Positions 1-64,000 of a DNA stretch of 64,000 bases are shown in pieces (positions within the stretch are counted from its first letter, which is position 1; the number at the start of each line of letters is the position of its first letter). Under the pieces are notes generated by a model. That model worked only from the letters and a program-made list of their open reading frames with translations, was not told the DNA's origin and did not search any database. The DNA is from Phyllobacterium bourgognense (lineage in GTDB: Bacteria > Pseudomonadota > Alphaproteobacteria > Rhizobiales > Rhizobiaceae). Where the stretch lies: NCBI RefSeq assembly GCF_003337575.1, contig NZ_QPJM01000001.1, positions 124,001 through 188,000 on the forward strand. The letters are read 5' to 3'. A program made the translations under genes and the position numbers.

Positions 1-1075
1 CGAAGTGCGTGTGCCTGACACACTGCTGAAGAAAGACAAGGACGGCGTCGTGCTGAAGGATGCCAAGGGACATCCGATCATAAATCCCTCGCGCTTTCGT
101 GCCGCTGCGCGCCGCGCCATCCGCGATATCGGTTATGAGCAGGATGGGTTCAACTGGAAGACGGCAAAGATAGAAGTGCTCCTGCACCCGCAATCCGCTG
201 ATATTGCACAGGGCGTCGATAATGCGGCCGACCGCCAGGGCGAAGAAGGTGCTGGTGATCAAGGGATCATGTTCGGCTATGCCTGCCGCGAGACACCGGA
301 CCTGATGCCAGCTCCGATCTATTATTCCCACAAAATTTTAGAACTTCTGGCTGGTGCTCGCCACAAGGGCGAGGGCGAAGCTGGCAAGCTCGGACCGGAT
401 GCCAAGAGCCAGGTTACCGTACGATATGTGGACGGCGTTGCAGCCGAAGCTACGCAGATCGTGCTTTCGACGCAGCATATGGATGCGAGCTGGGATTCCA
501 AGAAGGTTCGCAAGGTCGTTGAGCCGTATATCCGCGAAGCGATGGGCGATCTGAAGATCGCGGACGATTGTGTCTGGTACATCAATCCTACCGGCAAGTT
601 CGTTATCGGCGGGCCCGATGGGGATGCTGGTCTGACGGGCCGCAAGATTATCGTCGACACGTATGGTGGTGCAGCGCCTCATGGGGGTGGTGCATTCTCA
701 GGCAAGGATACGACCAAGGTCGATCGTTCCGCCGCTTACGCTGCCCGCTACCTTGCGAAGAACGTCGTTGCCGCCGGGTTTGCCGATCGCTGCACGATCC
801 AGCTCTCCTATGCGATTGGCGTTGCCCAGCCGCTGTCGGTATATGTTGATCTGCACGGAACTGGCAGCGTGAATGAGGATCAGGTGGAAGCCGCGCTGCG
901 CAAGGTCATGGACCTTTCGCCATCTGGCATCCGCAAGCATCTCGATCTAAACAAGCCGATCTATGCCAAGACGTCCGCCTATGGCCATTTTGGCCGCAAG
1001 CCCGGTCGCGATGGCTCTTTCTCCTGGGAGAAGACCGATCTGGCCAAGCAGTTGAAGTCTGCTCTGGCCGCTTGA
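1..1075 (+). CDS. metK: S-adenosylmethionine synthetase, 5' end outside window
   Basis: MetK makes S-adenosylmethionine from methionine and ATP in the cytoplasm. The reading frame is already open at base 2, so the N-terminus with the GHPDK-type motif lies upstream of the window and about 357 residues are visible. The visible part carries the conserved GAGDQG hexapeptide (near residue 83 of the visible protein) and the glycine-rich GGGAFSGKD nonapeptide, both family signatures. The acidic insert near the start is usual for alphaproteobacterial MetK. The stop codon abuts trmB, so the two genes are probably co-transcribed. The GTG at base 5 should not be taken as the true start. Confidence 0.95.
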
Positions 1076-1092
1076 GCGGCCATTGCAATCCC

Positions 1093-1791
1093 ATGACTGA
1101 GGCACGGCGCGAGCGTTCAACTGAGGCTTTCTTCGGTAGAAGAAGCGGTAAAGCGCTGCGTCCTTTGCAGCGCTCCATCCGCGATGAGCTCTTGCCACTG
1201 CTCAAGCTTGACATTGGTGCGCGAGCACCCGGCGACCTCCGCAGTTTGTTTTCTGCGGAGGTTGAAACAGTCCGAATGGAAATTGGCTTTGGCGGCGGCG
1301 AACACCTGTTGCATGAGGCGCGGCGTTGTCCGCAATCCGGATTCATCGGCGTGGAACCGTTCATCAACAGCATGGCGAAACTCGTCGTCGATCTCCATGA
1401 AGATCCAATACTGAATATTCGGCTCTATGATGATGATGCAACACAGGTCCTTGACTGGTTGCCAGACAACTCCTTGGACGGAATTGATCTGTTCTATCCC
1501 GATCCTTGGCCGAAGAAGAAGCACTGGAAACGCCGCTTTGTCAGTCAAAAGAATCTCGACCGTTTTGCTCGCGTACTGAAGTCCGGAAGTCGCTTCCGGT
1601 TTGCTTCCGACATCGACACTTATGTAAACTGGACACTGCAACATTGCCACGCGCACGGGCAATTTGAGTGGCAGGCGGAGACTGCCGCCGACTGGCATAC
1701 GCCTTATGAAGCGTGGCCAGGCACTCGTTACGAACAGAAGGCCCATCGCGAAGGCCGTATCGGTGCTTACCTGACCTTTTTGCGCCTGTAG
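1093..1791 (+). CDS. trmB: tRNA (guanine-N7-)-methyltransferase
   Basis: TrmB methylates G46 of tRNA using SAM, the product of the gene just upstream. The 232-residue protein has the SAM-binding [14 protein letters not shown] segment, the GVEPF acidic loop and the family signature [15 protein letters not shown] chose ATG 1093; a TTG at 1072 overlapping the metK stop would add seven residues but no better ribosome binding site. The stop codon lies in a 14-bp perfect palindrome (TAGGTCGCGACCTA, 1789-1802) that lacks a T tract and is not a convincing terminator. Confidence 0.93.
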
Positions 1792-2035
1792 GTCGCGACC
1801 TAATATCAATCTGCGATGCGATCGCGGTTAATTCGTCATTTCACGTGACAGCTTCCTGACAGTTTCCTAGTATCATTTTAAGGATGAGGAGACCGCTGGG
1901 AGGCTGTCCGTATATCAAAGTTGTCGAACCAAGGATTGGTATCTGCCATCCGGTTTAACACGCGTCGGCATCTTCCCGTTTTCTTCAGTGTTTAAAAAAC
2001 AGGCGGCCGACGGCCGTCATGGGAGGACTTCCAGA

Positions 2036-2986
2036 ATGCATAAGATATTGCTTGCTTTTGCGGCCGCCGGGACGATCATTTTGTCCGGCCAGGCCATTGC
2101 CGCCGACTATAAAATCATGGCACCAGCAGCGCCAGGCGGCGGTTGGGATCAGACTGCTCGCACGATCCAGAGTTCACTGCAGGACGAGAAGATTTCCGGC
2201 AGCGTTCAGGTTGTGAACGTTCCCGGTGCGGGCGGTACTATTGGCTTGGCGCAATTCGCCAACTCGGCCAAGGGCGATCCTTCGCAGCTCATGGTTGGCG
2301 GCTATGTCATGGTGGGCGCCATTTTGACCAACGCATCGCCAGTAACGCTGGAACAGGTTACACCGATCGCTCGTCTGACAGGTGAGTTCGAGGCTGTCGT
2401 TGTACCGGCGGCGTCGCCGATCAAGACGATGGCTGAACTGGTCGAAAAGCTGAAGGCTGACCCTGGAGCGGTTTCCTGGGCAGGTGGCTCGGCCGGCGGC
2501 ACTGATCAGATCACTGCTGGCCTGATTGCAAAGGCTGTTGGTGTCGATCCAACGAAGATCAATTACGTTGCCTTCTCCGGTGGTGGTGAAGCTCTGGCTG
2601 CACTCCTTGGCGGTCAGGTTACGGTTGGCATTTCCGGTTACGGCGAATTCGAATCGCAGATTAAGTCCGGCGCGCTGCGCATCATTGGTATTTCCAGCGA
2701 TGCAAAGGTTGAAGGCATTGATGCGCCGACCTTCAAGGAAGGTGGTGTGGATGTCGCCATACAGAATTGGCGTATGATCGCAGCCCCTCCCGGTATCACA
2801 CCGGAACAGGAAGCGGCGATCAGTGCAGACGTCGAAAAACTGGTAAAGTCAAAGACCTGGCAGGAACAGCTCAAAGCCAAGGGCTGGGCCGATACTTATC
2901 TTGCCGGTGACGCGTTCAAGGCTCAATTGAAAAAGGATACCGAAGCAACAGCAGCTATTCTGAAAGATATTGGCCTCGTGAAATGA
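2036..2986 (+). CDS. tctC: Tripartite tricarboxylate transporter, periplasmic substrate-binding protein
   Basis: This is the solute receptor of a TctCBA (TTT family) secondary transporter and belongs to the Bug family. ATG 2036 follows a GGGAGGA ribosome binding site and starts a signal peptide (MHKILLAFAAAGTIIL...AIAA) of about 22 residues; a longer in-frame start at 1988 would hide it. The mature protein has the typical APGGGWDQTAR and NVPGAGG ligand-loop motifs and a normal length (316 residues). It overlaps tctB by ATGA. The ligand is probably a di- or tricarboxylate but cannot be read from the sequence. No tctDE-like two-component pair is adjacent. Confidence 0.9.
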   Translation: MHKILLAFAAAGTIILSGQAIAADYKIMAPAAPGGGWDQTARTIQSSLQDEKISGSVQVVNVPGAGGTIGLAQFANSAKGDPSQLMVGGYVMVGAILTNASPVTLEQVTPIARLTGEFEAVVVPAASPIKTMAELVEKLKADPGAVSWAGGSAGGTDQITAGLIAKAVGVDPTKINYVAFSGGGEALAALLGGQVTVGISGYGEFESQIKSGALRIIGISSDAKVEGIDAPTFKEGGVDVAIQNWRMIAAPPGITPEQEAAISADVEKLVKSKTWQEQLKAKGWADTYLAGDAFKAQLKKDTEATAAILKDIGLVK

Positions 2987-3465
2987 CCCAAGAGACACCG
3001 AGTTCCGAAGCGCGCCGCCCTGATCGGGCGGCGCTGGCAATTGCCGCCGGTATCGCAATTGTTGCTGCGATCATCGCCTATAGTACGGCCACCGCCGTTG
3101 GCGGCAGCGCGACACGCATCGGTCCGGCAGTGTTTCCTTATGCGATTGCCGGCGGTCTTTTCATACTTGCGATTTGGACTGCGTTCGAGGCCATGCGCGG
3201 TGATTTTCCCGAACGCGAGGAACAGCGGATCCAGCCTGTTGTCTGGATCGTGGGTGGTCTCGTCGCCCAGATGCTGCTTTTGCATATAACGGGCTTTGCC
3301 ATTGCGACAGGACTGCTTTTCGCCGCTACTGCGCGCGGATTCGGCAAGGGGCCGCTCTGGATGACGGTTCCCATCGGTATTGTTTTGTCATTTATAATCT
3401 GGGTCATTTTTGCCAAGGGACTGGAGTTGTCCCTCCCGGCTGGACCGCTTGAACGTCTCATTTAA
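2983..3465 (+). CDS. tctB: Tripartite tricarboxylate transporter, small membrane subunit
   Basis: The 160-residue protein has four predicted membrane helices (about residues 20-40, 48-68, 83-112 and 122-142), the pattern of the TctB small subunit, which pairs with TctA in the inner membrane. Its start codon overlaps the tctC stop (ATGA) and tctA begins 9 bases after its stop, so the three genes form one operon. The assignment rests mainly on this context plus helix pattern, because TctB sequences are poorly conserved. Confidence 0.88.
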   Translation: MTQETPSSEARRPDRAALAIAAGIAIVAAIIAYSTATAVGGSATRIGPAVFPYAIAGGLFILAIWTAFEAMRGDFPEREEQRIQPVVWIVGGLVAQMLLLHITGFAIATGLLFAATARGFGKGPLWMTVPIGIVLSFIIWVIFAKGLELSLPAGPLERLI

Positions 3466-3474
3466 GGACTGGCT

Positions 3475-4992
3475 ATGGATAGTTTTGCCCTATTAGCACA
3501 TGGTTTTGCCGTCGCATTCCAGCCGTTCAATCTACTTTATGCACTCATCGGCGTAACATTGGGTACTGCCGTTGGCGTTCTGCCCGGCATTGGACCAGCG
3601 CTTACGGTCGCTTTGTTGCTGCCGGTTACTTATAAGCTGGATCCTGCAGGTTCGCTCATTATGTTTGCCGGCATCTACTATGGCGGCATGTATGGCGGGT
3701 CGACCACATCGATTCTTTTGAACACGCCAGGGGAGAGCGCATCGATCGTCACTGCGCTCGAAGGCAACAAGATGGCACGTGCCGGGCGAGGTGGTCCCGC
3801 CCTGGCGACCGCCGCGATCGGCTCCTTCGTGGCGGGGTTGATTGCGACAATGGCGCTGGCGCTGATTGCTCCCACTATCGTCAAATTTGCGCTTTCCTTT
3901 GGCGCGCCAGAATATTTTGCCCTGATGATGTTGGCCTTCATGACCGTATCGGCCGCTTTTGGCGATTCAACCTTGCGTGGATTGACTGCACTATTCATTG
4001 GCCTCGCGCTTGGTTTGATAGGAGCCGACGGTCTGTCGGGACAGGTGCGCCTGGGCTTCGGCATCCCCGATCTGACCGATGGCGTCGAGATTACAACGCT
4101 TGCCGTTGCCTTGTTTGCGATTGGTGAAACATTGAGTGTCGCTGCATCGAAAAGCACGGGCGAAGGAAAAATTGAGCCCGTCAAAGGGTCGGTCTGGATG
4201 AATAGGGAAGATTGGTCACGCTCCTGGAAACCTTGGCTTCGAGGGACATTCATCGGTTTCCCGATCGGCGCGATGCCGGCGGGCGGTGCCGAGATTGGTA
4301 CATTTCTGTCTTATTCGGTGGAGAAGCAGCTTTCGAAAAAGCCAGAAGAATTCGGCCATGGCGCCATCGAAGGCGTCGCCGGTCCCGAGGCGGCCAACAA
4401 TGCATCGGCCGCAGGCACACTTGTTCCCCTGCTGACACTTGGACTTCCGACCAGCGCCACTGCAGCCATCATGCTGGCAGGATTTCAGCAGTTCGGTTTG
4501 CAGCCCGGTCCGCTGTTGTTTGCAACCAATCCGCAGCTGGTCTGGGGTTTGATCGCCAGCCTGCTCGTAGCAAATTTCATGTTGCTGGTCCTGAATTTGC
4601 CGCTGGTCGGATTATGGGTCCGGTTGCTATCGATCCCAAGGCATTGGCTCTATGCCGGTATCCTGGTCTTTGCGACACTCGGAACCATTGGCGCCAATCC
4701 CTCGACATTCGAGTTAGGAATGTTGCTGCTGTTTGGCCTGCTCGGCTATTTCCTGCGGCTTTTTGGCTATCCGATTGCGCCGGTTGTTGTGGGTCTCATT
4801 CTCGGACCCATGGCGGAGATACATTTCCGCCGCGCACTGCAGATCAGTCAGGGTGATTTCACCGTCTTTGTCGGCTCGCCGATCTCGGTGATATTGCTGT
4901 TGCTTGCAGTATGCGCAGTTGTCGTCCCGCTTATCCTGCGGGCGCGAGGCAAGGGTAAAGTCCTTGCCGCCCTCGCGGCGAACGAGGATTGA
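3475..4992 (+). CDS. tctA: Tripartite tricarboxylate transporter, large membrane subunit
   Basis: This is the translocating subunit, 505 residues with about 11-12 hydrophobic helices. The N-terminal part has the signature [17 protein letters not shown] and the repeated glycine-rich segment around [21 protein letters not shown] (residues 63-83), with the matching second half containing [13 protein letters not shown]. Length and motifs are typical of TctA (COG3333). It closes the tctCBA operon. The 29-base gap to the convergent DUF1127 gene holds no clear T-tract terminator. Confidence 0.93.
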
Positions 4993-5021
4993 GAAGGTCT
5001 GGCTACGCCGTCTGCCGGAGA

Positions 5022-5186
5022 TTAGCGCCGGTAGATGGATTTGAACTGTACTGGATCGATACCGAGCGCACGCAGGTCAGACGCGACGGGCTGGTGGCCA
5101 AGTCGAGTAGCTTCGGCGACAGCAACAGCGCTTCCGAATGCGCGGAAGAAGTTACCGATCTTTGAAAGCTGTTGAGTTTTGGACAT
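5022..5186 (-). CDS. DUF1127 small protein
   Basis: A 54-residue basic protein ending in DLRALGIDPVQFKSIYRR, the layout of DUF1127 (YjiS-like) proteins, which are abundant in alphaproteobacteria; some are RNA-binding and many are stress- or regulator-controlled. ATG 5186 follows AAAGGATGAAAAA on the minus strand; a start nine codons earlier has no ribosome binding site. The gene is convergent with tctA. A 15-bp dyad (5206-5220) matching the motif found in the exo region lies 20-34 bases upstream of the start codon, over a poor promoter (TATAGACT as likely -10, no good -35), suggesting dependence on a regulator. Confidence 0.8.
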   Translation of the reverse strand: MSKTQQLSKIGNFFRAFGSAVAVAEATRLGHQPVASDLRALGIDPVQFKSIYRR

Positions 5187-5205
5187 TTTTTCATCCTTTA
5201 GTCTA

Positions 5206-5220
5206 TATTGCACTGCAGCA
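5206..5220 (-). promoter_or_regulatory. Dyad motif copy upstream of DUF1127 gene
   Basis: Minus strand TGCTGCAGTGCAATA. It fits the pattern seen in the exo locus (half sites ending TGC and starting GCA around a 3-base RNY spacer). It overlaps the presumed -10 region of the DUF1127 gene. Confidence 0.5.
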
Positions 5221-5333
5221 TAGATAGGATGAATGAGTTGATAAATTTAGGTCCAACAATGCAGGGCAGCCATGCGAAAACGCATGACGAGATTAGCGTC
5301 TGTAAACAACTCAGCAGAAAATCACCTCTGCGC

Positions 5334-5362
5334 TTGAAACTCGCGCACCATTTCGGTATATA
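5334..5362 (+). promoter_or_regulatory. Sigma-70 type promoter of the rimP-nusA-infB operon
   Basis: TTGAAA (5334-5339) and TATATA (5357-5362) are separated by 17 bases, an almost ideal housekeeping promoter. Transcription would begin near 5369, giving an 85-base leader before rimP that contains the terminator-like hairpin described next. Seen in sequence; use not tested. Confidence 0.65.
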
Positions 5363-5390
5363 AGCGTCATATTCTTGGTCGATAGAACAG

Positions 5391-5421
5391 GAGTGGGTCC
5401 AGACCGGTCCCGCTCTTTTTT
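5391..5421 (+). terminator. Terminator-like hairpin (attenuator) in the rimP leader
   Basis: GAGTGGG (5391-5397) pairs with CCCGCTC (5409-5415) with one G-U pair and is followed at once by six T residues. The loop contains GGTCCAGACC, which can fold on itself, so alternative structures are possible. It lies about 22 bases after the predicted transcription start and 33 bases before rimP, the position of an attenuator for the nusA operon. Confidence 0.6.
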
Positions 5422-5454
5422 GTTTCTTAAGGCCGAAACAGGGAAAATCTTTGC

Positions 5455-6123
5455 GTGACAGACGACGCTAATACGAAACAGGAAACGACCCCGATAGAGG
5501 GTGCGGACGAGCGGATCATTACTGAAACGGGTATCGACGCCCGCGTTGCCGGTATCATTGAACCGGTGCTGCAGTCCATCGGCTTTCGGTTGGTACGCGC
5601 CCGGCTTTCCGGTCTCAATGGCTTGACGCTGCAGATCATGGCGGAGCGCCACGACGGTACGATGACCGTGGAAGATTGTGAACTCGTCAGTCGAACATTG
5701 TCACCGGTGCTTGATGTCGAGGATCCAATCGACCGGAACTATCATCTCGAAGTCTCGTCACCGGGTATTGACCGGCCGTTGGTACGCAAATCAGATTTTA
5801 CCAAATGGATCGGCCATATCGCCAAGATCGATACATCGGCCGTTCACGAAGGACGCAAAAAGTTTCGCGGCCGCATAGCCGAGGTTTCCGTCGAAGGTGT
5901 CACGGTCGAGAGCGACCAGGCAAGCTATGGCGACAAACCAGTCGTGGAGGTCCCGTTCGAGCTGATTTCGGATGCACGGCTTGTCCTGACAGACGACCTC
6001 ATTCGTGATGCGCTGCGCCGCGACAAGGATTTGCGCGAAGGCCGGATCCCGGAAGATAGCACTGGCCAGGCAGACGAGGCGGAAGCTTCGACGGCCGGGC
6101 AGGAAGAGATAAAACAGGATTGA
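5455..6123 (+). CDS. rimP: Ribosome maturation factor RimP
   Basis: RimP is needed for maturation of the 30S subunit. The 222-residue protein starts with GTG 5455 and has a 25-residue acidic N-terminal extension before the conserved core ([19 protein letters not shown]), the [14 protein letters not shown] segment and the signature [14 protein letters not shown] near residues 98-111. The C-terminus is acidic and low in complexity. It is first in the rimP-nusA-ylxR-infB operon, a gene order conserved in bacteria. Confidence 0.93.
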
Positions 6124-6187
6124 TATTTCATACGCCCGCAGAAGCAATGCGGCGATGAACCCCAAGGGGAACTTCAAGGAGAAGAAC

Positions 6188-7789
6188 ATGGCAGTCAGTG
6201 CAAACAGGCTAGAACTTCTGCAGATCGCCGATGCGGTGGCGCGCGAGAAGTCGATTGACCGCGAGATCGTGATTGCGGCGATGGCCGATGCCATTCAGAA
6301 AGCCGCGCGCTCGCGTTATGGCCAGGAAACCAATATCCGGGCTGATATCAACGCCAAGACCGGTGAGATCAAGCTTCAGCGCCTGCTTGAGGTGGTCGAG
6401 GACGTCGAGGATCCTGTCACCCAGATCAGCATGGAAGCTGCGCGGGATCGCAATCCAGACGCGCAGCCCGGCGATTTCCTTGCCGACCAGCTGCCACCGA
6501 TGGATTTTGGCCGTATCGCTGCGCAATCTGCCAAGCAGGTCATCGTTCAGAAGGTGCGCGAAGCCGAGCGTGACCGCCAGTACGACGAATATAAGGATCG
6601 CGTTGGCGAAATCATCAATGGCAGTGTCAAGCGCGTGGAATATGGCAACGTGATCGTCGACCTCGGGCGTGGCGAAGCCATTGTCCGCCGCGACGAGCTG
6701 ATTCCTCGCGAAACTTTCCGTTATGGCGATCGTGTTCGCGCTTATGTTTACGATGTGCGCCGCGAACAGCGTGGTCCGCAGATTTTCCTGAGTCGCACTC
6801 ATCCGCAGTTCATGGCAAAGCTTTTTACCATGGAAGTGCCGGAAATTTATGATGGCATCATCGAGATCAAGTCGGTAGCCCGTGATCCGGGGTCGCGCGC
6901 CAAGATCGCGGTCATCTCCCGTGATTCTTCGATCGACCCGGTCGGCGCCTGCGTCGGTATGCGCGGTTCACGCGTTCAGGCGGTTGTCGGTGAACTCCAA
7001 GGCGAAAAGATCGATATTATTCCATGGTCGCCTGAGCCCGCTTCGTTCATCGTCAATGCGCTGCAGCCGGCGGAAGTTTCAAAAGTTGTTCTCGATGAAG
7101 ACGCCGAACGTATTGAAGTTGTGGTCCCGGATGACCAACTATCACTTGCAATCGGTCGTCGTGGGCAAAATGTGCGTCTGGCTTCGCAGTTGACTGGCTG
7201 GGATATCGATATCCTCACCGAGCAGGAAGAATCCGAGCGCCGCCAGAAGGAATTCGTCGAACGCTCGAACCTCTTCATGGAAGCGCTTGATGTCGACGAG
7301 ATGGTCGGCCAGGTCCTTGCCTCCGAAGGTTTTGCCAGCGTCGAGGAAATCGCGTATGTGGATGCCGATGACATTTCCTCCATCGATGGTTTCGATGAGG
7401 ATACGGCAACGGAAATTCAGCAGCGCGCCCAGGAATATCTTGGCCGTATTGAAGAAGAACGCGACGCCCGCCGTAAGGAATTGGGTGTTGCGGACGAGCT
7501 TCGTGACCTGCCAGGCATGACCAACGCTATTCTCGTTGCTGTCGGTGAAGATGGCGTCAAGACGATCGAGGACTTCGCTGGCTACGCAGTCGACGAACTG
7601 ACCGGCTGGCGTGAACGCAAGGATGGTGAGACAATCAACTATCCAGGCATTCTGTCGTCGTTCGAAGTCAGCCGTGCCGACGCGGAACAGATGGTTCTTG
7701 CTGCACGTCTGAAAGCTGGATGGATCACGGAAGACGATCTTGCTGCTGCCGAAGCTGAACCAACGGCGGAAGAAGAGGTCGCTGGCTGA
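6188..7789 (+). CDS. nusA: Transcription termination/antitermination factor NusA
   Basis: NusA binds RNA polymerase and nascent RNA and modulates pausing, termination and antitermination. The 533-residue protein has the N-terminal RNAP-binding domain (1-135), an S1 domain (about 138-205, [20 protein letters not shown]), two KH domains ([20 protein letters not shown] and [20 protein letters not shown]) and C-terminal helix-hairpin-helix/acidic repeats. ATG 6188 follows AAGGAG at good spacing; the in-frame ATG 33 bases upstream lacks one. The leader hairpin before rimP could let NusA feed back on its own operon, as inferred below. Confidence 0.95.
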
Positions 7790-7806
7790 TTTCGAGCGAT
7801 CCAGAC

Positions 7807-8460
7807 GTGGAACCGGAAATGAACGACAGAACGTGCATTGTCACGCGGACAAGCGGTTCTGTCGATGACATGATCCGGTTTGTCGCTGGTCCAGACGGTA
7901 CGGTTGTGGCTGATCTGAAGCGCAATCTGCCCGGCCGGGGCTGTTGGGTTAAAGCCCAGCGGCGATATATCGATGAGGCGGTCAAGCGAAAGCTTTTTCC
8001 GCGCGGATTGAAGAGCAGTGTCACGGCTCCCGATAATTTGGGACAGGCAGTAGACCAGATGCTCGCAAAATCGGCGTTGGGCAGTTTTGGGTTGGCGCGG
8101 AAGGCTGGGGTTGTGGTAACAGGGGCCGCAAAAGTGGATATTGCCATCCGCAACGGCACCGCTGCACTCGTGCTTCATGCCTTTGAAGCGGCCGAAGATG
8201 GTGTCCGCAAACTTGACCAGGCCCGCCGTTCGGTTGTTTATGCGGGCGGACCTGAAATACCCGCCCTTTCATTGTTCGAAAGCAGTGAAATGGATTTGGC
8301 ATTGGGTGGGGTAAATGTGATACATGCTGCCGTACTCAAGGGGAAGGCAGCTGCCGGGTTCATAAAACGAGCCTGGCTTCTACAGCATTTTCGCGATGGC
8401 CCCACGGATGTGGCCGACGCTAAAGCGGCGACTGTCGCGAAGGAAACGGAAACGGAATGA
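7807..8460 (+). CDS. YlxR-L7Ae fusion RNA-binding protein
   Basis: A 217-residue protein that joins a YlxR/DUF448 domain (residues 5-85, with [19 protein letters not shown] and NLPGRGCWV) to an L7Ae/L30e-like YlxQ domain (about 90-180, [20 protein letters not shown]). The separate ylxR and ylxQ genes sit at this place in many bacteria; the fused form is usual in alphaproteobacteria. The start is either GTG 7807 or ATG 7819. The stop overlaps the infB start (ATGA), so translation of the two is probably coupled. The domain functions suggest RNA binding; no reaction is known. Confidence 0.9.
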
Positions 8461-11180
8461 GCGATACAAAATCGACAGACGACAAGACGCTAGGCGTCAA
8501 TAAGAAGACCCTGACCCTGAAGCGGCCTGGCGTTGAACAGAGCACCGTGCGTCAGAACTTCAGCCATGGGCGTACGAAGTCTGTTGTCGTTGAAACAAAG
8601 AAGCGCAAGTTCAGCCTCCCGGATCAGAAGCCGGAGGTTGCGCCTCCTGTTGCTGCGACTCCAGCGCCCACGCCTGCAGCCGCGCCCGCGCGCCCTGCGC
8701 CCCAGCCGGCTGCACCGCAGCCAAGTGCTGCTGCACCGGCGTCGCGTCCGGCTGCTCCAGCCGCGTCGGCACCAGCGCCCCAGACAAGTGCGCGTTCCGC
8801 TGCGCCTGCCCAGCAGCGCCCCGCCCAACAGCCTTATCGTCCTTCCGGTCAGCGCCCGAACGATCGTTCCGGTATGGTGCTTAACACGCTGTCCACAGCC
8901 GAGCTCGAAGCGCGCCGCAAGGCGCTTGAAGGTTCCAAGGCCCGTGATGCGGAAGATCGCGCCAAGGCAGCGATCGAGGCTGCCCGCCGTGCTGAGGACG
9001 ACGCACTGCGTGCTCAGGAACGTGAAGCATCTGCCCGCCGCCAGGCCGAGGAAGAAGAGCGCCTACGCAAAGAGGCCGAGGCCAAGCAGCGTGCGGAAGA
9101 AGAATCCCGCAAGCGCCAGCCTGCCGAGTTGAAGACAGCCGACGACGCAACATTGAAGGCAGCGGCGCGCAAACCGAATGCTGCCGAAGAAGACGACGAT
9201 CGTCGTGGTCCTGCTGGCGCCCGCCGTGGCACCAGTGCTGCTCCGGCCAAACCGGAAGTCCGGGCGCCAAAGGTCGTCAAGGGCGAAGATGAACGCCGCC
9301 GCGGCAAGCTGACCTTGGGCACTGCGCTCAATGATGAAAGTCGCAGCCGTTCGCTATCTGCCATGCGCCGCCGCCAGGAAAAATTCAAACGCGGCATGCA
9401 GCAGGAGACCCGTGAGAAGATCGCGCGTGAAGTCATCCTGCCAGAGACGATCACGATCCAGGAACTCGCCCAGCGCATGGCCGAACGTTCCGTCGACGTC
9501 ATCAAATTCCTGATGAAGGAAGGCCAGATGATGAAGCCGGGCGATCTGATCGACGCCGATACGGCTCAGTTGATTGCCGAAGAATTTGGCCACACGGTCC
9601 GCCGTGTTGCCGAGTCTGACGTTGAAGAAGGTATCTTCAATGTGCAGGACGACACGGCTTCGTTCGTGTCACGTCCGCCAGTTGTCACCATCATGGGTCA
9701 CGTCGACCACGGCAAGACCTCGCTGCTCGATGCGATCCGCAAGGCAAATGTCGTTTCCGGTGAAGCTGGCGGCATTACCCAGCACATTGGTGCCTATCAG
9801 GTTGAGCAGAACGGCCAGAAGATCACGTTCATCGATACGCCGGGCCACGCGGCCTTTACAGCCATGCGTGCCCGCGGTGCACAGGCAACCGATATCGCCA
9901 TTCTGGTCGTTGCTGCCGATGACAGCGTCATGCCGCAGACGATCGAGTCGATCAACCATGCCAAGGCTGCCGGTGTTCCGATCATCGTAGCGATCAACAA
10001 GATCGACAAGCCATCTGCTGATCCGCAGAAGGTCCGCAACGGTCTTTTGCAGCATGAAGTGTTCGTGGAATCCATGGGCGGTGAAACGCTGGACGTTGAA
10101 GTTTCGGCCAAGACCGGTGCCGGCCTCGACAAGCTACTGGAAACGATCCTGCTGCAGGCGGAAGTTCTCGACCTTAAAGCCGATCCTACCCGGACTGCCG
10201 AAGGTGTCGTGATCGAAGCCAAGCTTGATCGTGGCCGCGGTTCGGTTGCTACCGTACTGGTGCAGAAGGGCACTCTCAGGCCGGGCGATATCATCGTCGC
10301 AGGCAGTGAGTGGGGCCGCGTTCGCGCGCTCGTCAATGACCGCGGTGAAAATCTCAAGGATGCCGGACCGGCAATGCCGGTCGAGGTTCTTGGTCTAGGC
10401 GGACCACCGCAGGCCGGTGATCGCTTTGCAGTCGTTGAAAGCGAAGCCAAGGCGCGTGAGATTTCTGAATACCGTACACGTCTTGCCCGTGAAAAGGCTG
10501 TGGCACGTCAGGCTGGTTCCCGCGGTTCGCTCGAACAGATGATGAGCCAGTTGCAAGTAACCGGGCTGAAGGAATTTCCGCTTCTCATCAAGGGCGACGT
10601 ACAAGGCTCGATCGAAGCCATTGCCGGTGCCCTGGATAAGCTTGGAACCGACGAAGTGCGTGCGCGCATCATCCACTCGGGTGCTGGCGGCATCACCGAG
10701 AGCGATATCGCCCTCGCCGAGGCCTCGAACGCGGCAATCATCGGCTTCAACGTGCGTGCCAACAAACAGGCCCGTGATCTGGCCGAGCGTGAAGGCATCG
10801 AAATACGCTACTACAACATCATCTACGATCTCGTTGATGATGTGAAAGCAGCGATGTCGGGTCTTCTTTCGCCAGAGCGCCGCGAAACCTTCATCGGCAA
10901 TGCGGAAATTCTGGAAGTCTTCAACATCACCAAGGTTGGCAAGGTCGCTGGCTGCCGTGTCACGGAAGGCAAGGTCGAACGTGGTGCGGGCGTCCGTCTT
11001 ATCCGCGATAACGTCGTCATCCATGAAGGCAAGCTCAAGACGCTCAAGCGCTTCAAGGACGAAGTTACCGAAGTCCCGGCCGGCCAGGAGTGCGGTATGG
11101 CGTTCGAGAATTACGACGATATGCGCGCAGGCGACACGATCGAAGCTTTCCGCGTCGAACACGTGACCCGCACGCTCTAA
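8457..11180 (+). CDS. infB: Translation initiation factor IF-2
   Basis: IF-2 is the GTPase that brings initiator tRNA to the 30S subunit and promotes subunit joining. The 907-residue protein has an Ala/Pro-rich then Arg/Glu-rich coiled N-terminal region (1-300, with a bacterial IF2_assoc segment), the IF2_N fold around 330-390 and the G domain with GHVDHGKT (about 413), DTPGHAAF (about 460) and NKID (about 514), followed by the two beta-barrel domains and domain 3. The low-complexity proline region (residues 65-120) is typical of the family in this order. It overlaps the upstream ylxR-like gene by ATGA. Confidence 0.97.
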
Positions 11181-11207
11181 GGAGCAGCGACCAAATCACT
11201 GAGGATA

Positions 11208-11236
11208 GGATCGCCGGAATGAAAAGCCGGCGATCC
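11208..11236 (+). terminator. Perfect hairpin between infB and rbfA
   Basis: GGATCGCCGG (11208-11217) and CCGGCGATCC (11227-11236) form a 10-bp stem with a 9-base loop, followed by GTTGTTTATT rather than a run of T. It could be a weak terminator, a processing site or a stabiliser of the infB 3' end. rbfA starts 40 bases later. Confidence 0.5.
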
Positions 11237-11276
11237 GTTGTTTATTGGGATGCGAATTTTTGGGATACAATAATTA

Positions 11277-11738
11277 ATGGCTCGTTTTGCTACAGGATCA
11301 GGCCCTTCTCAACGCCAGCTGCGCGTCAGTGAGCAAGTGCGCCATGCGGTTTCGCAAGTGCTTGCGCGTGGCGATGTCCGCGACGACACGCTGGAAAATG
11401 CGGTAATTGCCATTTCCGAAGTCCGCATGTCGCCAGATTTGAAGATAGCGACATGTTTTGTGTCACCAGTCGGTGCCGTCGACAGCGAAGGCGTCATCAG
11501 CGCCCTTAACAAGAATGCCAAGTTCATTCGCGGCCGGGCCGCATCTCATCTCAAGCAGATGAAATATATGCCGGAATTCCGGTTCCGTATCGACACAAGC
11601 TTCGACAATTACGCCAAGATTGACGCTCTCTTGCGCAAGCCGGAAGTCACTCGCGACCTCGTCGACGATGAGGATGACGACGGTGGTGATCCCAATCCGG
11701 GCGACGTGCCGGGTCACGACGGCGACGGTAACGATTGA
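11277..11738 (+). CDS. rbfA: 30S ribosome-binding factor RbfA
   Basis: RbfA acts in late 30S maturation and cold adaptation. The 153-residue protein has the KH-like core ([17 protein letters not shown], then [16 protein letters not shown] and a [20 protein letters not shown] segment) and an acidic tail rich in D. ATG 11277 begins the conserved [13 protein letters not shown] start. The gene lies 96 bases after infB and one base before truB, so rbfA and truB share a transcript. Confidence 0.95.
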
Positions 11739-11739
11739 G

Positions 11740-12711
11740 ATGACACGGCAACGCAAGAAAAAGGGCCGCCCGGTTTCCGGTTGGCTGATCTTCGACAAAC
11801 CGAAAGGCATGGGATCCACCGAGGCCGTCTCCAAGATCAAATGGTTGTTCAAGGCCGAGAAAGCTGGTCATGCGGGCACGCTGGACCCTCTGGCATCCGG
11901 CATGCTGCCGATTGCTCTGGGTGAGGCGACAAAGACGGTTCCCTATGTCATGGACGGAACAAAGATCTATCGTTTTACAGTGACCTGGGGTGCTGAACGC
12001 TCCACGGACGATCTCGAGGGCGAGGTGACTTTGACCTCGGACATGCGTCCCGACGAAGCCGCCATCAAAGCACTGCTGCCGAAATACATCGGCATCATCC
12101 AACAAACGCCACCCAAATTCTCGGCCATCAAAATCGCCGGCGAACGGGCCTACGATCTCGCCCGCGGCGGCGAAGAGGTTGAGATACCTTCTCGCGAAGT
12201 GGAAATTGGCAGGCTGGAACTGATCGAGCAGACCGATGCATCGACGGCGATCTTCGAAGTCGAATGCGGCAAGGGCACCTACGTGCGGTCTGTCGCACGT
12301 GACATGGGCCGTGATCTTGGTTGCTATGGCCACATTTCCGACTTGCGCCGCATTGAGGTTGCACCCTTCGAGGAGTCCGATTTCGTCACACTCGCGGAGT
12401 TGGAAGCTGCCCACCCTCCTGTCCCGACGGAGGAAGAGGGTGAGGATCGATCTTATGAGCGGCTGGCCGAGCGCTTCTCGGTGATGGATGCGTTCCTGAT
12501 CGATACGGGCGCAGCTTTGGAAAGCCTGCCGCAGGTTGCAGTCTCTGATGATCAGGCGCATCGCATTCGCATGGGCAATCCTGTGATACTGCGCGGACGC
12601 GATGCACCTGTCGAAGCCGAAGAAGCCTGTGTGACTGCCAAGGGCAAGCTTTTGGCCATCGGCTTTATTGAGAAAGGCCAGTTCCAACCGAAGCGCGTGT
12701 TCACGGCCTGA
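11740..12711 (+). CDS. truB: tRNA pseudouridine(55) synthase
   Basis: TruB makes pseudouridine 55 in the T-loop of tRNA. The 323-residue protein has the [17 protein letters not shown] start motif and the catalytic region [22 protein letters not shown], whose Asp is the nucleophile in the family, then the YRF/Y-TW segment and a C-terminal PUA-like part. ATG 11740 lies one base after the rbfA stop; longer in-frame starts would overlap rbfA heavily. It closes the infB-rbfA-truB stretch before rpsO. Confidence 0.95.
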
Positions 12712-12863
12712 AATGGGCAGAATCATTTGCGGCTGGTAATTTGTCACATTTTCGACTATACGGCCCGCAGCGATCAGCATTTGCTATCGCTTTAACCGGC
12801 CCCCGCTGGACGACATCCCGGCCGTGGGCATCCTGTTTTCCTCTTCAAATGAAAGGATATACG

Positions 12864-13133
12864 ATGTCGATAACCGCTGAACGCAAGCAGGCAGTGATCA
12901 CTGAATATGCAACGAAGCCAGGCGATACCGGTTCTCCGGAAGTCCAGGTTGCCGTTCTGACAGAGCGCATTGTCAATTTGACCGAACATTTCAAGGACCA
13001 CAAGAAGGATAACCATTCCCGCCGTGGTCTGCTCAAGCTTGTCTCGACGCGCCGCAGCCTTCTTGATTATCTCAAGAAAGTTGATCAGGGCCGTTACCAG
13101 ACGCTGATCGAAAAGCTCGGCCTGCGCCGCTAA
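12864..13133 (+). CDS. rpsO: 30S ribosomal protein S15
   Basis: S15 binds 16S rRNA early in 30S assembly. The 89-residue protein matches the family over its full length ([43 protein letters not shown]). ATG 12864 follows GAAAGGATAT. The gene has a strong terminator right after it. In many bacteria S15 represses its own mRNA through a leader structure; the 150-base truB-rpsO gap could hold one but I see no clear fold. Confidence 0.97.
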
Positions 13134-13142
13134 TACGGAATG

Positions 13143-13180
13143 AACCGGCGGTAGCGTTTGACGCTCCGCCGGTTTCTTTC
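13143..13180 (+). terminator. Rho-independent terminator after rpsO
   Basis: AACCGGCGG (13143-13151) pairs with CCGCCGGTT (13166-13174), with an inner AGCG/CGCT extension, followed by TCTTTC. It ends the rpsO transcript nine bases after the stop codon. Confidence 0.8.
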
Positions 13181-13261
13181 ATCTCCATAGGAGGCGGTCA
13201 TTTCGGATGAAATGACAGGGAACCTTCGATGGGAATGAATTCTACCATGAGACAGGTCATG

Positions 13262-13310
13262 GGGCAGGATTGCTGGCAACTCGAGTCACGAGTTGCAAAT
13301 TGTCTTGCCC
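13262..13310 (+). promoter_or_regulatory. Long hairpin in the pnp leader
   Basis: GCAACTCG (13276-13283) and CGAGTTGC (13289-13296) form a perfect stem, and the flanking GGGCAGGA and TCTTGCCC segments pair further out across an internal loop. In enterobacteria the pnp leader has a long stem cut by RNase III that underlies PNPase autoregulation; this hairpin is in the matching place, about 80 bases before the pnp start. The function here is inferred from position only. Confidence 0.5.
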
Positions 13311-13389
13311 GTGATTGGTCTAAATCGAAACGGGAGATCGATGCTGCTATCCAGAGGGAAGCGCGTCTTTCTCCACTGAAGGACAAGAT

Positions 13390-15531
13390 ATGTTTAATCA
13401 ACACAAAGTTGAAATCGAATGGGGCGGACGTCCGCTCATTCTCGAAACCGGCAAGATCGCCCGTCAGGCTGACGGCGCCGTTCTCGCCACCTACGGCGAA
13501 ACGGTCGTACTCGCGACAGTCGTTTCGGCCAAGGCCCCGAAGGCTGGTCAGGACTTCTTCCCTCTGACGGTAAACTATCAGGAAAAGACCTACGCCGCCG
13601 GTAAAATTCCTGGTGGTTACTTCAAACGTGAAGGCCGTCCGAGCGAAAACGAAACATTGGTTTCGCGTTTGATCGACCGCCCGATCCGCCCGCTTTTTGC
13701 TGATGGCTACAAGAACGATACACAGGTCGTTCTGACCGTTATCCAGCACGATCTTGAGAACAACCCCGACATCGTTTCGATGATCGGTGCCTCCGCGGCC
13801 CTGACGCTTTCGGGCGTGCCTTTCATGGGCCCGATCGGCGGCGCGCGCGTCGGCTATATCGGTGGCGAATACAGACTGAACCCAACCGTTGACGAAATGC
13901 CGGAATCGAGCCTCGATCTCGTTGTTGCCGGTACAGGCGACGCGGTTCTCATGGTTGAATCGGAAGCCAAGGAATTGGCGGAAGACGTTATGCTCGGCGC
14001 CGTAATGTTCGGTCATCGCGCTTTCCAGCCAGTTATTGATGCGATCATCAAGCTCGCTGAAGTCGCTGCAAAAGAGCCGCGCGATTTCCAGACAGACGAC
14101 CTTTCGGCCGCAGAAGCAGCCGTTCTGAAGGTTGTTGAGGCTGATCTCCGCGATGCCTACAAGATCACTGACAAGCAGGACCGCTACAACGCGGTCGATG
14201 CGGCGAAAGCCAAGGTCAAGGCGCATTTCTTCCCGGAAGGCGTTGAAGAACCAGAGTTTTCCGCAGAAGAAATCGCAACTGTGTTCAAGTCGGTTCAGGC
14301 GAAGATCGTTCGCTGGAACATTCTCGACACCGGCAGCCGTATCGACGGCCGCGATCTTTCGACGGTCCGTCCGATCGTTTCGGAAGTCGGCCTTCTGCCA
14401 CGCACACACGGCTCGGCTCTGTTCACTCGCGGTGAAACGCAGGCTATCGTCGTTGCTACACTCGGTACCGGTGAAGACGAGCAGTATGTCGACTCGCTGA
14501 CCGGCATGTACAAAGAAACCTTCATGCTTCACTACAATTTCCCGCCCTATTCGGTCGGTGAAACAGGTCGCATGGGTTCGCCCGGCCGCCGCGAAATCGG
14601 TCACGGAAAGCTTGCCTGGCGCGCTATCCATCCGGTTCTGCCTGCCAAGGAACAGTTCCCCTACACGCTCCGTACGGTCTCCGAGATCACCGAATCCAAT
14701 GGTTCGTCCTCGATGGCTACGGTTTGCGGCACGTCGCTTGCCCTTATGGATGCTGGTGTTCCGCTTCTCCGTCCGGTCGCCGGTATCGCCATGGGTCTGA
14801 TCCTCGAAGGCGAGAAGTTCGCTGTTCTCTCCGATATCCTCGGCGACGAAGATCATCTCGGCGACATGGATTTCAAGGTAGCCGGCTCGGAAAATGGTAT
14901 CACTGCCCTGCAGATGGATATCAAGATCGACGGCATCACCGAAGAGATCATGAAGGTTGCTTTGGCGCAGGCCAAGGACGGCCGTCTGCATATCCTCGGC
15001 GAGATGGCGAAGGCCATCACCGAAGGCCGCTCGGAACTTGGTGAATTTGCACCGCGCATTGAAGTCATGAACATTCCGACCGACAAGATCCGTGACGTTA
15101 TCGGTTCCGGTGGCAAGGTCATTCGCGAAATCGTCGAAAAGACCGGCGCGAAGATCAACATCGAAGATGATGGTACAGTGAAGATCGCATCGTCCTCGGC
15201 CAAGGAAATCGAGGCTGCACGCAAGTGGATCCACTCCATCGTCGCAGAGCCGGAAGTAGGCGAGATCTACGAAGGCACAGTTGTAAAGACTGCTGACTTC
15301 GGTGCGTTCGTAAACTTCTTTGGCCCACGCGACGGTCTGGTTCACATCTCGCAGCTTGCTTCGGATCGTGTTGCAAAGACTTCAGACGTGGTCAAGGAAG
15401 GCCAGAAGGTCTGGGTCAAGCTCATGGGCTTCGACGAACGCGGCAAGGTTCGCCTGTCGATGAAAGTCGTTGACCAGGAAACTGGCAAGGAAATCGTTCA
15501 GGAAAAGAAGGCTCAGGAAGACGCTGAGTAA
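13390..15531 (+). CDS. pnp: Polyribonucleotide nucleotidyltransferase (PNPase)
   Basis: PNPase degrades RNA 3' to 5' by phosphorolysis and is part of RNA-degrading complexes. The 713-residue protein has two RNase PH domains (1-140 and about 310-540, with the [11 protein letters not shown] and [17 protein letters not shown] motifs in the first and DLSTVRPI...[14 protein letters not shown] in the second), a KH domain (about 556-620, [13 protein letters not shown]) and an S1 domain (about 625-695). Full family length. A terminator follows immediately. Confidence 0.97.
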
Positions 15532-15552
15532 TCTTCTGAATAGGCTATAATG

Positions 15553-15581
15553 AAAGCGCGCCCTTGTGGCGCGCTTTTTTC
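15553..15581 (+). terminator. Rho-independent terminator after pnp
   Basis: AAAGCGCGCC (15553-15562) pairs perfectly with GGCGCGCTTT (15568-15577) around a 5-base loop and leads into a run of T. A textbook intrinsic terminator 21 bases after the pnp stop. Confidence 0.92.
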
Positions 15582-15612
15582 TTGGCACAACATATCTATA
15601 GATGGATTCTCT

Positions 15613-16629
15613 ATGGCCAACGGCGCCCTGCAGACGCTCTTCCTGCCTTTTGAAGATGAGATACTGGCTTTGCCAGACAAAGGCTCCGCATGGTTGTTTC
15701 TCGGTGCTGAAGTAGATCGCGATGTAGGTGATGAGTGGAAGACAAGCCTGACCTGTCTTCAACCATTCAAACCGGACTATTTGGCATTGCAGAAGGCACG
15801 TTTTAATGCTGTGCCAAGGTTACTTGGCAATGAGCAGTTTGATGGCGCGTTGATCTTGCTGGGCAAGCACAAAGGACGCAATGAGAATTGGTTGGGGCAG
15901 GCACTGAAGCACGTCAAACCCGGTGGCCAGATCGTGGTTTCCGGCGACAAGAAGCTCGGCGTCGACAGCTTCCGAAAGACGGTGGAGAGCATCGTTACGG
16001 TCGCCGACAGGCTATCAAAGCATCATGCTGTCGCCTTCTGGTTCATGCGGCCGGAAATGGTAAATAGTGAGGAAATTGAGAGACTTACGGGCGAACCGAC
16101 AAAGCTCGAAGATCGCTTCACGACGGCCCCCGGCATGTTCTCGCATGCCGCCATCGACAAGGGTTCTGCCATGCTGGTCAAGCACTTCGCCGGGCGGATC
16201 AGCGGGCACGTGGCGGACTTCGGTGCGGGCTGGGGTTACCTTGCCAGCGAAGTTTTGAACCACGCGGAAAAGCTTAAATCGCTCGCCCTTTACGAAGCCG
16301 ATTTCGAGGCGCTGGAAGCTGCCAAAATGAATATATCAGGGGGCGAAATCCCTGTGAGCTTTCATTGGCATGACGTGAATAGTGAAGCGATTACAGAGAT
16401 TTACGATACCATCGTTATGAATCCGCCGTTCCATGCGGGGCGCAGCGCCGACCCGACGATGGGGCAGGGTTTCATTGCGGTGGCCGCCAAACGGCTCAAG
16501 CCTGGTGGCAAGCTGTTGGTCGTCGCCAACCGGCAGATGCCCTATGAGGCGGGACTGAAAGCACTGTTCAAATCGGTGCAGCTGCTTGAAGACAATGCCG
16601 GTTACAAGATCATCGAAGCTAAGAAGTAA
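15613..16629 (+). CDS. RsmC/RlmG-type class I SAM-dependent methyltransferase
   Basis: A 338-residue protein with the double-domain build of RsmC/RlmG rRNA guanine-N2 methyltransferases: a degenerate N-terminal half and a catalytic C-terminal half with the SAM-binding ADFGAGWGYLA and the N2-guanine signature MNPPFHAG. ATG 15613 was chosen because earlier in-frame starts would lie inside the pnp terminator. The likely target is 16S G1207 or 23S G1835, but which one cannot be told from this sequence. The gene is convergent with fabI. Confidence 0.82.
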   Translation: MANGALQTLFLPFEDEILALPDKGSAWLFLGAEVDRDVGDEWKTSLTCLQPFKPDYLALQKARFNAVPRLLGNEQFDGALILLGKHKGRNENWLGQALKHVKPGGQIVVSGDKKLGVDSFRKTVESIVTVADRLSKHHAVAFWFMRPEMVNSEEIERLTGEPTKLEDRFTTAPGMFSHAAIDKGSAMLVKHFAGRISGHVADFGAGWGYLASEVLNHAEKLKSLALYEADFEALEAAKMNISGGEIPVSFHWHDVNSEAITEIYDTIVMNPPFHAGRSADPTMGQGFIAVAAKRLKPGGKLLVVANRQMPYEAGLKALFKSVQLLEDNAGYKIIEAKK

Positions 16630-16778
16630 TTTCTACCTATCACAACTAAAATGCCACCCGCGGTAGCAAAAAGCATGTCAGATTCGGCATTTCTTGCATC
16701 AGTTTCGCAAGTTCTTGCGCCACTTTTGCAAAAACTTGCACAAGATTTGTTCCGGTTCCGGGGAGAACCCTGTCAGAA

Positions 16779-17594
16779 TCACTCCTTGCTGTCGTCGGAC
16801 TTTTTTAGCTCTTCCAGAGTCGGCATCGACACGATGTTGTAGCCGGAATCCACGTAGTGGATTTCACCGGTGACGCCGCTCGACAGGTCCGACAGGAGAT
16901 AGAGGGCAGACCGGCCGACGTCTTCTATATCGACCGTACGGCGCAGCGGCGCGTTACGCTTCTGGTAGGAGAACATGGCGCGTGCGTCGCCGATGCCGGC
17001 GCCAGCCAACGTGCGCACAGGACCCGCAGAAATTGCATTGACGCGAATTCCTTCCGGACCGTAGTCGGCGGCGAGATAGCGGACCATCGCTTCGAGAGCG
17101 GCCTTGGCCACGCCCATCACATTGTAGTTGGGCATAACCCGGGTGGAGCCGCCATAGGTCAGCGTCAGGATGGACCCGCCGTCTGTCATGAGCTTCGCCG
17201 CGCGCTGGGCGACCTCGGTAAAGGAGTAGGCGGAGATGACCATGGTTCTCGAGAAATTATCTCGCGTCGTCACATCCGCATAGCGGCCCTTGAGCTGCGA
17301 CTTATCGGAGAAGCCGATGGCATGAACGACGAAATCGATCGTACCCCATTCTTTTTCCAGCGTCTCGAAAACTGCATCGACGGTAGCGATATCCTCGACA
17401 TCGCAAGGCAGCAGCAGTTTCGAGCCAAGCTGTTCAGCCAAGGGTGCGACACGCTTGCCGAAGGCTTCGCCCTGGTAGGTGAAGGCAAGCTGGGCGCCAT
17501 TGTCCGCCAGTTCCTTGGCTATTCCCCAGGCAATGGAATGGCTGTTCGCGACCCCCATGATAAGGCCGCGTTTGCCCTTCATTAAATCCGCCAT
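16779..17594 (-). CDS. fabI: Enoyl-[acyl-carrier-protein] reductase (NADH)
   Basis: FabI performs the last reduction of each fatty acid elongation round. The 271-residue SDR-fold protein shows the FabI-type GVANSHSIAWGIA cofactor loop, Tyr147, Tyr157 and Lys164 in the FabI Y-x6-K arrangement, and the AIGFSDK segment. It starts three bases after the fabB stop and is the third gene of fabA-fabB-fabI. Rhizobia often carry a second fabI, so it may not be the only copy. Confidence 0.93.
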   Translation of the reverse strand: MADLMKGKRGLIMGVANSHSIAWGIAKELADNGAQLAFTYQGEAFGKRVAPLAEQLGSKLLLPCDVEDIATVDAVFETLEKEWGTIDFVVHAIGFSDKSQLKGRYADVTTRDNFSRTMVISAYSFTEVAQRAAKLMTDGGSILTLTYGGSTRVMPNYNVMGVAKAALEAMVRYLAADYGPEGIRVNAISAGPVRTLAGAGIGDARAMFSYQKRNAPLRRTVDIEDVGRSALYLLSDLSSGVTGEIHYVDSGYNIVSMPTLEELKKSDDSKE

Positions 17595-17597
17595 ATT

Positions 17598-18824
17598 TTA
17601 CCCCTCGTAACGCTGGAAGACCAGCGAAGCATTCGTGCCGCCAAATCCGAAGGAATTGGTCAGGACCGTATTCAGTTTGATGTTATCCATCCGCCGGCGC
17701 GTAATGGGCATGTCTTCGAATGCCGGATCGAGTTCTTCGATATTGGCGCTTTCCGCGATGAAATCGTGGTTCATCATCAGAAGTGAATAGATGGACTCGT
17801 GTACGCCGGTGGCGCCCTGCGAATGGCCGGTCAGTGATTTGGTCGCCGAAATAGGCGGGCACTGGTTGCCCGAACCGAAGACTTCGCGGATGGCCTCGAT
17901 TTCCTTGAGATCGCCGACAGGCGTCGAGGTCGCGTGCGGGTTGATGTAGTCGACCGGACCCTTGACGTTGGCGATCGCCATACGCATGCAGCGCGCTGCG
18001 CCTTCGCCGCTCGGTGCGACCATATCGGCGCCATCCGAGGTCACGCCGTAACCGACGAGTTCGCCGTAAATCTTGGCGCCACGGGCCTTGGCATGTTCGA
18101 GTTCTTCGAGAACGAGAACGCCTGCGCCACCCGAAATGACAAAGCCATCGCGGTTCTTGTCATATGCACGTGAGGCTACCGACGGCCGGTCGTTGAATTT
18201 GGAGGACATGGCGCCCATGCCGTCGAAAAGCACGGACAAGGTCCAGTCGAGATCCTCGCAGCCGCCGGCGAACATCATGTCCTGCTTGCCGTACTGGATC
18301 ATCTCATAAGCGTTGCCGACACAATGGTTGGATGTCGCGCAGGCTGACGAAATTGAATAATTGACGCCCTTGATCTTGAACCAAGTAGCCAGCGTCGCCG
18401 AGGCGGTCGAAGACATGGCTTTCGGCACGGCAAACGGGCCAACCTTCTTGCTGGAGCCGGATTCGATGGTCTTTTCGGCAGCCTCGACGATCGTGCGGGT
18501 GGAGGAGCCGCCCGAACCCATGATGATGCCGGTGCGCTCATTGGAAATGAGATCCGTATCGAGCCCGGCGTCAGCGATGGCCTGATCCATGGCGACATGG
18601 TTCCAGGCCGTGCCGCCACCGTGAAAGCGCATCGCGCGGCGGTCTACCAGCGTTGACGGATCGAGTGTGGGTGCACCATGGACCTGGCTGCGGAAACCGT
18701 GCTTCGCATATTCCTCAGCAAAGACGATGCCCGATTTCGCTGCGCGCAGCGATTCCAGCACCTCCCCTACATTGTTGCCGATAGAGGACACGATACCCAT
18801 GCCCGTCACAACCACTCGCCGCAT
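17598..18824 (-). CDS. fabB: 3-oxoacyl-ACP synthase I
   Basis: FabB condenses malonyl-ACP with acyl-ACP and is needed for unsaturated fatty acid elongation. The 408-residue protein carries the Cys-His-His triad: Cys162 in [10 protein letters not shown], His297 in [10 protein letters not shown] and His334 in [10 protein letters not shown]. The pairing with fabA identifies it as FabB rather than FabF. The gene begins 36 bases after fabA on the same strand. Confidence 0.94.
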
Positions 18825-18860
18825 CGCGATCTCCTTAAAGGTAATACGTTGCCAAATTTG

Positions 18861-19376
18861 TCAGGCAGCGCTTTCCTTGAATAGGCCAACCCGCAGGTCA
18901 GTTGCTTTATAGATAGTCTCGCCATCGACCTTTAACCAGCCATCGGCGATTCCAAGCACCAGACGGCCGCGCATGACGCGTTTGAAGTCGATGCCATATT
19001 CGACAAGTTTGTTTTTCGGCGTGACCATGCCGGTGAACTTGACTTCGCCGGTGGAAAGGGCGCGGCCCTTGCCGGGCTCGCCGAGCCAGCCGAGGTAAAA
19101 GCCGGTCAATTGCCACATGGCATCGAGGCCGAGGCAGCCGGGCATTACAGGATCGCCAATGAAATGACAGGGGAAGAACCAAAGGTCGGGCTTGATATCG
19201 AATTCAGCGCGGATATAGCCCTTGCCATTCTCGCCGCCGGTTTCAGAAATCTCGGTGATACGATCGAACATCAGCATGGGCGGCGCTGGCAACTGGGCAT
19301 TGCCCTGACCGAACATCTCTCCGCGGGCACAGGCAAGGAGCTCTTCATACCCGTAGCTTGATTTCTGTTCTGGCAT
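18861..19376 (-). CDS. fabA: 3-hydroxydecanoyl-ACP dehydratase/isomerase
   Basis: FabA dehydrates 3-hydroxydecanoyl-ACP and isomerises the product, the branch point to unsaturated fatty acids. The 171-residue protein has the catalytic His71 ([14 protein letters not shown]) and Asp85 (LGLDAMWQL). ATG 19376 follows GGGAGAAAG; an in-frame ATG 24 bases further upstream overlaps that site. First gene of the fabABI operon, divergent from irr across about 320 bases. Confidence 0.94.
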
Positions 19377-19694
19377 TCTTTCTCCCATCGGTAACTTCAA
19401 GGCTTGCGCCTGGATATGTTCCGGCGCGGGCGGAACCTATCATAGTGTATTTCCGCCTGAAAACGCTGCATAGAGCAAACTACGCTCAAATGGAACCCTC
19501 GCCGGATCGAAGCCCTCTGCGAATTTAGTGCGACATGCGATTTCCAGTTGTGCCCACACTTTTCCTTAGACAAATGGTCTAAATGCTGCCTATTGATCGA
19601 TTTCGCAAGACAGCATATATCAATCATGTAACACGACGGACAATGTGTCTGTGGTGGGACTTCTGATATGAGTTAACGGAGTGGCAGACGGGCC
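19377..19694. promoter_or_regulatory. fabA-irr divergent intergenic region with a 17-bp palindrome
   Basis: No gene was found here. TTAGAC and GTCTAA frame a 5-base spacer (19566-19582), giving an interrupted palindrome of the size bound by Fur-family proteins. It lies 113 bases before irr and 190 before fabA and recalls, without matching exactly, the TTTAGAA-type iron control element bound by Irr. Autoregulation by Irr is possible but is inference. Confidence 0.4.
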
Positions 19695-20126
19695 ATGCAT
19701 ATTTCTTATGAAATTGACGCTGATGTATCCTTGCAGGAGCGCTTGCGCTTTGCAGGATTGCGGCCGACCCGTCAGCGTATCGCGCTCGCCAGCCTGATCT
19801 TTGCCAAGGGTGACAGGCACCTTTCAGCCGAAGAACTGCACGAAGAGGCGCTTGGTGCCAATGTGCCGGTTTCGCTGGCGACGGTGTACAATACACTGCA
19901 TCAGTTTACCCAGGCCGGAATGCTCCGCATCCTCGCCGTTGAGGGCGCAAAGACCTATTTCGACACGAACGTTTCCGACCATCATCACTTTTTCGTCGAA
20001 GGCGAAAATGAGGTGATCGATATCCCCAGCGGCTCGACCATGGTCGGCAATTTGCCTCCGGTTCCGGAAGGCATGGAAATCGTCAACGTCGACATCATCA
20101 TCCGCCTGCGCAAGAAGCGCGGCTGA
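19695..20126 (+). CDS. irr: Iron response regulator Irr (Fur family)
   Basis: Irr is the heme-sensing Fur-family regulator that controls iron and heme genes in Rhizobiales. The 143-residue protein has the winged-helix DNA-binding domain (LRFAGLRPTRQRIALASLIF, then VSLATVYNTLHQFTQAGML) and the three-histidine cluster HHH at 96-98 that binds heme in this family. The N-terminal GCPWHD heme motif of the Bradyrhizobium protein is absent, as in Brucella and Rhizobium. Location next to fabA is the usual one in this order. Confidence 0.92.
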   Translation: MHISYEIDADVSLQERLRFAGLRPTRQRIALASLIFAKGDRHLSAEELHEEALGANVPVSLATVYNTLHQFTQAGMLRILAVEGAKTYFDTNVSDHHHFFVEGENEVIDIPSGSTMVGNLPPVPEGMEIVNVDIIIRLRKKRG

Positions 20127-20130
20127 TCTA

Positions 20131-20259
20131 GACCGAAAATTCGCCAAGGCGGGCTGCAAATGGCGCTTTCCTGCGCTCCGATGCTCACGTAACCAACGTA
20201 CGCTCCGCTTCGGTGCTCGCAAATTCCCATTTTCGCCACGCCCTGACGGATTTTCGGTC
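20131..20259. repeat. Palindromic intergenic element, type A, copy 1
   Basis: Terminal inverted repeats GACCGAAAAT (20131-20140) and ATTTTCGGTC (20250-20259) enclose a nearly fully palindromic 129-bp unit whose core reads GCTCCGATGCTCACGTA then GTACGCTCCGCTTCGGTGCTC. Resembles RIME-type rhizobial intergenic mosaic elements. Related copies at 26966, 30551, 21231 and 55571. Confidence 0.75.
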
Positions 20260-20279
20260 ATGCTCTTATAGGCACGGGT

Positions 20280-20358
20280 GGCAACGCATCGGCTGTTGCG
20301 CCATGGGACTCGTTGTCCGAGTCGCGAGGCACAAGGCTGTCATTTGTGCTTGTCGCGA
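20280..20358. other. Cluster of short hairpins, possible structured RNA or leader
   Basis: GCAAC/GTTGC (20281-20285 and 20295-20299), GACTCG/CGAGTC (20307-20312 and 20318-20323) and a longer TCGCGA..GCACAA/TTGTGC..TCGCGA pairing (20322-20358) follow each other. No coding frame with a credible start was found between 20260 and 20517, so the stretch may be a leader or small RNA. Low confidence. Confidence 0.3.
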
Positions 20359-20517
20359 ATCATGATGCCCGCTAACCTTTGCAGCATAGGCTTTGCCCGC
20401 GCCTCCTCCCTCCTTTCGGGAAGTATCGCACATACGGGGTGACATCATCATCGAACCATCGGTTCGAGCGACGCATAAGGAGGGGTTGCGTTTCTGGCTC
20501 GGAACGGAGGTCCTTTG

Positions 20518-21231
20518 ATGAAGCTTTCTGCCCCTATCTTCCAATTGAAACGCCGCGCCAAACTACTGGTCCGGAAAAATAGTGTTCCCCTGCACGAAGC
20601 ATTGGATCAAATTGCGCGTGAGGAGGGGTTTGCGAGGTGGAGCCTGCTTTCATCCCGGATCGCAGCGGGATCATTGTCGAAAACCGTATTATCCCGGCTC
20701 AATGACGGCGATCTGCTGCTGGTGGCGGGTCGCCCCGGACATGGGAAGACCACGCTTGGACTTCAGCTTTTGCTCGACGCTGCCCGAGACGGCAGAAAGG
20801 CGATATTCTTCACGCTGGAATTTACAGAGCAGCAGGCACGGAAACACATCCGCTCGTTGGATGAAGGTTATCAGGATCTTGGCGACGCTCTGGAAATCGT
20901 GACGTCGAATGAAATCAGCGCGGACTACATTATTCGCCACTTGTCGGCCTCAGACCGAGGAACAGTTGCCGTTATCGACTATCTTCAAATACTCGACCAG
21001 CAACGAAGCAAGCCAGCACTCTCTGACCAGGTTCTCGCTCTTAGGGATTTCGCCAGAAAGACCGGCGTCGTACTGGGGTTCATCTCGCAGATCGATCGGT
21101 CGTTTGATCCAGCAATCAGACCTCTGCCGGATATTCGGGACATTCGCCTGCCCAATCTTGTCGATTTGGGGCTCTTCACGAAAGCCTGCTTCCTGCACAA
21201 TGGCGAGGCTCAGCTTCAGGACATAACTTAG
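20518..21231 (+). CDS. Stand-alone DnaB-like RecA-fold ATPase
   Basis: A 237-residue protein with a complete RecA/DnaB-type ATPase core: Walker A GRPGHGKTT (71-79), an ATPase Glu in FFTLEFTEQ, Walker B VAVIDYLQIL (150-159) and a FISQIDRSFD sensor segment. It lacks the N-terminal primase-interaction domain of replicative DnaB (about 450 residues). The first 50 residues (LKRRAKLLVRKNSVPLHEALDQIAREEGFARW) resemble a small helical domain seen in some antitoxin-like proteins. ATG 20518 follows CGGAGG. Function unknown: it could load onto DNA or act on another partner. Repeats flank the gene on both sides, which hints at mobility or simply tolerant intergenic DNA. Confidence 0.75.
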   Translation: MKLSAPIFQLKRRAKLLVRKNSVPLHEALDQIAREEGFARWSLLSSRIAAGSLSKTVLSRLNDGDLLLVAGRPGHGKTTLGLQLLLDAARDGRKAIFFTLEFTEQQARKHIRSLDEGYQDLGDALEIVTSNEISADYIIRHLSASDRGTVAVIDYLQILDQQRSKPALSDQVLALRDFARKTGVVLGFISQIDRSFDPAIRPLPDIRDIRLPNLVDLGLFTKACFLHNGEAQLQDIT

Positions 21232-21372
21232 AGCCGGTTTTGAAACTCTACTGCGGCGGTCATCTGACGCGGTTTTCTGCGCTTCCGGTGCTCACGTACT
21301 TAATGTACGCTACGCTCCGGTTCTCGAAAACCACGCCATCTGACTCGCCGCAGCGACTTTCCAAACAGGCTC
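21231..21372. repeat. Palindromic intergenic element, type B, copy 1
   Basis: GAGCCGGTTT (from 21231) pairs with AAACAGGCTC (21363-21372) with one mismatch. The 142-bp unit shares the CTTCCGGTGCTCACG core and the CTCCGGTTCTCGAAAACCAC arm with the copy at 55571. The left end overlaps the stop codon of the preceding gene. Confidence 0.75.
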
Positions 21373-21466
21373 TTAGCCTGCTCGCTACCGCTATCCTGTC
21401 TCGACCGGACCAACAGGTCCTGACCCGGTCGAGTACGAAAGTGGAATGGATTATTGCGTTCGACGC

Positions 21467-22228
21467 TCAGATTCCGAGACCACCGGCGATATTTACGGTC
21501 TCACCGTTGATGTAGCCCGCGGAAGGTCCGGCGAGGAAGCAGACGGTTTCCGCCACTTCTTCGAGGGTCGCAATGCGACGGATCGGATGCATATCCAGGA
21601 TTGCTTCACGGTTCGGAAGCTCACCGGCAACGTCCGAGGCCATGTCCGTAGGCATGATGCCCGGTTGTACGACGTTCACAGTGATATTGCGGGGTCCAAG
21701 GTCGCGTGCGATGCCCTTCGCGTATCCCGCGAGCGCCCATTTTGTTCCGGTATAGTCGGCAACGCCCGGGAAGGGCACGTAGGAGCCGAGGAGAGAGCCG
21801 ATGAAAATGATCCGGCCACCGTCGGTCAGTTTGGGTGCCGCCGCGCGCGTGATGGCGATCGTGCCCATGACGTTTACCTGCCACTGGCGATTGTATTTGT
21901 CTCCGTCTAGCTTGGTATCGTCGACCAGGTGACCTTGGATCGCGATGCCGGCATTGTTGACGAGGATGTCGAGCTTGCCGAATTCGGCAATCACCGAGTC
22001 GATCAGAGGCTTGGCGACCGTGAGGTCGGCCTGGTCCGCCTTGATCGCAATCGCGCGAACACCCTTTGCCCTGAGCTTCTCCACGACAGCTTCGGCTTTT
22101 CCGGCCGAGGCCGCGTAGCTGATCGCAACGTCTGCTCCATGATCGGCAAACGCTTCCGCCGTGGCGGCGCCGAGCCCGCGCGAGCCGCCCGTAATGAGCA
22201 CGACCTTGCCCTTCAATGTGTTCGACAT
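21467..22228 (-). CDS. Short-chain dehydrogenase/reductase
   Basis: A 253-residue classical SDR with TGGSRGLG (NAD(P)-binding), NNAGI, a Ser and the active-site YTGTK (Y-x3-K), and the PG motif after it (NVVQPGIMPTDMA). Preference for NADP is suggested by the basic context but not certain. ATG 22228 follows AAAGGATTTCAC. The gene is divergent from a TetR-type regulator, with likely operators between. Substrate unknown; such pairs often deal with aldehydes, ketones or quinone-like compounds. Confidence 0.88.
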   Translation of the reverse strand: MSNTLKGKVVLITGGSRGLGAATAEAFADHGADVAISYAASAGKAEAVVEKLRAKGVRAIAIKADQADLTVAKPLIDSVIAEFGKLDILVNNAGIAIQGHLVDDTKLDGDKYNRQWQVNVMGTIAITRAAAPKLTDGGRIIFIGSLLGSYVPFPGVADYTGTKWALAGYAKGIARDLGPRNITVNVVQPGIMPTDMASDVAGELPNREAILDMHPIRRIATLEEVAETVCFLAGPSAGYINGETVNIAGGLGI

Positions 22229-22304
22229 GTGAAATCCTTTCTGTGGACGATCAGGGCGCTGCCTGATCTGGTGACCAGCAATCGTTTTCGTAACAACCAT
22301 TACG

Positions 22305-22362
22305 ATAACGATTGGTATGAAATTTGACAGAGGCAGTCAAGTGTTTTAATAACGATCATTAT
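22305..22362. promoter_or_regulatory. Candidate TetR operators between SDR and tetR genes
   Basis: ATAACGAT occurs twice in direct orientation (22305-22312 and 22349-22356), 44 bases apart. The second copy is part of the near-perfect palindrome ATAACGATCATTAT (22349-22362), and the first lies in an imperfect ACCATTACG..CGATTGGT dyad. This is the usual setting for a TetR repressor that controls itself and its divergent target. Confidence 0.5.
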
Positions 22363-22383
22363 GAAAAAGGCTGGGTCGCTCTG

Positions 22384-22995
22384 ATGGGACGCCATCGCGA
22401 ATTTGACGTGGAGAAGGTGCTCGACGCTGCGCTGTGCGTTTTCTGGCGCAAGGGCTACGAGGGTGCATCCTATGCTGACCTGACCGAGGCTGCAGGCGTT
22501 GAGAGGCCCGCCCTCTATTCTGCATTCGGCAACAAGGAAGCTCTCTTCCGCCGGGTCCTGGATCGTTACTCCGAGCGCTATGTGGGCTATATTCCAGTGG
22601 CGCTTCAGATGCCCACAGCACGCCAGGTTGCTAAGCACATCCTGTATGGTGCAGCCGACCTCAATACGCGTTACCCCGGCCATACGGGATGTCTCGGTAT
22701 CAACGGGGCTGTAGCGGGATCGGATGAAGCGGAACCTGTGCGACAGGCGTTGATAGATTTTCGCGCCGCTGGTCAGGCGCAGCTTCGTGAGCGCTTCGAT
22801 CGGGCGAAGGCCGAGGGCGACTTGCCGGAGACGGCAAAACCTGAAGCCCTGGCGGCATTCCTGATGGCTGTCACGCACGGCATGGCGGTACAGGCCAAGG
22901 CCGGCTTCAGCCGCGACATGCTGGAGGCCGTTGCCGAGCAAGCGCTTTCCGCGTGGCCTACAGGTAATTCCACGCCTTCGGAAAAGTCATCCTGA
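22384..22995 (+). CDS. TetR/AcrR family transcriptional regulator
   Basis: A 203-residue regulator with an N-terminal helix-turn-helix (FDVEKVLDAALCVFWRKGYEGASYADLTEAAGVERPALYSAFGNKEALF, residues about 6-54; key motif GASYADL then YSAFGNKE) and a ligand-binding C-terminal domain of the type in COG1309/TetR_C_16 relatives. ATG 22384 was preferred to an earlier in-frame start that would run through the operator palindrome. It most likely represses the divergent SDR gene and itself. Confidence 0.88.
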   Translation: MGRHREFDVEKVLDAALCVFWRKGYEGASYADLTEAAGVERPALYSAFGNKEALFRRVLDRYSERYVGYIPVALQMPTARQVAKHILYGAADLNTRYPGHTGCLGINGAVAGSDEAEPVRQALIDFRAAGQAQLRERFDRAKAEGDLPETAKPEALAAFLMAVTHGMAVQAKAGFSRDMLEAVAEQALSAWPTGNSTPSEKSS

Positions 22996-23037
22996 AACCT
23001 CGGGTGGGCTTGTCGCTCTGATCAATGAGTCCTGAGC

Positions 23038-25074
23038 CTAGTCGACAGCGATTCCGAGTGCACCGGCCAATGTCTTGAACACCGGGTTATAGAGGTAACT
23101 CAAGCTCCGGGCGGTCGTGGCCGTGATATGGTCTGAATCCGTGTACAGGGGCAGGCCGTTTCGCATGCTGTCGCAGCGGCCATTGTCGCAGATTCCCTGA
23201 AGCGCATCGACGGTTATTGCCCCGTATTTTGCCGCATATTCGCGAAGCATGTCGCGTGAGACCGCTTGCCTCTCGGATGTATAGGCCCATGACGGTGCGA
23301 TATCGGTGGACGTGCCTCTCGTTGCCGCTTTGGCCAGCGCTTCCGGCATGTAGTGACCCATTTCCGGCACATCCATCACCAGCACCACCTGCGTGCCATG
23401 TCGTTTGAGATCGGCGAGGGTCTGGTCCAGAGCGGTCGCAATGGGCGCCGATTCGTCGTCAAGCGGCGGGCGGATCTTGGGATCGAAATAAAGTCCCTGG
23501 TTAGGCAACTCCGAGCGGAGGACGTATTTAGGCCAATAGGCAACCATGAAGACCAACGGTATGCGCTTGCGAACGATGAGGTCTCGCACTGCCGTATTGT
23601 AGTCGACACAACGCAGCGTATCTTTCTGGTCTTTCAGTTCCACATCCGGCAGTGGCGGACACGAGGCCCGCGCGGCCAAAATACCGCTGGCACCGGCCTT
23701 CGTCGCTGCAAGATCGATGGCAGGTGCCATCGATCCGGAGTGCGAGTCGCCCCAAACGAGGAAATTCACATTATCCGCCCCGGGAATTCCCAGGCGGCAA
23801 AGGTTGCCCGAATGGATGTCGGAAAGGGAGGGACCTCTTCCGCTGGTGTCCTGCAAGCATTCGGAGCTGGAATACCGGCTTTCGTCATAGGTGGCATTGT
23901 AGATTTTCTGGGCAACCGGAGTAAGGCGGCCGGGAAGCCCCACTTCGGTGATGACATAGTTGCCGAAAGCCACGACCGCTACGATGACCGCTGTCGCAGC
24001 GGCGAAGACGGGTTTGCGGGGAACCGGGCCGGCATGTCCGCGGAACGGCCGCTCGATGAAGTGCCAGGAAAAAACAGCCACGATAAACGAAATGGCCACG
24101 AGCAGGCCGTTTTGGATGAAGGTGAGCTCGTGACCGTTCAGGTAGCGCGTGAAGACGATAATCGGCCAGTGCCAGAGATAGAGCGAATAGGAAATCAGCC
24201 CGGTGAACACGAGCGGCGAGGACGTGAGAAACAATCCCGCCGGACCGCGCGCGGCTCGTCCCTGAATGATCAGAGCGGCACCAATGCAGGGGACGAGCGC
24301 GGCAAGACCGGGAAACGAAGTGCTCTCATCATAAACGAAGACCGCAAAGCCTATCAGAATAAGTCCGAGGGCAGCCAGGATTTCGCCGATAAACTGCTGT
24401 TTCGGCCGGGGCACGACACCCAATGCGAGCAAAGCGCCGAGAAGCAGCTCCCAAGCGCGGTACGGCGACAGGTAAAACGCGTCGACAGGCCTTTGCTCAA
24501 CGGCCCATATGCTCGCGGCGAGCGACCCGACAAACAGCAAGATGAGCGCCGGTTTGATCCGTTCCCGGCCGATCCTGCTCAAAAGAAGGAGCAGCAGGGG
24601 GAAGACGATATAGAATTGTTCTTCGATGGCGAGCGACCATGTATGCAACAACGGCTTCAGCTGGGCGCTGATATCGAAGTACCCGCTCTCCCTGTTGAGC
24701 TGGATGTTGGAGACAAAAAGAGCCGCCGCTTTCACGCTGCGCGCAAAATACTCAAATTCGACAGGCATGAAAAATAGCCATGCCATCACCGCCGACGCCG
24801 CGATCATTGCGAAAAGCGCCGGAAAGATGCGGCGAATGCGGCTTTCGTAAAACCGCCAGAGGCTGAAATCGCCCTGGTCGATTCCTCCAATGATCCGCAA
24901 GGCCATCAGATAGCCGGAAATGACGAAGAATACGTCGACGCCAACGAATCCGCCCTGAAAGCCGGACATGCCGGTGTGATAGAGTACGACCGGCAAAATC
25001 GCTATGGCTCGCAGGCCATCGATGTCGCGCCGGTAGGCGTCGGGCGACTGCCCGGACGTCAGTAAGCTAGCCAA
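23038..25074 (-). CDS. OafA/YrhL-type acyltransferase with C-terminal SGNH domain
   Basis: A 678-residue membrane protein: acyltransferase-3 domain with about ten helices (residues 15-385; RDIDGLRAIAILPVVLYH and FVGVDVFFVISGYL motifs, the HTWSLAIEEQFY signature) followed by a periplasmic SGNH hydrolase-like domain (WGDSHSGSMAP with the nucleophile Ser region, and DSDHITATT with the catalytic Asp-x-x-His). This architecture O-acetylates surface polysaccharides. The start is TTG 25074, 18 bases after the stop of the small membrane gene upstream and in the same frame. A second protein of this kind is at 50368-52383. Confidence 0.88.
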   Translation of the reverse strand: MASLLTSGQSPDAYRRDIDGLRAIAILPVVLYHTGMSGFQGGFVGVDVFFVISGYLMALRIIGGIDQGDFSLWRFYESRIRRIFPALFAMIAASAVMAWLFFMPVEFEYFARSVKAAALFVSNIQLNRESGYFDISAQLKPLLHTWSLAIEEQFYIVFPLLLLLLSRIGRERIKPALILLFVGSLAASIWAVEQRPVDAFYLSPYRAWELLLGALLALGVVPRPKQQFIGEILAALGLILIGFAVFVYDESTSFPGLAALVPCIGAALIIQGRAARGPAGLFLTSSPLVFTGLISYSLYLWHWPIIVFTRYLNGHELTFIQNGLLVAISFIVAVFSWHFIERPFRGHAGPVPRKPVFAAATAVIVAVVAFGNYVITEVGLPGRLTPVAQKIYNATYDESRYSSSECLQDTSGRGPSLSDIHSGNLCRLGIPGADNVNFLVWGDSHSGSMAPAIDLAATKAGASGILAARASCPPLPDVELKDQKDTLRCVDYNTAVRDLIVRKRIPLVFMVAYWPKYVLRSELPNQGLYFDPKIRPPLDDESAPIATALDQTLADLKRHGTQVVLVMDVPEMGHYMPEALAKAATRGTSTDIAPSWAYTSERQAVSRDMLREYAAKYGAITVDALQGICDNGRCDSMRNGLPLYTDSDHITATTARSLSYLYNPVFKTLAGALGIAVD

Positions 25075-25092
25075 TTCCGGTTTACTCCAGCA

Positions 25093-25311
25093 TTATCCGT
25101 GGGATTTTTTCCTTGCGGCACGGTATGTGCTTTCTGCAAGGATGAGGATGCAGCCTGCCAATAGCAGGATACCACCGGCGAAACCAGACAATCCGCCATA
25201 TTCTACAGCGGCCGCAATGACGCCAATCAACGCAAGTGACCAGAGTGCGAGAGCGCCGTCATCGATGAACATGCCGATCAGTTCCCGTATGGCAGTGCGT
25301 AAGATGTTCAT
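25093..25311 (-). CDS. Small two-helix membrane protein
   Basis: A 72-residue protein with two hydrophobic segments (about residues 20-38 and 42-62) and a basic tail (YRAARKKSHG). Its ATG overlaps the stop of the COG4280 gene by one base (TGATG), and the acyltransferase gene follows closely, so all three form one operon. I do not recognise the family; it may be an accessory of the COG4280 protein. Confidence 0.65.
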   Translation of the reverse strand: MNILRTAIRELIGMFIDDGALALWSLALIGVIAAAVEYGGLSGFAGGILLLAGCILILAESTYRAARKKSHG

Positions 25312-26063
25312 CAGGCGACTGCCTTTACGTTGGAGCTGTGATAGCCGCGTAGCTTTCGCACGGCGGCAAACGAGAATATTGCGAGGATGGCAAGGATTGC
25401 GATCAGCGACAGATCAGCGCCCGGCCATTCGGCGCCAAGGCCTTCACCAACCCAGAAGACGCCGAATGCCGTAAGTAGAAGTCCGACAACGAATTTCAAG
25501 GTGTTCTCCGGCACCTGCGACAACGGCTTGTGCACGACGAAACCGATGATCAGCACCAGGAGGCAGGCTATGGCCGCGCCAAGCGCAGCATACCCAAGCA
25601 TGCCGCGCCCTGCGCCAACCGCGATGACGATGAAAACCACTTCGATCCCCTCAAGCAGTACCGCCTTGAACGCGGCGGTTCCGGCGATCCAGTCAGCGCG
25701 TCGTTCGGCATCCTGACGTTTGAGCTGATCGGTCTCCCTGGCGAAGGCCTCTGCCTCGTCGTGAAGTGCAATAACGCCTGAAGCGCGGAGTATGGCTTTG
25801 CGCAGCCAGCGCATTCCGAACAGGATCAGCAGGGTTCCGATGACGAATTGCAGGAGCTCGATCGGGATCAGCCCGAGCAGCGGCCCGAGGACCAGGACCA
25901 GAGCGGCCAGCACGACCAGCGCGAGCCCCGTGCCGATGAATGCGGGCTTCCAGCTGCGGGAAACGCCGACGGCCAGGATAATGGTAAAGGCTTCGACGAC
26001 TTCGACGAAGGAGCCGAGGAAGGCTGCCGTCATAGTCGATACTATGGTCGTGATGTTGGACAT
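25311..26063 (-). CDS. COG4280-like membrane protein with paired ExxE motifs
   Basis: A 250-residue protein of about six or seven helices in two similar halves. Each half begins with an acidic motif inside a helix: EVVEAF (Glu21, Glu24) and EGIEVVF (Glu138, Glu141). Such ExxE pairs resemble the REGLE motifs of FTR1 iron permeases and the motifs of GDT1/UPF0016 cation transporters, so a divalent-cation transport role is plausible but unproven. ATG 26063 is used; an ATG-less extension upstream is less likely. It is the first gene of a three-gene operon. Confidence 0.7.
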   Translation of the reverse strand: MSNITTIVSTMTAAFLGSFVEVVEAFTIILAVGVSRSWKPAFIGTGLALVVLAALVLVLGPLLGLIPIELLQFVIGTLLILFGMRWLRKAILRASGVIALHDEAEAFARETDQLKRQDAERRADWIAGTAAFKAVLLEGIEVVFIVIAVGAGRGMLGYAALGAAIACLLVLIIGFVVHKPLSQVPENTLKFVVGLLLTAFGVFWVGEGLGAEWPGADLSLIAILAILAIFSFAAVRKLRGYHSSNVKAVA

Positions 26064-26342
26064 GGAAGGATTTCCGTTCAGGCAGAATGAGACAAAGACT
26101 ACTCGATAAAAAGTCAAGATTCAGGCGGTCAGGAAACCGAAGCGCCCGGATGGAAAGAAAATGTGACACGAATGTCATTGATCTGCGGCGACAATCAAAC
26201 GTTTTGTTACTCGTTCGCGCTTTGTAAAACAGTTTTCTGTTGCTCTTTGCCTGAAGGTGCATTTTGGTTGCAAATAATGGAACATCGCAAATAGTCGGCG
26301 ATAAACAGTTTTGAAATTCTTTCTCACCTTCGATCGGGGATA

Positions 26343-26966
26343 ATGCCCTTGAACACACGGATTGATCCGCAGCTTAAAATTATCCTGATCGGCGGCTCGT
26401 CCAATGTCGGGAAATCAAGGGTCGCAGGCGCATTGGCGAGCAAAATTGGCTGGCGCTGTATTTCGACGGACAGCCTTGCCAGGCACCCTGGAAGGCCCTG
26501 GCGACAGTCAAACAAGAAAGTTCCCGCACACGTAGCCGAGCACTACCTGAGTTTAAAGGCCAATGAACTGCTGGAATCCGTCATCCTGCATCACCGCAAG
26601 ATGTCGCCACTCGTCGCGGAACTCGTCCGGGCTACTGTGCACGATGAAGGTATGGACAAACTGGTGCTCGAGGGATCGGCACTTTGGCCTTTTATCACGA
26701 GTGGACACCGCATGAAGGAAGTCGGGGCTGTCTGGCTGACAGCCAGTCCCGACACGTTGCGCACACGTATTTATGAAGCAAGCGGTTTCCACAATGCCAG
26801 CGAACAGAACCGTGGAATGATCTCAAGATTTCTCGAACGCACGCTGTTATTCGATCGAAAGACCGCCGAACTTGTTGGCGAGCACGGCTGCAAGGTCCTT
26901 GATGTTGACGAGTATAAAACGACGGAAGACCTGATTGATGGCATCGTGAATAGCCTCAGAGCCTGA
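26343..26966 (+). CDS. P-loop nucleoside/2-phosphoglycerate kinase-like protein
   Basis: A 207-residue protein with a Walker A motif GGSSNVGKS (17-25), a DSLAR segment after strand 2 that is usual in adenylylsulfate/shikimate/2-phosphoglycerate kinase-like folds, a lid-like arginine-rich region (RTRIYEASG) and a C-terminal DVDEYKTTEDLI. It is about the size of a small-molecule kinase. The substrate is unknown. The stop codon lies at the edge of a palindromic element; the gene stands alone. Confidence 0.65.
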   Translation: MPLNTRIDPQLKIILIGGSSNVGKSRVAGALASKIGWRCISTDSLARHPGRPWRQSNKKVPAHVAEHYLSLKANELLESVILHHRKMSPLVAELVRATVHDEGMDKLVLEGSALWPFITSGHRMKEVGAVWLTASPDTLRTRIYEASGFHNASEQNRGMISRFLERTLLFDRKTAELVGEHGCKVLDVDEYKTTEDLIDGIVNSLRA

Positions 26967-27092
26967 ACGAAAATTCGCCATGGAGGGCTGCAAATGGCGT
27001 TTTTATGCGCTCCGATGCTCACGTACCAAATGTACGCTGCGCTTCGGTGCTCGAAAACCACCATTTTCGCCACTCCCTGACGAATTTTCGTT
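26966..27092. repeat. Palindromic intergenic element, type A, copy 2
   Basis: AACGAAAATTCG (26966-26977) and CGAATTTTCGTT (27081-27092) are perfect 12-bp terminal inverted repeats around the shared core. The left end overlaps the last base of the stop codon of the kinase-like gene. Confidence 0.75.
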
Positions 27093-27237
27093 TGGGTTCA
27101 TGGCATTTCCGGCGCGCTAGAGCAAAAATTGGTGAGCGATCTGGCGCAGAGGTCTCTCGTCGCCTAAATACAGTTCCGTCACCGGAACCGCACGCATCCG
27201 CGATTGCGCCTCGTTCCGCAAAGCCAGCAACATTGGA

Positions 27238-28089
27238 ATGATTATGACCGAAGGAACGTTGAAGGAACCAAATCTTCAAGATGCGGGGGCTGAAGAAGTC
27301 GAGCAGGAATTCGGGACAGCCGGAATTGCGCCGATGGCTCGCCCGAGCAGGACCGCACGCTTCTTCATGGGCATCGTCTCCTGGGCAGAGAAGCTCAATC
27401 TCAAATATGCCAGATTTGGCAACCCTCCGATCTATGACAATGCGGTCTTTCCCTGGACAAGCGAGATCGAAAGAGCTTGGCCGGACATTCGGCTTGAACT
27501 CGACCGCGTTCTTCTGCGTCAAAGTGAACTGCCGGCATTTCAGGATATTTCGACGGACGTCAAAACAATCTCGACGGACAGGCAATGGAAGACCTTCTTC
27601 CTTGTCGGATTCGGCGTGAAGTCGAAACAGAATATTCAAGCCTGTCCCAAGACATGGGCTGCGGTGCAGAGGATTCCCAACCTGAAGACAGCCATGTTTT
27701 CGATCTTCGAACCTGGCAAGCACCTGCCGGCTCATCGAGGCCCTTACAACGGAGTATTGCGCCTTCATCTCGGTTTGATCGTGCCGGAGCCGGGCGACAA
27801 GCTCGCCATCCGGGTCAAAGACAGGATATGTCATTGGCAAGAGGGCAAAGTGCTGATCTTCGATGATGCGTACGAACACGAAGCCTGGAACCATACGGAC
27901 AGGACGCGCGTCGTTCTGTTCGTGGATTTTGTGAAGCCGCTGAAATTTCCCGCGAGTTTCATCAATTGGGCGCTGATGAATCTGGCAATCTTCACGCCGT
28001 TCATCCGTGAAGGCCTCGACAACCACAAGGAATGGGAAAAACGTTTCTACGCGGAAGCCGAGACACTACGCAATCAGGCCGAGACTTAA
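27238..28089 (+). CDS. Aspartyl/asparaginyl beta-hydroxylase family, LpxO/OlsC-like
   Basis: A 283-residue Fe(II)/2-oxoglutarate dioxygenase-type protein. The jelly-roll core has LPAHRGPYNGVLRLHLGL (His166, His177) and FDDAYEHEAWNHTDRTRVVL (His214), the metal and co-substrate residues of the AspH/LpxO family, and the KYARFGNPPIYDN N-terminal segment common to bacterial LpxO-type proteins. Members hydroxylate lipid A acyl chains (LpxO) or ornithine lipids (OlsC). Which lipid is modified here is not clear. The start could also be ATG 27244. Confidence 0.75.
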   Translation: MIMTEGTLKEPNLQDAGAEEVEQEFGTAGIAPMARPSRTARFFMGIVSWAEKLNLKYARFGNPPIYDNAVFPWTSEIERAWPDIRLELDRVLLRQSELPAFQDISTDVKTISTDRQWKTFFLVGFGVKSKQNIQACPKTWAAVQRIPNLKTAMFSIFEPGKHLPAHRGPYNGVLRLHLGLIVPEPGDKLAIRVKDRICHWQEGKVLIFDDAYEHEAWNHTDRTRVVLFVDFVKPLKFPASFINWALMNLAIFTPFIREGLDNHKEWEKRFYAEAETLRNQAET

Positions 28090-28094
28090 GGCTT

Positions 28095-28125
28095 AGAGCG
28101 GTTAGCAGGGGTTGCAAACCGCTCT
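28095..28125. terminator. Possible bidirectional terminator
   Basis: AGAGCGGTT (28095-28103) and AACCGCTCT (28117-28125) form a 9-bp stem between two convergent genes (hydroxylase and exoF). No T tract follows on either side, so termination efficiency is doubtful. Confidence 0.45.
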
Positions 28126-28130
28126 GACGT

Positions 28131-29411
28131 TCACGAACGCTCGGTGTCGATTTTAACCTTGACCACGTCGCCGGGCAGCAGGATGGTTCCTTCGTCAGCG
28201 GTCGTCTCTTCGGTTTTGCCGTTGGAGTTGCGGACAATGCTGTATTGCATGACAACAGGATCTGAGCCATTACCCCTGCCCAAGGCAGCTGGCGCACTGA
28301 CCAGCGCTTCGGTCATCAGGTTTTTGTTCATCTGAAGCTTGAAATTGCTTTCATCGAGTGCAGCCTGCGTCGCCTGCATCTCGGTTGCCAATTCTGCCTT
28401 GCGCTCGTTATCAAGGTCGGTCTCACTCTGTGTGGATTTGCTGATTTCCTGCTTGGCGCGCAACGAGGCGGTATCAAGATCCAGAAGTTTACCTTCCATG
28501 TCCGCAACCGAGGTCTGCAACCCAAGGAGGCGCGAGTTCACGACAAGGCCCTGATCCGCCAGGCCGCCAATGCTGTTAAGTTGTTTGCGGGTCAAATCCA
28601 GCTGCCGGTTCTGCACGCCCATTTTCTTTTCGAGCGAACTGATTTCGTTCGTATAGAGCGTCTTTAGATCGTTCAGCCCACTGATCTGGAGATCGAGGGA
28701 ATTCTTCCTCGTCCGCATGATTGCCATTTCATCGTCGATCAGTCTCTTGGCGTTCGATTTCTCGATCAAATTGTCCGGGACTTTGATTTCCTGCTCATTG
28801 GCCAATTCGGCTTGCAGTCTTGCGAGTTTGACAACCGCCCGGTCGTGCTCGGCTACAATGACATCGTAATCCCCGCGCGCATTGAAATAATCCCGCTCGA
28901 AGCGCTGCCCGGCCGTTCGCGGCATTCCGCCGGCAAGGCTGACAGCTTTGAGAACGGTCATTTCAGGCTCGAATGCATATTTTCCTGGCGTCTGCACGTC
29001 GCCTGAAACGAAGATTGGCCGAAACTCGGATATCTCGACGGAAGCTTCCGGTAGATCGCTAAGGCCGAGTTTCTGCCGGAGGTTCGTAGCGATCTCCTTG
29101 GCAATCTCGGATGTGGTCTTGCCGCCCGCGGCTATTTCACCCGCGAAGGGAAGGGACAAGGTGCCTGAGGGACCAACCCTGTAATCACCTGTGATCGTGG
29201 GCCACTCGCGGAAAGCACCTTCGGCGGTCTGCCATTCGACCACGCGTATAGTTACCTTGTCCATCGGGCCCAAGGCGTAATCTGCCGCATGGGCAGCGGG
29301 CGCAAACAGCATCATGAGAAGCAGCAAGCAGCCATAAAAGAACCAGCGCGTTGCAGCGGTGAAACCGCTTGGCATGCCTGAGCACACGCTTGACGGGGAA
29401 ATCGGGGTCAT
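28131..29411 (-). CDS. exoF: Polysaccharide export outer membrane protein, ExoF-like
   Basis: A 426-residue OPX-family protein. After a signal peptide (to about AAHA-ADYALG) come the polysaccharide export domain (DYALGPMDKVTIRVVEW), a SLBB-like segment (IFVSGDVQTPGKYAFEPEMTVLKAV) and a long coiled-coil (about 180-370), the build of Sinorhizobium ExoF, which with ExoP and ExoQ secretes succinoglycan. ATG 29411 is used; TTG codons at 29417 and 29420 sit closer to an AGGAG and are alternatives. The coding region faces a long AT-rich intergenic region with two copies of the exo-locus dyad. Confidence 0.82.
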   Translation of the reverse strand: MTPISPSSVCSGMPSGFTAATRWFFYGCLLLLMMLFAPAAHAADYALGPMDKVTIRVVEWQTAEGAFREWPTITGDYRVGPSGTLSLPFAGEIAAGGKTTSEIAKEIATNLRQKLGLSDLPEASVEISEFRPIFVSGDVQTPGKYAFEPEMTVLKAVSLAGGMPRTAGQRFERDYFNARGDYDVIVAEHDRAVVKLARLQAELANEQEIKVPDNLIEKSNAKRLIDDEMAIMRTRKNSLDLQISGLNDLKTLYTNEISSLEKKMGVQNRQLDLTRKQLNSIGGLADQGLVVNSRLLGLQTSVADMEGKLLDLDTASLRAKQEISKSTQSETDLDNERKAELATEMQATQAALDESNFKLQMNKNLMTEALVSAPAALGRGNGSDPVVMQYSIVRNSNGKTEETTADEGTILLPGDVVKVKIDTERS

Positions 29412-29692
29412 TTCCAACAATTACTCCTGTAAATCGATCGGGATCGGTGTGGCTGTTCCGCACTAATCTCAGCAAAGCCACCCGGCCCAAGCCTCATAAG
29501 CAGGATCGTGTGACATATATGAGGCGGGAATGATCTTGCGCACGATCACATGTCCCTTCCGAAAAGGCCAATTTCAACGGAATGCTTGTCGAAAACAAGG
29601 CATTCGTCGAAGGTAATACCGCCGCCCTCGTATATCCGTTCCAGTCTCACCTGGAACGCACGCGAATGATTGTCCGAAAGATATCATAAAAA

Positions 29693-29707
29693 TTGTGCGT
29701 TGCAACA
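29693..29707 (+). promoter_or_regulatory. Dyad motif copy upstream of exoF
   Basis: TTGTGCGTTGCAACA. Half sites TTGTGC and GCAACA around GTT. About 280 bases upstream of exoF. Confidence 0.5.
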
Positions 29708-29943
29708 GAACGCCGTTTGGAGGATGCGAGTTGAACGGCATTCTGGCCGCGTTCTTTGATCGTAGTCACCGGAAGGGCAGTGTATTTTACTGGAGTATTA
29801 TGTAATTTGTGATCGCAATTCCACTTGTTCGTGCCAAAAACATAATTACATATGCTTATATAGTTGAGCGATTGTAATTAGTTTTGTCTTCTTCTAGACA
29901 ATTGGAGGGGTTGTACCGTCGTGAGATATTGTGTAGTTTTTTT

Positions 29944-29958
29944 ATTTGCGCTGCAACA
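29944..29958 (+). promoter_or_regulatory. Dyad motif copy in the exoF-syrA gap
   Basis: ATTTGCGCTGCAACA. The right half site GCAACA is intact and the left one is weaker. It lies 315 bases before the syrA/exoX-like start codon. Confidence 0.4.
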
Positions 29959-30273
29959 TAGCGTGAAAATTCGTATTTTTGAGTGAAGACAGGACGTGCT
30001 TCAGCCGTCCGCGTGCGTTGTACGCTGTATTCGCGGGCCGCAATACCTCGCCGGCTGCAAAAGCGCAGAAAAATTGTGGTTACAAAGTAAGAAAACTGTT
30101 ATATTCCGGCTTAAAATTAGCCGAGGTGCTTTCATCTAAACTCAAGGGGTTTGGTATAGACAAATTGGCAGTCAAAAAAACATTCATGTACGCGCATCAG
30201 CGTCTGTGGGGGGAGATCAAATGATAAGAAACGATACGCCAGCTTTTCTCCGTATAACGAACGGGAGTTGAGC

Positions 30274-30552
30274 ATGAGATTTCCAAATTTTTTAGTTGGA
30301 ATGTTGGGCGTCCTTATCGCATTTGCGATCACAACCTACGTTCTCACGCAATCCTTGTGGGCAACGATCGTCCAGACGCTGATTTGCGCAGTGGTCATCC
30401 AGGTAGGGTATTTCGCCGTTGTGCTCTTCCTTGTCGCGCGCGAAAAGCCGCGGACGTCCGAGTGGAAGCAGTCCGGTACCAATGAGGCAACCGGCATTGT
30501 CGCAAGCAAGCAGCCTCCGTTTAAGTCAATTACACCAACAGAGACGCATTAG
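30274..30552 (+). CDS. SyrA/ExoX-like exopolysaccharide production repressor
   Basis: A 92-residue protein with two N-terminal membrane helices (about 5-25 and 28-52; MRFPNFLVGMLGVLIAFAIT and the VIQVGYFAVVLF segment) and a polar tail, the pattern of the SyrA/ExoX family. In Sinorhizobium, ExoX lowers succinoglycan output after translation in proportion to ExoY, and SyrA affects exo expression. ATG 30274 follows CGGGAG at 7 bases. Its place in the exo locus, at the far end of the AT-rich region from exoF, supports the call. Confidence 0.75.
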   Translation: MRFPNFLVGMLGVLIAFAITTYVLTQSLWATIVQTLICAVVIQVGYFAVVLFLVAREKPRTSEWKQSGTNEATGIVASKQPPFKSITPTETH

Positions 30553-30661
30553 ATTCACGCTCTGACGGTCTGCAAATGGCGTTTTTCTGTGCTCCGGTGC
30601 TCACGTACCTTAAAGTACGCTGCTCGAAACCACCATTTTCGTCGCGTCATAGCATGAATCT
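30551..30661. repeat. Palindromic intergenic element, type A, copy 3 (shorter)
   Basis: AGATTCA (30551-30557) and TGAATCT (30655-30661) close a 111-bp unit with the type A core (CTGCAAATGGCG, GTGCTCACGTACC, CCATTTTCG). The middle part of one arm is shortened compared with the other copies. Confidence 0.7.
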
Positions 30662-30756
30662 TGACAGCCCTTAAAGCAATCCGGCCGGTTTGAAGTCTGT
30701 CTCTTGCGGGAGACCGAAATATTTGTATCCTTGCTGCATCGGTCCGGCGTCGGCAA

Positions 30757-31854
30757 ATGCCCGCGGATCACACATGGTGCGCGGTTTATTCACGCCTTCG
30801 TGCACTCAAATACAGACCCGCACAGTCGAGGGCAGGGCCAATTACAGATAATCCGGACAATAGTGTGTGTGTGATCATCGCTGCGAAAAACGCAGCCGAT
30901 ACCATCGCGGCCGCCATATCCTCCGCCTTGGCGGATACATACGTGACGGAAGTTATCGTCGTCGACGATGGCTCGACCGATGGAACTTCGGAAGCCGCCG
31001 GAGCGGCCGATGACGCAAGCGGACGCCTGCGCATCATTCGTTTCGACGTCAACAGGGGTCCATCCCATGCACGCAATCACGCCATCTCCTGTTCCTCGGC
31101 AGCTCTGATCAGTATTCTCGATGCCGACGATTTCTTTATCCCGGGACGCTTTTCCCATTTGCTGTCGAACGGGGACTGGGATATGGCCGCCGACAACATC
31201 GTCTTCGTCGATGAACGTTGGGTCAGCCACTTCAACACACTCGCCATTGACAAGTTTTCTCCGGAAACCTGGTTTCTCGACCTGCCGACATTCGTCAACC
31301 GCAATATATCGAGACGCAACAAGCAGCGCGGTGAGCTCGGCTTCCTGAAGCCTGTCATCCGGCGCGAGTTTCTCGATCGCCACAGCCTGCGCTACAATGA
31401 AAAGCTGCGGCTCGGCGAAGATTACGATCTCTATACGAGAGCGCTGGCGCTGGGTGCCCGCTTTCAGATCATCAACAATTGTGGATATGGAGCCGTCGTG
31501 CGGGCGGACTCGCTGAGTGGGCGGCACAGGACGGACGATCTGAAACAACTCGCCGATGCCGACAAGACGCTTCTGGATAGCGGTATCCTGTCGGGAGGGG
31601 GGCTGGAAGCAGTCCGCGAGCATGAGCGCCATATTCGCTCCAAATTCCATCACCGGCAGTTTCTGGACGTCAAGTCGCAGCAGGGGCTCGTTGCAGCAGC
31701 TGTCTATGGTCTGCGCAATCCATCTGCGGTTTTTCCGATCGCGAGGGGCATCCTGACCGACAAGCTCGATGGAGCCATCAGGAACAGATCGCCTGCCCCC
31801 CAGATCAAACCTGAGCTGCGCTATTTGTTTCCGGCAAGTGCCAAACCGCAGTGA
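30757..31854 (+). CDS. exoU: GT2 glycosyltransferase, ExoU-like
   Basis: A 365-residue GT-A glycosyltransferase with VCVIIAAKNAADTI, EVIVVDDGSTDGT (UDP-sugar binding), the DxD-like ILDADD and the GEDYDLYTRAL segment. In succinoglycan synthesis ExoU adds the sixth sugar, a beta-1,6 glucose; the match to ExoU is by family and context, and ExoO-type specificity is possible. The first 30 residues are unusual for the family, so translation may begin later than ATG 30757. It lies next to the WcaK-like pyruvyltransferase. Confidence 0.7.
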   Translation: MPADHTWCAVYSRLRALKYRPAQSRAGPITDNPDNSVCVIIAAKNAADTIAAAISSALADTYVTEVIVVDDGSTDGTSEAAGAADDASGRLRIIRFDVNRGPSHARNHAISCSSAALISILDADDFFIPGRFSHLLSNGDWDMAADNIVFVDERWVSHFNTLAIDKFSPETWFLDLPTFVNRNISRRNKQRGELGFLKPVIRREFLDRHSLRYNEKLRLGEDYDLYTRALALGARFQIINNCGYGAVVRADSLSGRHRTDDLKQLADADKTLLDSGILSGGGLEAVREHERHIRSKFHHRQFLDVKSQQGLVAAAVYGLRNPSAVFPIARGILTDKLDGAIRNRSPAPQIKPELRYLFPASAKPQ

Positions 31855-31873
31855 GCCTGACGCGAATATCAGT

Positions 31874-31898
31874 TTTTATTGTGCGTTGCACAATAAAA
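31874..31898 (+). promoter_or_regulatory. Extended perfect palindrome containing the dyad motif
   Basis: TTTTATTGTGC (31874-31884) and GCACAATAAAA (31888-31898) are perfect inverted arms around GTT. The inner 15 bases (31879-31893) are the most symmetrical copy of the exo-locus motif. It lies 20 bases after exoU and 150 before the pyruvyltransferase; it could be an operator, or read as a weak terminator of exoU, though no T run follows the right arm. Confidence 0.55.
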
Positions 31899-32048
31899 CG
31901 CTATGGACTAATCTGCTCTAAAGATCAGGGTCAATACGAGCGGATTTGCTCGGTTTATTTGGACGACTGCGCACGCAAAGGACGCAGCTGTGATTGACTT
32001 GCAGCCTGCAGAACCCCATGCCGCCAATCAGATACCAGGGTTAGTTTT

Positions 32049-33383
32049 ATGAAAATCATTGTCGAGAACACGGTCTGCCTGAATACGGGCGACGCTGCAA
32101 TTCTTCTAGCAATCAGGCATATCCTGAGGAACGTCTGGGGCGAGGATTTGCGTTTTCAGGTCTTCGACAGCCAGCCGGAAGTGGCGGCACGACTTTACCC
32201 CTCGAAAGAGTATCCGGATCTCGAATTTCACAAACTCCTCTCGGAGTCGGTCTTCAAATACAGCTACGATCAAAACGTCCTGAAGAACGCCGTCAAGCCG
32301 CTCTACAATCGAATTGTACTCGAGGCGCTGCGCCGCTTCGGCAGGGGCGGGTCCATCGACAAGATGTTGTTCAGCGACAGCGACCGCCGCTCGCTCGAGA
32401 TCTACCGGGACGCCGACCTCGTCATCACGACAGGTGGAACCTATCTCGTCGAGAACTACAACCTCGAGCGGCGTCTCAATCAATTCCGCATCGATGCGAT
32501 CCTTGGCAAGGATCCCGTTTTCTTCACGCAGTCGCTGGGGCCCTTCAACAAGGACTACAATCGCCAGGAACTGAAACCCGTCTTTGACCGGAGCCCGCTC
32601 ATTCTTCTTCGCGATTCAAGGTCAAGGGACCATATCGTCGATCTCGTCGAAGACCCCAACAAATGTCATGTGGTGGCCGATGCGGTGTTTGCGCTTGCTG
32701 ACACGGACCGGATTGCAGGGATTTTGGCCTCGGACCAGACACCGAAAACGGGTCGCGTCGCCATTTCTGTCCGTCACTGGAACTACGTCAAGGGTGGTGG
32801 GGACGGCATGCGCCGCTACCTTGATTCCATCCGCAATATCGTCACCAAGCTGGTGCGGGACCAGGGTAAAGAGGTCACCTTCCTGTCGACTTGCCAGGGC
32901 GTGCCGGAATACGCCCATGACGATTCCAAGGCAGCCAACGCTATCGTTGCCGAACTCGATCCCGAGATTGCCAGCCATGTCAGCGTAGACGCGTCATTTC
33001 ATACGCCGGAGCAACTGATGGCACTCGTAAAAGGGTTCGATTTCGTTGTCGCCACACGCATGCACATGATGATCATGTCGCTGTGCGTCGGCACGCCCGT
33101 GCTGCCGATCGCCTACGAGTTCAAGACCAGGGAAGTCGCCAAGCGTATAGGTGTGTCCGACGTTCTGCTCGACATCGACACTGTGACGGCAGAAGAAGCC
33201 GGTGAAAAGCTCGATACCTTTATCCAGAATCTGGAGGATTACCGCAAGACGAGCCTCAAGGCTGTTCTGGACGAGCACGCATCGGCAATGTCCGCGACCG
33301 AGTTGCTGAGGCCGCTCCTTGCCGCGCCGTCAGCGAATGTTGCTCGCAACCTTGGACCAGATAGCCGACAGAGCGCTGCGTGA
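32049..33383 (+). CDS. Polysaccharide pyruvyltransferase, WcaK/AmsJ-like
   Basis: A 444-residue protein of the polysaccharide pyruvyl transferase family, which transfers pyruvate from phosphoenolpyruvate to a sugar as a ketal. It starts IIVENTVCLNTGDAAILLAI, has TTGGTYLVENY and FTQSLGPF in the first half and the VVATRMHMMIMSLCVGTPVLPIAYEFK signature near the end. Length and motifs resemble WcaK of colanic acid and AmsJ of amylovoran rather than the shorter ExoV. The last 54 bases overlap the 3' end of the convergent flippase gene. Confidence 0.82.
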   Translation: MKIIVENTVCLNTGDAAILLAIRHILRNVWGEDLRFQVFDSQPEVAARLYPSKEYPDLEFHKLLSESVFKYSYDQNVLKNAVKPLYNRIVLEALRRFGRGGSIDKMLFSDSDRRSLEIYRDADLVITTGGTYLVENYNLERRLNQFRIDAILGKDPVFFTQSLGPFNKDYNRQELKPVFDRSPLILLRDSRSRDHIVDLVEDPNKCHVVADAVFALADTDRIAGILASDQTPKTGRVAISVRHWNYVKGGGDGMRRYLDSIRNIVTKLVRDQGKEVTFLSTCQGVPEYAHDDSKAANAIVAELDPEIASHVSVDASFHTPEQLMALVKGFDFVVATRMHMMIMSLCVGTPVLPIAYEFKTREVAKRIGVSDVLLDIDTVTAEEAGEKLDTFIQNLEDYRKTSLKAVLDEHASAMSATELLRPLLAAPSANVARNLGPDSRQSAA

Positions 33384-34790
33384 CTGGGGCAGCAAAAGCA
33401 TCAGGACGAACGCGAACGCATAGTTGAGCACAACAGCCAGAATAACCGCGAGAAAATCCGAGCGGGCGATCAGCGACAAGGGTAGCCACCAGTAGGCGAG
33501 CCAGGCCAGCAGGGCCGAAACGATAAAGAGGCCTTGCACCAGAAGTACATCCATCGCGGTCACCGGGCCGACGCGATGCACCAGCACCGCGAGAACGGGA
33601 ACGCGCAGGACATAGCCGCTGATGGCATAGGCCGCGGCGACGCCGACGGCACCCCAATGCAGGCCCACGATAAAAGCAACCACAGTCGTGATCGAAGAGT
33701 AGATGCCCCAGCGGAACATGGTCTTCGTCCTGTCCTGGCAGATGAAGATCCAGCCTGTGGTGCTCGAAATGGGCTGAATGAGGCCGGCAATCCCAAGCCA
33801 GGCGAAAATCGGTGCAACGGGCAGCCATCTGTCGCCGAAAAGAATACCGACAACCTGTTCCGAAGTAAGGGTCAGCGCTGCGATAGCGGGTACTGTGACC
33901 GCAGCGAGTACCCAGTTGGTCTGCATGTAGATATCGCGAAATCGCTTTTTATCGTCCTGTATCCGGCTCAGCAACGGGATCATAAGGCGTGTCAGCGGCT
34001 GATTGATGTTCTGCAAAGGGAACAGCAGAAGCTTGTAAGCGCGGTCGTAATAGCCAAGCTCAACCGCACCCGAAAATTTGCCGATCAGAATATTGTCGAG
34101 GTTGCGGGAGAAGAAATTGACGAGGTTGAAGCCCGTAAGGTTGGCGCCGAAGGACATGATGTCGCGATCGATCTTCAAAACCGGCTTGTCCGGCCTGAAT
34201 CGCGCCACACGCCAGGCTGCAAGCAATCCAACCACGGCCGATGCCGCCGGGCCAAGCACCAGCGACCAATAGCCCATGCCGGCATAAGCGGCCACGGCTG
34301 CTGTCGCAAAGCCTGCAATGGCGGTGACGACATCGTTGATCGCAAGCTGACCGAACTGCAGATGGCGGTTCATCAGGCTAAGCGGCATTGCCGCCAGACT
34401 TCCGAGGAAGAGCGGCAGGCCGGCGCCGATCGTGATCCCGACCATGCGCGCATCACCGTAATACGATGCGACGACGGGAGAGAGCGCAACGACGACGGCG
34501 GTGCTCGCGAGACCGGCAAAGGCGCTCATCCAGAAGACCTGGTTGAGCTGTCGCTGACTGATCTCCTTGCGCTGAACGACCGCTTGCTGAAGCCCGAGAT
34601 TCTGGAAAAGCGCGACGAATGCCACGATCGGGCTGACAGAGGCGACGAGACCGAAATCTTCCGGAATGAGCAGGCGCGCCAGAACGATGACGGAGAGGAA
34701 TTGGACAACGATTTTGATGCCCTGCGCAATGACGGTCAAAAGGCCGCCGCGGAGGGCCACGCGTCCAAACTGAAGCGGTTCGGCACTCAC
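33330..34790 (-). CDS. Polysaccharide flippase, WzxC-like (MOP superfamily)
   Basis: A 486-residue protein with about 12-14 membrane helices. The N-terminal LRGGLLTVIAQGIKIVVQFLS, LARLLIPEDFGLVA and GLQQAVVQRKEISQRQLNQVFW segments mark the WzxC/AmsL/ExoT-type flippases that move undecaprenyl-linked repeat units across the inner membrane. Its start overlaps the stop of the WcaL-like gene by 4 bases, so it is the last gene of ugd-GT4-wcaL-wzx. Its 3' end overlaps the convergent wcaK-like gene. Confidence 0.88.
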   Translation of the reverse strand: MSAEPLQFGRVALRGGLLTVIAQGIKIVVQFLSVIVLARLLIPEDFGLVASVSPIVAFVALFQNLGLQQAVVQRKEISQRQLNQVFWMSAFAGLASTAVVVALSPVVASYYGDARMVGITIGAGLPLFLGSLAAMPLSLMNRHLQFGQLAINDVVTAIAGFATAAVAAYAGMGYWSLVLGPAASAVVGLLAAWRVARFRPDKPVLKIDRDIMSFGANLTGFNLVNFFSRNLDNILIGKFSGAVELGYYDRAYKLLLFPLQNINQPLTRLMIPLLSRIQDDKKRFRDIYMQTNWVLAAVTVPAIAALTLTSEQVVGILFGDRWLPVAPIFAWLGIAGLIQPISSTTGWIFICQDRTKTMFRWGIYSSITTVVAFIVGLHWGAVGVAAAYAISGYVLRVPVLAVLVHRVGPVTAMDVLLVQGLFIVSALLAWLAYWWLPLSLIARSDFLAVILAVVLNYAFAFVLMLLLPQSRSALSAIWSKVASNIR

Positions 34791-35968
34791 GCGCTTAACT
34801 TCGCTTCGGCGAGACGGGTGATCATCTGCGCGAATTCATCATTCAAAACATCGGCGTTGAAATCGGCTTCGATCTTTTTCCTTGCAGCCAACGCGATGCG
34901 CTCGCATTCGGCCGGGTGTTCGGCGATCCACAGGAGTTTTCCCGCCAGAGCCTCGGCATCCTTTTCAGGAACGAGAAATCCCGTCGTCTGATCCTCAATG
35001 AGTTCGGGAATCCCGGAGTGATATGTGCTGAGCACCGTAAGCCCGGCAGACATTGCCTCCATGAGGGAGACCGGAATGCCTTCCACATCTCCATCCTGTG
35101 CCGTCACGCTCGGCAGCAGAAACAGATGGGCCTCGCGCAAGCGCTGCTTGACCTCGCTGTGAGGGCGCGGTCCGAGAAATGTCACCCTGTGCGCAATATT
35201 CAAATCTTTGGCGAGGTGCTTCAGATCGTCGAGCAATTCGCCACCGCCTATGATCGTATAGGCCCAATCGAGGTCCGGGTTGGAAATCGAAAGCTGGCCC
35301 AGCGCGCGCAAGGCAAACTCGATGCCCTTCTTTTCGGTCAAGCGGCAGACCGAAATGAGATTCAAGGTGCTGTGATCCCAAGAGCGCCACGCATATTCGA
35401 TCTCGTTGATCCGGACGCCCATATGATGCACGTTGACGTTTGCTTCTGGCGCCCCGGCGTCCACAAGGGTCTTGCGGAAATAATCGTTCACCGTCAGTTG
35501 CAGCGTTCCCTGATCGAACAGCACATTATATTGCCAGAGGGAGTTGTCGAGAACGGGACGACCGACATCGCGGCCATGGAATATGGTCACCAGGGGAGCG
35601 CCAAGTTTCTTCCGCTTCAACACGCGAGCCACACGCAAGCCGTTATTGCCGAAATGGGCGATTATGACATCGAAATTTTGGAGCTTTCGCGAAAAGGCAA
35701 TGTCAAATGCCGTCGAAACCTTGTCCCAGAGAGCTGTTGGCAACTTTCGCAAGGACGGGCGTAGCGGTGCCATAGCACCCCACCAGCAAACCGTATTTTC
35801 AGACAGTGCTCGCCAATGCTCAGTTCGAGCGCTGCTGCCTTGCTTCAGAAGGTTCTCGTTACAGATAACGCCCACCTCGATACCGCGCTCAAGAAACCCA
35901 TTTACCTGATCCAAAATGAACGTCTCGGACAATGACGGGAACTTGTCGACAACAAAACCAACTCTCAT
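34787..35968 (-). CDS. GT4 glycosyltransferase, WcaL/AmsK-like
   Basis: A 393-residue GT-B enzyme. It begins MRVGFVVDKFPSLSETFIL, has IIAHFG, IFHGRDV, ISVCRLTEKKG and the donor-binding FLLPSVTAQDGDVEGIPVSLMEAMS, closely following the WcaL/AmsK group of colanic acid and amylovoran synthesis. Start ATG 35968 gives the usual MKVGF-type beginning. Four-base overlap with the flippase gene. The sugar added is probably a hexose of the side chain, by analogy only. Confidence 0.83.
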   Translation of the reverse strand: MRVGFVVDKFPSLSETFILDQVNGFLERGIEVGVICNENLLKQGSSARTEHWRALSENTVCWWGAMAPLRPSLRKLPTALWDKVSTAFDIAFSRKLQNFDVIIAHFGNNGLRVARVLKRKKLGAPLVTIFHGRDVGRPVLDNSLWQYNVLFDQGTLQLTVNDYFRKTLVDAGAPEANVNVHHMGVRINEIEYAWRSWDHSTLNLISVCRLTEKKGIEFALRALGQLSISNPDLDWAYTIIGGGELLDDLKHLAKDLNIAHRVTFLGPRPHSEVKQRLREAHLFLLPSVTAQDGDVEGIPVSLMEAMSAGLTVLSTYHSGIPELIEDQTTGFLVPEKDAEALAGKLLWIAEHPAECERIALAARKKIEADFNADVLNDEFAQMITRLAEAKLSA

Positions 35969-36007
35969 TATCGAGTATTCTTTCAATATATTTATTGGCG
36001 GCGCTTA

Positions 36008-37087
36008 TCACGCCACTTGTTTGATACTCTGGCTGGTAGCTTGGTCAAGAACGCTTAGAAAGGTCGAAAACTGTGTTTTCGGGTCCATCTGAGGCCGCTC
36101 GGAGAATTTCTTTGCAGCGGAAGAAAGCCGGTCATACTCGCCCTTGTCAGTCCAGAGCGTGCGGATTGCGCTGACCCAGTCTTGCAGCGGCGCGTTGTAA
36201 TCCAGGACCAGGCCGCCTTCGCCAATCGCCTCCGGCAGTCCGCCACGGCGCGACCCTACGACAGGAATGCCGCTGCAATGCGCTTCTGACGCGACGCGGC
36301 CCCATGCCTCTTCCCATTTGCTGGGGGCGAGCAGGATCTTGGTGCGCCCATAGACCGTTTTCATGTCGCTTGTGCGATTTTCAAGTCTGACGTTCTTTAA
36401 AGGTGCGATGGTCTTTTCGATGCTGGCCCGGTGATCTTCGGCAAGCTTCCAGCTTTCGACAAAGAGAAACGGGATGTCGGGACACTGCCCGGCAATCTGG
36501 ACGGCCAGTTCAAATCCCTTTTCATTGTAGGGATTGATGAACGTCACATATTCGCCGGTCGTCGGCGTTCCGTAGAGGACAGGGTCGATCGTCGGAGGGA
36601 TGATGGTCGAATCGATCCCGAACTTCTCCTTGTAGGTCCTCGCGGTGAATTCGGAATTCGCGATGTAGAGTGCCGAATCCAGTTCCCGCAGATCGCCGGC
36701 AAGTTCGTGGAATTCCACGTTTCTGAGATAAATGACCAAAGGTATCCCTTCAGCTTGCAGGGCTTTCCCTATCGGAACCGATTTGTGGCATTGTACGACA
36801 GCCACGTCGGGCTTGAGCCTTTTGACCGCGAAGCCCGCAGCCTCCCAGGGAAACCAGGCCCTGACCACGGGATAGCCCGGAAAACTGTCGACTGCCGCCC
36901 GCTGACCCAGGATCTTCATCTTGGCGCGCGCCTTCAGTCCGAACATTCCCTGGCCAAACAAGGCAGCCAGAACCGAGGCCTCGTGCCCCTGATTGCGCAA
37001 TTGTTCGACCAGATGATGCGTACTGGATTGAACGCCGCCGCTGAACTGGGGATAGTAGCCGTTGCCGCCCGCAAAAAGTACTTTCAT
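36008..37087 (-). CDS. GT4 family glycosyltransferase
   Basis: A 359-residue GT-B protein beginning MKVLFAGGNGYYPQFSGGVQSS, with the acceptor-side loop, FVESWKLAEDHR and the donor-binding segment LLAPSKWEEAWGRVASEAHCSGIPV. The E-x7-E type motif is present (EEAWGRVASEA). It is set in the ugd-to-wzx operon, 42 bases after ugd and 39 before the wcaL-like gene. I do not recognise a characterised orthologue; transfer of glucuronate or a hexose are both possible. Confidence 0.8.
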   Translation of the reverse strand: MKVLFAGGNGYYPQFSGGVQSSTHHLVEQLRNQGHEASVLAALFGQGMFGLKARAKMKILGQRAAVDSFPGYPVVRAWFPWEAAGFAVKRLKPDVAVVQCHKSVPIGKALQAEGIPLVIYLRNVEFHELAGDLRELDSALYIANSEFTARTYKEKFGIDSTIIPPTIDPVLYGTPTTGEYVTFINPYNEKGFELAVQIAGQCPDIPFLFVESWKLAEDHRASIEKTIAPLKNVRLENRTSDMKTVYGRTKILLAPSKWEEAWGRVASEAHCSGIPVVGSRRGGLPEAIGEGGLVLDYNAPLQDWVSAIRTLWTDKGEYDRLSSAAKKFSERPQMDPKTQFSTFLSVLDQATSQSIKQVA

Positions 37088-37129
37088 CGCGTGGCTCCTT
37101 GTATCCTGTATTTCACCTGGCTCGGCGGC

Positions 37130-38461
37130 CTATGCGGCCTGCCTGCCGATGCTGTAATATTCCAGGCCATGCCGGGCGATGACCTTGGGATCATAGATAT
37201 TCCGGCCATCGAAGACGACTGGCGTCGTGAGGGCATCCTTCATCAGATCGAAGGATGGCGCCCGGAAGCTCTTCCATTCGGTTACAATAAGCAGGGCGTC
37301 GGCACCGCGCAACGCTGCTTCCTTGGTTCCGCAAAGTAGCAGATCGTCGCGCTGGCCGTAAATGCTTTGGCATTCCTGCATTGCCTCCGGATCAAACGCT
37401 TGCACGCTGGCTCCGGCTTGCCACAGAGCCTCCATCAGCGTGCGTGAAGGGGCCTCACGCATGTCATCGGTGTTGGGTTTGAAGGCCAGGCCCCAAAGCG
37501 CAAACACCTTGCCCTTGAGATTACCCTTGAAATAGCGGTGGACCTTCTCGAACAGGATGGACTTCTGGGCGTTATTCCGCTCATCCACCGCCTTCAGCAT
37601 CTTGGCATCGAAACTGATGCCTTCTGCCGTCTGGATCATAGCGCGGACGTCTTTCGGAAAGCAGGACCCGCCATAGCCTATTCCCGGATAGATAAAATCA
37701 TAGCCAATGCGTGGATCGCTACCGATGCCCTTGCGGACCTCCTCGATATCGGCACCAAGCCGCTCCGCCAGACCGGACATTTCATTCATGAAGCTGATTT
37801 TGGTGGCGAGGATGCAATTGGCCGCATATTTCGTAAATTCGGCGCTGCGCACATCCATGACAATCATTTTATCATGGTTGCGGCTGAAGGGAGCGTAGAG
37901 CTCCCGCATCACCTTTTCGGTGTTATCGCTGCTGGTTCCAATGATGATTCGGTCAGGTTTCATGCAATCCACGACTGCCGAGCCTTCCTTGAGGAACTCC
38001 GGATTTGAGACGACGTCGAAGTCCAGTTCTTCGCGTCCTCGCGCCTTGAGCACTTCGGCGATTTTCAGCCTTATCTTATCACAGGTTCCTACTGGCACTG
38101 TCGATTTGCTGACAACGATCTTTGGCGCTTCCATTTCTCGCCCGATTGCCTCTGCCACGGCCAGCACATATTTGAGGTCGGCCGAACCGTCCTCGCTGGG
38201 CGGTGTGCCGACTGCACTCATCAGAATCTGGCCATGTTTGACGGCAGCTGCAACGTCCGTCGTGAACGTGATGCGCCCCGCTGCGTGATTTTCCTTGACG
38301 AGACTCTCGAGACCTGGCTCGTAAATCGGGATGAACCCCTGATTCAATCGTTCCACCTTGTCAGCGTCGATATCGACGCACAAGACATTGTGCCCCACCT
38401 CAGCCAATACGGCGGCCTGTACAAGACCGACATAGCCAATTCCAAAAACCGTCAAATTCAT
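37130..38461 (-). CDS. ugd: UDP-glucose 6-dehydrogenase
   Basis: A 443-residue enzyme that oxidises UDP-glucose to UDP-glucuronate in two steps with NAD. It has the Rossmann GIGYVGLVQA motif, STVPVG, the SNPEFLKEG segment and the catalytic Cys267 in GYGGSCFPKD. Called rkpK in some rhizobia. Its presence in this operon implies a uronic acid in the polysaccharide (or a precursor for another surface polymer), unlike standard succinoglycan, which has only glucose and galactose. Confidence 0.93.
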   Translation of the reverse strand: MNLTVFGIGYVGLVQAAVLAEVGHNVLCVDIDADKVERLNQGFIPIYEPGLESLVKENHAAGRITFTTDVAAAVKHGQILMSAVGTPPSEDGSADLKYVLAVAEAIGREMEAPKIVVSKSTVPVGTCDKIRLKIAEVLKARGREELDFDVVSNPEFLKEGSAVVDCMKPDRIIIGTSSDNTEKVMRELYAPFSRNHDKMIVMDVRSAEFTKYAANCILATKISFMNEMSGLAERLGADIEEVRKGIGSDPRIGYDFIYPGIGYGGSCFPKDVRAMIQTAEGISFDAKMLKAVDERNNAQKSILFEKVHRYFKGNLKGKVFALWGLAFKPNTDDMREAPSRTLMEALWQAGASVQAFDPEAMQECQSIYGQRDDLLLCGTKEAALRGADALLIVTEWKSFRAPSFDLMKDALTTPVVFDGRNIYDPKVIARHGLEYYSIGRQAA

Positions 38462-38520
38462 TGGATTTGTTCCTGTGCAAAGACATCGGATCGAATCTGG
38501 ATCCGGTCATCTATAATCAT

Positions 38521-38550
38521 TAAAAATCGCGGGCCATAAGAAATGCCCGC
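38521..38550 (-). terminator. Rho-independent terminator after exoY
   Basis: On the minus strand GCGGGC and GCCCGC pair around a 10-base loop and are followed by GATTTTTA. It lies 30 bases after the exoY stop and separates exoY from ugd. Confidence 0.7.
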
Positions 38551-38579
38551 AACCCAAGTTTTCGCAATTGTCATTGGGG

Positions 38580-39257
38580 TCAGTAACTGCCTCTGGCCAT
38601 GCAAACCGCAGGCACGGTCTTGATGATGATATGCAAGTCGAGTTTCAACGACCAGTTCTCGACATAGTGCCTGTCGAACTGCACGCGGCTGTCGTAAGAA
38701 ACGTCATTGCGCCCGCTCACCTGCCAAAGCCCCGTGAGGCCAGGGCGTGATTTGAGGTAGAACACAGCGGCGTTGCCATAATTCTCCAGCTCGTCGTGCA
38801 CGACGGGACGGGGTCCGACAATGCTCATGTGGCCCTGAAGAATATTGATGATCTGTGGCAGTTCATCGAGGCTCAGCTTTCTCAGCACAGCGCCAACGCG
38901 AGTGACACGCGGATCGTCCTTGAGCTTGCGGGTGGCTTCCCATTCGGCTCTTGCGTCCGGATTAGCGGCAAAATAGCTGGCAAGCACGCCATCGCCATCC
39001 TCGACCATCGTCCGGAATTTAAGGCAATGGAAAATGCTGCCACCCCGCCCGATACGGCGATGGCCATAAAATACCGACCCGCCATCGGACAACCTCACGA
39101 GGAGTGCAATAAGCAGGAACAGGGGACTAAGGGCAATGAGGCCTGCCAAGGCCCCGGCAATATCGAATCCACGCTTCAGGAATCCGCCCAAAGCAGGGTC
39201 GAAATCCGTATCAACTTGGGAATAACTCAAATCGGTCGATTTGACTGAATCGCTCAT
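38580..39257 (-). CDS. exoY: Undecaprenyl-phosphate galactose phosphotransferase
   Basis: ExoY primes repeat-unit synthesis by putting galactose-1-phosphate on undecaprenyl phosphate at the inner membrane. The 225-residue protein has one N-terminal membrane segment (RGFDIAGALAGLIALSPLFLLIALLV), then the family's HRRIGRGGSIFHCLKFRTMV, the DELPQIINILQGHMSIVGPRP core and SRPGLTGLWQVSGRN. ATG 39257 follows a GGAG at 8 bases; further upstream in-frame codons would lie over regulatory DNA. Two dyad copies lie upstream. Confidence 0.92.
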   Translation of the reverse strand: MSDSVKSTDLSYSQVDTDFDPALGGFLKRGFDIAGALAGLIALSPLFLLIALLVRLSDGGSVFYGHRRIGRGGSIFHCLKFRTMVEDGDGVLASYFAANPDARAEWEATRKLKDDPRVTRVGAVLRKLSLDELPQIINILQGHMSIVGPRPVVHDELENYGNAAVFYLKSRPGLTGLWQVSGRNDVSYDSRVQFDRHYVENWSLKLDLHIIIKTVPAVCMARGSY

Positions 39258-39348
39258 GGCACAACTCCGGCGGTCGGGTGATTGAATGGCTGATGCGACG
39301 GTATCAAACGGTACATCCAAAGGTATAACCCAAGTTGCATTAAAAATA

Positions 39349-39363
39349 TGGTGCATCGCAACA
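39349..39363 (+). promoter_or_regulatory. Dyad motif copy upstream of exoY (proximal)
   Basis: TGGTGCATCGCAACA. Half sites TGGTGC and GCAACA around ATC; about 92 bases before the exoY start codon. Confidence 0.5.
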
Positions 39364-39619
39364 CAAAAAATTAACAGGCTTGAAACACTAAGTGATGGCT
39401 AGAAATTGCCCATAAGTTGCCTAATTTTTGACCTCTTCGACTATATTATACGTCTGTTAACTTGTAGACGTTTTGCCGACTATTATTCGCTATTTAGACT
39501 GTACTGTGGCGGATTTGGCCATGTTTGCGTTTTAAGGCATGGTTCGGCGCAAAATAGGCGTCTGATACAGGTCATGACGCGAATGCGGTAACTTTTTCGG
39601 GGCCGCAAAAGGCGTCTTT

Positions 39620-39634
39620 TGCTGCACTGCATCA
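39620..39634 (-). promoter_or_regulatory. Dyad motif copy upstream of exoY (distal)
   Basis: Minus strand TGATGCAGTGCAGCA. With two more bases it is identical over 17 bases to the copy at the exoK promoter (41774-41790). About 360 bases before exoY and just past the exoQ stop. Confidence 0.55.
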
Positions 39635-39718
39635 ATTCCCCTAATGCATAAAGAAGTGGCGGAAGATCGGGTTCCGCCCATTCCATCTCGTGCCGTTTTT
39701 TGTTCGATCACGATATTG

Positions 39719-40969
39719 TTATGTCTGTAATTGGGTTGGTTGCATCATTTTGAATGGTGTTCGCTGAGGAATGGCGAGCAATCCTGCGGAATAATACAAA
39801 AGAAACGACCCGATCGTGTAAGGCTGGATGAAGTCGATCTCGAAGAACGAGCGGATCAATAACAACAGCGCAATGCCAAACATGAGGTGTCCTTGCGGCG
39901 TATACCCCTCAATCAGCAGACGCCGCAGGAAACCGATCACCACACCTCCCAGGAGTACGCTGATCAGAACAACGCCGACATAGCCAAGTTCGACAAGCAC
40001 TTCGATATAGGTATTGTGGAAATGAAATCCGGTACGTGCAGGGATATAGAACTCCGCCCATAATCGCTCGGCCTCGGAAAAGCCTTGCACCCAGTAAGCC
40101 TGATAACCAATGCCCATAAGCGGGGCCTCGCGAGAAGCTCTGAATCCTTCTTGCCAAAGATAGGTACGTCCGGTGAGAGTGGAATTCTTGCCGAAAGCGC
40201 CGAGGACCAGATCAATGGCGCCGGCATTTATGGCGACGGCCACGAGCACCAACGCTACGGCAATGCCGACCAGAAAAAAGGACCGGCGGTGCTTCGGCGA
40301 AAATTTCAATACGACGCCTACGATCAGTGTGCTGGTGAGTATTGCAGTCGTTGCGATGACAGAGGTGGCCGAACTGGAGGCAACCAGGCAATAGGCAGAC
40401 AGGAGCCCGCATACGACTGCGATGCAGCGCCACAATTTGCTGGTTTGCAGGACGAAGAAACTGGCGAAGGCGAAATAGACACCCAGGGATGCAAAGAAGC
40501 CAAGCTGGTTCTTGGACGCGAATGCGCCGACGAAACTATAGGAGCCGTCCAGCGCATCGTACTGGTATTGGCCAAAGCCGAGCGAATAAAGCAAAACCAG
40601 AGCGACACCCATGCTTACGCCACCGGCAAAGGTCCGCGAGTCTATGATGCGGGAAGCGATCAAGGCGCAGATTATCGTCGTCAAATATTGAATGCCGGCG
40701 CGCAGGGTGACAGGGGGCGCCGCCGACCACGAAAACGACATGCATGCCAAGAGGACGAAAGGCAACACCCAATAGAAACGTGCGTAGTTACCGACTACCC
40801 TTCGATAGTCGACCAGAATCAGAGGCAACCACAGCCCGTAGAAAACCAGAATGGATATGAAACCAAAGTTTGTCGAATAGGCAAAAACGAAGACCGATAG
40901 CGCTACGGCGAGCGTTCCGTACCAAAAATTCTTGCCTGGCTCGACAAGCAGGGATTTTGCAATTCTCAT
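39719..40969 (-). CDS. exoQ: Exopolysaccharide polymerase, ExoQ (O-antigen ligase family)
   Basis: A 416-residue inner membrane protein with about ten helices and a large periplasmic loop with FGKNSTLTGRTYLWQ...PLMGIGYQAYW and TGFHFHNTYIEVLVELG, the Wzy/O-antigen-ligase signature. In Sinorhizobium ExoQ is needed for high-molecular-weight succinoglycan. I use ATG 40969; a GTG at 41074 would add a polar 35-residue N-terminus without a ribosome binding site. The gene precedes exoY on the same strand. Confidence 0.85.
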   Translation of the reverse strand: MRIAKSLLVEPGKNFWYGTLAVALSVFVFAYSTNFGFISILVFYGLWLPLILVDYRRVVGNYARFYWVLPFVLLACMSFSWSAAPPVTLRAGIQYLTTIICALIASRIIDSRTFAGGVSMGVALVLLYSLGFGQYQYDALDGSYSFVGAFASKNQLGFFASLGVYFAFASFFVLQTSKLWRCIAVVCGLLSAYCLVASSSATSVIATTAILTSTLIVGVVLKFSPKHRRSFFLVGIAVALVLVAVAINAGAIDLVLGAFGKNSTLTGRTYLWQEGFRASREAPLMGIGYQAYWVQGFSEAERLWAEFYIPARTGFHFHNTYIEVLVELGYVGVVLISVLLGGVVIGFLRRLLIEGYTPQGHLMFGIALLLLIRSFFEIDFIQPYTIGSFLLYYSAGLLAIPQRTPFKMMQPTQLQT

Positions 40970-41247
40970 CGTGACGTCCGTATGCGAGCATTGTGTTTTT
41001 CTCTTGGACGGATTTCCGTTTTGGTCGTCCAGAGATGATTTGAGCTCTATCGCATCCTTCGGGGAAACTGGCACTATCGGCGGGATTTGTAAAATTCAAA
41101 AAAACGCGAATGTTGTGTCAGACAAGAGGTTTTCGTTATCTGGCTTGACAGGATTGAAAGCGGAAACAACCATTGCGTAACAAGTTTTGTCTACGGTTCC
41201 GGTACGTTGTCGAGCGCGCCTTTGCGTCTTGGGAAATGGGGTGAGAG

Positions 41248-41616
41248 ATGGCACTATTCCGCTTCCGGACAAGAAATCCCGAGAGAGATCGTCTGTCGGA
41301 TGCCACACGTTTCCTGAGCATCAAGCGGGCGATAAGGGATGTCGTCGCTGAGACTGAACGTGAGCGCGACGGCTTTCGCCGCCGCTATGACGACGCTTCG
41401 GTAAATGCTGCATTTTCCTTTGAAAACATGGAAAACGAAGGTGAAACAGAAAAGGTGTCCGCGCAGGTGGATAATCTGACGCAGGCACTCACGAGGTTTT
41501 CGCAGCGCATCGATTTCCTGGAAAAACAGATGGCGTTCATGCAAGAAATGGACGACGCTATAACGACGTTTGAGAACGCGAATGGCATTGGCCAAACGGA
41601 ACCGAAGTCTGATTGA
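41248..41616 (+). CDS. Hypothetical coiled-coil protein in the exo locus
   Basis: A 122-residue soluble protein. The N-terminal third is strongly charged (RFRTRNPERDRLSDATRFLSIKRAIRDVVAETERER), and residues 70-100 form a likely coiled coil (VSAQVDNLTQALTRFSQRIDFLEKQMAF). ATG 41248 follows GGGGTGAG at good spacing. I do not recognise the family. The position between exoQ and exoK suggests a link to exopolysaccharide, but nothing in the sequence shows it. Confidence 0.65.
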   Translation: MALFRFRTRNPERDRLSDATRFLSIKRAIRDVVAETERERDGFRRRYDDASVNAAFSFENMENEGETEKVSAQVDNLTQALTRFSQRIDFLEKQMAFMQEMDDAITTFENANGIGQTEPKSD

Positions 41617-41744
41617 AGAGTTACGGACAACGGAGCGAATGCGACCTTAAAAAGGCAAAAGTTCCCGTGCCAAAATCGGCGGAGCCAAGCTAACTCATTG
41701 AATTGGAACTAGAAAAACATCGCATTTTTCAGTTTTTTACGTGG

Positions 41745-41774
41745 TTGACACCGATCGCGGCAGGTAGTGATAAT
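41745..41774 (+). promoter_or_regulatory. Sigma-70 type promoter of exoK
   Basis: TTGACA (41745-41750) and GATAAT (41769-41774) with an 18-base spacer, close to consensus. The transcription start would be near 41781, inside the overlapping dyad motif, about 90 bases before exoK. Confidence 0.65.
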
Positions 41775-41788
41775 GATGCAGTGCAGCA
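41774..41788 (+). promoter_or_regulatory. Dyad motif copy over the exoK transcription start
   Basis: TGATGCAGTGCAGCA. It overlaps the last base of the -10 element and the predicted start site. That is the position of a repressor operator. Confidence 0.55.
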
Positions 41789-41868
41789 AAGAAACTGTGC
41801 GCTCTTAGGATTATGTTTAACTTCGGCTCCTTGCTGACGCGCCTTTTCCCATAAAGAAAGGAAGATCG

Positions 41869-42660
41869 ATGGTCGCCTCGATTTCATCCCGGATAGCATT
41901 CGTCAGCATAGCGCTTGGCCTTGGTATGACCCCGGTTCTCGCATTTGCACAAGAGAAGCAGCCAGGAAAATCCTTCGTCGAAAACTTTGCCAGCCTGGAC
42001 AAGAAGCGCTGGTACGTTTCGGACGGCTGGTCCAATGGGGCTCACCAGAATTGCACGTGGTCCAAAGGGCAGGTGAGTCTCAAGGACAACACCTTGACAC
42101 TTGGCTTTGCGCCTCAAAAAACCAAGGATCGCGACTATGTGTGCGGCGAGATCCAGACCAATGCGCGCTATAGCTACGGCACCTATGAGGCACGCATCAA
42201 GGCCGCGGCGGGTTCAGGTTTCAACACCAGCTTTTTCAGCTATATCGGGCCCCAGCAAAAGCAACCATGGGACGAAATCGACTTCGAGTTCCTGGGAAAG
42301 GACCCCTCCAGGGTTCAGTTGAATACCTATGTCAACGGAAAGGGCGGAAACGAGAAACTGGTCGGGGTGCCTGAAGGCGCAGACAGCAAGTACAATGATT
42401 ATGCCTTCGTTTGGGAAAAGGATCGTCTGCGCTACTATGTGAATGGTCAATTGGTGCACACGGTCACCGATCCTGCGGCTCTGCCCACCCACCCGCAGAA
42501 GATATTTTTAAGCCTTTGGGCGAGCGACAAGATGAAATCCTGGCTTGGAGCTTTCAGCATGCCCAGCGCGCCCGTTTCCGCCGAATTCGCCCGCGTTGCG
42601 TTTACTGCGCTGGGTGAAGCTTGCCAGTTTCCGGAATCAGTCGCGTGTTCGCTGGATTAA
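41869..42660 (+). CDS. exoK: GH16 endo-beta-glycanase, ExoK
   Basis: A secreted endo-1,3-1,4-beta-glycanase that cuts nascent succinoglycan in Sinorhizobium. The 263-residue protein has a signal peptide (cleavage after about AFA-QEK), a GH16 beta-jelly-roll, and the catalytic EIDFE motif with Glu136 (nucleophile), Asp138 and Glu140 (acid/base). ATG 41869 follows AAAGGAAG. It has a strong promoter with the dyad motif over the transcription start. Length matches the family. Confidence 0.92.
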   Translation: MVASISSRIAFVSIALGLGMTPVLAFAQEKQPGKSFVENFASLDKKRWYVSDGWSNGAHQNCTWSKGQVSLKDNTLTLGFAPQKTKDRDYVCGEIQTNARYSYGTYEARIKAAAGSGFNTSFFSYIGPQQKQPWDEIDFEFLGKDPSRVQLNTYVNGKGGNEKLVGVPEGADSKYNDYAFVWEKDRLRYYVNGQLVHTVTDPAALPTHPQKIFLSLWASDKMKSWLGAFSMPSAPVSAEFARVAFTALGEACQFPESVACSLD

Positions 42661-42747
42661 TTTATTTCGATGGCAACATATCTACGCCCAATTCATTACG
42701 ATAATGCCGCAGGGCTCATTATGGAACTTGCTGCAGAGAAGCAAAAA

Positions 42748-42762
42748 TGTTGCACTGCGGTA
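42748..42762 (-). promoter_or_regulatory. Dyad motif copy upstream of exoL
   Basis: Plus strand TGTTGCACTGCGGTA, minus strand TACCGCAGTGCAACA. It lies 47 bases before the exoL start, between exoK and exoL. Confidence 0.45.
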
Positions 42763-42808
42763 AAAGCCATACTAAGTTCCCTGTGCAGATCAATTGTGGG
42801 ATGACCTC

Positions 42809-43984
42809 ATGCTGCATGTCTTGTACCTCGTGCATGATCTGTCCGACCCCGCGGTACGGCGCCGCGTGATCATGATGCAAGCCGGCGGCGCAATCGTCAC
42901 TATTGCCGGTTTCACGCGAAGCCGCGAACCGATCAGCGAGATTGCGACAATCGTTCCGATCGATCTCGGCAGGACGAGTGATGGCAGGTTTACCCAACGC
43001 GTCGCCGCTGTTGCCCGCGCCGCGTTGACACTCGGCTCGAGGCTCAAGGGTGTTGCCAAACCGGACTTGATCATCGGACGTAACCTCGAAATGCTGGCGC
43101 TCGCCAATCGGGCGAAGGCGTTTTTTCCCGGCGACGTGCCAATTGTCTATGAATGCCTTGATATTCATCGGCTGCTTTTGCGCCGGGATATGACAGGTAA
43201 GGCGCTACGCTTCGTAGAACGAACGCTCAGCAACAATGCACAGCTTCTTATTACCTCTTCGCCCGCATTCGTCAGGCAATATTTCGCACCCTTTGGCCAG
43301 ATCAACTTGCCGGTCGAAGTGGTGGAGAACAAGGTTCTGGAACTCGGCCCTCAGGAAACGGAAGCCATAAACCGCGCGGGCAAGTCCAAGGACGAGGCCT
43401 GGAAGATCGGTTGGTTTGGTGCCTTGCGCTGCCGCACTTCGCTTGAGCTCCTGGCTGCGTTCTCTCGCAAGATGGAGGGCCGCGTTGAGATCGTTCTGAG
43501 AGGTCGCCCCGCCTATTCGGAGTTCGATGATTTCGACCGCTTTGTCGCCAATGAACCCTTTATGCAATTCCACGGCGCCTATGCAAATCCGGAAGATCTG
43601 CAGAAGATCTATGACGAGGTACATTTTTCATGGGCTATCGATTTCTACGAGGCCGGACAAAATTCCAACTGGCTTCTGCCGAACAGGCTTTATGAAGGAT
43701 GTCGCTATGGTTCTGTGCCTATAGCGATGCAGGGCACCGAAACGTCGCTGTTTTTGCAAGAACGCGGGATCGGTTTCTCATTGGGCGAACCGACGGTCGA
43801 GGCGCTTGCAGCACTGTTCGATAAAATGGACACCGACCGCTACCAACGCGCCTGCGAAAAAGTCGAAGCGCAGGAACGCTCGGCCTGGGTGTTCGACCAG
43901 AACGATTGCCGCGCACTGGTGGAACGTCTTGGGCGGCTCACGCATGCAAACGAACATGGCGCGGCACTTCAGGTCGCAGCTTGA
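42809..43984 (+). CDS. exoL: Succinoglycan glycosyltransferase, ExoL-like
   Basis: A 391-residue protein of the ExoL/GT4-like group, which adds the beta-1,4 glucose that follows ExoA in the succinoglycan repeat. It starts MLHVLYLVHDLSDPAVRRRV, has YECLDIHRLL in the first half and the donor-binding SNWLLPNRLYEGCRYGSVPIA in the second. ATG 42809 lies in GGGATGACCTCATG; one ATG upstream in frame is absent and GTG 42794 is less likely. It leads the exoL-A-M-O run, in the same order as in Sinorhizobium. Confidence 0.82.
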   Translation: MLHVLYLVHDLSDPAVRRRVIMMQAGGAIVTIAGFTRSREPISEIATIVPIDLGRTSDGRFTQRVAAVARAALTLGSRLKGVAKPDLIIGRNLEMLALANRAKAFFPGDVPIVYECLDIHRLLLRRDMTGKALRFVERTLSNNAQLLITSSPAFVRQYFAPFGQINLPVEVVENKVLELGPQETEAINRAGKSKDEAWKIGWFGALRCRTSLELLAAFSRKMEGRVEIVLRGRPAYSEFDDFDRFVANEPFMQFHGAYANPEDLQKIYDEVHFSWAIDFYEAGQNSNWLLPNRLYEGCRYGSVPIAMQGTETSLFLQERGIGFSLGEPTVEALAALFDKMDTDRYQRACEKVEAQERSAWVFDQNDCRALVERLGRLTHANEHGAALQVAA

Positions 43985-44033
43985 CGAGCTGGAATGCCGG
44001 ATCGGCAAAATGAAAACAGGAGAAGTGACGTCG

Positions 44034-45038
44034 ATGCCAAGCGCTACAAAACCGGATTTTATCGGCCGATGCATTGTTGTGGTGCCTTGCCTCAACGAGG
44101 CCGAGCACATCCGCGCGCTTCTTGAAAAACTGGGCGCGGAAGCCCGGCGTTTCGACTTGAAGATCATCGTTGCGGATGGCGGCAGCAGTGACGGAACCCA
44201 GCAGATCGTTACGGAAATAATGCAGAGCGATCCACGTGTCATTCTCCTGCACAATGAGAAACGTATCCAGAGCGCCGCGATCAACCTGGCTGTGGCGGCC
44301 TATGGCGACGGGCATGACTATCTTATTCGCATCGATGCCCATGGAAAATATCCGGACGATTATTGCGAAAAACTGCTCAATGAAGCGCAAGCTACGGGAG
44401 CCGATTCGGTCGTCGTCGGCATGGCCACCGAGGGGTTCGGGACCTTCCAAAAGGCGACAGCCCTCGCGCAGAATTCCAAACTCGGTAATGGCGGCGCCAG
44501 GCATCGTCTCGGCGCAAAGGGCCACTGGACCGATCACGGCCATCATGCGCTGATGCGTGTTTCGATGTTCCGAGAGGTTGGCGGTTACGACGAGGGCTTC
44601 ACCCACAACGAGGACGCCGAGCTTGATTGCCGGCTGAAGGCTGCCGGTGCACGCATTTGGATGACGGACAAGACCTTCATGGTCTACTATCCGCGTTCAT
44701 CGGCATCGGCGCTGTTCAAGCAGTATCTCGGCTATGGGAGAGGCAGGGCAAAAAACCTTTTGAAGCATCGCATGATTCCGAAGCTGCGTCAGGCGCTGCC
44801 ATTGATGGTCCTTCCCGTGGTCGCCGGCGTTGTTCTCGCTGCGCTCAACTGGTGGGCAGCGGTGCCGGCTGTACTATGGATGACAATCTGCCTGGGCTAT
44901 GGCATGTGGCTGGCCGTCGGCGAACGCAATCCTTACGGTCCGTTGGCGTCCGTATCAGCGATGATCATGCATCTCGCTTGGTCCACGGGTTTCTGGCTGC
45001 AACTGTTCGGTTCGCGCCGACGAGGGGATACGCCCTGA
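44034..45038 (+). CDS. exoA: Succinoglycan glycosyltransferase, ExoA
   Basis: A 334-residue GT2 enzyme that adds the beta-1,3 glucose to lipid-linked galactose. It has CIVVVPCLNEAEHI, IIVADGGSSDGTQQI, the RIDAHGKYP (DxD-type) motif, the NEDAELDCRLKAAG segment and three C-terminal membrane helices (from about residue 255). ATG 44034 follows AGGAGA; earlier starts would extend into exoL. Its stop overlaps the exoM start (TGATG). Confidence 0.9.
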   Translation: MPSATKPDFIGRCIVVVPCLNEAEHIRALLEKLGAEARRFDLKIIVADGGSSDGTQQIVTEIMQSDPRVILLHNEKRIQSAAINLAVAAYGDGHDYLIRIDAHGKYPDDYCEKLLNEAQATGADSVVVGMATEGFGTFQKATALAQNSKLGNGGARHRLGAKGHWTDHGHHALMRVSMFREVGGYDEGFTHNEDAELDCRLKAAGARIWMTDKTFMVYYPRSSASALFKQYLGYGRGRAKNLLKHRMIPKLRQALPLMVLPVVAGVVLAALNWWAAVPAVLWMTICLGYGMWLAVGERNPYGPLASVSAMIMHLAWSTGFWLQLFGSRRRGDTP

Positions 45039-46012
45039 TGACCGGCTCGAACAATCAACCCGGTACAGGCGAGACCTGGATCGACATCTGTGTCTGCACG
45101 TATCGTCGTGAGGAACTGAGAGCGACGCTGGTTTCGCTCGGGCAAATGCACCTGCCGGAAAAATGCCGCATACGCGTTATCGTCGCCGATAATGATGTCG
45201 AGCCCAGCGCCAAGGAACGGGTGGCAGCTATTGCGCCGGAACTCCCGTTTGAAGTGCGTTATATCCATAGCCCGGCAGCAAACATATCATTGGCTCGCAA
45301 TGCCTGCCTCGACGCCAGCACCGGCGACTATGTTGCCTTCATCGACGATGATGAGACGGCGTCGGAGGACTGGATAGAACGCTTGTTGACCACGGCACGC
45401 GATACGAATGCCGACGCGGTACTCGGACCCGTACGAGCAACTTACGCAAGCGATGCGCCACGCTGGATGAGCAAAGGTGATTTTCACTCGACCTTCCCCG
45501 TATGGGTACGCGGCGAAATTCTCACCGGCTATACGTGCAACGTCCTGTTACGCCGCTCCTCGACCTCCATCGGGAACCGGCGTTTCAGTCTGGCGCTGGG
45601 ACGAAGCGGCGGTGAAGACACACAATATTTCACCGAGATCCACCAAGCGGGCGGCAGGATTTCATACGCACCGCAAGCATGGGTTTTCGAACCGGTGCCG
45701 CAGGCGCGGGCACAATTTTCGTGGCTTTGCAAACGGCGTTTCCGCGTTGGTCAGACACATGGGCGAATGCTCAAGGGTGGATCAACCGGCGTGAAACGTG
45801 CCACGCAGATATTGCTTGCGGGTGCAAAGGCAGCTTTTAGCGTGTCTATGGCGCTTGTGACGGCCTTTTTTGCTACCCGGCGCAACCGATGGTTCCTGCG
45901 CGGCATTATGCATATGGGTGTCGTCAGCGGCCTGATAGGCATCCGCGAGATCGAGCAATATGGAGAGGCAGCTATGGTGTCAGCGAGGAGAGATAAATCC
46001 CGTGCAGCCTGA
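45038..46012 (+). CDS. exoM: Succinoglycan glycosyltransferase, ExoM
   Basis: A 324-residue GT2 enzyme expected to add the beta-1,4 glucose after ExoL. It carries IDICVCTYRREELRATLVSLG, IVADNDVEPSAKERV, the IDDDE metal motif and SGGEDTQYFTEIHQAGG. ATG 45038 follows GAGGGGAT and overlaps the exoA stop by one base. The C-terminal part is hydrophobic (about 265-300). Gene order supports the assignment within exoA-M-O. Confidence 0.88.
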   Translation: MTGSNNQPGTGETWIDICVCTYRREELRATLVSLGQMHLPEKCRIRVIVADNDVEPSAKERVAAIAPELPFEVRYIHSPAANISLARNACLDASTGDYVAFIDDDETASEDWIERLLTTARDTNADAVLGPVRATYASDAPRWMSKGDFHSTFPVWVRGEILTGYTCNVLLRRSSTSIGNRRFSLALGRSGGEDTQYFTEIHQAGGRISYAPQAWVFEPVPQARAQFSWLCKRRFRVGQTHGRMLKGGSTGVKRATQILLAGAKAAFSVSMALVTAFFATRRNRWFLRGIMHMGVVSGLIGIREIEQYGEAAMVSARRDKSRAA

Positions 46013-46931
46013 TGTCACCTTCATTATCGCCGCCTATAACGCAGCGGATACGATCTGGCGTGCGATAGAAAGCGCGCTCGCACAGCGTGGAGCGAGCGTG
46101 GAAGTCATAGTCGTCGATGACAGGTCCACCGACAACACCGCCGCCCTCGCCAGTTCGTCTCCGGATGAGCGGGTGCGCGTTGTGACGCTGGAAAGCAATC
46201 GCGGTCCCGGCCACGCCCGCAACGCCGCTCTTGCTCTCGCGAAAGGCCGCTGGATTGCGGTACTTGATTCCGACGATACGGTGTTTCCCGACCGCATTGC
46301 GGCGATGATAGCACGTGCGGAGAGTACCGGGGCGAGCGCCGCCGTGGACAATATCGAAGTGATAAAGGACGGCGAGACAAAGGGCGAGACGATGTTTCCC
46401 GTCCACTACCTTGCGAAAATCAACGAAATTACACTGGCGGATTTCATAGCTTCGAACCTCGTTTTCGTGACGACCTTCAATTTCGGCTACATGAAGCCGA
46501 TTTTTGAGCGCCGGTTCATCGAGGTGCATGGTCTGCGTTACGAAGAGAACCTGCGTATCGGAGAAGATTATATCTTCCTCGCATCCATTCTGGCGAAGGG
46601 AGGAAAATGCGTCGTGGAGCCATCAGTCGGATATGCCTATCATGTGCGTCCCGGCTCTATTTCGCGCGTTCTCGAAACGCATCACATCATCGCCATGTTA
46701 GAAGCGGACAAGACATTCCTGGCAAAATTCGAACTCGATCCTGAGGCCAGGGCTGCCCAAACGCGACGGACGCGCAGCCTGGAGGAGGCGAAATCCTTCC
46801 TCTCTCTCGTCGGTCATATCAAACGCAGATCGATCAGCGGGATCGTCGAGGTGGTATTGAAGGACCCTGCGGCGCTTCGCCATCTCTCTATGCCTATCGG
46901 AATACGTCTCAGGCGCTTGATCCCGTCCTAA
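46002..46931 (+). CDS. exoO: Succinoglycan glycosyltransferase, ExoO
   Basis: A 309-residue GT2 enzyme expected to add the first beta-1,6 side-chain glucose. Motifs: VTFIIAAYNAADTIWRAI, EVIVVDDRSTDNT, VLDSDDTVFPDRIAA and LRIGEDYIFLAS. GTG 46002 follows GAGGAG about 11 bases upstream and overlaps the last codons of exoM; ATG 45960 is an alternative with a weaker site. The protein resembles the ExoU-like one at 30757 throughout, and the two may have arisen by duplication. Confidence 0.86.
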   Translation: MQPDVTFIIAAYNAADTIWRAIESALAQRGASVEVIVVDDRSTDNTAALASSSPDERVRVVTLESNRGPGHARNAALALAKGRWIAVLDSDDTVFPDRIAAMIARAESTGASAAVDNIEVIKDGETKGETMFPVHYLAKINEITLADFIASNLVFVTTFNFGYMKPIFERRFIEVHGLRYEENLRIGEDYIFLASILAKGGKCVVEPSVGYAYHVRPGSISRVLETHHIIAMLEADKTFLAKFELDPEARAAQTRRTRSLEEAKSFLSLVGHIKRRSISGIVEVVLKDPAALRHLSMPIGIRLRRLIPS

Positions 46932-46982
46932 AGGCAGGCAGGCAGTCAATATTTTATATGAAAGCAAACAATCGGCGGTAAC

Positions 46983-49316
46983 ATGCATCAAGGCAATCAA
47001 CTTTTTAATGTTCGGCTAGCGGGAAGCCCGGAAGGGCAAGCCCACGCCGATAATTTCATTGACCTCGAGCACTTGATGACCATCGCCCGGCGGCAGGCGA
47101 AGACAGTCGCCATAACCGCTGGCGTGGGTCTGTTACTCGGCCTTGTTTACATCATTGCCGCCAAACCAGGCTATACGGCCGCGACAAGCATTTTGCTTGA
47201 CGACAATCTCGGAAAATTCGCTGATGAACCTTCGCCTGCACCTGCCAATATGCAGACAGACACAACAATTCTCAGCCAGATCGCGATCTTGAAGTCGGCC
47301 GAGCTCGCGGAAAAGGTCGTGAGAAAGGAAAAGCTTGACGAGAACGACGGGTTTATGAACCCGCCGCGCTCCATTTTCGCATCGGCCATTTCCACAGTGC
47401 GGTCCATCGTCGGGCTTTTCAGTAGCAGCAGACCGGCCAATACGGATGGCCTATCCGCTGCGGATCTCAAGGTCGAATATGCGGCATCGCTCTTGCAGTC
47501 CAACGTTGATGTCCAAAGGCAAGGGCGCAGCTTTGTCATCGATCTCACTTATACGTCAGACGACGCGGAACTCGCCGGAAGAATTGCGAAGGCCTATGCG
47601 GACGTCTATCTCTCGGATCAGCTGGACGCCAACTTCGATGCGACGCAAAGGGCGACAGTCTGGCTTCAGGGCCGCTTGAATGAACTGAAGGAAAGTTCGC
47701 AGGCAGCGGCCCTCGAGACCGAGCGCTTCCGGGCTGCCAATGGTCTTACGGCGGCGAAGGGAGCGCTGGTTTCCGAGCAGCAATTGTCAGATATCAATAG
47801 CCAGCTGATCCTGGCCCAGGCAGACACCGCGCGGGCGCGGGCGCTTTACAATCAATACAAGTCAATTTTGGCCTCAGGTCCCGAGGGCGCTGTCAACAAT
47901 GCGGCTGTTGTATCGGACCAGAGCGGCACCTCGGTGATAGGAACCCTGAGGGCGCGCTATCTGACGATCACCAAGCGCGAGCAGGAAATCGTCAGCCGTT
48001 TCGGCCAGGATCATCCGCAGGCCGTCAGTCTTCGCACCGAGGAGCAGGACGTTTCCCGGCAAATTTTCCAGGAACTCCAGCAAATAACCGAGAGCTACCG
48101 CAATCAGTATGAGGCTGCGCAGTCGCGCGAGACATCCCTGCGGGAAGGTTTGGAAAACGCCACCGGAAAAACTTCCATTGCAAACGAAGCGCTGGTGCAT
48201 CTGAGGGATCTCGAACAGAATGCCCAGGCACTGACCAATCTCTATCAAACCTATCTCGGCCGCTACCAGGAAGCGTCGCAGCAGCAGTCCTTCCCGATCG
48301 CCAAGGCGCGCGTGATTTCGGTGGCATCGACGCCGAAAGACCCGTCGAGCCCGAAGAAGAAACTCGCCCTCGCAGCCTCTCTGCTACTCGGCCTTTTTGC
48401 CGGCGCCGGTATTGGTGCATGGCGTGAATACCGTGAGCGCTTTTTCCGGGTTGGTGAAGATGTCCGCTCGCTTCTCGGCGTCAAGTTTCTTGGATTTGTG
48501 CCAAAACTCGAGGGTATAACGGAGGCCAAGAGAGCGCCTGTGGCATTGGAGGGACAAGCCGCCCCGCCCGCCGCCCGTACCAATATAATCCGCTTGGCTG
48601 TCGATAACCCATCGTCGCAATTTGCCGAAACATTGCGGAACGTCAAAATCGCTGCGGACGTTGTGCTGCAGGGCAAGGAAAGCAAGGTGATCGGTGTCGT
48701 CTCCGTTTTGCCGCACGAAGGCAAAACCACGATTGCTGCCAATTTTGCCGGACTGCTGGCCGCAAAGGGCGCAAAGACGCTTCTCATCGATGGGGATCTG
48801 CGCAATCCAGGCCTGTCACGCGCCCTGTCGCTTTCAACACAACGAGGGCTTGTAAAGGCGGTCATGGACGGCCAACCGTGGCAAAACTCCGTCAAGGTCG
48901 AGAACAAGACGAAGCTTGCCATCATTCCAACGGTGCTTCATCGGAATTTGCGTCACACCAGCGAGATTCTCTCGAGCCAGGGTATGAAGAAACTGCTGGA
49001 TGAAGCGCGCAATGTGTTCGAATACATTGTCATCGATCTTCCACCGCTTGGCCCGGTCGTTGACGCCAAGGCCTTCGCTCCGATGGCCGATGGTTTCGTC
49101 ATGGTGGCAGAGTGGGGCGTCACGCCTCGCGCACTCGTCAAGTCCGTGCTGCAAGCGGAGGCGGAAATCGCGCCGAAGATTCTCGGACTGGTCCTCAACA
49201 AGGTCGATATGAAGCGGCTTGCAAAGTACAGCTCTTACGGAAGCACCGAACATTTCATGGAGCGATACTCAAGCTACTATCTCGATACGCCACGAATGGC
49301 CCCAACCAAAACATAG
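46983..49316 (+). CDS. exoP: Exopolysaccharide co-polymerase / BY-kinase, ExoP
   Basis: A 777-residue Wzc/ExoP-type protein controlling polymer length and export. It has an N-terminal membrane helix (about 40-60), a periplasmic Wzz domain with coiled coils (60-455), a second helix (about 461-480) and a cytoplasmic tyrosine-kinase domain with Walker A in LPHEGKTT (about 577), Walker A' LLIDGDLRNP (about 600) and Walker B YIVIDLPP (about 681). The C-terminus is tyrosine-rich (YSSYGSTEHFMERYSSYYLD), the typical autophosphorylation cluster. Partners would be ExoQ and ExoF. It ends five bases before a convergent phosphatase gene. Confidence 0.93.
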   Translation: MHQGNQLFNVRLAGSPEGQAHADNFIDLEHLMTIARRQAKTVAITAGVGLLLGLVYIIAAKPGYTAATSILLDDNLGKFADEPSPAPANMQTDTTILSQIAILKSAELAEKVVRKEKLDENDGFMNPPRSIFASAISTVRSIVGLFSSSRPANTDGLSAADLKVEYAASLLQSNVDVQRQGRSFVIDLTYTSDDAELAGRIAKAYADVYLSDQLDANFDATQRATVWLQGRLNELKESSQAAALETERFRAANGLTAAKGALVSEQQLSDINSQLILAQADTARARALYNQYKSILASGPEGAVNNAAVVSDQSGTSVIGTLRARYLTITKREQEIVSRFGQDHPQAVSLRTEEQDVSRQIFQELQQITESYRNQYEAAQSRETSLREGLENATGKTSIANEALVHLRDLEQNAQALTNLYQTYLGRYQEASQQQSFPIAKARVISVASTPKDPSSPKKKLALAASLLLGLFAGAGIGAWREYRERFFRVGEDVRSLLGVKFLGFVPKLEGITEAKRAPVALEGQAAPPAARTNIIRLAVDNPSSQFAETLRNVKIAADVVLQGKESKVIGVVSVLPHEGKTTIAANFAGLLAAKGAKTLLIDGDLRNPGLSRALSLSTQRGLVKAVMDGQPWQNSVKVENKTKLAIIPTVLHRNLRHTSEILSSQGMKKLLDEARNVFEYIVIDLPPLGPVVDAKAFAPMADGFVMVAEWGVTPRALVKSVLQAEAEIAPKILGLVLNKVDMKRLAKYSSYGSTEHFMERYSSYYLDTPRMAPTKT

Positions 49317-49320
49317 AGTT

Positions 49321-50115
49321 TTACGTCGAGAACACGCGGCCCTTCTTCTGCCAGAGCCGCAAAGCGCTCAGTTTCCCGGTGGAGAAGGCCGCGGTATCGA
49401 GGTTAAACCGCCTGCCTTCCTGGCGGGGGGTTTCTATCGGCGTGTGACCGTGAACGACCCATTGCCGGAGCAGATGAGCGTTTTCAAAGAATTCGCTGCG
49501 GATCGAAACAAGGTCGTCATCTTTCTGATCCTTCAGCGAAAGGGTGGGTCTTATACCGGCGTGTGCAAACAGAAAGCTTCCGGCGTCGATCATGATCGGC
49601 AAGTGACGCAGAAACTGTTTGTGCCGATGAGGAATTGAGGCGCGGATGGTGTCATCCAGCATTTGGGGCGTACGGTGAATCAGTCTCAGACGTTCCACGT
49701 CAATGCCGTAGGAAAGCAATGTCGAGTTGGCTCCCATGTGCCACCAGCCCGACAGAGACAGCCGCCCTTCCAGGTAGTCCAGCATGGCAATATCATGATT
49801 TCCGGTCAGGCATATGCGCTGGAAATCGGCGTGGGGTTTGTGAAGCAGGTGTTCGATAACCTGCGCGGAGGCAGGCCCCCGATCGATGTAGTCTCCCAGC
49901 ATGATAATGAGCTTTTTGCCTGGCAACTTGGCCGCGTCTTCGGTGATCATGCCTTCCAGTTCGAGCAGCTGATCGTAACAGCCGTGCACATCGCCGATCG
50001 TGTAAACGGCGGAGTCTGCGATATCGATTGAAAGTCGGCGTCTCGCGGACCGCGGTGCGGGCTTATCGGACTTCAACAATCGAAGAAGCGTCTTCAATAC
50101 TGGTTCCTCGCTCAT
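49321..50115 (-). CDS. PPP-family serine/threonine(tyrosine) protein phosphatase
   Basis: A 264-residue metallophosphoesterase with the full PPP motif set: GDVHG (41-45), GDYIDRG (74-80), GNHD (105-108) and VHGHTP near the C-terminus. It resembles bacterial PrpA/lambda-type phosphatases. The gene converges on exoP, leaving only four bases between the stops. That neighbourhood makes the ExoP tyrosine cluster a possible substrate, which is inference. The 250 bases upstream of the gene show nothing clear. Confidence 0.85.
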   Translation of the reverse strand: MSEEPVLKTLLRLLKSDKPAPRSARRRLSIDIADSAVYTIGDVHGCYDQLLELEGMITEDAAKLPGKKLIIMLGDYIDRGPASAQVIEHLLHKPHADFQRICLTGNHDIAMLDYLEGRLSLSGWWHMGANSTLLSYGIDVERLRLIHRTPQMLDDTIRASIPHRHKQFLRHLPIMIDAGSFLFAHAGIRPTLSLKDQKDDDLVSIRSEFFENAHLLRQWVVHGHTPIETPRQEGRRFNLDTAAFSTGKLSALRLWQKKGRVFST

Positions 50116-50367
50116 CAGCTCCCGACCCTTAGCCAGCTATTACGATACGTACAAGCGAGTGTGGTGTCCAAGCTGGATTTGTCATCTTCGTTTTCGAAAA
50201 ATATAGTGCTGAAAACAATGGCTTATAACGAATAAACGCATTCAAATGCAATCTCTCCGCGCAGGCGGCACGAGATGCATCATTCGTAGGGTTAATTGGC
50301 TATTTTGGGGCAGGCCGTGAAGCTGCGGGCGCGGCGCAGTCACCGCCGCCCCGGCAAGCTATTTCGT

Positions 50368-52383
50368 TTACAGGTTTTTCTCGCTGACAGGTTCGGATTT
50401 CACAGAACCTGCTATCGTCTGTTTGAAGATCGCGCGTTCAAGTGGTGCAGCCAGAGATTCAGCGTAAGGGGTGGCGATGTGATGACGATCACGGAAGGTC
50501 AACTTGCCATCGATCATGGCATGACAGATTGTATTGCTGCAGAAGAACTCCGTCATATCGATGTATCGTGCATTCTTGATGCCCGAAATGATCCCCTTTT
50601 CCGTCTCGGCATCGCCGTCATCGGCAGCCGCAGAGCGCGGTGTATCGCACACGGACGGGTCTCTTCCCTGCCAGAGAGCGCGCGCCACGCATTTGTCGAG
50701 ATAGGAGGTGTGGGTGGGCACATCGCGCAGGAAAACGACCTTTATTCCGGCATTGCTAAGCACCTCGACCGTTGATCTGATGCCGTCCGCCCATTCTTTT
50801 TTGCGTGCCGAATATTCGGAAGGATCGCCGATTTCATCCGTCAGATGGCTTATGGAAAGTTGTGAGATAATGACCGTGTGCGGTTTCATCGCGATGATTT
50901 CTTTGATCGCAAGCTCTCGCCAGTCATTACACTCCGTGTAATCTCTCCGCAGCTTCGAGTCCCGCGTCGTGATGCGGGTCGCCCGGCACGATGATTTCAG
51001 GTAAGTGACGAGACGGATATTATCCTTCTTTGCAATATCGACGAGCGGTGTCGACCAATGATCGGCATGCGAATCACCGAAAAGAACGACTTTTGTATTC
51101 GAGGATGCCGAGCCGAACACGCAGGGTTTCGGTTTGACCGTTTCGAGATCCAGCACGCAGCTCTTGTCTGTTGCCCGCACGGTGGAGGGCCGTTCTGCCG
51201 TTTCAAGGATCATTTCCTGCTGCGGACTTAGATTGCGTTTTGCGAGTGTGGCGCTCGCGTAGCCAACCGTCACGCCCGTCATTGTCAGTAGCGCGGCGAA
51301 GGCGAGGGACCGGCGCGTGCTGACCATAAGCCATGCATTCCGGCGTATCGGATTTTCGACGAAGCGATAGCTGAAAATCGACAATGCAAGGGTCAGCAGC
51401 ATGAGCAGGATACGTTGTACGCTGGTCAGATCAGGTACCAGCATCGCCGCATAAACGATGACCGGCCAATGCCAAAGGTAGAGCGAATAAGACAGCTTTC
51501 CAATCCACTGGGCGGGCTTGATTGCGAGAAGGGCCCTCGGTCCATAGGTACTCTGATGCACGCCGCTGAGCAGCACCATCACAGTTCCTATCGCAGGCAC
51601 CAATGCAACAAAGCCGGGGAAAGGACCCTGCTCGGATACGCGCAAATACGCTATGGCGATCAATGCAAGGCCAATCCAGCCCATCGCCGGCGAATAGGGA
51701 AATCGCTTGGCCCAATTGTTCAACAACGCCATAGAGGCAAGGCCCCCGAGCGCAAATTCCCAAGCCCGTAATGGTGAAAAATAGAAGGCCCAGGGCTGTG
51801 AAACAGCGGTCAGCCACGCGCAAAGCGCAAACGAAACGGCGGCGACGGCTGCCATCAGCAGGAACACGCCATGTTTACCCGGGCGTATCCGTGTAAACAG
51901 TAGAAGCAGCGCAGGCCAGGCGAGGTAGAACTGTTCCTCGACCGATAGCGACCAGAAATGAATGAAGGGGTTATTCGTGGCGTCGACAGCGAAATAGTCG
52001 AGAGACCAGCGGATGAGCCACAGGTTGATTATATACGTCGAAGCGAACAGTGCTCCCTTGGAGTAAAGCTGCTGCTCGGACGGCGCGAGGATAAAATATC
52101 CAGCGACCAGGGTAACCAGGATGACGAACAGCGAGGCTGGAAGCAGACGCCGTGCCCGCCGCGCATAGAACGTCCAAAGGTTGACCGTGCCGTGCTTGGC
52201 GATTTCCTGCTGAAGATGCTGGGTAATGAGATAACCGGATATGACGAAGAAGATGTCCACACCGACAAAACCGCCGGGCAGGCCGGTGTAGCCGAAGTGG
52301 AAGGCGATCACTCCAGAAACTGCCAGGGCACGTAGCCCTTCAATGTCAGGGCGGAATGTTTTTGATGCGGTGACGGCGCTCAT
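50368..52383 (-). CDS. OafA/YrhL-type acyltransferase with C-terminal SGNH domain
   Basis: A 671-residue membrane protein with the acyltransferase-3 domain (FRPDIEGLRALAVSGVIAFHFG, FVGVDIFFVISGYL, HFWSLSVEEQFYLAWP) and a periplasmic SGNH-like domain (VVLFGDSHADHW; FRDRHHIATPYAES with Asp and His). Likely an O-acetyl- or O-succinyltransferase for the exopolysaccharide, taking the place of ExoH/ExoZ, which are not seen here. ATG 52383 begins MSAVTASKTF; the AGGAG is about 30 bases upstream so the start is uncertain. Two dyad copies lie 60-95 bases upstream. Confidence 0.87.
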   Translation of the reverse strand: MSAVTASKTFRPDIEGLRALAVSGVIAFHFGYTGLPGGFVGVDIFFVISGYLITQHLQQEIAKHGTVNLWTFYARRARRLLPASLFVILVTLVAGYFILAPSEQQLYSKGALFASTYIINLWLIRWSLDYFAVDATNNPFIHFWSLSVEEQFYLAWPALLLLFTRIRPGKHGVFLLMAAVAAVSFALCAWLTAVSQPWAFYFSPLRAWEFALGGLASMALLNNWAKRFPYSPAMGWIGLALIAIAYLRVSEQGPFPGFVALVPAIGTVMVLLSGVHQSTYGPRALLAIKPAQWIGKLSYSLYLWHWPVIVYAAMLVPDLTSVQRILLMLLTLALSIFSYRFVENPIRRNAWLMVSTRRSLAFAALLTMTGVTVGYASATLAKRNLSPQQEMILETAERPSTVRATDKSCVLDLETVKPKPCVFGSASSNTKVVLFGDSHADHWSTPLVDIAKKDNIRLVTYLKSSCRATRITTRDSKLRRDYTECNDWRELAIKEIIAMKPHTVIISQLSISHLTDEIGDPSEYSARKKEWADGIRSTVEVLSNAGIKVVFLRDVPTHTSYLDKCVARALWQGRDPSVCDTPRSAAADDGDAETEKGIISGIKNARYIDMTEFFCSNTICHAMIDGKLTFRDRHHIATPYAESLAAPLERAIFKQTIAGSVKSEPVSEKNL

Positions 52384-52442
52384 GGGCTTGTCGAATACTC
52401 CCAGTTTCGGGAAATCTCCTGCCGGGCAGCATAGGTATATTT

Positions 52443-52457
52443 TGACGCGTTGCAACA
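52443..52457 (+). promoter_or_regulatory. Dyad motif copy upstream of the second SGNH acyltransferase (proximal)
   Basis: TGACGCGTTGCAACA. On the minus strand its TTGCAA could serve as -35 with TATGCT 16 bases further on as -10. Confidence 0.5.
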
Positions 52458-52461
52458 ATTT

Positions 52462-52476
52462 TGGTGCGACGCAATA
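52462..52476 (+). promoter_or_regulatory. Dyad motif copy upstream of the second SGNH acyltransferase (distal)
   Basis: TGGTGCGACGCAATA. It is 19 bases from the neighbouring copy, centre to centre, about two turns of the helix. Confidence 0.45.
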
Positions 52477-52500
52477 TTCTGTCCCGGCTGGATTGGATGG

Positions 52501-53232
52501 TCAGGCGAGTGTGCCCGTCCGGCGAAGTATGACGTTTTCCCCGTCTTCAAAGGTGAAATCCCCGAGCTGGCGCAGGAATTCATCCGTTGCGGTGCGGCAT
52601 CCACCATAGTCGTGATAGTCGTCGATCAAAACGACGCCATTCGGGCTCAGCCGGTCAGCGACCTTATTGAGGCAATACATGACCGGATCGTACCAGTCGC
52701 AATCGATATGGGCGAAGGCCAGCCGCTCCATTTTGGCGTTGGGCAGCGTGTTCTCAAACAAGCCTTTGTGCAAACCGACGCTGGAATTGTCGATAGCGAG
52801 GCCATACTTCCTGAATGACTGGCAGACGTCGTCATAGAGATTGTCGCGATATCCGTAATACTCGTCGCCGCCGAGCCCCGAAGACTTTCCGCTCGCGATC
52901 TTTTGGTAGCGGTCCTTCGATTTCACGTCGTCCTTTTCCGAAGTGGGAGGAGGGATCATGCTGAAAACGTCGAAGCCGTGGAAGCGCCGCCCTTGGCTCG
53001 TTGCCGTCGTGGCGAGAACAATCGCGCTTCCGCCTAGGGCAACGCCGAACTCCGCCACATCACCCGGTATTTGCCGCCGTCTAATCTCATTCAAGGCGGC
53101 TTCAAGACGCCTCAGCTTGCGCGGGGACAGATATGTAAGTCGATCCCGCCGGACCGATCGCGCCGTGGTACTCAGAAGGGATTGGTCAACCACGCGGCGA
53201 GCACGCCCGACCATAGCATGCATTGTAGCCAT
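52501..53232 (-). CDS. TylF/macrocin O-methyltransferase-like protein
   Basis: A 243-residue SAM-dependent methyltransferase. The SAM-binding region is PGDVAEFGVALGGSAIVLATTA, and the metal/substrate region has AHIDCDWYDPV and VLIDDYHDYGGCRTATDEF, as in the TylF/MycF group that O-methylates sugars in a metal-dependent way. ATG 53232 follows AAGGAGAACGTA. Next to exo genes it may methylate a sugar of the polymer or of another glycoconjugate; this is inferred from context. Confidence 0.8.
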   Translation of the reverse strand: MATMHAMVGRARRVVDQSLLSTTARSVRRDRLTYLSPRKLRRLEAALNEIRRRQIPGDVAEFGVALGGSAIVLATTATSQGRRFHGFDVFSMIPPPTSEKDDVKSKDRYQKIASGKSSGLGGDEYYGYRDNLYDDVCQSFRKYGLAIDNSSVGLHKGLFENTLPNAKMERLAFAHIDCDWYDPVMYCLNKVADRLSPNGVVLIDDYHDYGGCRTATDEFLRQLGDFTFEDGENVILRRTGTLA

Positions 53233-53374
53233 TACGTTCTCCTTCGGGGTGTGCCCATCTTTGAATCGTCTGTGCCGTTATGCAACCCGTGCAGTTGAAG
53301 CAACAGGTTGTGGTCATAGCATGGCAGGCCGGAGAACTTGTCAGCGAGAACGGCGATGCGGCACGGGCCAGCAG

Positions 53375-53707
53375 CTATTCTGAAGCCGACCCAAAGGTTA
53401 TCAGAATGACGGCGAGAATAGCCAATACCATTCCGAACGATTGGATGATGGTCAGTTTCTCGCCAAAATATGTCAGGGCAATCACGTTGACTGCAATGAG
53501 CTGGATTACAGCTGAAAGGCTGAACGCCGAAGACATTCCAACCTCGCGCACGAGGCGCAACATGATCAGATTGCCTACCGAATACAAAGCAATTGTCAGT
53601 ACGAGTTTCAGCGTACTCGGACCAAGCGCCCAATATTTCGCGCAACTTGCGGCAAGCAGGAAGGTGGCCGTCGAGAGGGCAAGTTGGAGAGAGGCGGCAA
53701 AAGTCAC
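53375..53707 (-). CDS. Small four-helix EamA/SMR-like membrane protein
   Basis: A 110-residue protein with four hydrophobic helices, as in half-size DMT/EamA transporters. Motifs resemble ArnE/ArnF or EmrE-like proteins (VIQLIAVNVIALTYFGEKLTI), including the conserved FGEKLT turn before helix 4. Start is GTG 53707 with a poor ribosome binding site. It may flip a lipid-linked sugar or export a small molecule; not determined. The 140-base gap to the TylF-like gene shows no clear features. Confidence 0.65.
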   Translation of the reverse strand: MTFAASLQLALSTATFLLAASCAKYWALGPSTLKLVLTIALYSVGNLIMLRLVREVGMSSAFSLSAVIQLIAVNVIALTYFGEKLTIIQSFGMVLAILAVILITFGSASE

Positions 53708-53839
53708 GTAAAACCCCAGAAAGAGTGGACAGCGAGTGACGTTACAGGAACTTCATTACCGCGAAGACTACGCCGAATGCATCCTTCGTTTTAGCCGCTA
53801 TCGGATTCGAACGGCCAGCACGCCGACGAAACCTGAAAA

Positions 53840-54391
53840 TCAGTCGTCGAATTTCTCGTTCGGATAAGCGCCCCAGATGTCCGACTGGCGCATCCAGCCG
53901 CTGGCGCCGCTGAATACGACACGGCAAAAATTACCATTGCAAGTCTTGAGGCTCCCGAGAACGCCGGGCTGCACTTTGGCGACGACGCTCGCCTTATCGT
54001 CGGCACTGCGATAGACGTTCAGCATCACGCCATCCTTGTCGCGCTGCCAAGGCGCGGTCATTGCCGTGCGCTTGCCAGATAGCAGCGACTGATAGACCCA
54101 GCCCTCCGTGCCCTCCGAATCCCGGATACGCCGCCAATTATCATATTCCTGCACGATCTCGACCGGGAGGCCGGATTTGAGAAACAGCCAGGTCACCGCA
54201 TAATCGCGGCCGGGCCCGACGCGCAAATTGACGCGCCCAGGCTTCAGGCTGACGAAACGCGGCAGCGGCAGGCCGCTCGGGCCTATCTGCGCTGCGGCGG
54301 CGGCTCGAGCCAGCGTCGGCACGCCCAGCGGAATTGCCAGAACGATCGCAGCCGCAAAAGCAAAAAGGCGAAAATTTCGAATATTCAACAA
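53840..54391 (-). CDS. Exported SH3-domain protein
   Basis: A 183-residue protein with a signal peptide (cleavage around AARA-AAAA) followed by a bacterial SH3 fold (about 45-105; RVNLRVGPGRDYAVTWLFLKSGLPVEIV...NWRRIRDSEGTEGWVYQSLLSG) and a second SH3-like repeat (about 115-175; MLNVYRSADDKASVVAKVQPGV...CRVVFSGASGWMRQSDIWGAYPNE). Probably periplasmic, binding peptidoglycan or a wall enzyme. The start is TTG 54391 or 54388, after AAGGA. Confidence 0.82.
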   Translation of the reverse strand: MLNIRNFRLFAFAAAIVLAIPLGVPTLARAAAAAQIGPSGLPLPRFVSLKPGRVNLRVGPGRDYAVTWLFLKSGLPVEIVQEYDNWRRIRDSEGTEGWVYQSLLSGKRTAMTAPWQRDKDGVMLNVYRSADDKASVVAKVQPGVLGSLKTCNGNFCRVVFSGASGWMRQSDIWGAYPNEKFDD

Positions 54392-54576
54392 GTCAGTCCT
54401 TCATCGTTCCGGGTTTGCAACCGCCAAATTGCGGCCGAATGGAGAACGATCCCTATTTTTCTTTGTCTTCTGTACGCCGCCTTGATAGACAGGTGCAGAA
54501 CGCCACGAGCAATTGCAGTTTGCAATGACTTGGTTAAAGAGGTCTCAATGCGTCGCGAATTGGGAGGGGAATATTG

Positions 54577-55572
54577 GTGAGCAAAAAGCCTCTGGTCGTC
54601 ATTACCCGCAAATTGCCGGATTCTGTCGAGACGCGCATGCGCGAACTCTTCGAGGCGCGGCTTAACGTCGATGACCGGCGGCTGACGAAGGCGGAACTGA
54701 TCGAGGCTGTCAGCCACGCCAACGTTCTTGTGCCGACCATTACCGACCATATCACCGAAGAAATTATCAGCGCCGCCGGCCCCAATCTCAAGCTCATCGC
54801 CAATTTCGGCAACGGCACCGACAATATCGATGTCGTGGCCGCCGCCAAACACGGCATTACCGTTACCAACACACCCAATGTCCTGACCGAAGACACGGCG
54901 GACATGACCATGGCCTTGATGCTGGCCGTCCCGCGGCGTCTGGTCGAGGGGGCATCGATCCTGCTCGACGATGGTAAATGGGAAGGTTGGGGACCAACGT
55001 GGATGCTCGGCCGCCGCATCTGGGGCAAGCGCCTCGGCATTGTCGGCATGGGCCGGATCGGCACCGCTGTCGCCCGCCGCGCCAAGGCGTTTGGCCTGTC
55101 GATTCATTATCATAACCGCAAGCCGGTGAGCCCGAAGACCGAAGACGAACTTGAGGCGACCTATTGGGAGAGCCTCGATCAAATGCTGGCGCGCATGGAT
55201 ATCATTTCGGTCAATTGTCCTTCTACACCCGCGACCTTCCATCTCCTCTCCGCCCGGCGCATCGCGCTGATGCAGCCGACGGCGTTCATCGTCAACACCG
55301 CGCGCGGTCAGATCATCGATGAGCATGCGCTGATCGAGCAGCTGGAACACGGCAAACTTTCGGGCGCGGCGCTGGACGTGTTCGAGCACGAGCCCGCGGT
55401 CAACTCCAAGCTGCGTAAGCTTGCCAGGCAAGGCAAGGTTGTGATCCTGCCGCATATGGGTTCGGCAACGCTCGAAGGCCGCATCGATATGGGCGAGAAG
55501 GTGATCATCAACATCCGCGCCTTCATCGATGGGCATCGCCCGCCCGACCGGGTCCTACCCCGAGACCGGTGA
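54577..55572 (+). CDS. D-2-hydroxyacid dehydrogenase (glyoxylate/hydroxypyruvate reductase type)
   Basis: A 331-residue NAD(P)-dependent enzyme with GIVGMGRIGTAVARRA (cofactor), the catalytic Arg in NTARGQIIDE, Glu in FEHEPAVN and His in LPHMGSAT. Closest in style to GyaR-type glyoxylate or hydroxypyruvate reductases. GTG 54577 lies six bases after GAGGGGA; TTG 54574 is the alternative. The gene is divergent from the SH3 gene and is followed by a palindromic element. Confidence 0.88.
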   Translation: MSKKPLVVITRKLPDSVETRMRELFEARLNVDDRRLTKAELIEAVSHANVLVPTITDHITEEIISAAGPNLKLIANFGNGTDNIDVVAAAKHGITVTNTPNVLTEDTADMTMALMLAVPRRLVEGASILLDDGKWEGWGPTWMLGRRIWGKRLGIVGMGRIGTAVARRAKAFGLSIHYHNRKPVSPKTEDELEATYWESLDQMLARMDIISVNCPSTPATFHLLSARRIALMQPTAFIVNTARGQIIDEHALIEQLEHGKLSGAALDVFEHEPAVNSKLRKLARQGKVVILPHMGSATLEGRIDMGEKVIINIRAFIDGHRPPDRVLPRDR

Positions 55573-55693
55573 CAATCCACCCTGACGGCCATCTGATGCG
55601 GTTTTCTGCGCTTCCGGTGCTCACGGACGAATAAGTCCGCTGCGCTCCGGTTCTCGAAAACCACACCAGCTGGACTCGTCAGGCTGAATTCTC
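55571..55693. repeat. Palindromic intergenic element, type B, copy 2
   Basis: CCTGACG and CGTCAGG arms with imperfect flanks (GACAATCCAC at 55571 and GAATTCTC ending 55693) enclose the type B core with CTTCCGGTGCTCACG and CTCCGGTTCTCGAAAACCAC. Same family as the copy at 21231. Confidence 0.72.
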
Positions 55694-55710
55694 AAAAGGT
55701 CTCGTAGAGC

Positions 55711-56115
55711 CTAGCCCCATGTAATTGATCCGTTGGCACCAACTGCCAGATTTTTACCGGCAAATCCCGCAAATTCAGCGCGATCCAATCTCAGCGCCAT
55801 CGGCGTTACGTGGCCCATCTCCTGCGCAACGATGAGGCCGAGTAGCAGGATCGCATCGGGTTCATGCAGGATGAGCGCTGCCGGTGCGAGGCCTGCGCTG
55901 ACCAGCTCGAGCAGCACGGCGGCAGCCGAGGACGAGCCGATGGTGCCGGGCACGCACAGCACCTTGCCGCTGATCGAAACGCCATGCTGCGGATGGCGCA
56001 CATCCGCAATCAGCCCGGTCTTAGGATTGACGCCGCCCCAGAAACTGATCGGCGCCGTGAGCACAAGGGCGGGCGCTTCGGCCGGTTGGCCCGCGACGAG
56101 GACTTCCGCCTTCAT
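55711..56115 (-). CDS. Aconitase-X swivel domain protein (DUF126), small subunit
   Basis: A 134-residue protein with the swivelling domain of aconitase-X, marked by VPGTIGSSSAAAVLLELVSAG. With the large subunit encoded just upstream it forms the split (type II) enzyme. ATG 56115 overlaps the large-subunit stop (ATGA), so the two are translationally coupled. Known relatives include cis-3-hydroxy-L-proline dehydratase and mevalonate-5-phosphate dehydratase. Confidence 0.85.
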   Translation of the reverse strand: MKAEVLVAGQPAEAPALVLTAPISFWGGVNPKTGLIADVRHPQHGVSISGKVLCVPGTIGSSSAAAVLLELVSAGLAPAALILHEPDAILLLGLIVAQEMGHVTPMALRLDRAEFAGFAGKNLAVGANGSITWG

Positions 56116-57368
56116 GCCGCGACCTCGAACACAGGACGGCCGAGAACGGCGCTTTCCACGCATTCGGCCAACGAGCCATAAATGACGCCATAGCCGGTAT
56201 TGCCCGGTGCATAATGCGCGAACTTGCCGGAATTGGTCATCAGCACCGCGCCTGCGATATCCGGCAGGATAGGCGTGACCACGACGCAGGTATCCGCAAC
56301 AATGACGACGCCTGCAGCTTCCAGGGCGACCCTGCGGCCACTTGATTCCAGCGCGGCAAGCGCATGGCGCCCGGTACAGGCGTAGAGCGTAACCTTGAGC
56401 TTACGCTTGCCGATCAACGCTTCCAGCCGGTCGAACTCGGGGATCGACAGATGCGGGCTGCCGATGGCGACGGCGTCGATACGGTCCATGGTGAGCGCAG
56501 TGGAGAGGCGGCGGCGCGAATCCGCGATCATCTCCGCCGTCACCTTGATGACGGTCTCTGGTGGCTGGTGATGCAGGGCCGTTGCAAGGTCCGGTGCTTC
56601 GGGGGTGACGCCCGCGACATGGAACAGCCCGACGGCGCCAGCCGAAGCGGAAGCCGCGCCGAATGCCTTCAGCGCATCCTCGCCGGGATGGGCGGCGACG
56701 CCAGCAACCACGCCGACTGCATCGCCGATCTCGCGGCCGTAAAGACTGCCGAGGATCGGCCAGGCGACCTCCGAACCGAGAAATGCCGGATCCAGACCGG
56801 ACACATCGAAAGCCACCATGGCGCGGCGGTTTTCCGGGCGGTGCAGGCCGTAATAGGGCGCAAAGCCGGATATGGCGCAGGCGATATCGAGGAAATCGCC
56901 ATAGCGGTTGGTGCGCGCGCCGAGCACCGAATTGCAGAAAACCACGGCATTGCTCTCGCCCCAGGCAACGTCGCTGCCGAGCACTGGGCGGTGCCCGGCC
57001 TGATAGGGCGCGCACGTCCAGCTGGGCTCGCAGCCAAGGGTGCGATAGGCATCCATCATGCGCCGCGCCATGCCGCGCTCATGGGGTGGCAGGCGGTTCT
57101 TCGAACAGCCGGTCAGATCGAGCGAGCCGACATTGAGGGTTGCGCGCACCGCAACCTTGGCGCCGCCGAGGGCCAGCTTTTCCGCAAACAGCGTGCCGCT
57201 ATCGCCATGATAGAGTGCGCCGTCGATATGCGCCGAGGCGATGGGGATGAGCGATGGCGCACCCATCAGCCGCGCGGTGGCGGCGACGATGCGCATGGCC
57301 ATCGCGGCACCTTCGCCGCGTGCACCATTGGCAATCGCCTGCTGTTCGGCGGAAAGCGCGAGCGCCAT
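56112..57368 (-). CDS. Aconitase-X catalytic subunit (DUF521)
   Basis: A 418-residue Fe-S dehydratase-type protein. Conserved elements include ASAHIDGALYHGDSG, the GCEPSWTCAPYQ cysteine segment, ESNAVVFCNSVLGARTNRYGD and ADTCVVVTPI, the cysteines of the cluster. The likeliest reaction in this order is dehydration of cis-3-hydroxy-L-proline, but no proline racemase or pyrroline reductase gene is adjacent, so the substrate is open. Four-base overlap with the swivel gene. Confidence 0.85.
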   Translation of the reverse strand: MALALSAEQQAIANGARGEGAAMAMRIVAATARLMGAPSLIPIASAHIDGALYHGDSGTLFAEKLALGGAKVAVRATLNVGSLDLTGCSKNRLPPHERGMARRMMDAYRTLGCEPSWTCAPYQAGHRPVLGSDVAWGESNAVVFCNSVLGARTNRYGDFLDIACAISGFAPYYGLHRPENRRAMVAFDVSGLDPAFLGSEVAWPILGSLYGREIGDAVGVVAGVAAHPGEDALKAFGAASASAGAVGLFHVAGVTPEAPDLATALHHQPPETVIKVTAEMIADSRRRLSTALTMDRIDAVAIGSPHLSIPEFDRLEALIGKRKLKVTLYACTGRHALAALESSGRRVALEAAGVVIVADTCVVVTPILPDIAGAVLMTNSGKFAHYAPGNTGYGVIYGSLAECVESAVLGRPVFEVAA

Positions 57369-57371
57369 CGC

Positions 57372-58142
57372 TCAGGCCTTGCGCGCTTTGTACTTTATTG
57401 TCTCGAAGCGCGAGGTCAGCGCATCATAGAGCAGCAATCGCCCGATGAGCGGTTCGCCAATGCCGGTGATGAGCTTGATCACCTCCGTCGCCTGCAGGGT
57501 GCCGATGACGCCGGGCAGGACGCCGAGCACACCGGCCTCGGCGCAGGCGGGCAAAAGCCCCGGCGGTGGTGGATTGGGGAAGAGATCGCGGTAGGAGGGA
57601 TTCGGCTCACCCGCCGCATTCGCCGCGTAGGGCATCAGCGTCGTCACCGACCCGTCGAAGCGCCCGAGCGCCGCCGAAACCAGCGGCCGCTTCTGTTCAA
57701 GGCAAGTATCCGCCAGCATATAGCGCGTATCGAAATTATCCGAGCCATCGACGACGATGTGATAGCGGCTGACGAGATCCGCCACATTGTCCGGCGCGAT
57801 GCGCAGCTCATGCACCTCGACGGTCACATGCGGGTTGATCGCGGCGATGGCGCGCGCCGCGCTCTCCACCTTGGGTGAGCCGACAAGCGCGGTGGAATGG
57901 ATGATCTGCCGCTGCAAATTCGACAGCGACACGCGGTCGTCATCGACAATGCCGAGCGTGCCGACGCCCGACGCCGCCAGATATTGCAGCACCGGCGCAC
58001 CGAGCCCGCCGGCGCCAACGACAAGCACGCGGGCGCGCTTCAGCTTTTGCTGGCCGGGCCCGCCCACCTCGCCAAGGATGATATGGCGGGCATAGCGCTC
58101 GATTTCGGAAGAGGTGAGGGGCGTGATCTGCTGTTCGGTCAT
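57372..58142 (-). CDS. MoeB/ThiF/HesA-family adenylyltransferase
   Basis: A 256-residue E1-like enzyme that activates the C-terminus of a ubiquitin-like sulfur carrier by adenylation. It has VLVVGAGGLGAPVLQYLAASG (ATP binding), DDDRVSLSNLQRQ, DGSDNFDTRYML and the CAEAGVLGVLPG segment. The zinc-binding CxxC pairs of E. coli MoeB are absent, so it may act in thiamine, molybdopterin or another pathway. It is three bases before the aconitase-X gene and probably shares its transcript. Confidence 0.82.
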   Translation of the reverse strand: MTEQQITPLTSSEIERYARHIILGEVGGPGQQKLKRARVLVVGAGGLGAPVLQYLAASGVGTLGIVDDDRVSLSNLQRQIIHSTALVGSPKVESAARAIAAINPHVTVEVHELRIAPDNVADLVSRYHIVVDGSDNFDTRYMLADTCLEQKRPLVSAALGRFDGSVTTLMPYAANAAGEPNPSYRDLFPNPPPPGLLPACAEAGVLGVLPGVIGTLQATEVIKLITGIGEPLIGRLLLYDALTSRFETIKYKARKA

Positions 58143-58150
58143 GACGCTGT

Positions 58151-58336
58151 TTTATCTCTCCCCCTGTGGGAGAGAAAGGATTTTCTTGGATTTAGCCTCT
58201 TTGCTAAATCCTTAGAAAAGCCAAGTGAGGGGGTAGTATAATTATTGCAAATCCCCTCTCTTGCGATTTCTAGCACTTAGCTAAGGAAGCTAAGATGCTG
58301 AAATCGCTTTCTCCCCCACAGAGGGGGGAGATAAGT
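58151..58336. repeat. MITE-like palindromic element with inner hairpins
   Basis: TTTATCTCTCCCCCTGTGGG (from 58151) matches in reverse the CTCCCCCACAGAGGGGGGAG (to about 58331) and following ATAAG. Inside are GGATTTAGC/GCTAAATCC and GCGATTTC/GAAATCGC with a TTAGC/GCTAA pair. The 186-bp unit occupies the gap between the moeB-like gene and the exporter gene and has no coding frame. Confidence 0.6.
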
Positions 58337-58340
58337 CGTG

Positions 58341-58655
58341 CTAGGCCAAAAATTTCAGCCCGCCGATACCCGCAACGATCAGCCCGATGCAGACGAGGCG
58401 CACAACCGTTGCCGGTTCGCCGAAGATATACATGCCGAGCAGGGCCGTGCCGACCGTACCGATGCCGGTCCACACCGCATAGGCGCTGCCGACCGGCAGA
58501 TCGCGCAATGCAAGGCCGAGCAGAACGACGCTGATGACCATGCTGCCGGCGGTGAGAACAGTGGGGGTGATACGGGTAAACCCATCGGTATATTTGAGCC
58601 CGATGGCCCAGCCGATTTCGAAGAGACCAGCCAAAATGAGAATAATCCAGGCCAT
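58341..58655 (-). CDS. gdx: Guanidinium exporter of the SMR family (SugE/Gdx)
   Basis: A 104-residue protein with four membrane helices. The first helix has the essential Glu13 (ILAGLFEIGWAIGLKYTDGFTR), and the W-x-GLKYT-GF segment places it in the SugE/Gdx group, which exports guanidinium in exchange for protons, rather than EmrE. ATG 58655 follows AAAGGATGG at 8 bases. A guanidine-II riboswitch directly upstream supports the function strongly. Confidence 0.92.
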   Translation of the reverse strand: MAWIILILAGLFEIGWAIGLKYTDGFTRITPTVLTAGSMVISVVLLGLALRDLPVGSAYAVWTGIGTVGTALLGMYIFGEPATVVRLVCIGLIVAGIGGLKFLA

Positions 58656-58679
58656 GACGACCATCCTTTAATATTCGAT

Positions 58680-58733
58680 CGGGCCGTCCCGGATTTGTCT
58701 GGAAACGCTTGGGAAGCGTGGAGGCCGTCCTCC
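58680..58733 (-). promoter_or_regulatory. Guanidine-II riboswitch (mini-ykkC)
   Basis: On the minus strand GGAGG-ACGG-CCTCC (58733-58720) and CGGG-ACGG-CCCG (58691-58680) are two small hairpins with identical ACGG loops, 28 bases apart. Paired ACGR tetraloops are the hallmark of guanidine-II riboswitches, which turn on exporter genes when guanidine binds. The second hairpin lies about 12 bases before the ribosome binding site of the gdx gene, fitting translational control. Confidence 0.9.
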
Positions 58734-58874
58734 GAGGATTTATGTAGGGATCGGGGGAGGAATTGGCAAGGAGGGATGGGGATGAGTAATTTTGAGGGTT
58801 AGGTTCAAGGGGAGTGAAGGGGCGGGGACGCCCTCACCGTAAAAGGTGGCAAGTGATGGCAAACTAAATGGAAC

Positions 58875-59966
58875 TCACGGTAAATCAGATTGTGATGGCT
58901 CGTCACCTTCATCATACGAATCCCACTCTTTTGCATGGTCTTCGTCGTAATCAAATCCAATTACGGTCTCAAGCTTATCAAGCATTGCGTCGTCGATGTA
59001 CTGCTTAAGAAGGGGAAAATCATCGGCGCTAAATACCCAATCAACTTCTACCCGATCCAAAAACTTCTGAGGATCGGAGATGATCATCCAGTCTCTAACT
59101 ACGCCGTATATGGTCACGAACTTCTTCTGGTTTGCGTACTCTATGTATTTATCAGGGACCAAGTTATTCAGGTCATCTAACGTATAAATTTCGAATTGAT
59201 CCAGTTCATCTAACAACGATTGATAGCCGTCGCGAACCTCGATATCTTCAAATTTAAGTCCAGATTTGGTGATCCATTGCCTGACAAAGAGTTCTAAACT
59301 CAATGAGTTGATTTCGATATCGAGACTACCCTCTTCAGCTGCCATCGACACGCTTCGTTGGTACTCGTCAATGTCGTGCGAAAGCTCACTAAATCCTTTG
59401 TCCGCCAACTCTAACATGCCTGCAAAGAGGTACAGCTTGCGCTCCATCGCTCGCGGGAGCTCACCCGAAAACTTATAATTTCGATCATGCGCTAATTCAG
59501 CCCATGCATGTTGCAGAACAGTTCGTATCTGGAACTCAAATTTTAGATCTTTAAGACCGCTAAATTCGGGCAAAGCGCTTCGCGCCTCCCCAATGTCGCA
59601 TACATAATGAACCGAGCGATAGCCGAACTCATTTGCTGAAAGTAGATTATCCTTGTCTAAGCTATGTTCTTTGAACACTTTGAAGGAATTCTCAATTATT
59701 TTTGATACCTTATCGATGTCATTTTCAAAATATACGATTATTCTAACGCCGGAGATGTCCGTAAGCTGTTTAATAGGATCTTTATACTGTTTTCTGGTTA
59801 CTTTCTCGGAACAGTCAGTCTCAGATTTGGTTCTGCCATTTACGGCTAGAAAGTCGATATTTGCATCACTGAGCAGGTTTTTGACAATAGAAACCACAGC
59901 GCCCGTCAAATTCTGAAATTTTGGCTGATGGACTTTGATCCATTTATCAAATGATGTCGCTTTCAA
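58875..59966 (-). CDS. RelA/SpoT-domain (p)ppGpp synthetase-like protein
   Basis: A 363-residue protein with a RelA/SpoT nucleotidyltransferase domain (about 20-175): NGRTKSETDCSEK (Arg45, Lys47, Ser48), ISGVRIIVYF with Asp70 just before, EFGYRSVHYV (113-122) and FEFQIRTVLQHAWAELAHD (143-161). There is no HD hydrolase domain and no TGS/ACT region. A C-terminal part of about 190 residues, acidic at its end, is not recognised and could be a control or antitoxin-like domain, as in CapRel-type proteins. The gene is AT-rich against its neighbours and lies 38 bases after a membrane protein gene. Confidence 0.78.
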   Translation of the reverse strand: MKATSFDKWIKVHQPKFQNLTGAVVSIVKNLLSDANIDFLAVNGRTKSETDCSEKVTRKQYKDPIKQLTDISGVRIIVYFENDIDKVSKIIENSFKVFKEHSLDKDNLLSANEFGYRSVHYVCDIGEARSALPEFSGLKDLKFEFQIRTVLQHAWAELAHDRNYKFSGELPRAMERKLYLFAGMLELADKGFSELSHDIDEYQRSVSMAAEEGSLDIEINSLSLELFVRQWITKSGLKFEDIEVRDGYQSLLDELDQFEIYTLDDLNNLVPDKYIEYANQKKFVTIYGVVRDWMIISDPQKFLDRVEVDWVFSADDFPLLKQYIDDAMLDKLETVIGFDYDEDHAKEWDSYDEGDEPSQSDLP

Positions 59967-60004
59967 TCCACTCCCCTATTCCGACTGATCCGTAAACATC
60001 AAAA

Positions 60005-60616
60005 TTAATACTGCAAGTTTATTGTTCCCCAAAGTTCTTTCATGAATCCATCTATCATGCAAAGTATCTCTGTTGGCCTGCATAGAGCAGTATGGTCTAA
60101 GGCTATAAAAACAAACGTGGCGCTGACTACGAAAGCGACTAGTGAGGACGCCGCCGTTATCGCCGCCGCAAAATATGTAAATAGCATAAACGTAGTGGCG
60201 CTTCCGATCTGCGGAGGGCTAAATTGATCATTTCTGTAAATGGTAGATGGGTTTGCTCGGGCGGCGTAAATGCCTTCGCTAGCCTGAAAATTCAACCACC
60301 CAATGCCCCCGGTGAGTAAAGTTAAGGATATTCCCGCCACGTTCGCAATAGCGGCATACATTAAAAGTTGTCCGGAGAAAGGATCAGTAATCTTGTCTCT
60401 AAGTGTGCTGATAGCATAGATGGCGCCGCCGTGAACTGTGAGTAGAGAAACTAGTATCCACTTTGCGTAATCAAGATACGCTTGCATTGAAGCGCGTTCC
60501 ATATAGCGATTGGAATCATAGATTTCTTTGGCGTGGAACTTGTAGCGCTCTATTGCCTTTGAATCAGTCCAGTCATCAACAAATACAGATTTGTTTGGAT
60601 CGTAAGGTTCGTTCAT
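60005..60616 (-). CDS. Membrane protein paired with the RelA/SpoT-like gene
   Basis: A 203-residue protein with a polar, charged N-terminus (about 1-45; DDWTDSKAIERYKFHAKEIYDSNRYMER) and three or four hydrophobic segments (about 48-68, 78-102, 133-152 and 157-178). ATG 60616 follows GAGGGG at 7 bases. The layout (cytosolic helix then several membrane helices) recalls SLATT-type membrane effectors but I cannot assign a family. It is the first gene of a two-gene AT-rich unit with the RelA/SpoT-like gene. Confidence 0.65.
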   Translation of the reverse strand: MNEPYDPNKSVFVDDWTDSKAIERYKFHAKEIYDSNRYMERASMQAYLDYAKWILVSLLTVHGGAIYAISTLRDKITDPFSGQLLMYAAIANVAGISLTLLTGGIGWLNFQASEGIYAARANPSTIYRNDQFSPPQIGSATTFMLFTYFAAAITAASSLVAFVVSATFVFIALDHTALCRPTEILCMIDGFMKELWGTINLQY

Positions 60617-60735
60617 ATTTGTCCCCTCGAAGCCTTCTGATATGGGCATTAAATAGCATGTTCCATCATCCTTTAACGAACCCTTTTCTACCTTCCGTTA
60701 CTTCCCTGCAATCACCACCAAAACCGGAACCACCC

Positions 60736-60954
60736 GTGACACATTTCCACAAAGGCGCGCGTGTTGAATGGAACTGGGCCAAGGGCGTGGGCGCTGGCAA
60801 GGTCGTCGAGGAATTCACCAAATCCGTGACGCGGAGGATCAAGGGTGTCGAGGTGACGCGCAAGGCTTCCAAAGATGAGCCCGCCTACATGATCGAGCAG
60901 GATGATGGCGGGAGGGTCTTGAAGAGCGCCTCGGAACTCAGGGCCGCGAAATAG
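60736..60954 (+). CDS. DUF2945 (HVA1/TUDOR-like) protein
   Basis: A 72-residue basic protein starting at GTG 60736 with FHKGARVEWNWAKGVGAGKVVEEFTKSVTRRIKGVEVTRKA (key motif V-W-W-G-GxG-V) and ending VLKSASELRAAK. This is the DUF2945, hypervirulence-associated TUDOR fold, commonly encoded in rhizobia. Function unknown. A longer reading frame from 60463 would overlap the divergent membrane gene and is not supported. Confidence 0.75.
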   Translation: MTHFHKGARVEWNWAKGVGAGKVVEEFTKSVTRRIKGVEVTRKASKDEPAYMIEQDDGGRVLKSASELRAAK

Positions 60955-61386
60955 CTCTCGCGTGGTCGCCCTTCGATAAGCTCAGGAGGCCACCATGAGG
61001 GAGGTGGGTGCGCTCCCTGAAGTGCTTCAACCCCTCCGTCATCCTCGGGCTTGACCCGAGGACCCACGGCAAGGAAGCGCCGCGGTTTCAGCGCTGCCGA
61101 GGCGTTCCAGTTAAATCGTTGTTTGTTGACGAACACCCATCGCGAAACAACTGGATCAGGTTGGGGAGTGGAGATGCCTTCGCTGCTTGGTCGTGGGTCC
61201 TCGGGTCGAGCCCGAGGATGACGGAGAGGGAGGAGGTTTCAGGGCGCGCACCCTTAAACCAAGCATTACGGCATGCATGCAGTCCACGATGGGTAGAATC
61301 TCCCGCCGGCCGGGGGGCCGCGCAACATCACTCGTACGATCTAGCATCCAGCCAAATCGCGCCCGACCGGTCTCTGAAAACCCGAG
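60955..61386. repeat. Repeat-rich intergenic region
   Basis: No gene seen. CCTTCGATAAGCTCAGG (60970-60986) is one arm of a common short palindromic repeat. The 189-bp unit at 61036-61224 is described separately. The right part (61225-61386) shows no further structure that I could support. Confidence 0.5.
61036..61224. repeat. Palindromic repeat element with GGGTCCTCGGG-type ends
   Basis: The left end (61036-61068; CCGTCATCCTCGGGCTTGAC then CCGAGGACCCACG) and right end (61192-61224; CGTGGGTCCTCGGGTCGAGC then CCGAGGATGACGG) are inverted copies with about one mismatch. Each end is itself a hairpin (CCTCGGG/CCCGAGG). The middle carries GTTGTTT/AAACAAC. Elements with these ends are frequent between genes in rhizobia and relatives. 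Confidence 0.7.
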
Positions 61387-61575
61387 CTATTCGGCTTCCT
61401 GTTGGGGCTTTTCCTGTTTGACTGATTGGTTCTCAGCCGGAATGGGTGTCTGGTCTTTCGAGACACTGGCTGTCGTCATGTCCTTGTCGACGGAGGCGGT
61501 ATGTCCGGCACAATCGGCCGAGGCGGCCGATACGGTAAGACCGAAAGCAGCGGCAAGTACGAGGATTGTCTTCAT
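61387..61575 (-). CDS. Small exported protein of unknown function
   Basis: A 62-residue protein with a signal peptide (MKTILVLAAAFGLTVSAASA) followed by a short polar chain with one Cys (DCAGHTASVDKDMTTASVSK) and a Gln/Glu-rich end. ATG 61575 follows AGGAG. Similar small exported proteins occur in rhizobia; no function is known. It lies on the same strand as the cytochrome gene, 107 bases after it. Confidence 0.65.
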   Translation of the reverse strand: MKTILVLAAAFGLTVSAASADCAGHTASVDKDMTTASVSKDQTPIPAENQSVKQEKPQQEAE

Positions 61576-61682
61576 CGTCTAACTCCTGAGCTTTTCTGTG
61601 ATGCGCTGGCAGCGTAACCGCTAACTGCGTTTCGGCAAAATCACAGTTTTGTTGGTGTGTGTGTCTGGCCGGGCCCGGTTGA

Positions 61683-62324
61683 TCAATCGGGACAGTCGGC
61701 ACCGGTCTTCACCCAGGCGGCGATCAGCGCTGCAAATGTCTCCTGCGATCCGGGCGGGGCGGACCTTCCATCGCCCGGGTGCCACGCCCAGCCGACCAAA
61801 TGGTCCTCGCCCATATGTTTTATGAGATCTTCGTGCGAGCGATTGCCGTTGCGGCTCGTGTCCTTCACCTGCTGGCATATTTCGCTGACCGTCAGCCCTT
61901 GCCAGGCCATGCTCGCCGGGGCCAGTTGCCAGTGGGCGTTACCCGGGATGGATTTCATGCGGCTTCCGACGATCGGACGATTTTCGGCGCCATGGCAGGC
62001 GCTGCATGCAAGACCCAGCGGACCCACCGAGCTGTTGCTGGCGATCATCAACGGCACGTGCGGATGCTTGTCTTCGCCCTGCGTCGGGCTGCGGGTTGCC
62101 GGATGACAGTTGATGCAGCGCGGATGCGTCAGGACGCGGCTTGCCTCTTCGAAGATGGCTTTCGAGCGCGCGCTGGTGTCCGTTATCGCATCGAAATCGG
62201 AGACGGCCTTCAGCGCCCCGGCACCCGATGTCTCGGCGTTGCCCTGCAAGGGTCCAAGAATGACAAATGTTCCGGCTGTCGCGAGAACGGATGCAATCGC
62301 AATGGCGGCAAAACGCATGGCCAT
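61683..62324 (-). CDS. Diheme c-type cytochrome subunit of an IorAB-type oxidoreductase
   Basis: A 213-residue exported protein with a signal/anchor (MAMRFAAIAIASVLATAGTF) and two CxxCH heme sites, CINCH (about residue 73) and CSACH (about residue 110). ATG 62324 follows GAGGG and lies 2 bases past the molybdopterin subunit stop (with GTG 62330 as an alternative overlap). It likely passes electrons from the molybdenum enzyme to the respiratory chain. Confidence 0.8.
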   Translation of the reverse strand: MAMRFAAIAIASVLATAGTFVILGPLQGNAETSGAGALKAVSDFDAITDTSARSKAIFEEASRVLTHPRCINCHPATRSPTQGEDKHPHVPLMIASNSSVGPLGLACSACHGAENRPIVGSRMKSIPGNAHWQLAPASMAWQGLTVSEICQQVKDTSRNGNRSHEDLIKHMGEDHLVGWAWHPGDGRSAPPGSQETFAALIAAWVKTGADCPD

Positions 62325-62326
62325 GG

Positions 62327-64000
62327 TCACACCCTCTGGAATTCGTGCTGGTCGATCGGCAGCGACCGCAGCCGCTTGCCGGTGGCCGCAAAGATCGCGT
62401 TGAACAGCGACGGAGCAACGCCGGGCGTGCCAACCTCGCCTATACCGCCTGGCGCTTCCGAACTCGGCACGATGTATACCTCGATCTTCGGTGTCTCATG
62501 GATGCGCAACACGGGGGAGTCGTCGAAGTTGCTCTCGACAACAGCTCCGTTCTGGACGGTCAGGCGTCCGTAGAGTGCCGCGCTGAGGCCATAGACGATG
62601 CCGCTCAATATCTGGGCGTCTACCGTGTCCGGATTGACGACCTGGCCACAATCGACTGCGCAGACGATGCGCTCGACCTTGGGTTTTCCATCGTCCCCGA
62701 CGCTGACTTCAGAAATCATTGCGGCAAAGCTGCCGAAATCCTCCGAAAGGGCGATGCCCCGTCCTTTGCCTTGGGGCAGGGCATTTGACCAGCCGGCTTT
62801 TTCGGCGGCCAGATCAAGAGCACCCAGGAGACGCGGCTTGTGCTGGAGCAGGCGCTTGCGGTACTCGAGCGGATCGATTTTGGCGGCGCTGGCCAGTTCG
62901 TCGATGCTGCCTTCGATCGGAAAGATGTTGCGCGTAGCGCCGACACCGCGCCAGTTGCCCGTCAACATTCCGTCCGGGGCTTCATGGCGCACGAACTCTG
63001 TGAATTTGTTCGGGATCGCGTAGGACGACTCTGCACCGCCCATGATGTCGAGATCGATGCCATCTTTGGTAAAGGCCGGCAGCCAGCGTGCCATGACGGC
63101 GGGGCCGATCACGCGGTGACGCCATGAAACGGGCATGCCGTCCGGACCGAGCGTCGCGGTGACCTTGCTGTAATTCAGGTAGCGATAACAGTCGTGGCGG
63201 ATGTCTTCCTCGCGGCTCCAGGTCACTTTCACCGGGCCATCCACCTGTTTTGCGATCTTCGCCGCCAGAATGACGCCATCGACGTCGAGCCTGCGGCCAA
63301 AACCGCCACCGAGAAGCTGGTTGTGAACCATCACCTTGTCCACCGGCAGACCTGTGACGTCGGCTACAGCCTGCCGCGCACGCCCCGCCACCTGCGTACC
63401 GGTCCACACGTCGCAGCTGTCCTTGCGCACGTGAAGGGTGCAGTTCATCGGCTCCATTGCCGAATGGGTGAGGATCGGCATGCGGTAGACAAATTCATGA
63501 ACGGGCCCGTGTTCGGCCTCGGCCTTGACGACATCGCCTTCATTTATATGAGGCAGGGCCTTGCCGCCGTTCGTCGCATCCTCCACGCGCTTCTCGAGTT
63601 CGGCCGAGGTGAGATCGCCGCTCGGACCCGGATCCCACTCGATGGAAAGCGCCGCAAGCCCCTTGCGGGCGGCACCGGTATTGTCGGCCACGACCGCAAC
63701 CGCGTCCTCGATGCGGACCACCTGCTTGACACCTTTGACCGCCATTGCAGGCTTGTCATCGACGCTGCGCAGCTTGCCGCCGAAGTGGGGACAGATCGCG
63801 ATTGCGGCGTAGGACACGCCTTCCGGACGGGCGTCGATGCCGAATTTTGCAGTACCGTTCACTTTCTGCGGGCTATCAAGGCGCCGGATGGCCTGGCCGA
63901 TAACCTTGAAGCTCGATGCCGGCTTCAGTGGCACATCCTGTGGAACGGTCTCAGCAGCAGCGGCCCGAATTAGGCTGCCATAGGCCGCGCTGCGTCCGCT
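62327..64000 (-). CDS. Molybdopterin-binding subunit of isoquinoline 1-oxidoreductase-type hydroxylase, N-terminus outside window
   Basis: A xanthine-dehydrogenase-family large subunit (IorB-like, aldehyde oxidase type). About 557 C-terminal residues are visible and the frame stays open to the window end. Seen: GGGFGRRLD, NWRGVGATRNIFPIEGSIDELA, the VDCGQVVNPDTVDAQ segment and the catalytic-loop GGIGEVGTPGVAPSLFNAI with the essential Glu. It would hydroxylate an N-heterocycle or aldehyde in the periplasm; substrate unknown. An [2Fe-2S] IorA-type gene is expected upstream of the window. Confidence 0.85.
   Translation of the reverse strand, partial: SGRSAAYGSLIRAAAAETVPQDVPLKPASSFKVIGQAIRRLDSPQKVNGTAKFGIDARPEGVSYAAIAICPHFGGKLRSVDDKPAMAVKGVKQVVRIEDAVAVVADNTGAARKGLAALSIEWDPGPSGDLTSAELEKRVEDATNGGKALPHINEGDVVKAEAEHGPVHEFVYRMPILTHSAMEPMNCTLHVRKDSCDVWTGTQVAGRARQAVADVTGLPVDKVMVHNQLLGGGFGRRLDVDGVILAAKIAKQVDGPVKVTWSREEDIRHDCYRYLNYSKVTATLGPDGMPVSWRHRVIGPAVMARWLPAFTKDGIDLDIMGGAESSYAIPNKFTEFVRHEAPDGMLTGNWRGVGATRNIFPIEGSIDELASAAKIDPLEYRKRLLQHKPRLLGALDLAAEKAGWSNALPQGKGRGIALSEDFGSFAAMISEVSVGDDGKPKVERIVCAVDCGQVVNPDTVDAQILSGIVYGLSAALYGRLTVQNGAVVESNFDDSPVLRIHETPKIEVYIVPSSEAPGGIGEVGTPGVAPSLFNAIFAATGKRLRSLPIDQHEFQRV

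Follow-up and report, generated by a model that had tools for sequence, protein, structure and literature searches.

Which regulator recognises the short palindrome that recurs between the genes of the exopolysaccharide (EPS) locus of Phyllobacterium bourgognense? We analysed a 64,000-nucleotide stretch of contig NZ_QPJM01000001.1, hereafter called the window, for which an earlier note had proposed that nine copies of a 15-bp dyad motif mark an undescribed EPS regulon. All nine 15-mers were found where they had been placed (29693, 29944, 31879, 39349, 39620, 41774, 42748, 52443 and 52462). Their strand labels are little informative, because the motif is a palindrome. The following genes flank the sites:

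28131-29420, minus strand: exoF-like polysaccharide export protein (Poly_export, SLBB)
30274-30552, plus strand: SyrA-family small protein, exopolysaccharide production repressor (PF11089, 42.8 bits, cut-off 25)
32049-33383, plus strand: polysaccharide pyruvyltransferase (PF04230)
38580-39356, minus strand: exoY-like sugar transferase (PF02397; longest ORF, ATG 39259 taken as start)
41869-42660, plus strand: exoK-like glycosyl hydrolase family 16 (PF00722)
42794-43984, plus strand: exoL-like glycosyltransferase (PF13579 slightly under the cut-off; 61% identical to part of the S. meliloti exo locus)
50368-52458, minus strand: acyltransferase-SGNH fusion (PF01757, PF19040; longest ORF, ATG 52383 taken as start)

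The consensus that had been read from the nine copies, T-N2-YGC-RNY-GCA-R-Y-A, describes seven of them when taken literally but fails at 29944 and 31879. In the window it also fits position 5206, which had been overlooked. A looser form, TNNYGCRNYGCRNNA, has ten matches in the window, namely eight of the nine sites, 5206 and a match at 57056 that falls within a long ORF. In 60 shuffles of the window the count averaged 3.0 and reached at most 9. The bare consensus alone is therefore only moderately selective.

Match of the palindromes to the PhaR operator

PhaR (AniA) binds both DNA and PHB. For S. meliloti it has been described as a PHB-responsive repressor with the operator WNWD2NYGCRNYGCRNH2WNW (Lagares et al. 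2025, PMC12542648), and for B. diazoefficiens DNase I footprints together with the promoters bound yielded the operator TGCRNYGCASMA (Nishihata et al. 2018, PMC6201568). We built a position weight matrix (PWM) from 20 sites, none of them exo, whose S. meliloti promoters were shifted by PhaR. Over the 63,980 positions scored in the window, the nine sites took ranks 1-3 and 5-10, while rank 4 fell on 5203-5223. The motif withstands a comparison with shuffled DNA when scored by an independent matrix: at the lowest score among the top ten, the window holds 10 matches, whereas 50 dinucleotide shuffles average 0.32. The next match (34712, score 14.0) lies within the long ORF 33330-34790. Near 48280 in exoP, where a loose copy had been suspected, the best score was -13 and there is no site. 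The predicted sites, given without strand, are:

29690-29710: PhaR-type operator between exoF (minus) and the SyrA-family gene (plus); PWM 19.7, rank 5
29941-29961: PhaR-type operator in the exoF/SyrA gap, upstream of the SyrA-family gene (plus); PWM 18.3, rank 7
31876-31896: PhaR-type operator upstream of the polysaccharide pyruvyltransferase gene (wcaK-like); PWM 24.8, rank 1
39346-39366: PhaR-type operator, exoY-proximal, upstream of ATG 39259; PWM 19.2, rank 6; kept in 4/4 aligned Phyllobacterium loci
39617-39637: PhaR-type operator, exoY-distal, between exoQ and exoY; PWM 24.3, rank 2; kept in 4/4 aligned loci with letters changed
41771-41791: PhaR-type operator upstream of exoK; PWM 23.5, rank 3
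42726-42746: weak second operator, 19 bp from the exoL site; PWM 12.2
42745-42765: PhaR-type operator upstream of exoL; PWM 17.9, rank 8
52440-52460: PhaR-type operator upstream of the acyltransferase gene (minus), first of a pair 19 bp apart; PWM 17.2, rank 9
52459-52479: PhaR-type operator upstream of the acyltransferase gene (minus), second of the pair; PWM 15.5, rank 10
5203-5223: PhaR-type operator outside the given stretch, upstream of rimP; PWM 20.4, rank 4

The counterpart of the weak site at 42726-42746 scores 18.7 in three related loci (L017, L018 and L019). The gene next to 5203-5223 is RimP by Pfam, and a search of 4900-5600 for tRNA and tmRNA was negative. The placement of the sites in non-coding DNA was borne out, all ten lying outside the listed genes, given the starts that we chose for exoY and the acyltransferase gene; with the longest ORFs instead, two sites extend into the very 5′ ends of these two ORFs.

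Judged from their sequence, the nine copies, the weaker site and the one outside the stretch are almost certainly operators of PhaR, and we infer that PhaR binds them in this strain. This puts a probable name to the regulator of an orphan-looking motif. The claim that one regulator has a shared dyad operator, which precedes EPS genes and is retained in relatives, is upheld, whereas the regulon can no longer be called undescribed, since the motif is the published PhaR/AniA operator. In S. meliloti, the exoY, exoH and exoL promoters are reported to be bound and repressed by PhaR, and the exo promoters to be derepressed without PhaR and more repressed without PHB (PMC12542648). In B. diazoefficiens, PhaR was reported to bind the promoter of the exoZ-containing operon, and the phaR mutant makes more EPS (PMC6201568). 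What is added here are candidate targets (pyruvyltransferase, acyltransferase, exoK and the SyrA region), the conservation of the sites and the preferred spacings of paired sites.

As in the S. meliloti regulon, the palindrome of P. bourgognense has AT-rich arms, exoY and exoL both have sites, and the putative targets include phasin, PHB depolymerase, gltA and ppdK. What differs is that a single locus here holds about ten sites, among them those in the gaps at the pyruvyltransferase, acyltransferase and exoK genes and in the SyrA region, compared with the EPS entries exoH, exoL, exoY, wgaA, wgeA, wgeH and exoF3 in the S. meliloti PhaR table (PMC12542648). On pSymB, the PhaR matrix at a cut of 11 finds one listed site each at the exoY, exoH and exoL promoters; it thus recovers three of the six listed exo sites, and three of the four exoH sites fall below the cut. 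With B. diazoefficiens, P. bourgognense shares the operator and the link to EPS, but the EPS genes are others and one EPS operon is reported there (PMC6201568).

The motif elsewhere in the genome and other candidate regulators

The genome encodes phaR (PF07879, E 9.2e-30; TIGR01848 above its cut-off). PhaR-type sites were found upstream of both PF09361 phasin genes found in the genome, at two PHB depolymerase genes, PhaZ and an extracellular-type one in which the site overlaps the start of the longest ORF, and upstream of the genes for citrate synthase and pyruvate phosphate dikinase (ppdK). The phasin, PHB depolymerase, citrate synthase and ppdK targets all have counterparts in the S. meliloti PhaR list. 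A regulon restricted to EPS, as proposed earlier, is contradicted by these sites, as the same motif also precedes PHB, central-carbon and other genes. Several genome matches scoring at least 12 fall within crude ORFs or precede genes that have no known tie to PhaR, and 11 of 50 genome regions retrieved around strict pattern matches lack a matrix match of at least 12. An exact-pattern search of the motif gave one match.

A dyad operator suits a dimeric regulator, and a LysR-type protein of the VtlR/LsrB line had been put forward as a candidate. The VtlR box is likewise a 15-bp element in Rhizobiales, but it reads GCAT-N3-TG-N3-T, unlike the P. bourgognense palindrome, and the classic LysR box reads TTA-N7/8-TAA (PMC7486931). 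The window contains 13 VtlR boxes against a mean of 10.8 by chance. None overlaps a site, and we rejected this highly improbable reading.

LacI/GntR-type proteins typically recognise inverted repeats whose centre is short, and a sugar regulator of this kind dedicated to EPS would also fit the dyads. However, in the genome the motif accompanies PHB and central-carbon genes as well, and the published PhaR sites fit the same pattern. Because the motif was identified as the PhaR operator, we set this very unlikely candidate aside. Binding by ChvI deserves mention as the ExoS-ChvI system controls succinoglycan production in S. meliloti (PMC10659215), but an earlier study, as reported in PMC3687685, could show no ChvI binding upstream of succinoglycan genes, and we give ChvI hardly any probability here.

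The palindromes might also resemble the PhaR operator by chance, as GC-rich palindromes. The core YGCRNYGCR is indeed common, with 3849 places genome-wide against 2989 for the reversed control, and a 21-letter degenerate form occurs 44 times against 31; both forms are too loose to part signal from background. The tighter form TNNTGCRNYGCANNA, on the other hand, occurs 81 times genome-wide, compared with 13 times when reversed and 34 times with its centre swapped. Shuffled sequences and scrambled matrices yield far fewer matrix matches than the real ones. Chance, contradicted by the window shuffles and by the scrambled-matrix tests in relatives, was therefore rejected as extremely improbable.

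Conservation among relatives and proposed control by PHB

Conservation of the motif upstream of EPS genes, which had been expected, was found in the relatives: 79 of the 80 exoK loci closest to P. bourgognense have a matrix match of at least 14, whereas 60 scrambled palindromic matrices give such a match in 5.2 loci on average and in 29 at most. The relatives yield 208 intergenic matches in 149 kb, while 100 scrambles average 1.7 and never exceed 23. Among all 339 matches, 266 lie near or upstream of a mapped gene start, two inside a mapped gene and 71 elsewhere, a divergent site being counted for both neighbours; a crude ORF mask places 131 of the 339 in 'coding' DNA. Per gene, matches were assigned to exoK in 20 of 80 loci and to exoF in one of 32. 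Because 79 of the 80 closest loci carry PhaR-type sites, the EPS wiring is, as far as sites tell, probably common among these relatives. The S. meliloti report cautions that the joint regulation of EPS and PHB may lack strict conservation (PMC12542648).

In a hand tally of 397 genomes that ignores kinship, 287 have both phaR and paired sites and 59 have neither, while 51 are discordant (42 with phaR only and nine with the pair only).

With PhaR as the regulator, low PHB would leave the protein free to bind the palindromes near the EPS promoters, and bound PhaR would repress exoY, exoK, exoL and their neighbours together with the phasin and PHB depolymerase genes. Under carbon excess, PHB would accumulate and PhaR may be titrated onto it, upon which the EPS genes would be released. 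The predicted sites suggest a coupling of EPS production to PHB reserves in bacteria other than S. meliloti and Bradyrhizobium.

Spacing of paired operators

Operator pairs on either side of the -35 element have already been described for phasin promoters. The 75 site pairs in the relatives fall into 24 sequence clusters, whose spacings give an R of 0.83 at the best period of 11.1 bp and 0.77 at 10.5 bp; none of 5000 uniform draws attained the R of the best period. As the 18-20 bp class accounts for 16 of the 24 clusters and spacings are mixed within some of them, we read this as a spacing preference first, and a helical periodicity is proposed only tentatively. In the 397 genomes, 75 pairs among the matches listed, from few families and likewise counted by hand, comprise 28 at 17-19, 36 at 29-32 and 11 elsewhere.

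PHB-titrated PhaR could be part of a direct, many-point control ancestral to Rhizobiales EPS loci, reaching polymer decoration (pyruvyl, acyl) and a SyrA-family repressor, with paired operators at preferred spacings (18-20, 30-33, 41-42 and 51-52 bp), as if neighbouring dimers need one helix face. We regard this broader reading as a possibility, at somewhat less than even chance.

Between 29400 and 42900, where promoter matches are no commoner than chance (7 against 8.2 in shuffles), exoK alone has its operator on a good promoter match: the site at 41771-41791 overlaps the -10 element of a TTGACA-N18-GATAAT match (41745-41774; 11 of 12 positions).

The nine exo sites and the PhaR operator

All nine 15-mers described in the earlier note were found in the exo locus, at 29693, 29944, 31879, 39349, 39620, 41774, 42748, 52443 and 52462. 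The pattern proposed for them, T-N2-YGC-RNY-GCA-R-Y-A, is the same as that of the published sites of PhaR (AniA), a PHB-sensing repressor, given as WNWD2NYGCRNYGCRNH2WNW in S. meliloti (PMC12542648) and as TGCRNYGCASMA, derived from footprints and bound promoters, in Bradyrhizobium (PMC6201568). PhaR gel shifts and promoter fusions have been reported for exoH, exoL and exoY of S. meliloti (PMC12542648). In Bradyrhizobium, PhaR binds upstream of an operon containing exoZ, and EPS is raised in the phaR mutant (PMC6201568). The sites are real and well conserved, but since operator, regulator and pathway link are all already known, the regulon is not undescribed, as had been suggested.

A matrix independent of the window was built from 20 non-exo S. 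meliloti promoter sites bound efficiently or weakly by PhaR (Table 3, PMC12542648). With this matrix, exoY (1173888), exoH (1181079) and exoL (1183193) each yielded a single table site on pSymB of S. meliloti (cut 11) and an additional match lay at 1173906, while the remaining three exoH table sites scored below the cut. Among 63,980 window positions, the nine sites took ranks 1-3 and 5-10, with a site at 5203 ranking fourth. At the lowest of these scores the window held 10 matches, whereas 50 dinucleotide shuffles averaged 0.32; the bare consensus was less selective (10 places; shuffle mean 3.0, maximum 9). As claimed previously for the nine, all ten sites lie outside the listed genes, given the internal ATG starts chosen for exoY and the acyltransferase gene.

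The strong fourth-ranking site (5203-5223) lies between a transporter ORF and rimP, which is followed by another ORF; from their translations we take these ORFs to be TctA-like and NusA-like. PhaR control of a rimP/nusA-like operon would be unexpected.

Conservation in related exo loci

Among the best 80 of 300 exoK-relative loci, a matrix match of at least 14 was present in 79 and of at least 18 in 68, whereas 60 scrambled palindromic matrices (cut 14) reached a mean of 5.2 loci (maximum 29). Intergenic DNA of the relatives (149 kb) held 208 matches (100 scrambles: mean 1.7, maximum 23), and 1.43 Mb under a crude coding mask held 131 (100 scrambles: mean 4.6, maximum 25). Genes were mapped by tblastn with the window proteins. 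From 339 matches, 266 were near or upstream of a mapped start (at most 60 bp inside or 700 bp upstream, relative to the extrapolated start), 2 inside a mapped gene and 71 elsewhere.

Table. Loci with a site, out of related loci holding the gene (divergent sites are credited to both neighbours; paralogues may be mixed)
exoY: 36/37
exoL: 54/70
ORF41248: 51/63
flippase: 35/60
pyruvyltransferase: 8/12
glycosyltransferase 34787: 7/12
acyltransferase: 4/4
exoK: 20/80
glycosyltransferase 30757: 16/76
exoQ: 8/35
exoF: 1/32
exoO: 1/35

The window exoK is 94-95% identical to three Phyllobacterium loci. Both exoY-upstream sites are kept in alignment with four Phyllobacterium loci, with centre letters varying within R-N-Y.

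Promoters and site spacing

PHB-dependent repression was demonstrated in S. meliloti (PMC12542648) and probably operates in this strain as well. At exoK, the best promoter match in 29400-42900 (TTGACA-N18-GATAAT) has the end of its -10 covered by the predicted operator, which fits steric repression by PhaR bound there. The two exoY sites straddle a weak promoter match (39468-39440, 9/12), for which looping or road-block are guesses. As the gap with two sites is flanked by a SyrA-family gene (PF11089) and exoF, PhaR could act on either or both. The SyrA-family gene (30274-30552) encodes a small protein; its neighbours are exoF and a glycosyltransferase gene, and both PhaR-type sites of the gap lie upstream of it.

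In the relatives, the preferred distances between neighbouring sites are 18-20, 30-33, 41-42 and 51-52 bp. Phasin site pairs are 19 and 28 bp apart in this genome and 18 and 28 bp apart in S. meliloti (computed from PMC12542648 coordinates), where phasin pairs flanking the -35 element are described. The words spacing, helical, tetramer, cooperativ, tandem and Mesorhizobium are absent from the main text of that paper. We consider the spacing preference a lead; one spacing class dominates.

PhaR-type sites across the genome and the order

The genome carries phaR; an acetyl-CoA acyltransferase (thiolase) gene is oriented divergently to it, and a weak PhaR-type site (12.4) lies in between. TNNTGCRNYGCANNA occurs at 81 genome places compared to 13 for the reversed pattern, and at 34 when its centre is swapped to YNR. 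The A-N-T and A-N-C (or G-N-T) centre subclasses total 58 (10 reversed), 6 in the window and 52 in 50 regions fetched around strict matches (L handles below). A matrix match of at least 12 was present in 39 of these regions and absent from 11; a number of the matches fell within crude ORFs. The family scan of site neighbours covered a chosen subset of genes, of which several (in L099, L107, L110, L111 and L118) gave no family match.

Table. Genes at sites in fetched regions
L098: phasin, two strong sites upstream, 19 bp apart
L147: second phasin, two strong sites upstream, 28 bp apart
L104: PhaZ, strong site upstream
L109: extracellular-type PHB depolymerase, strong site upstream, overlapping start of longest ORF
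L105: citrate synthase, strong site upstream
L141: pyruvate phosphate dikinase, strong site upstream
L112: rhaD-like and DeoR-type regulator genes, strong site between
L097: 3-hydroxybutyrate dehydrogenase and ispG, strong site between
Strong site adjoining, gene without known PhaR link (examples): L116, MFS transporter; L100, lytic transglycosylase; L102, PTS IIC-like protein; L101, DUF2157 protein

Across 397 genomes of the order, 296 hold a strict site pair 15-45 bp apart and 329 a PhaR domain. A cross-tally by hand, ignoring kinship, gave 287 with both, 42 with phaR only, 9 with the pair only and 59 with neither; of the 68 genomes without a PhaR match, 20 were listed and the other 48 were taken to be those absent from the list.

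Further observations on sites in the fetched regions:
L101 1489-1539: paired PhaR-type sites, 30 bp, before the DUF2157 protein gene
L107 1516-1567: paired PhaR-type sites, 31 bp, at the 5' end of an ORF that matched no family
L110 1440-1480: paired PhaR-type sites, 20 bp, near a small ORF adjoining a PQQ alcohol dehydrogenase gene
L108 1243-2537: PhaR-type site beside a small ORF (DUF1127-like) and an anti-phage nucleotidyltransferase-like gene, neither of which reached its model cut-off
L136 1519-1734: RTX-repeat protein gene with two PhaR-type sites at or before its start
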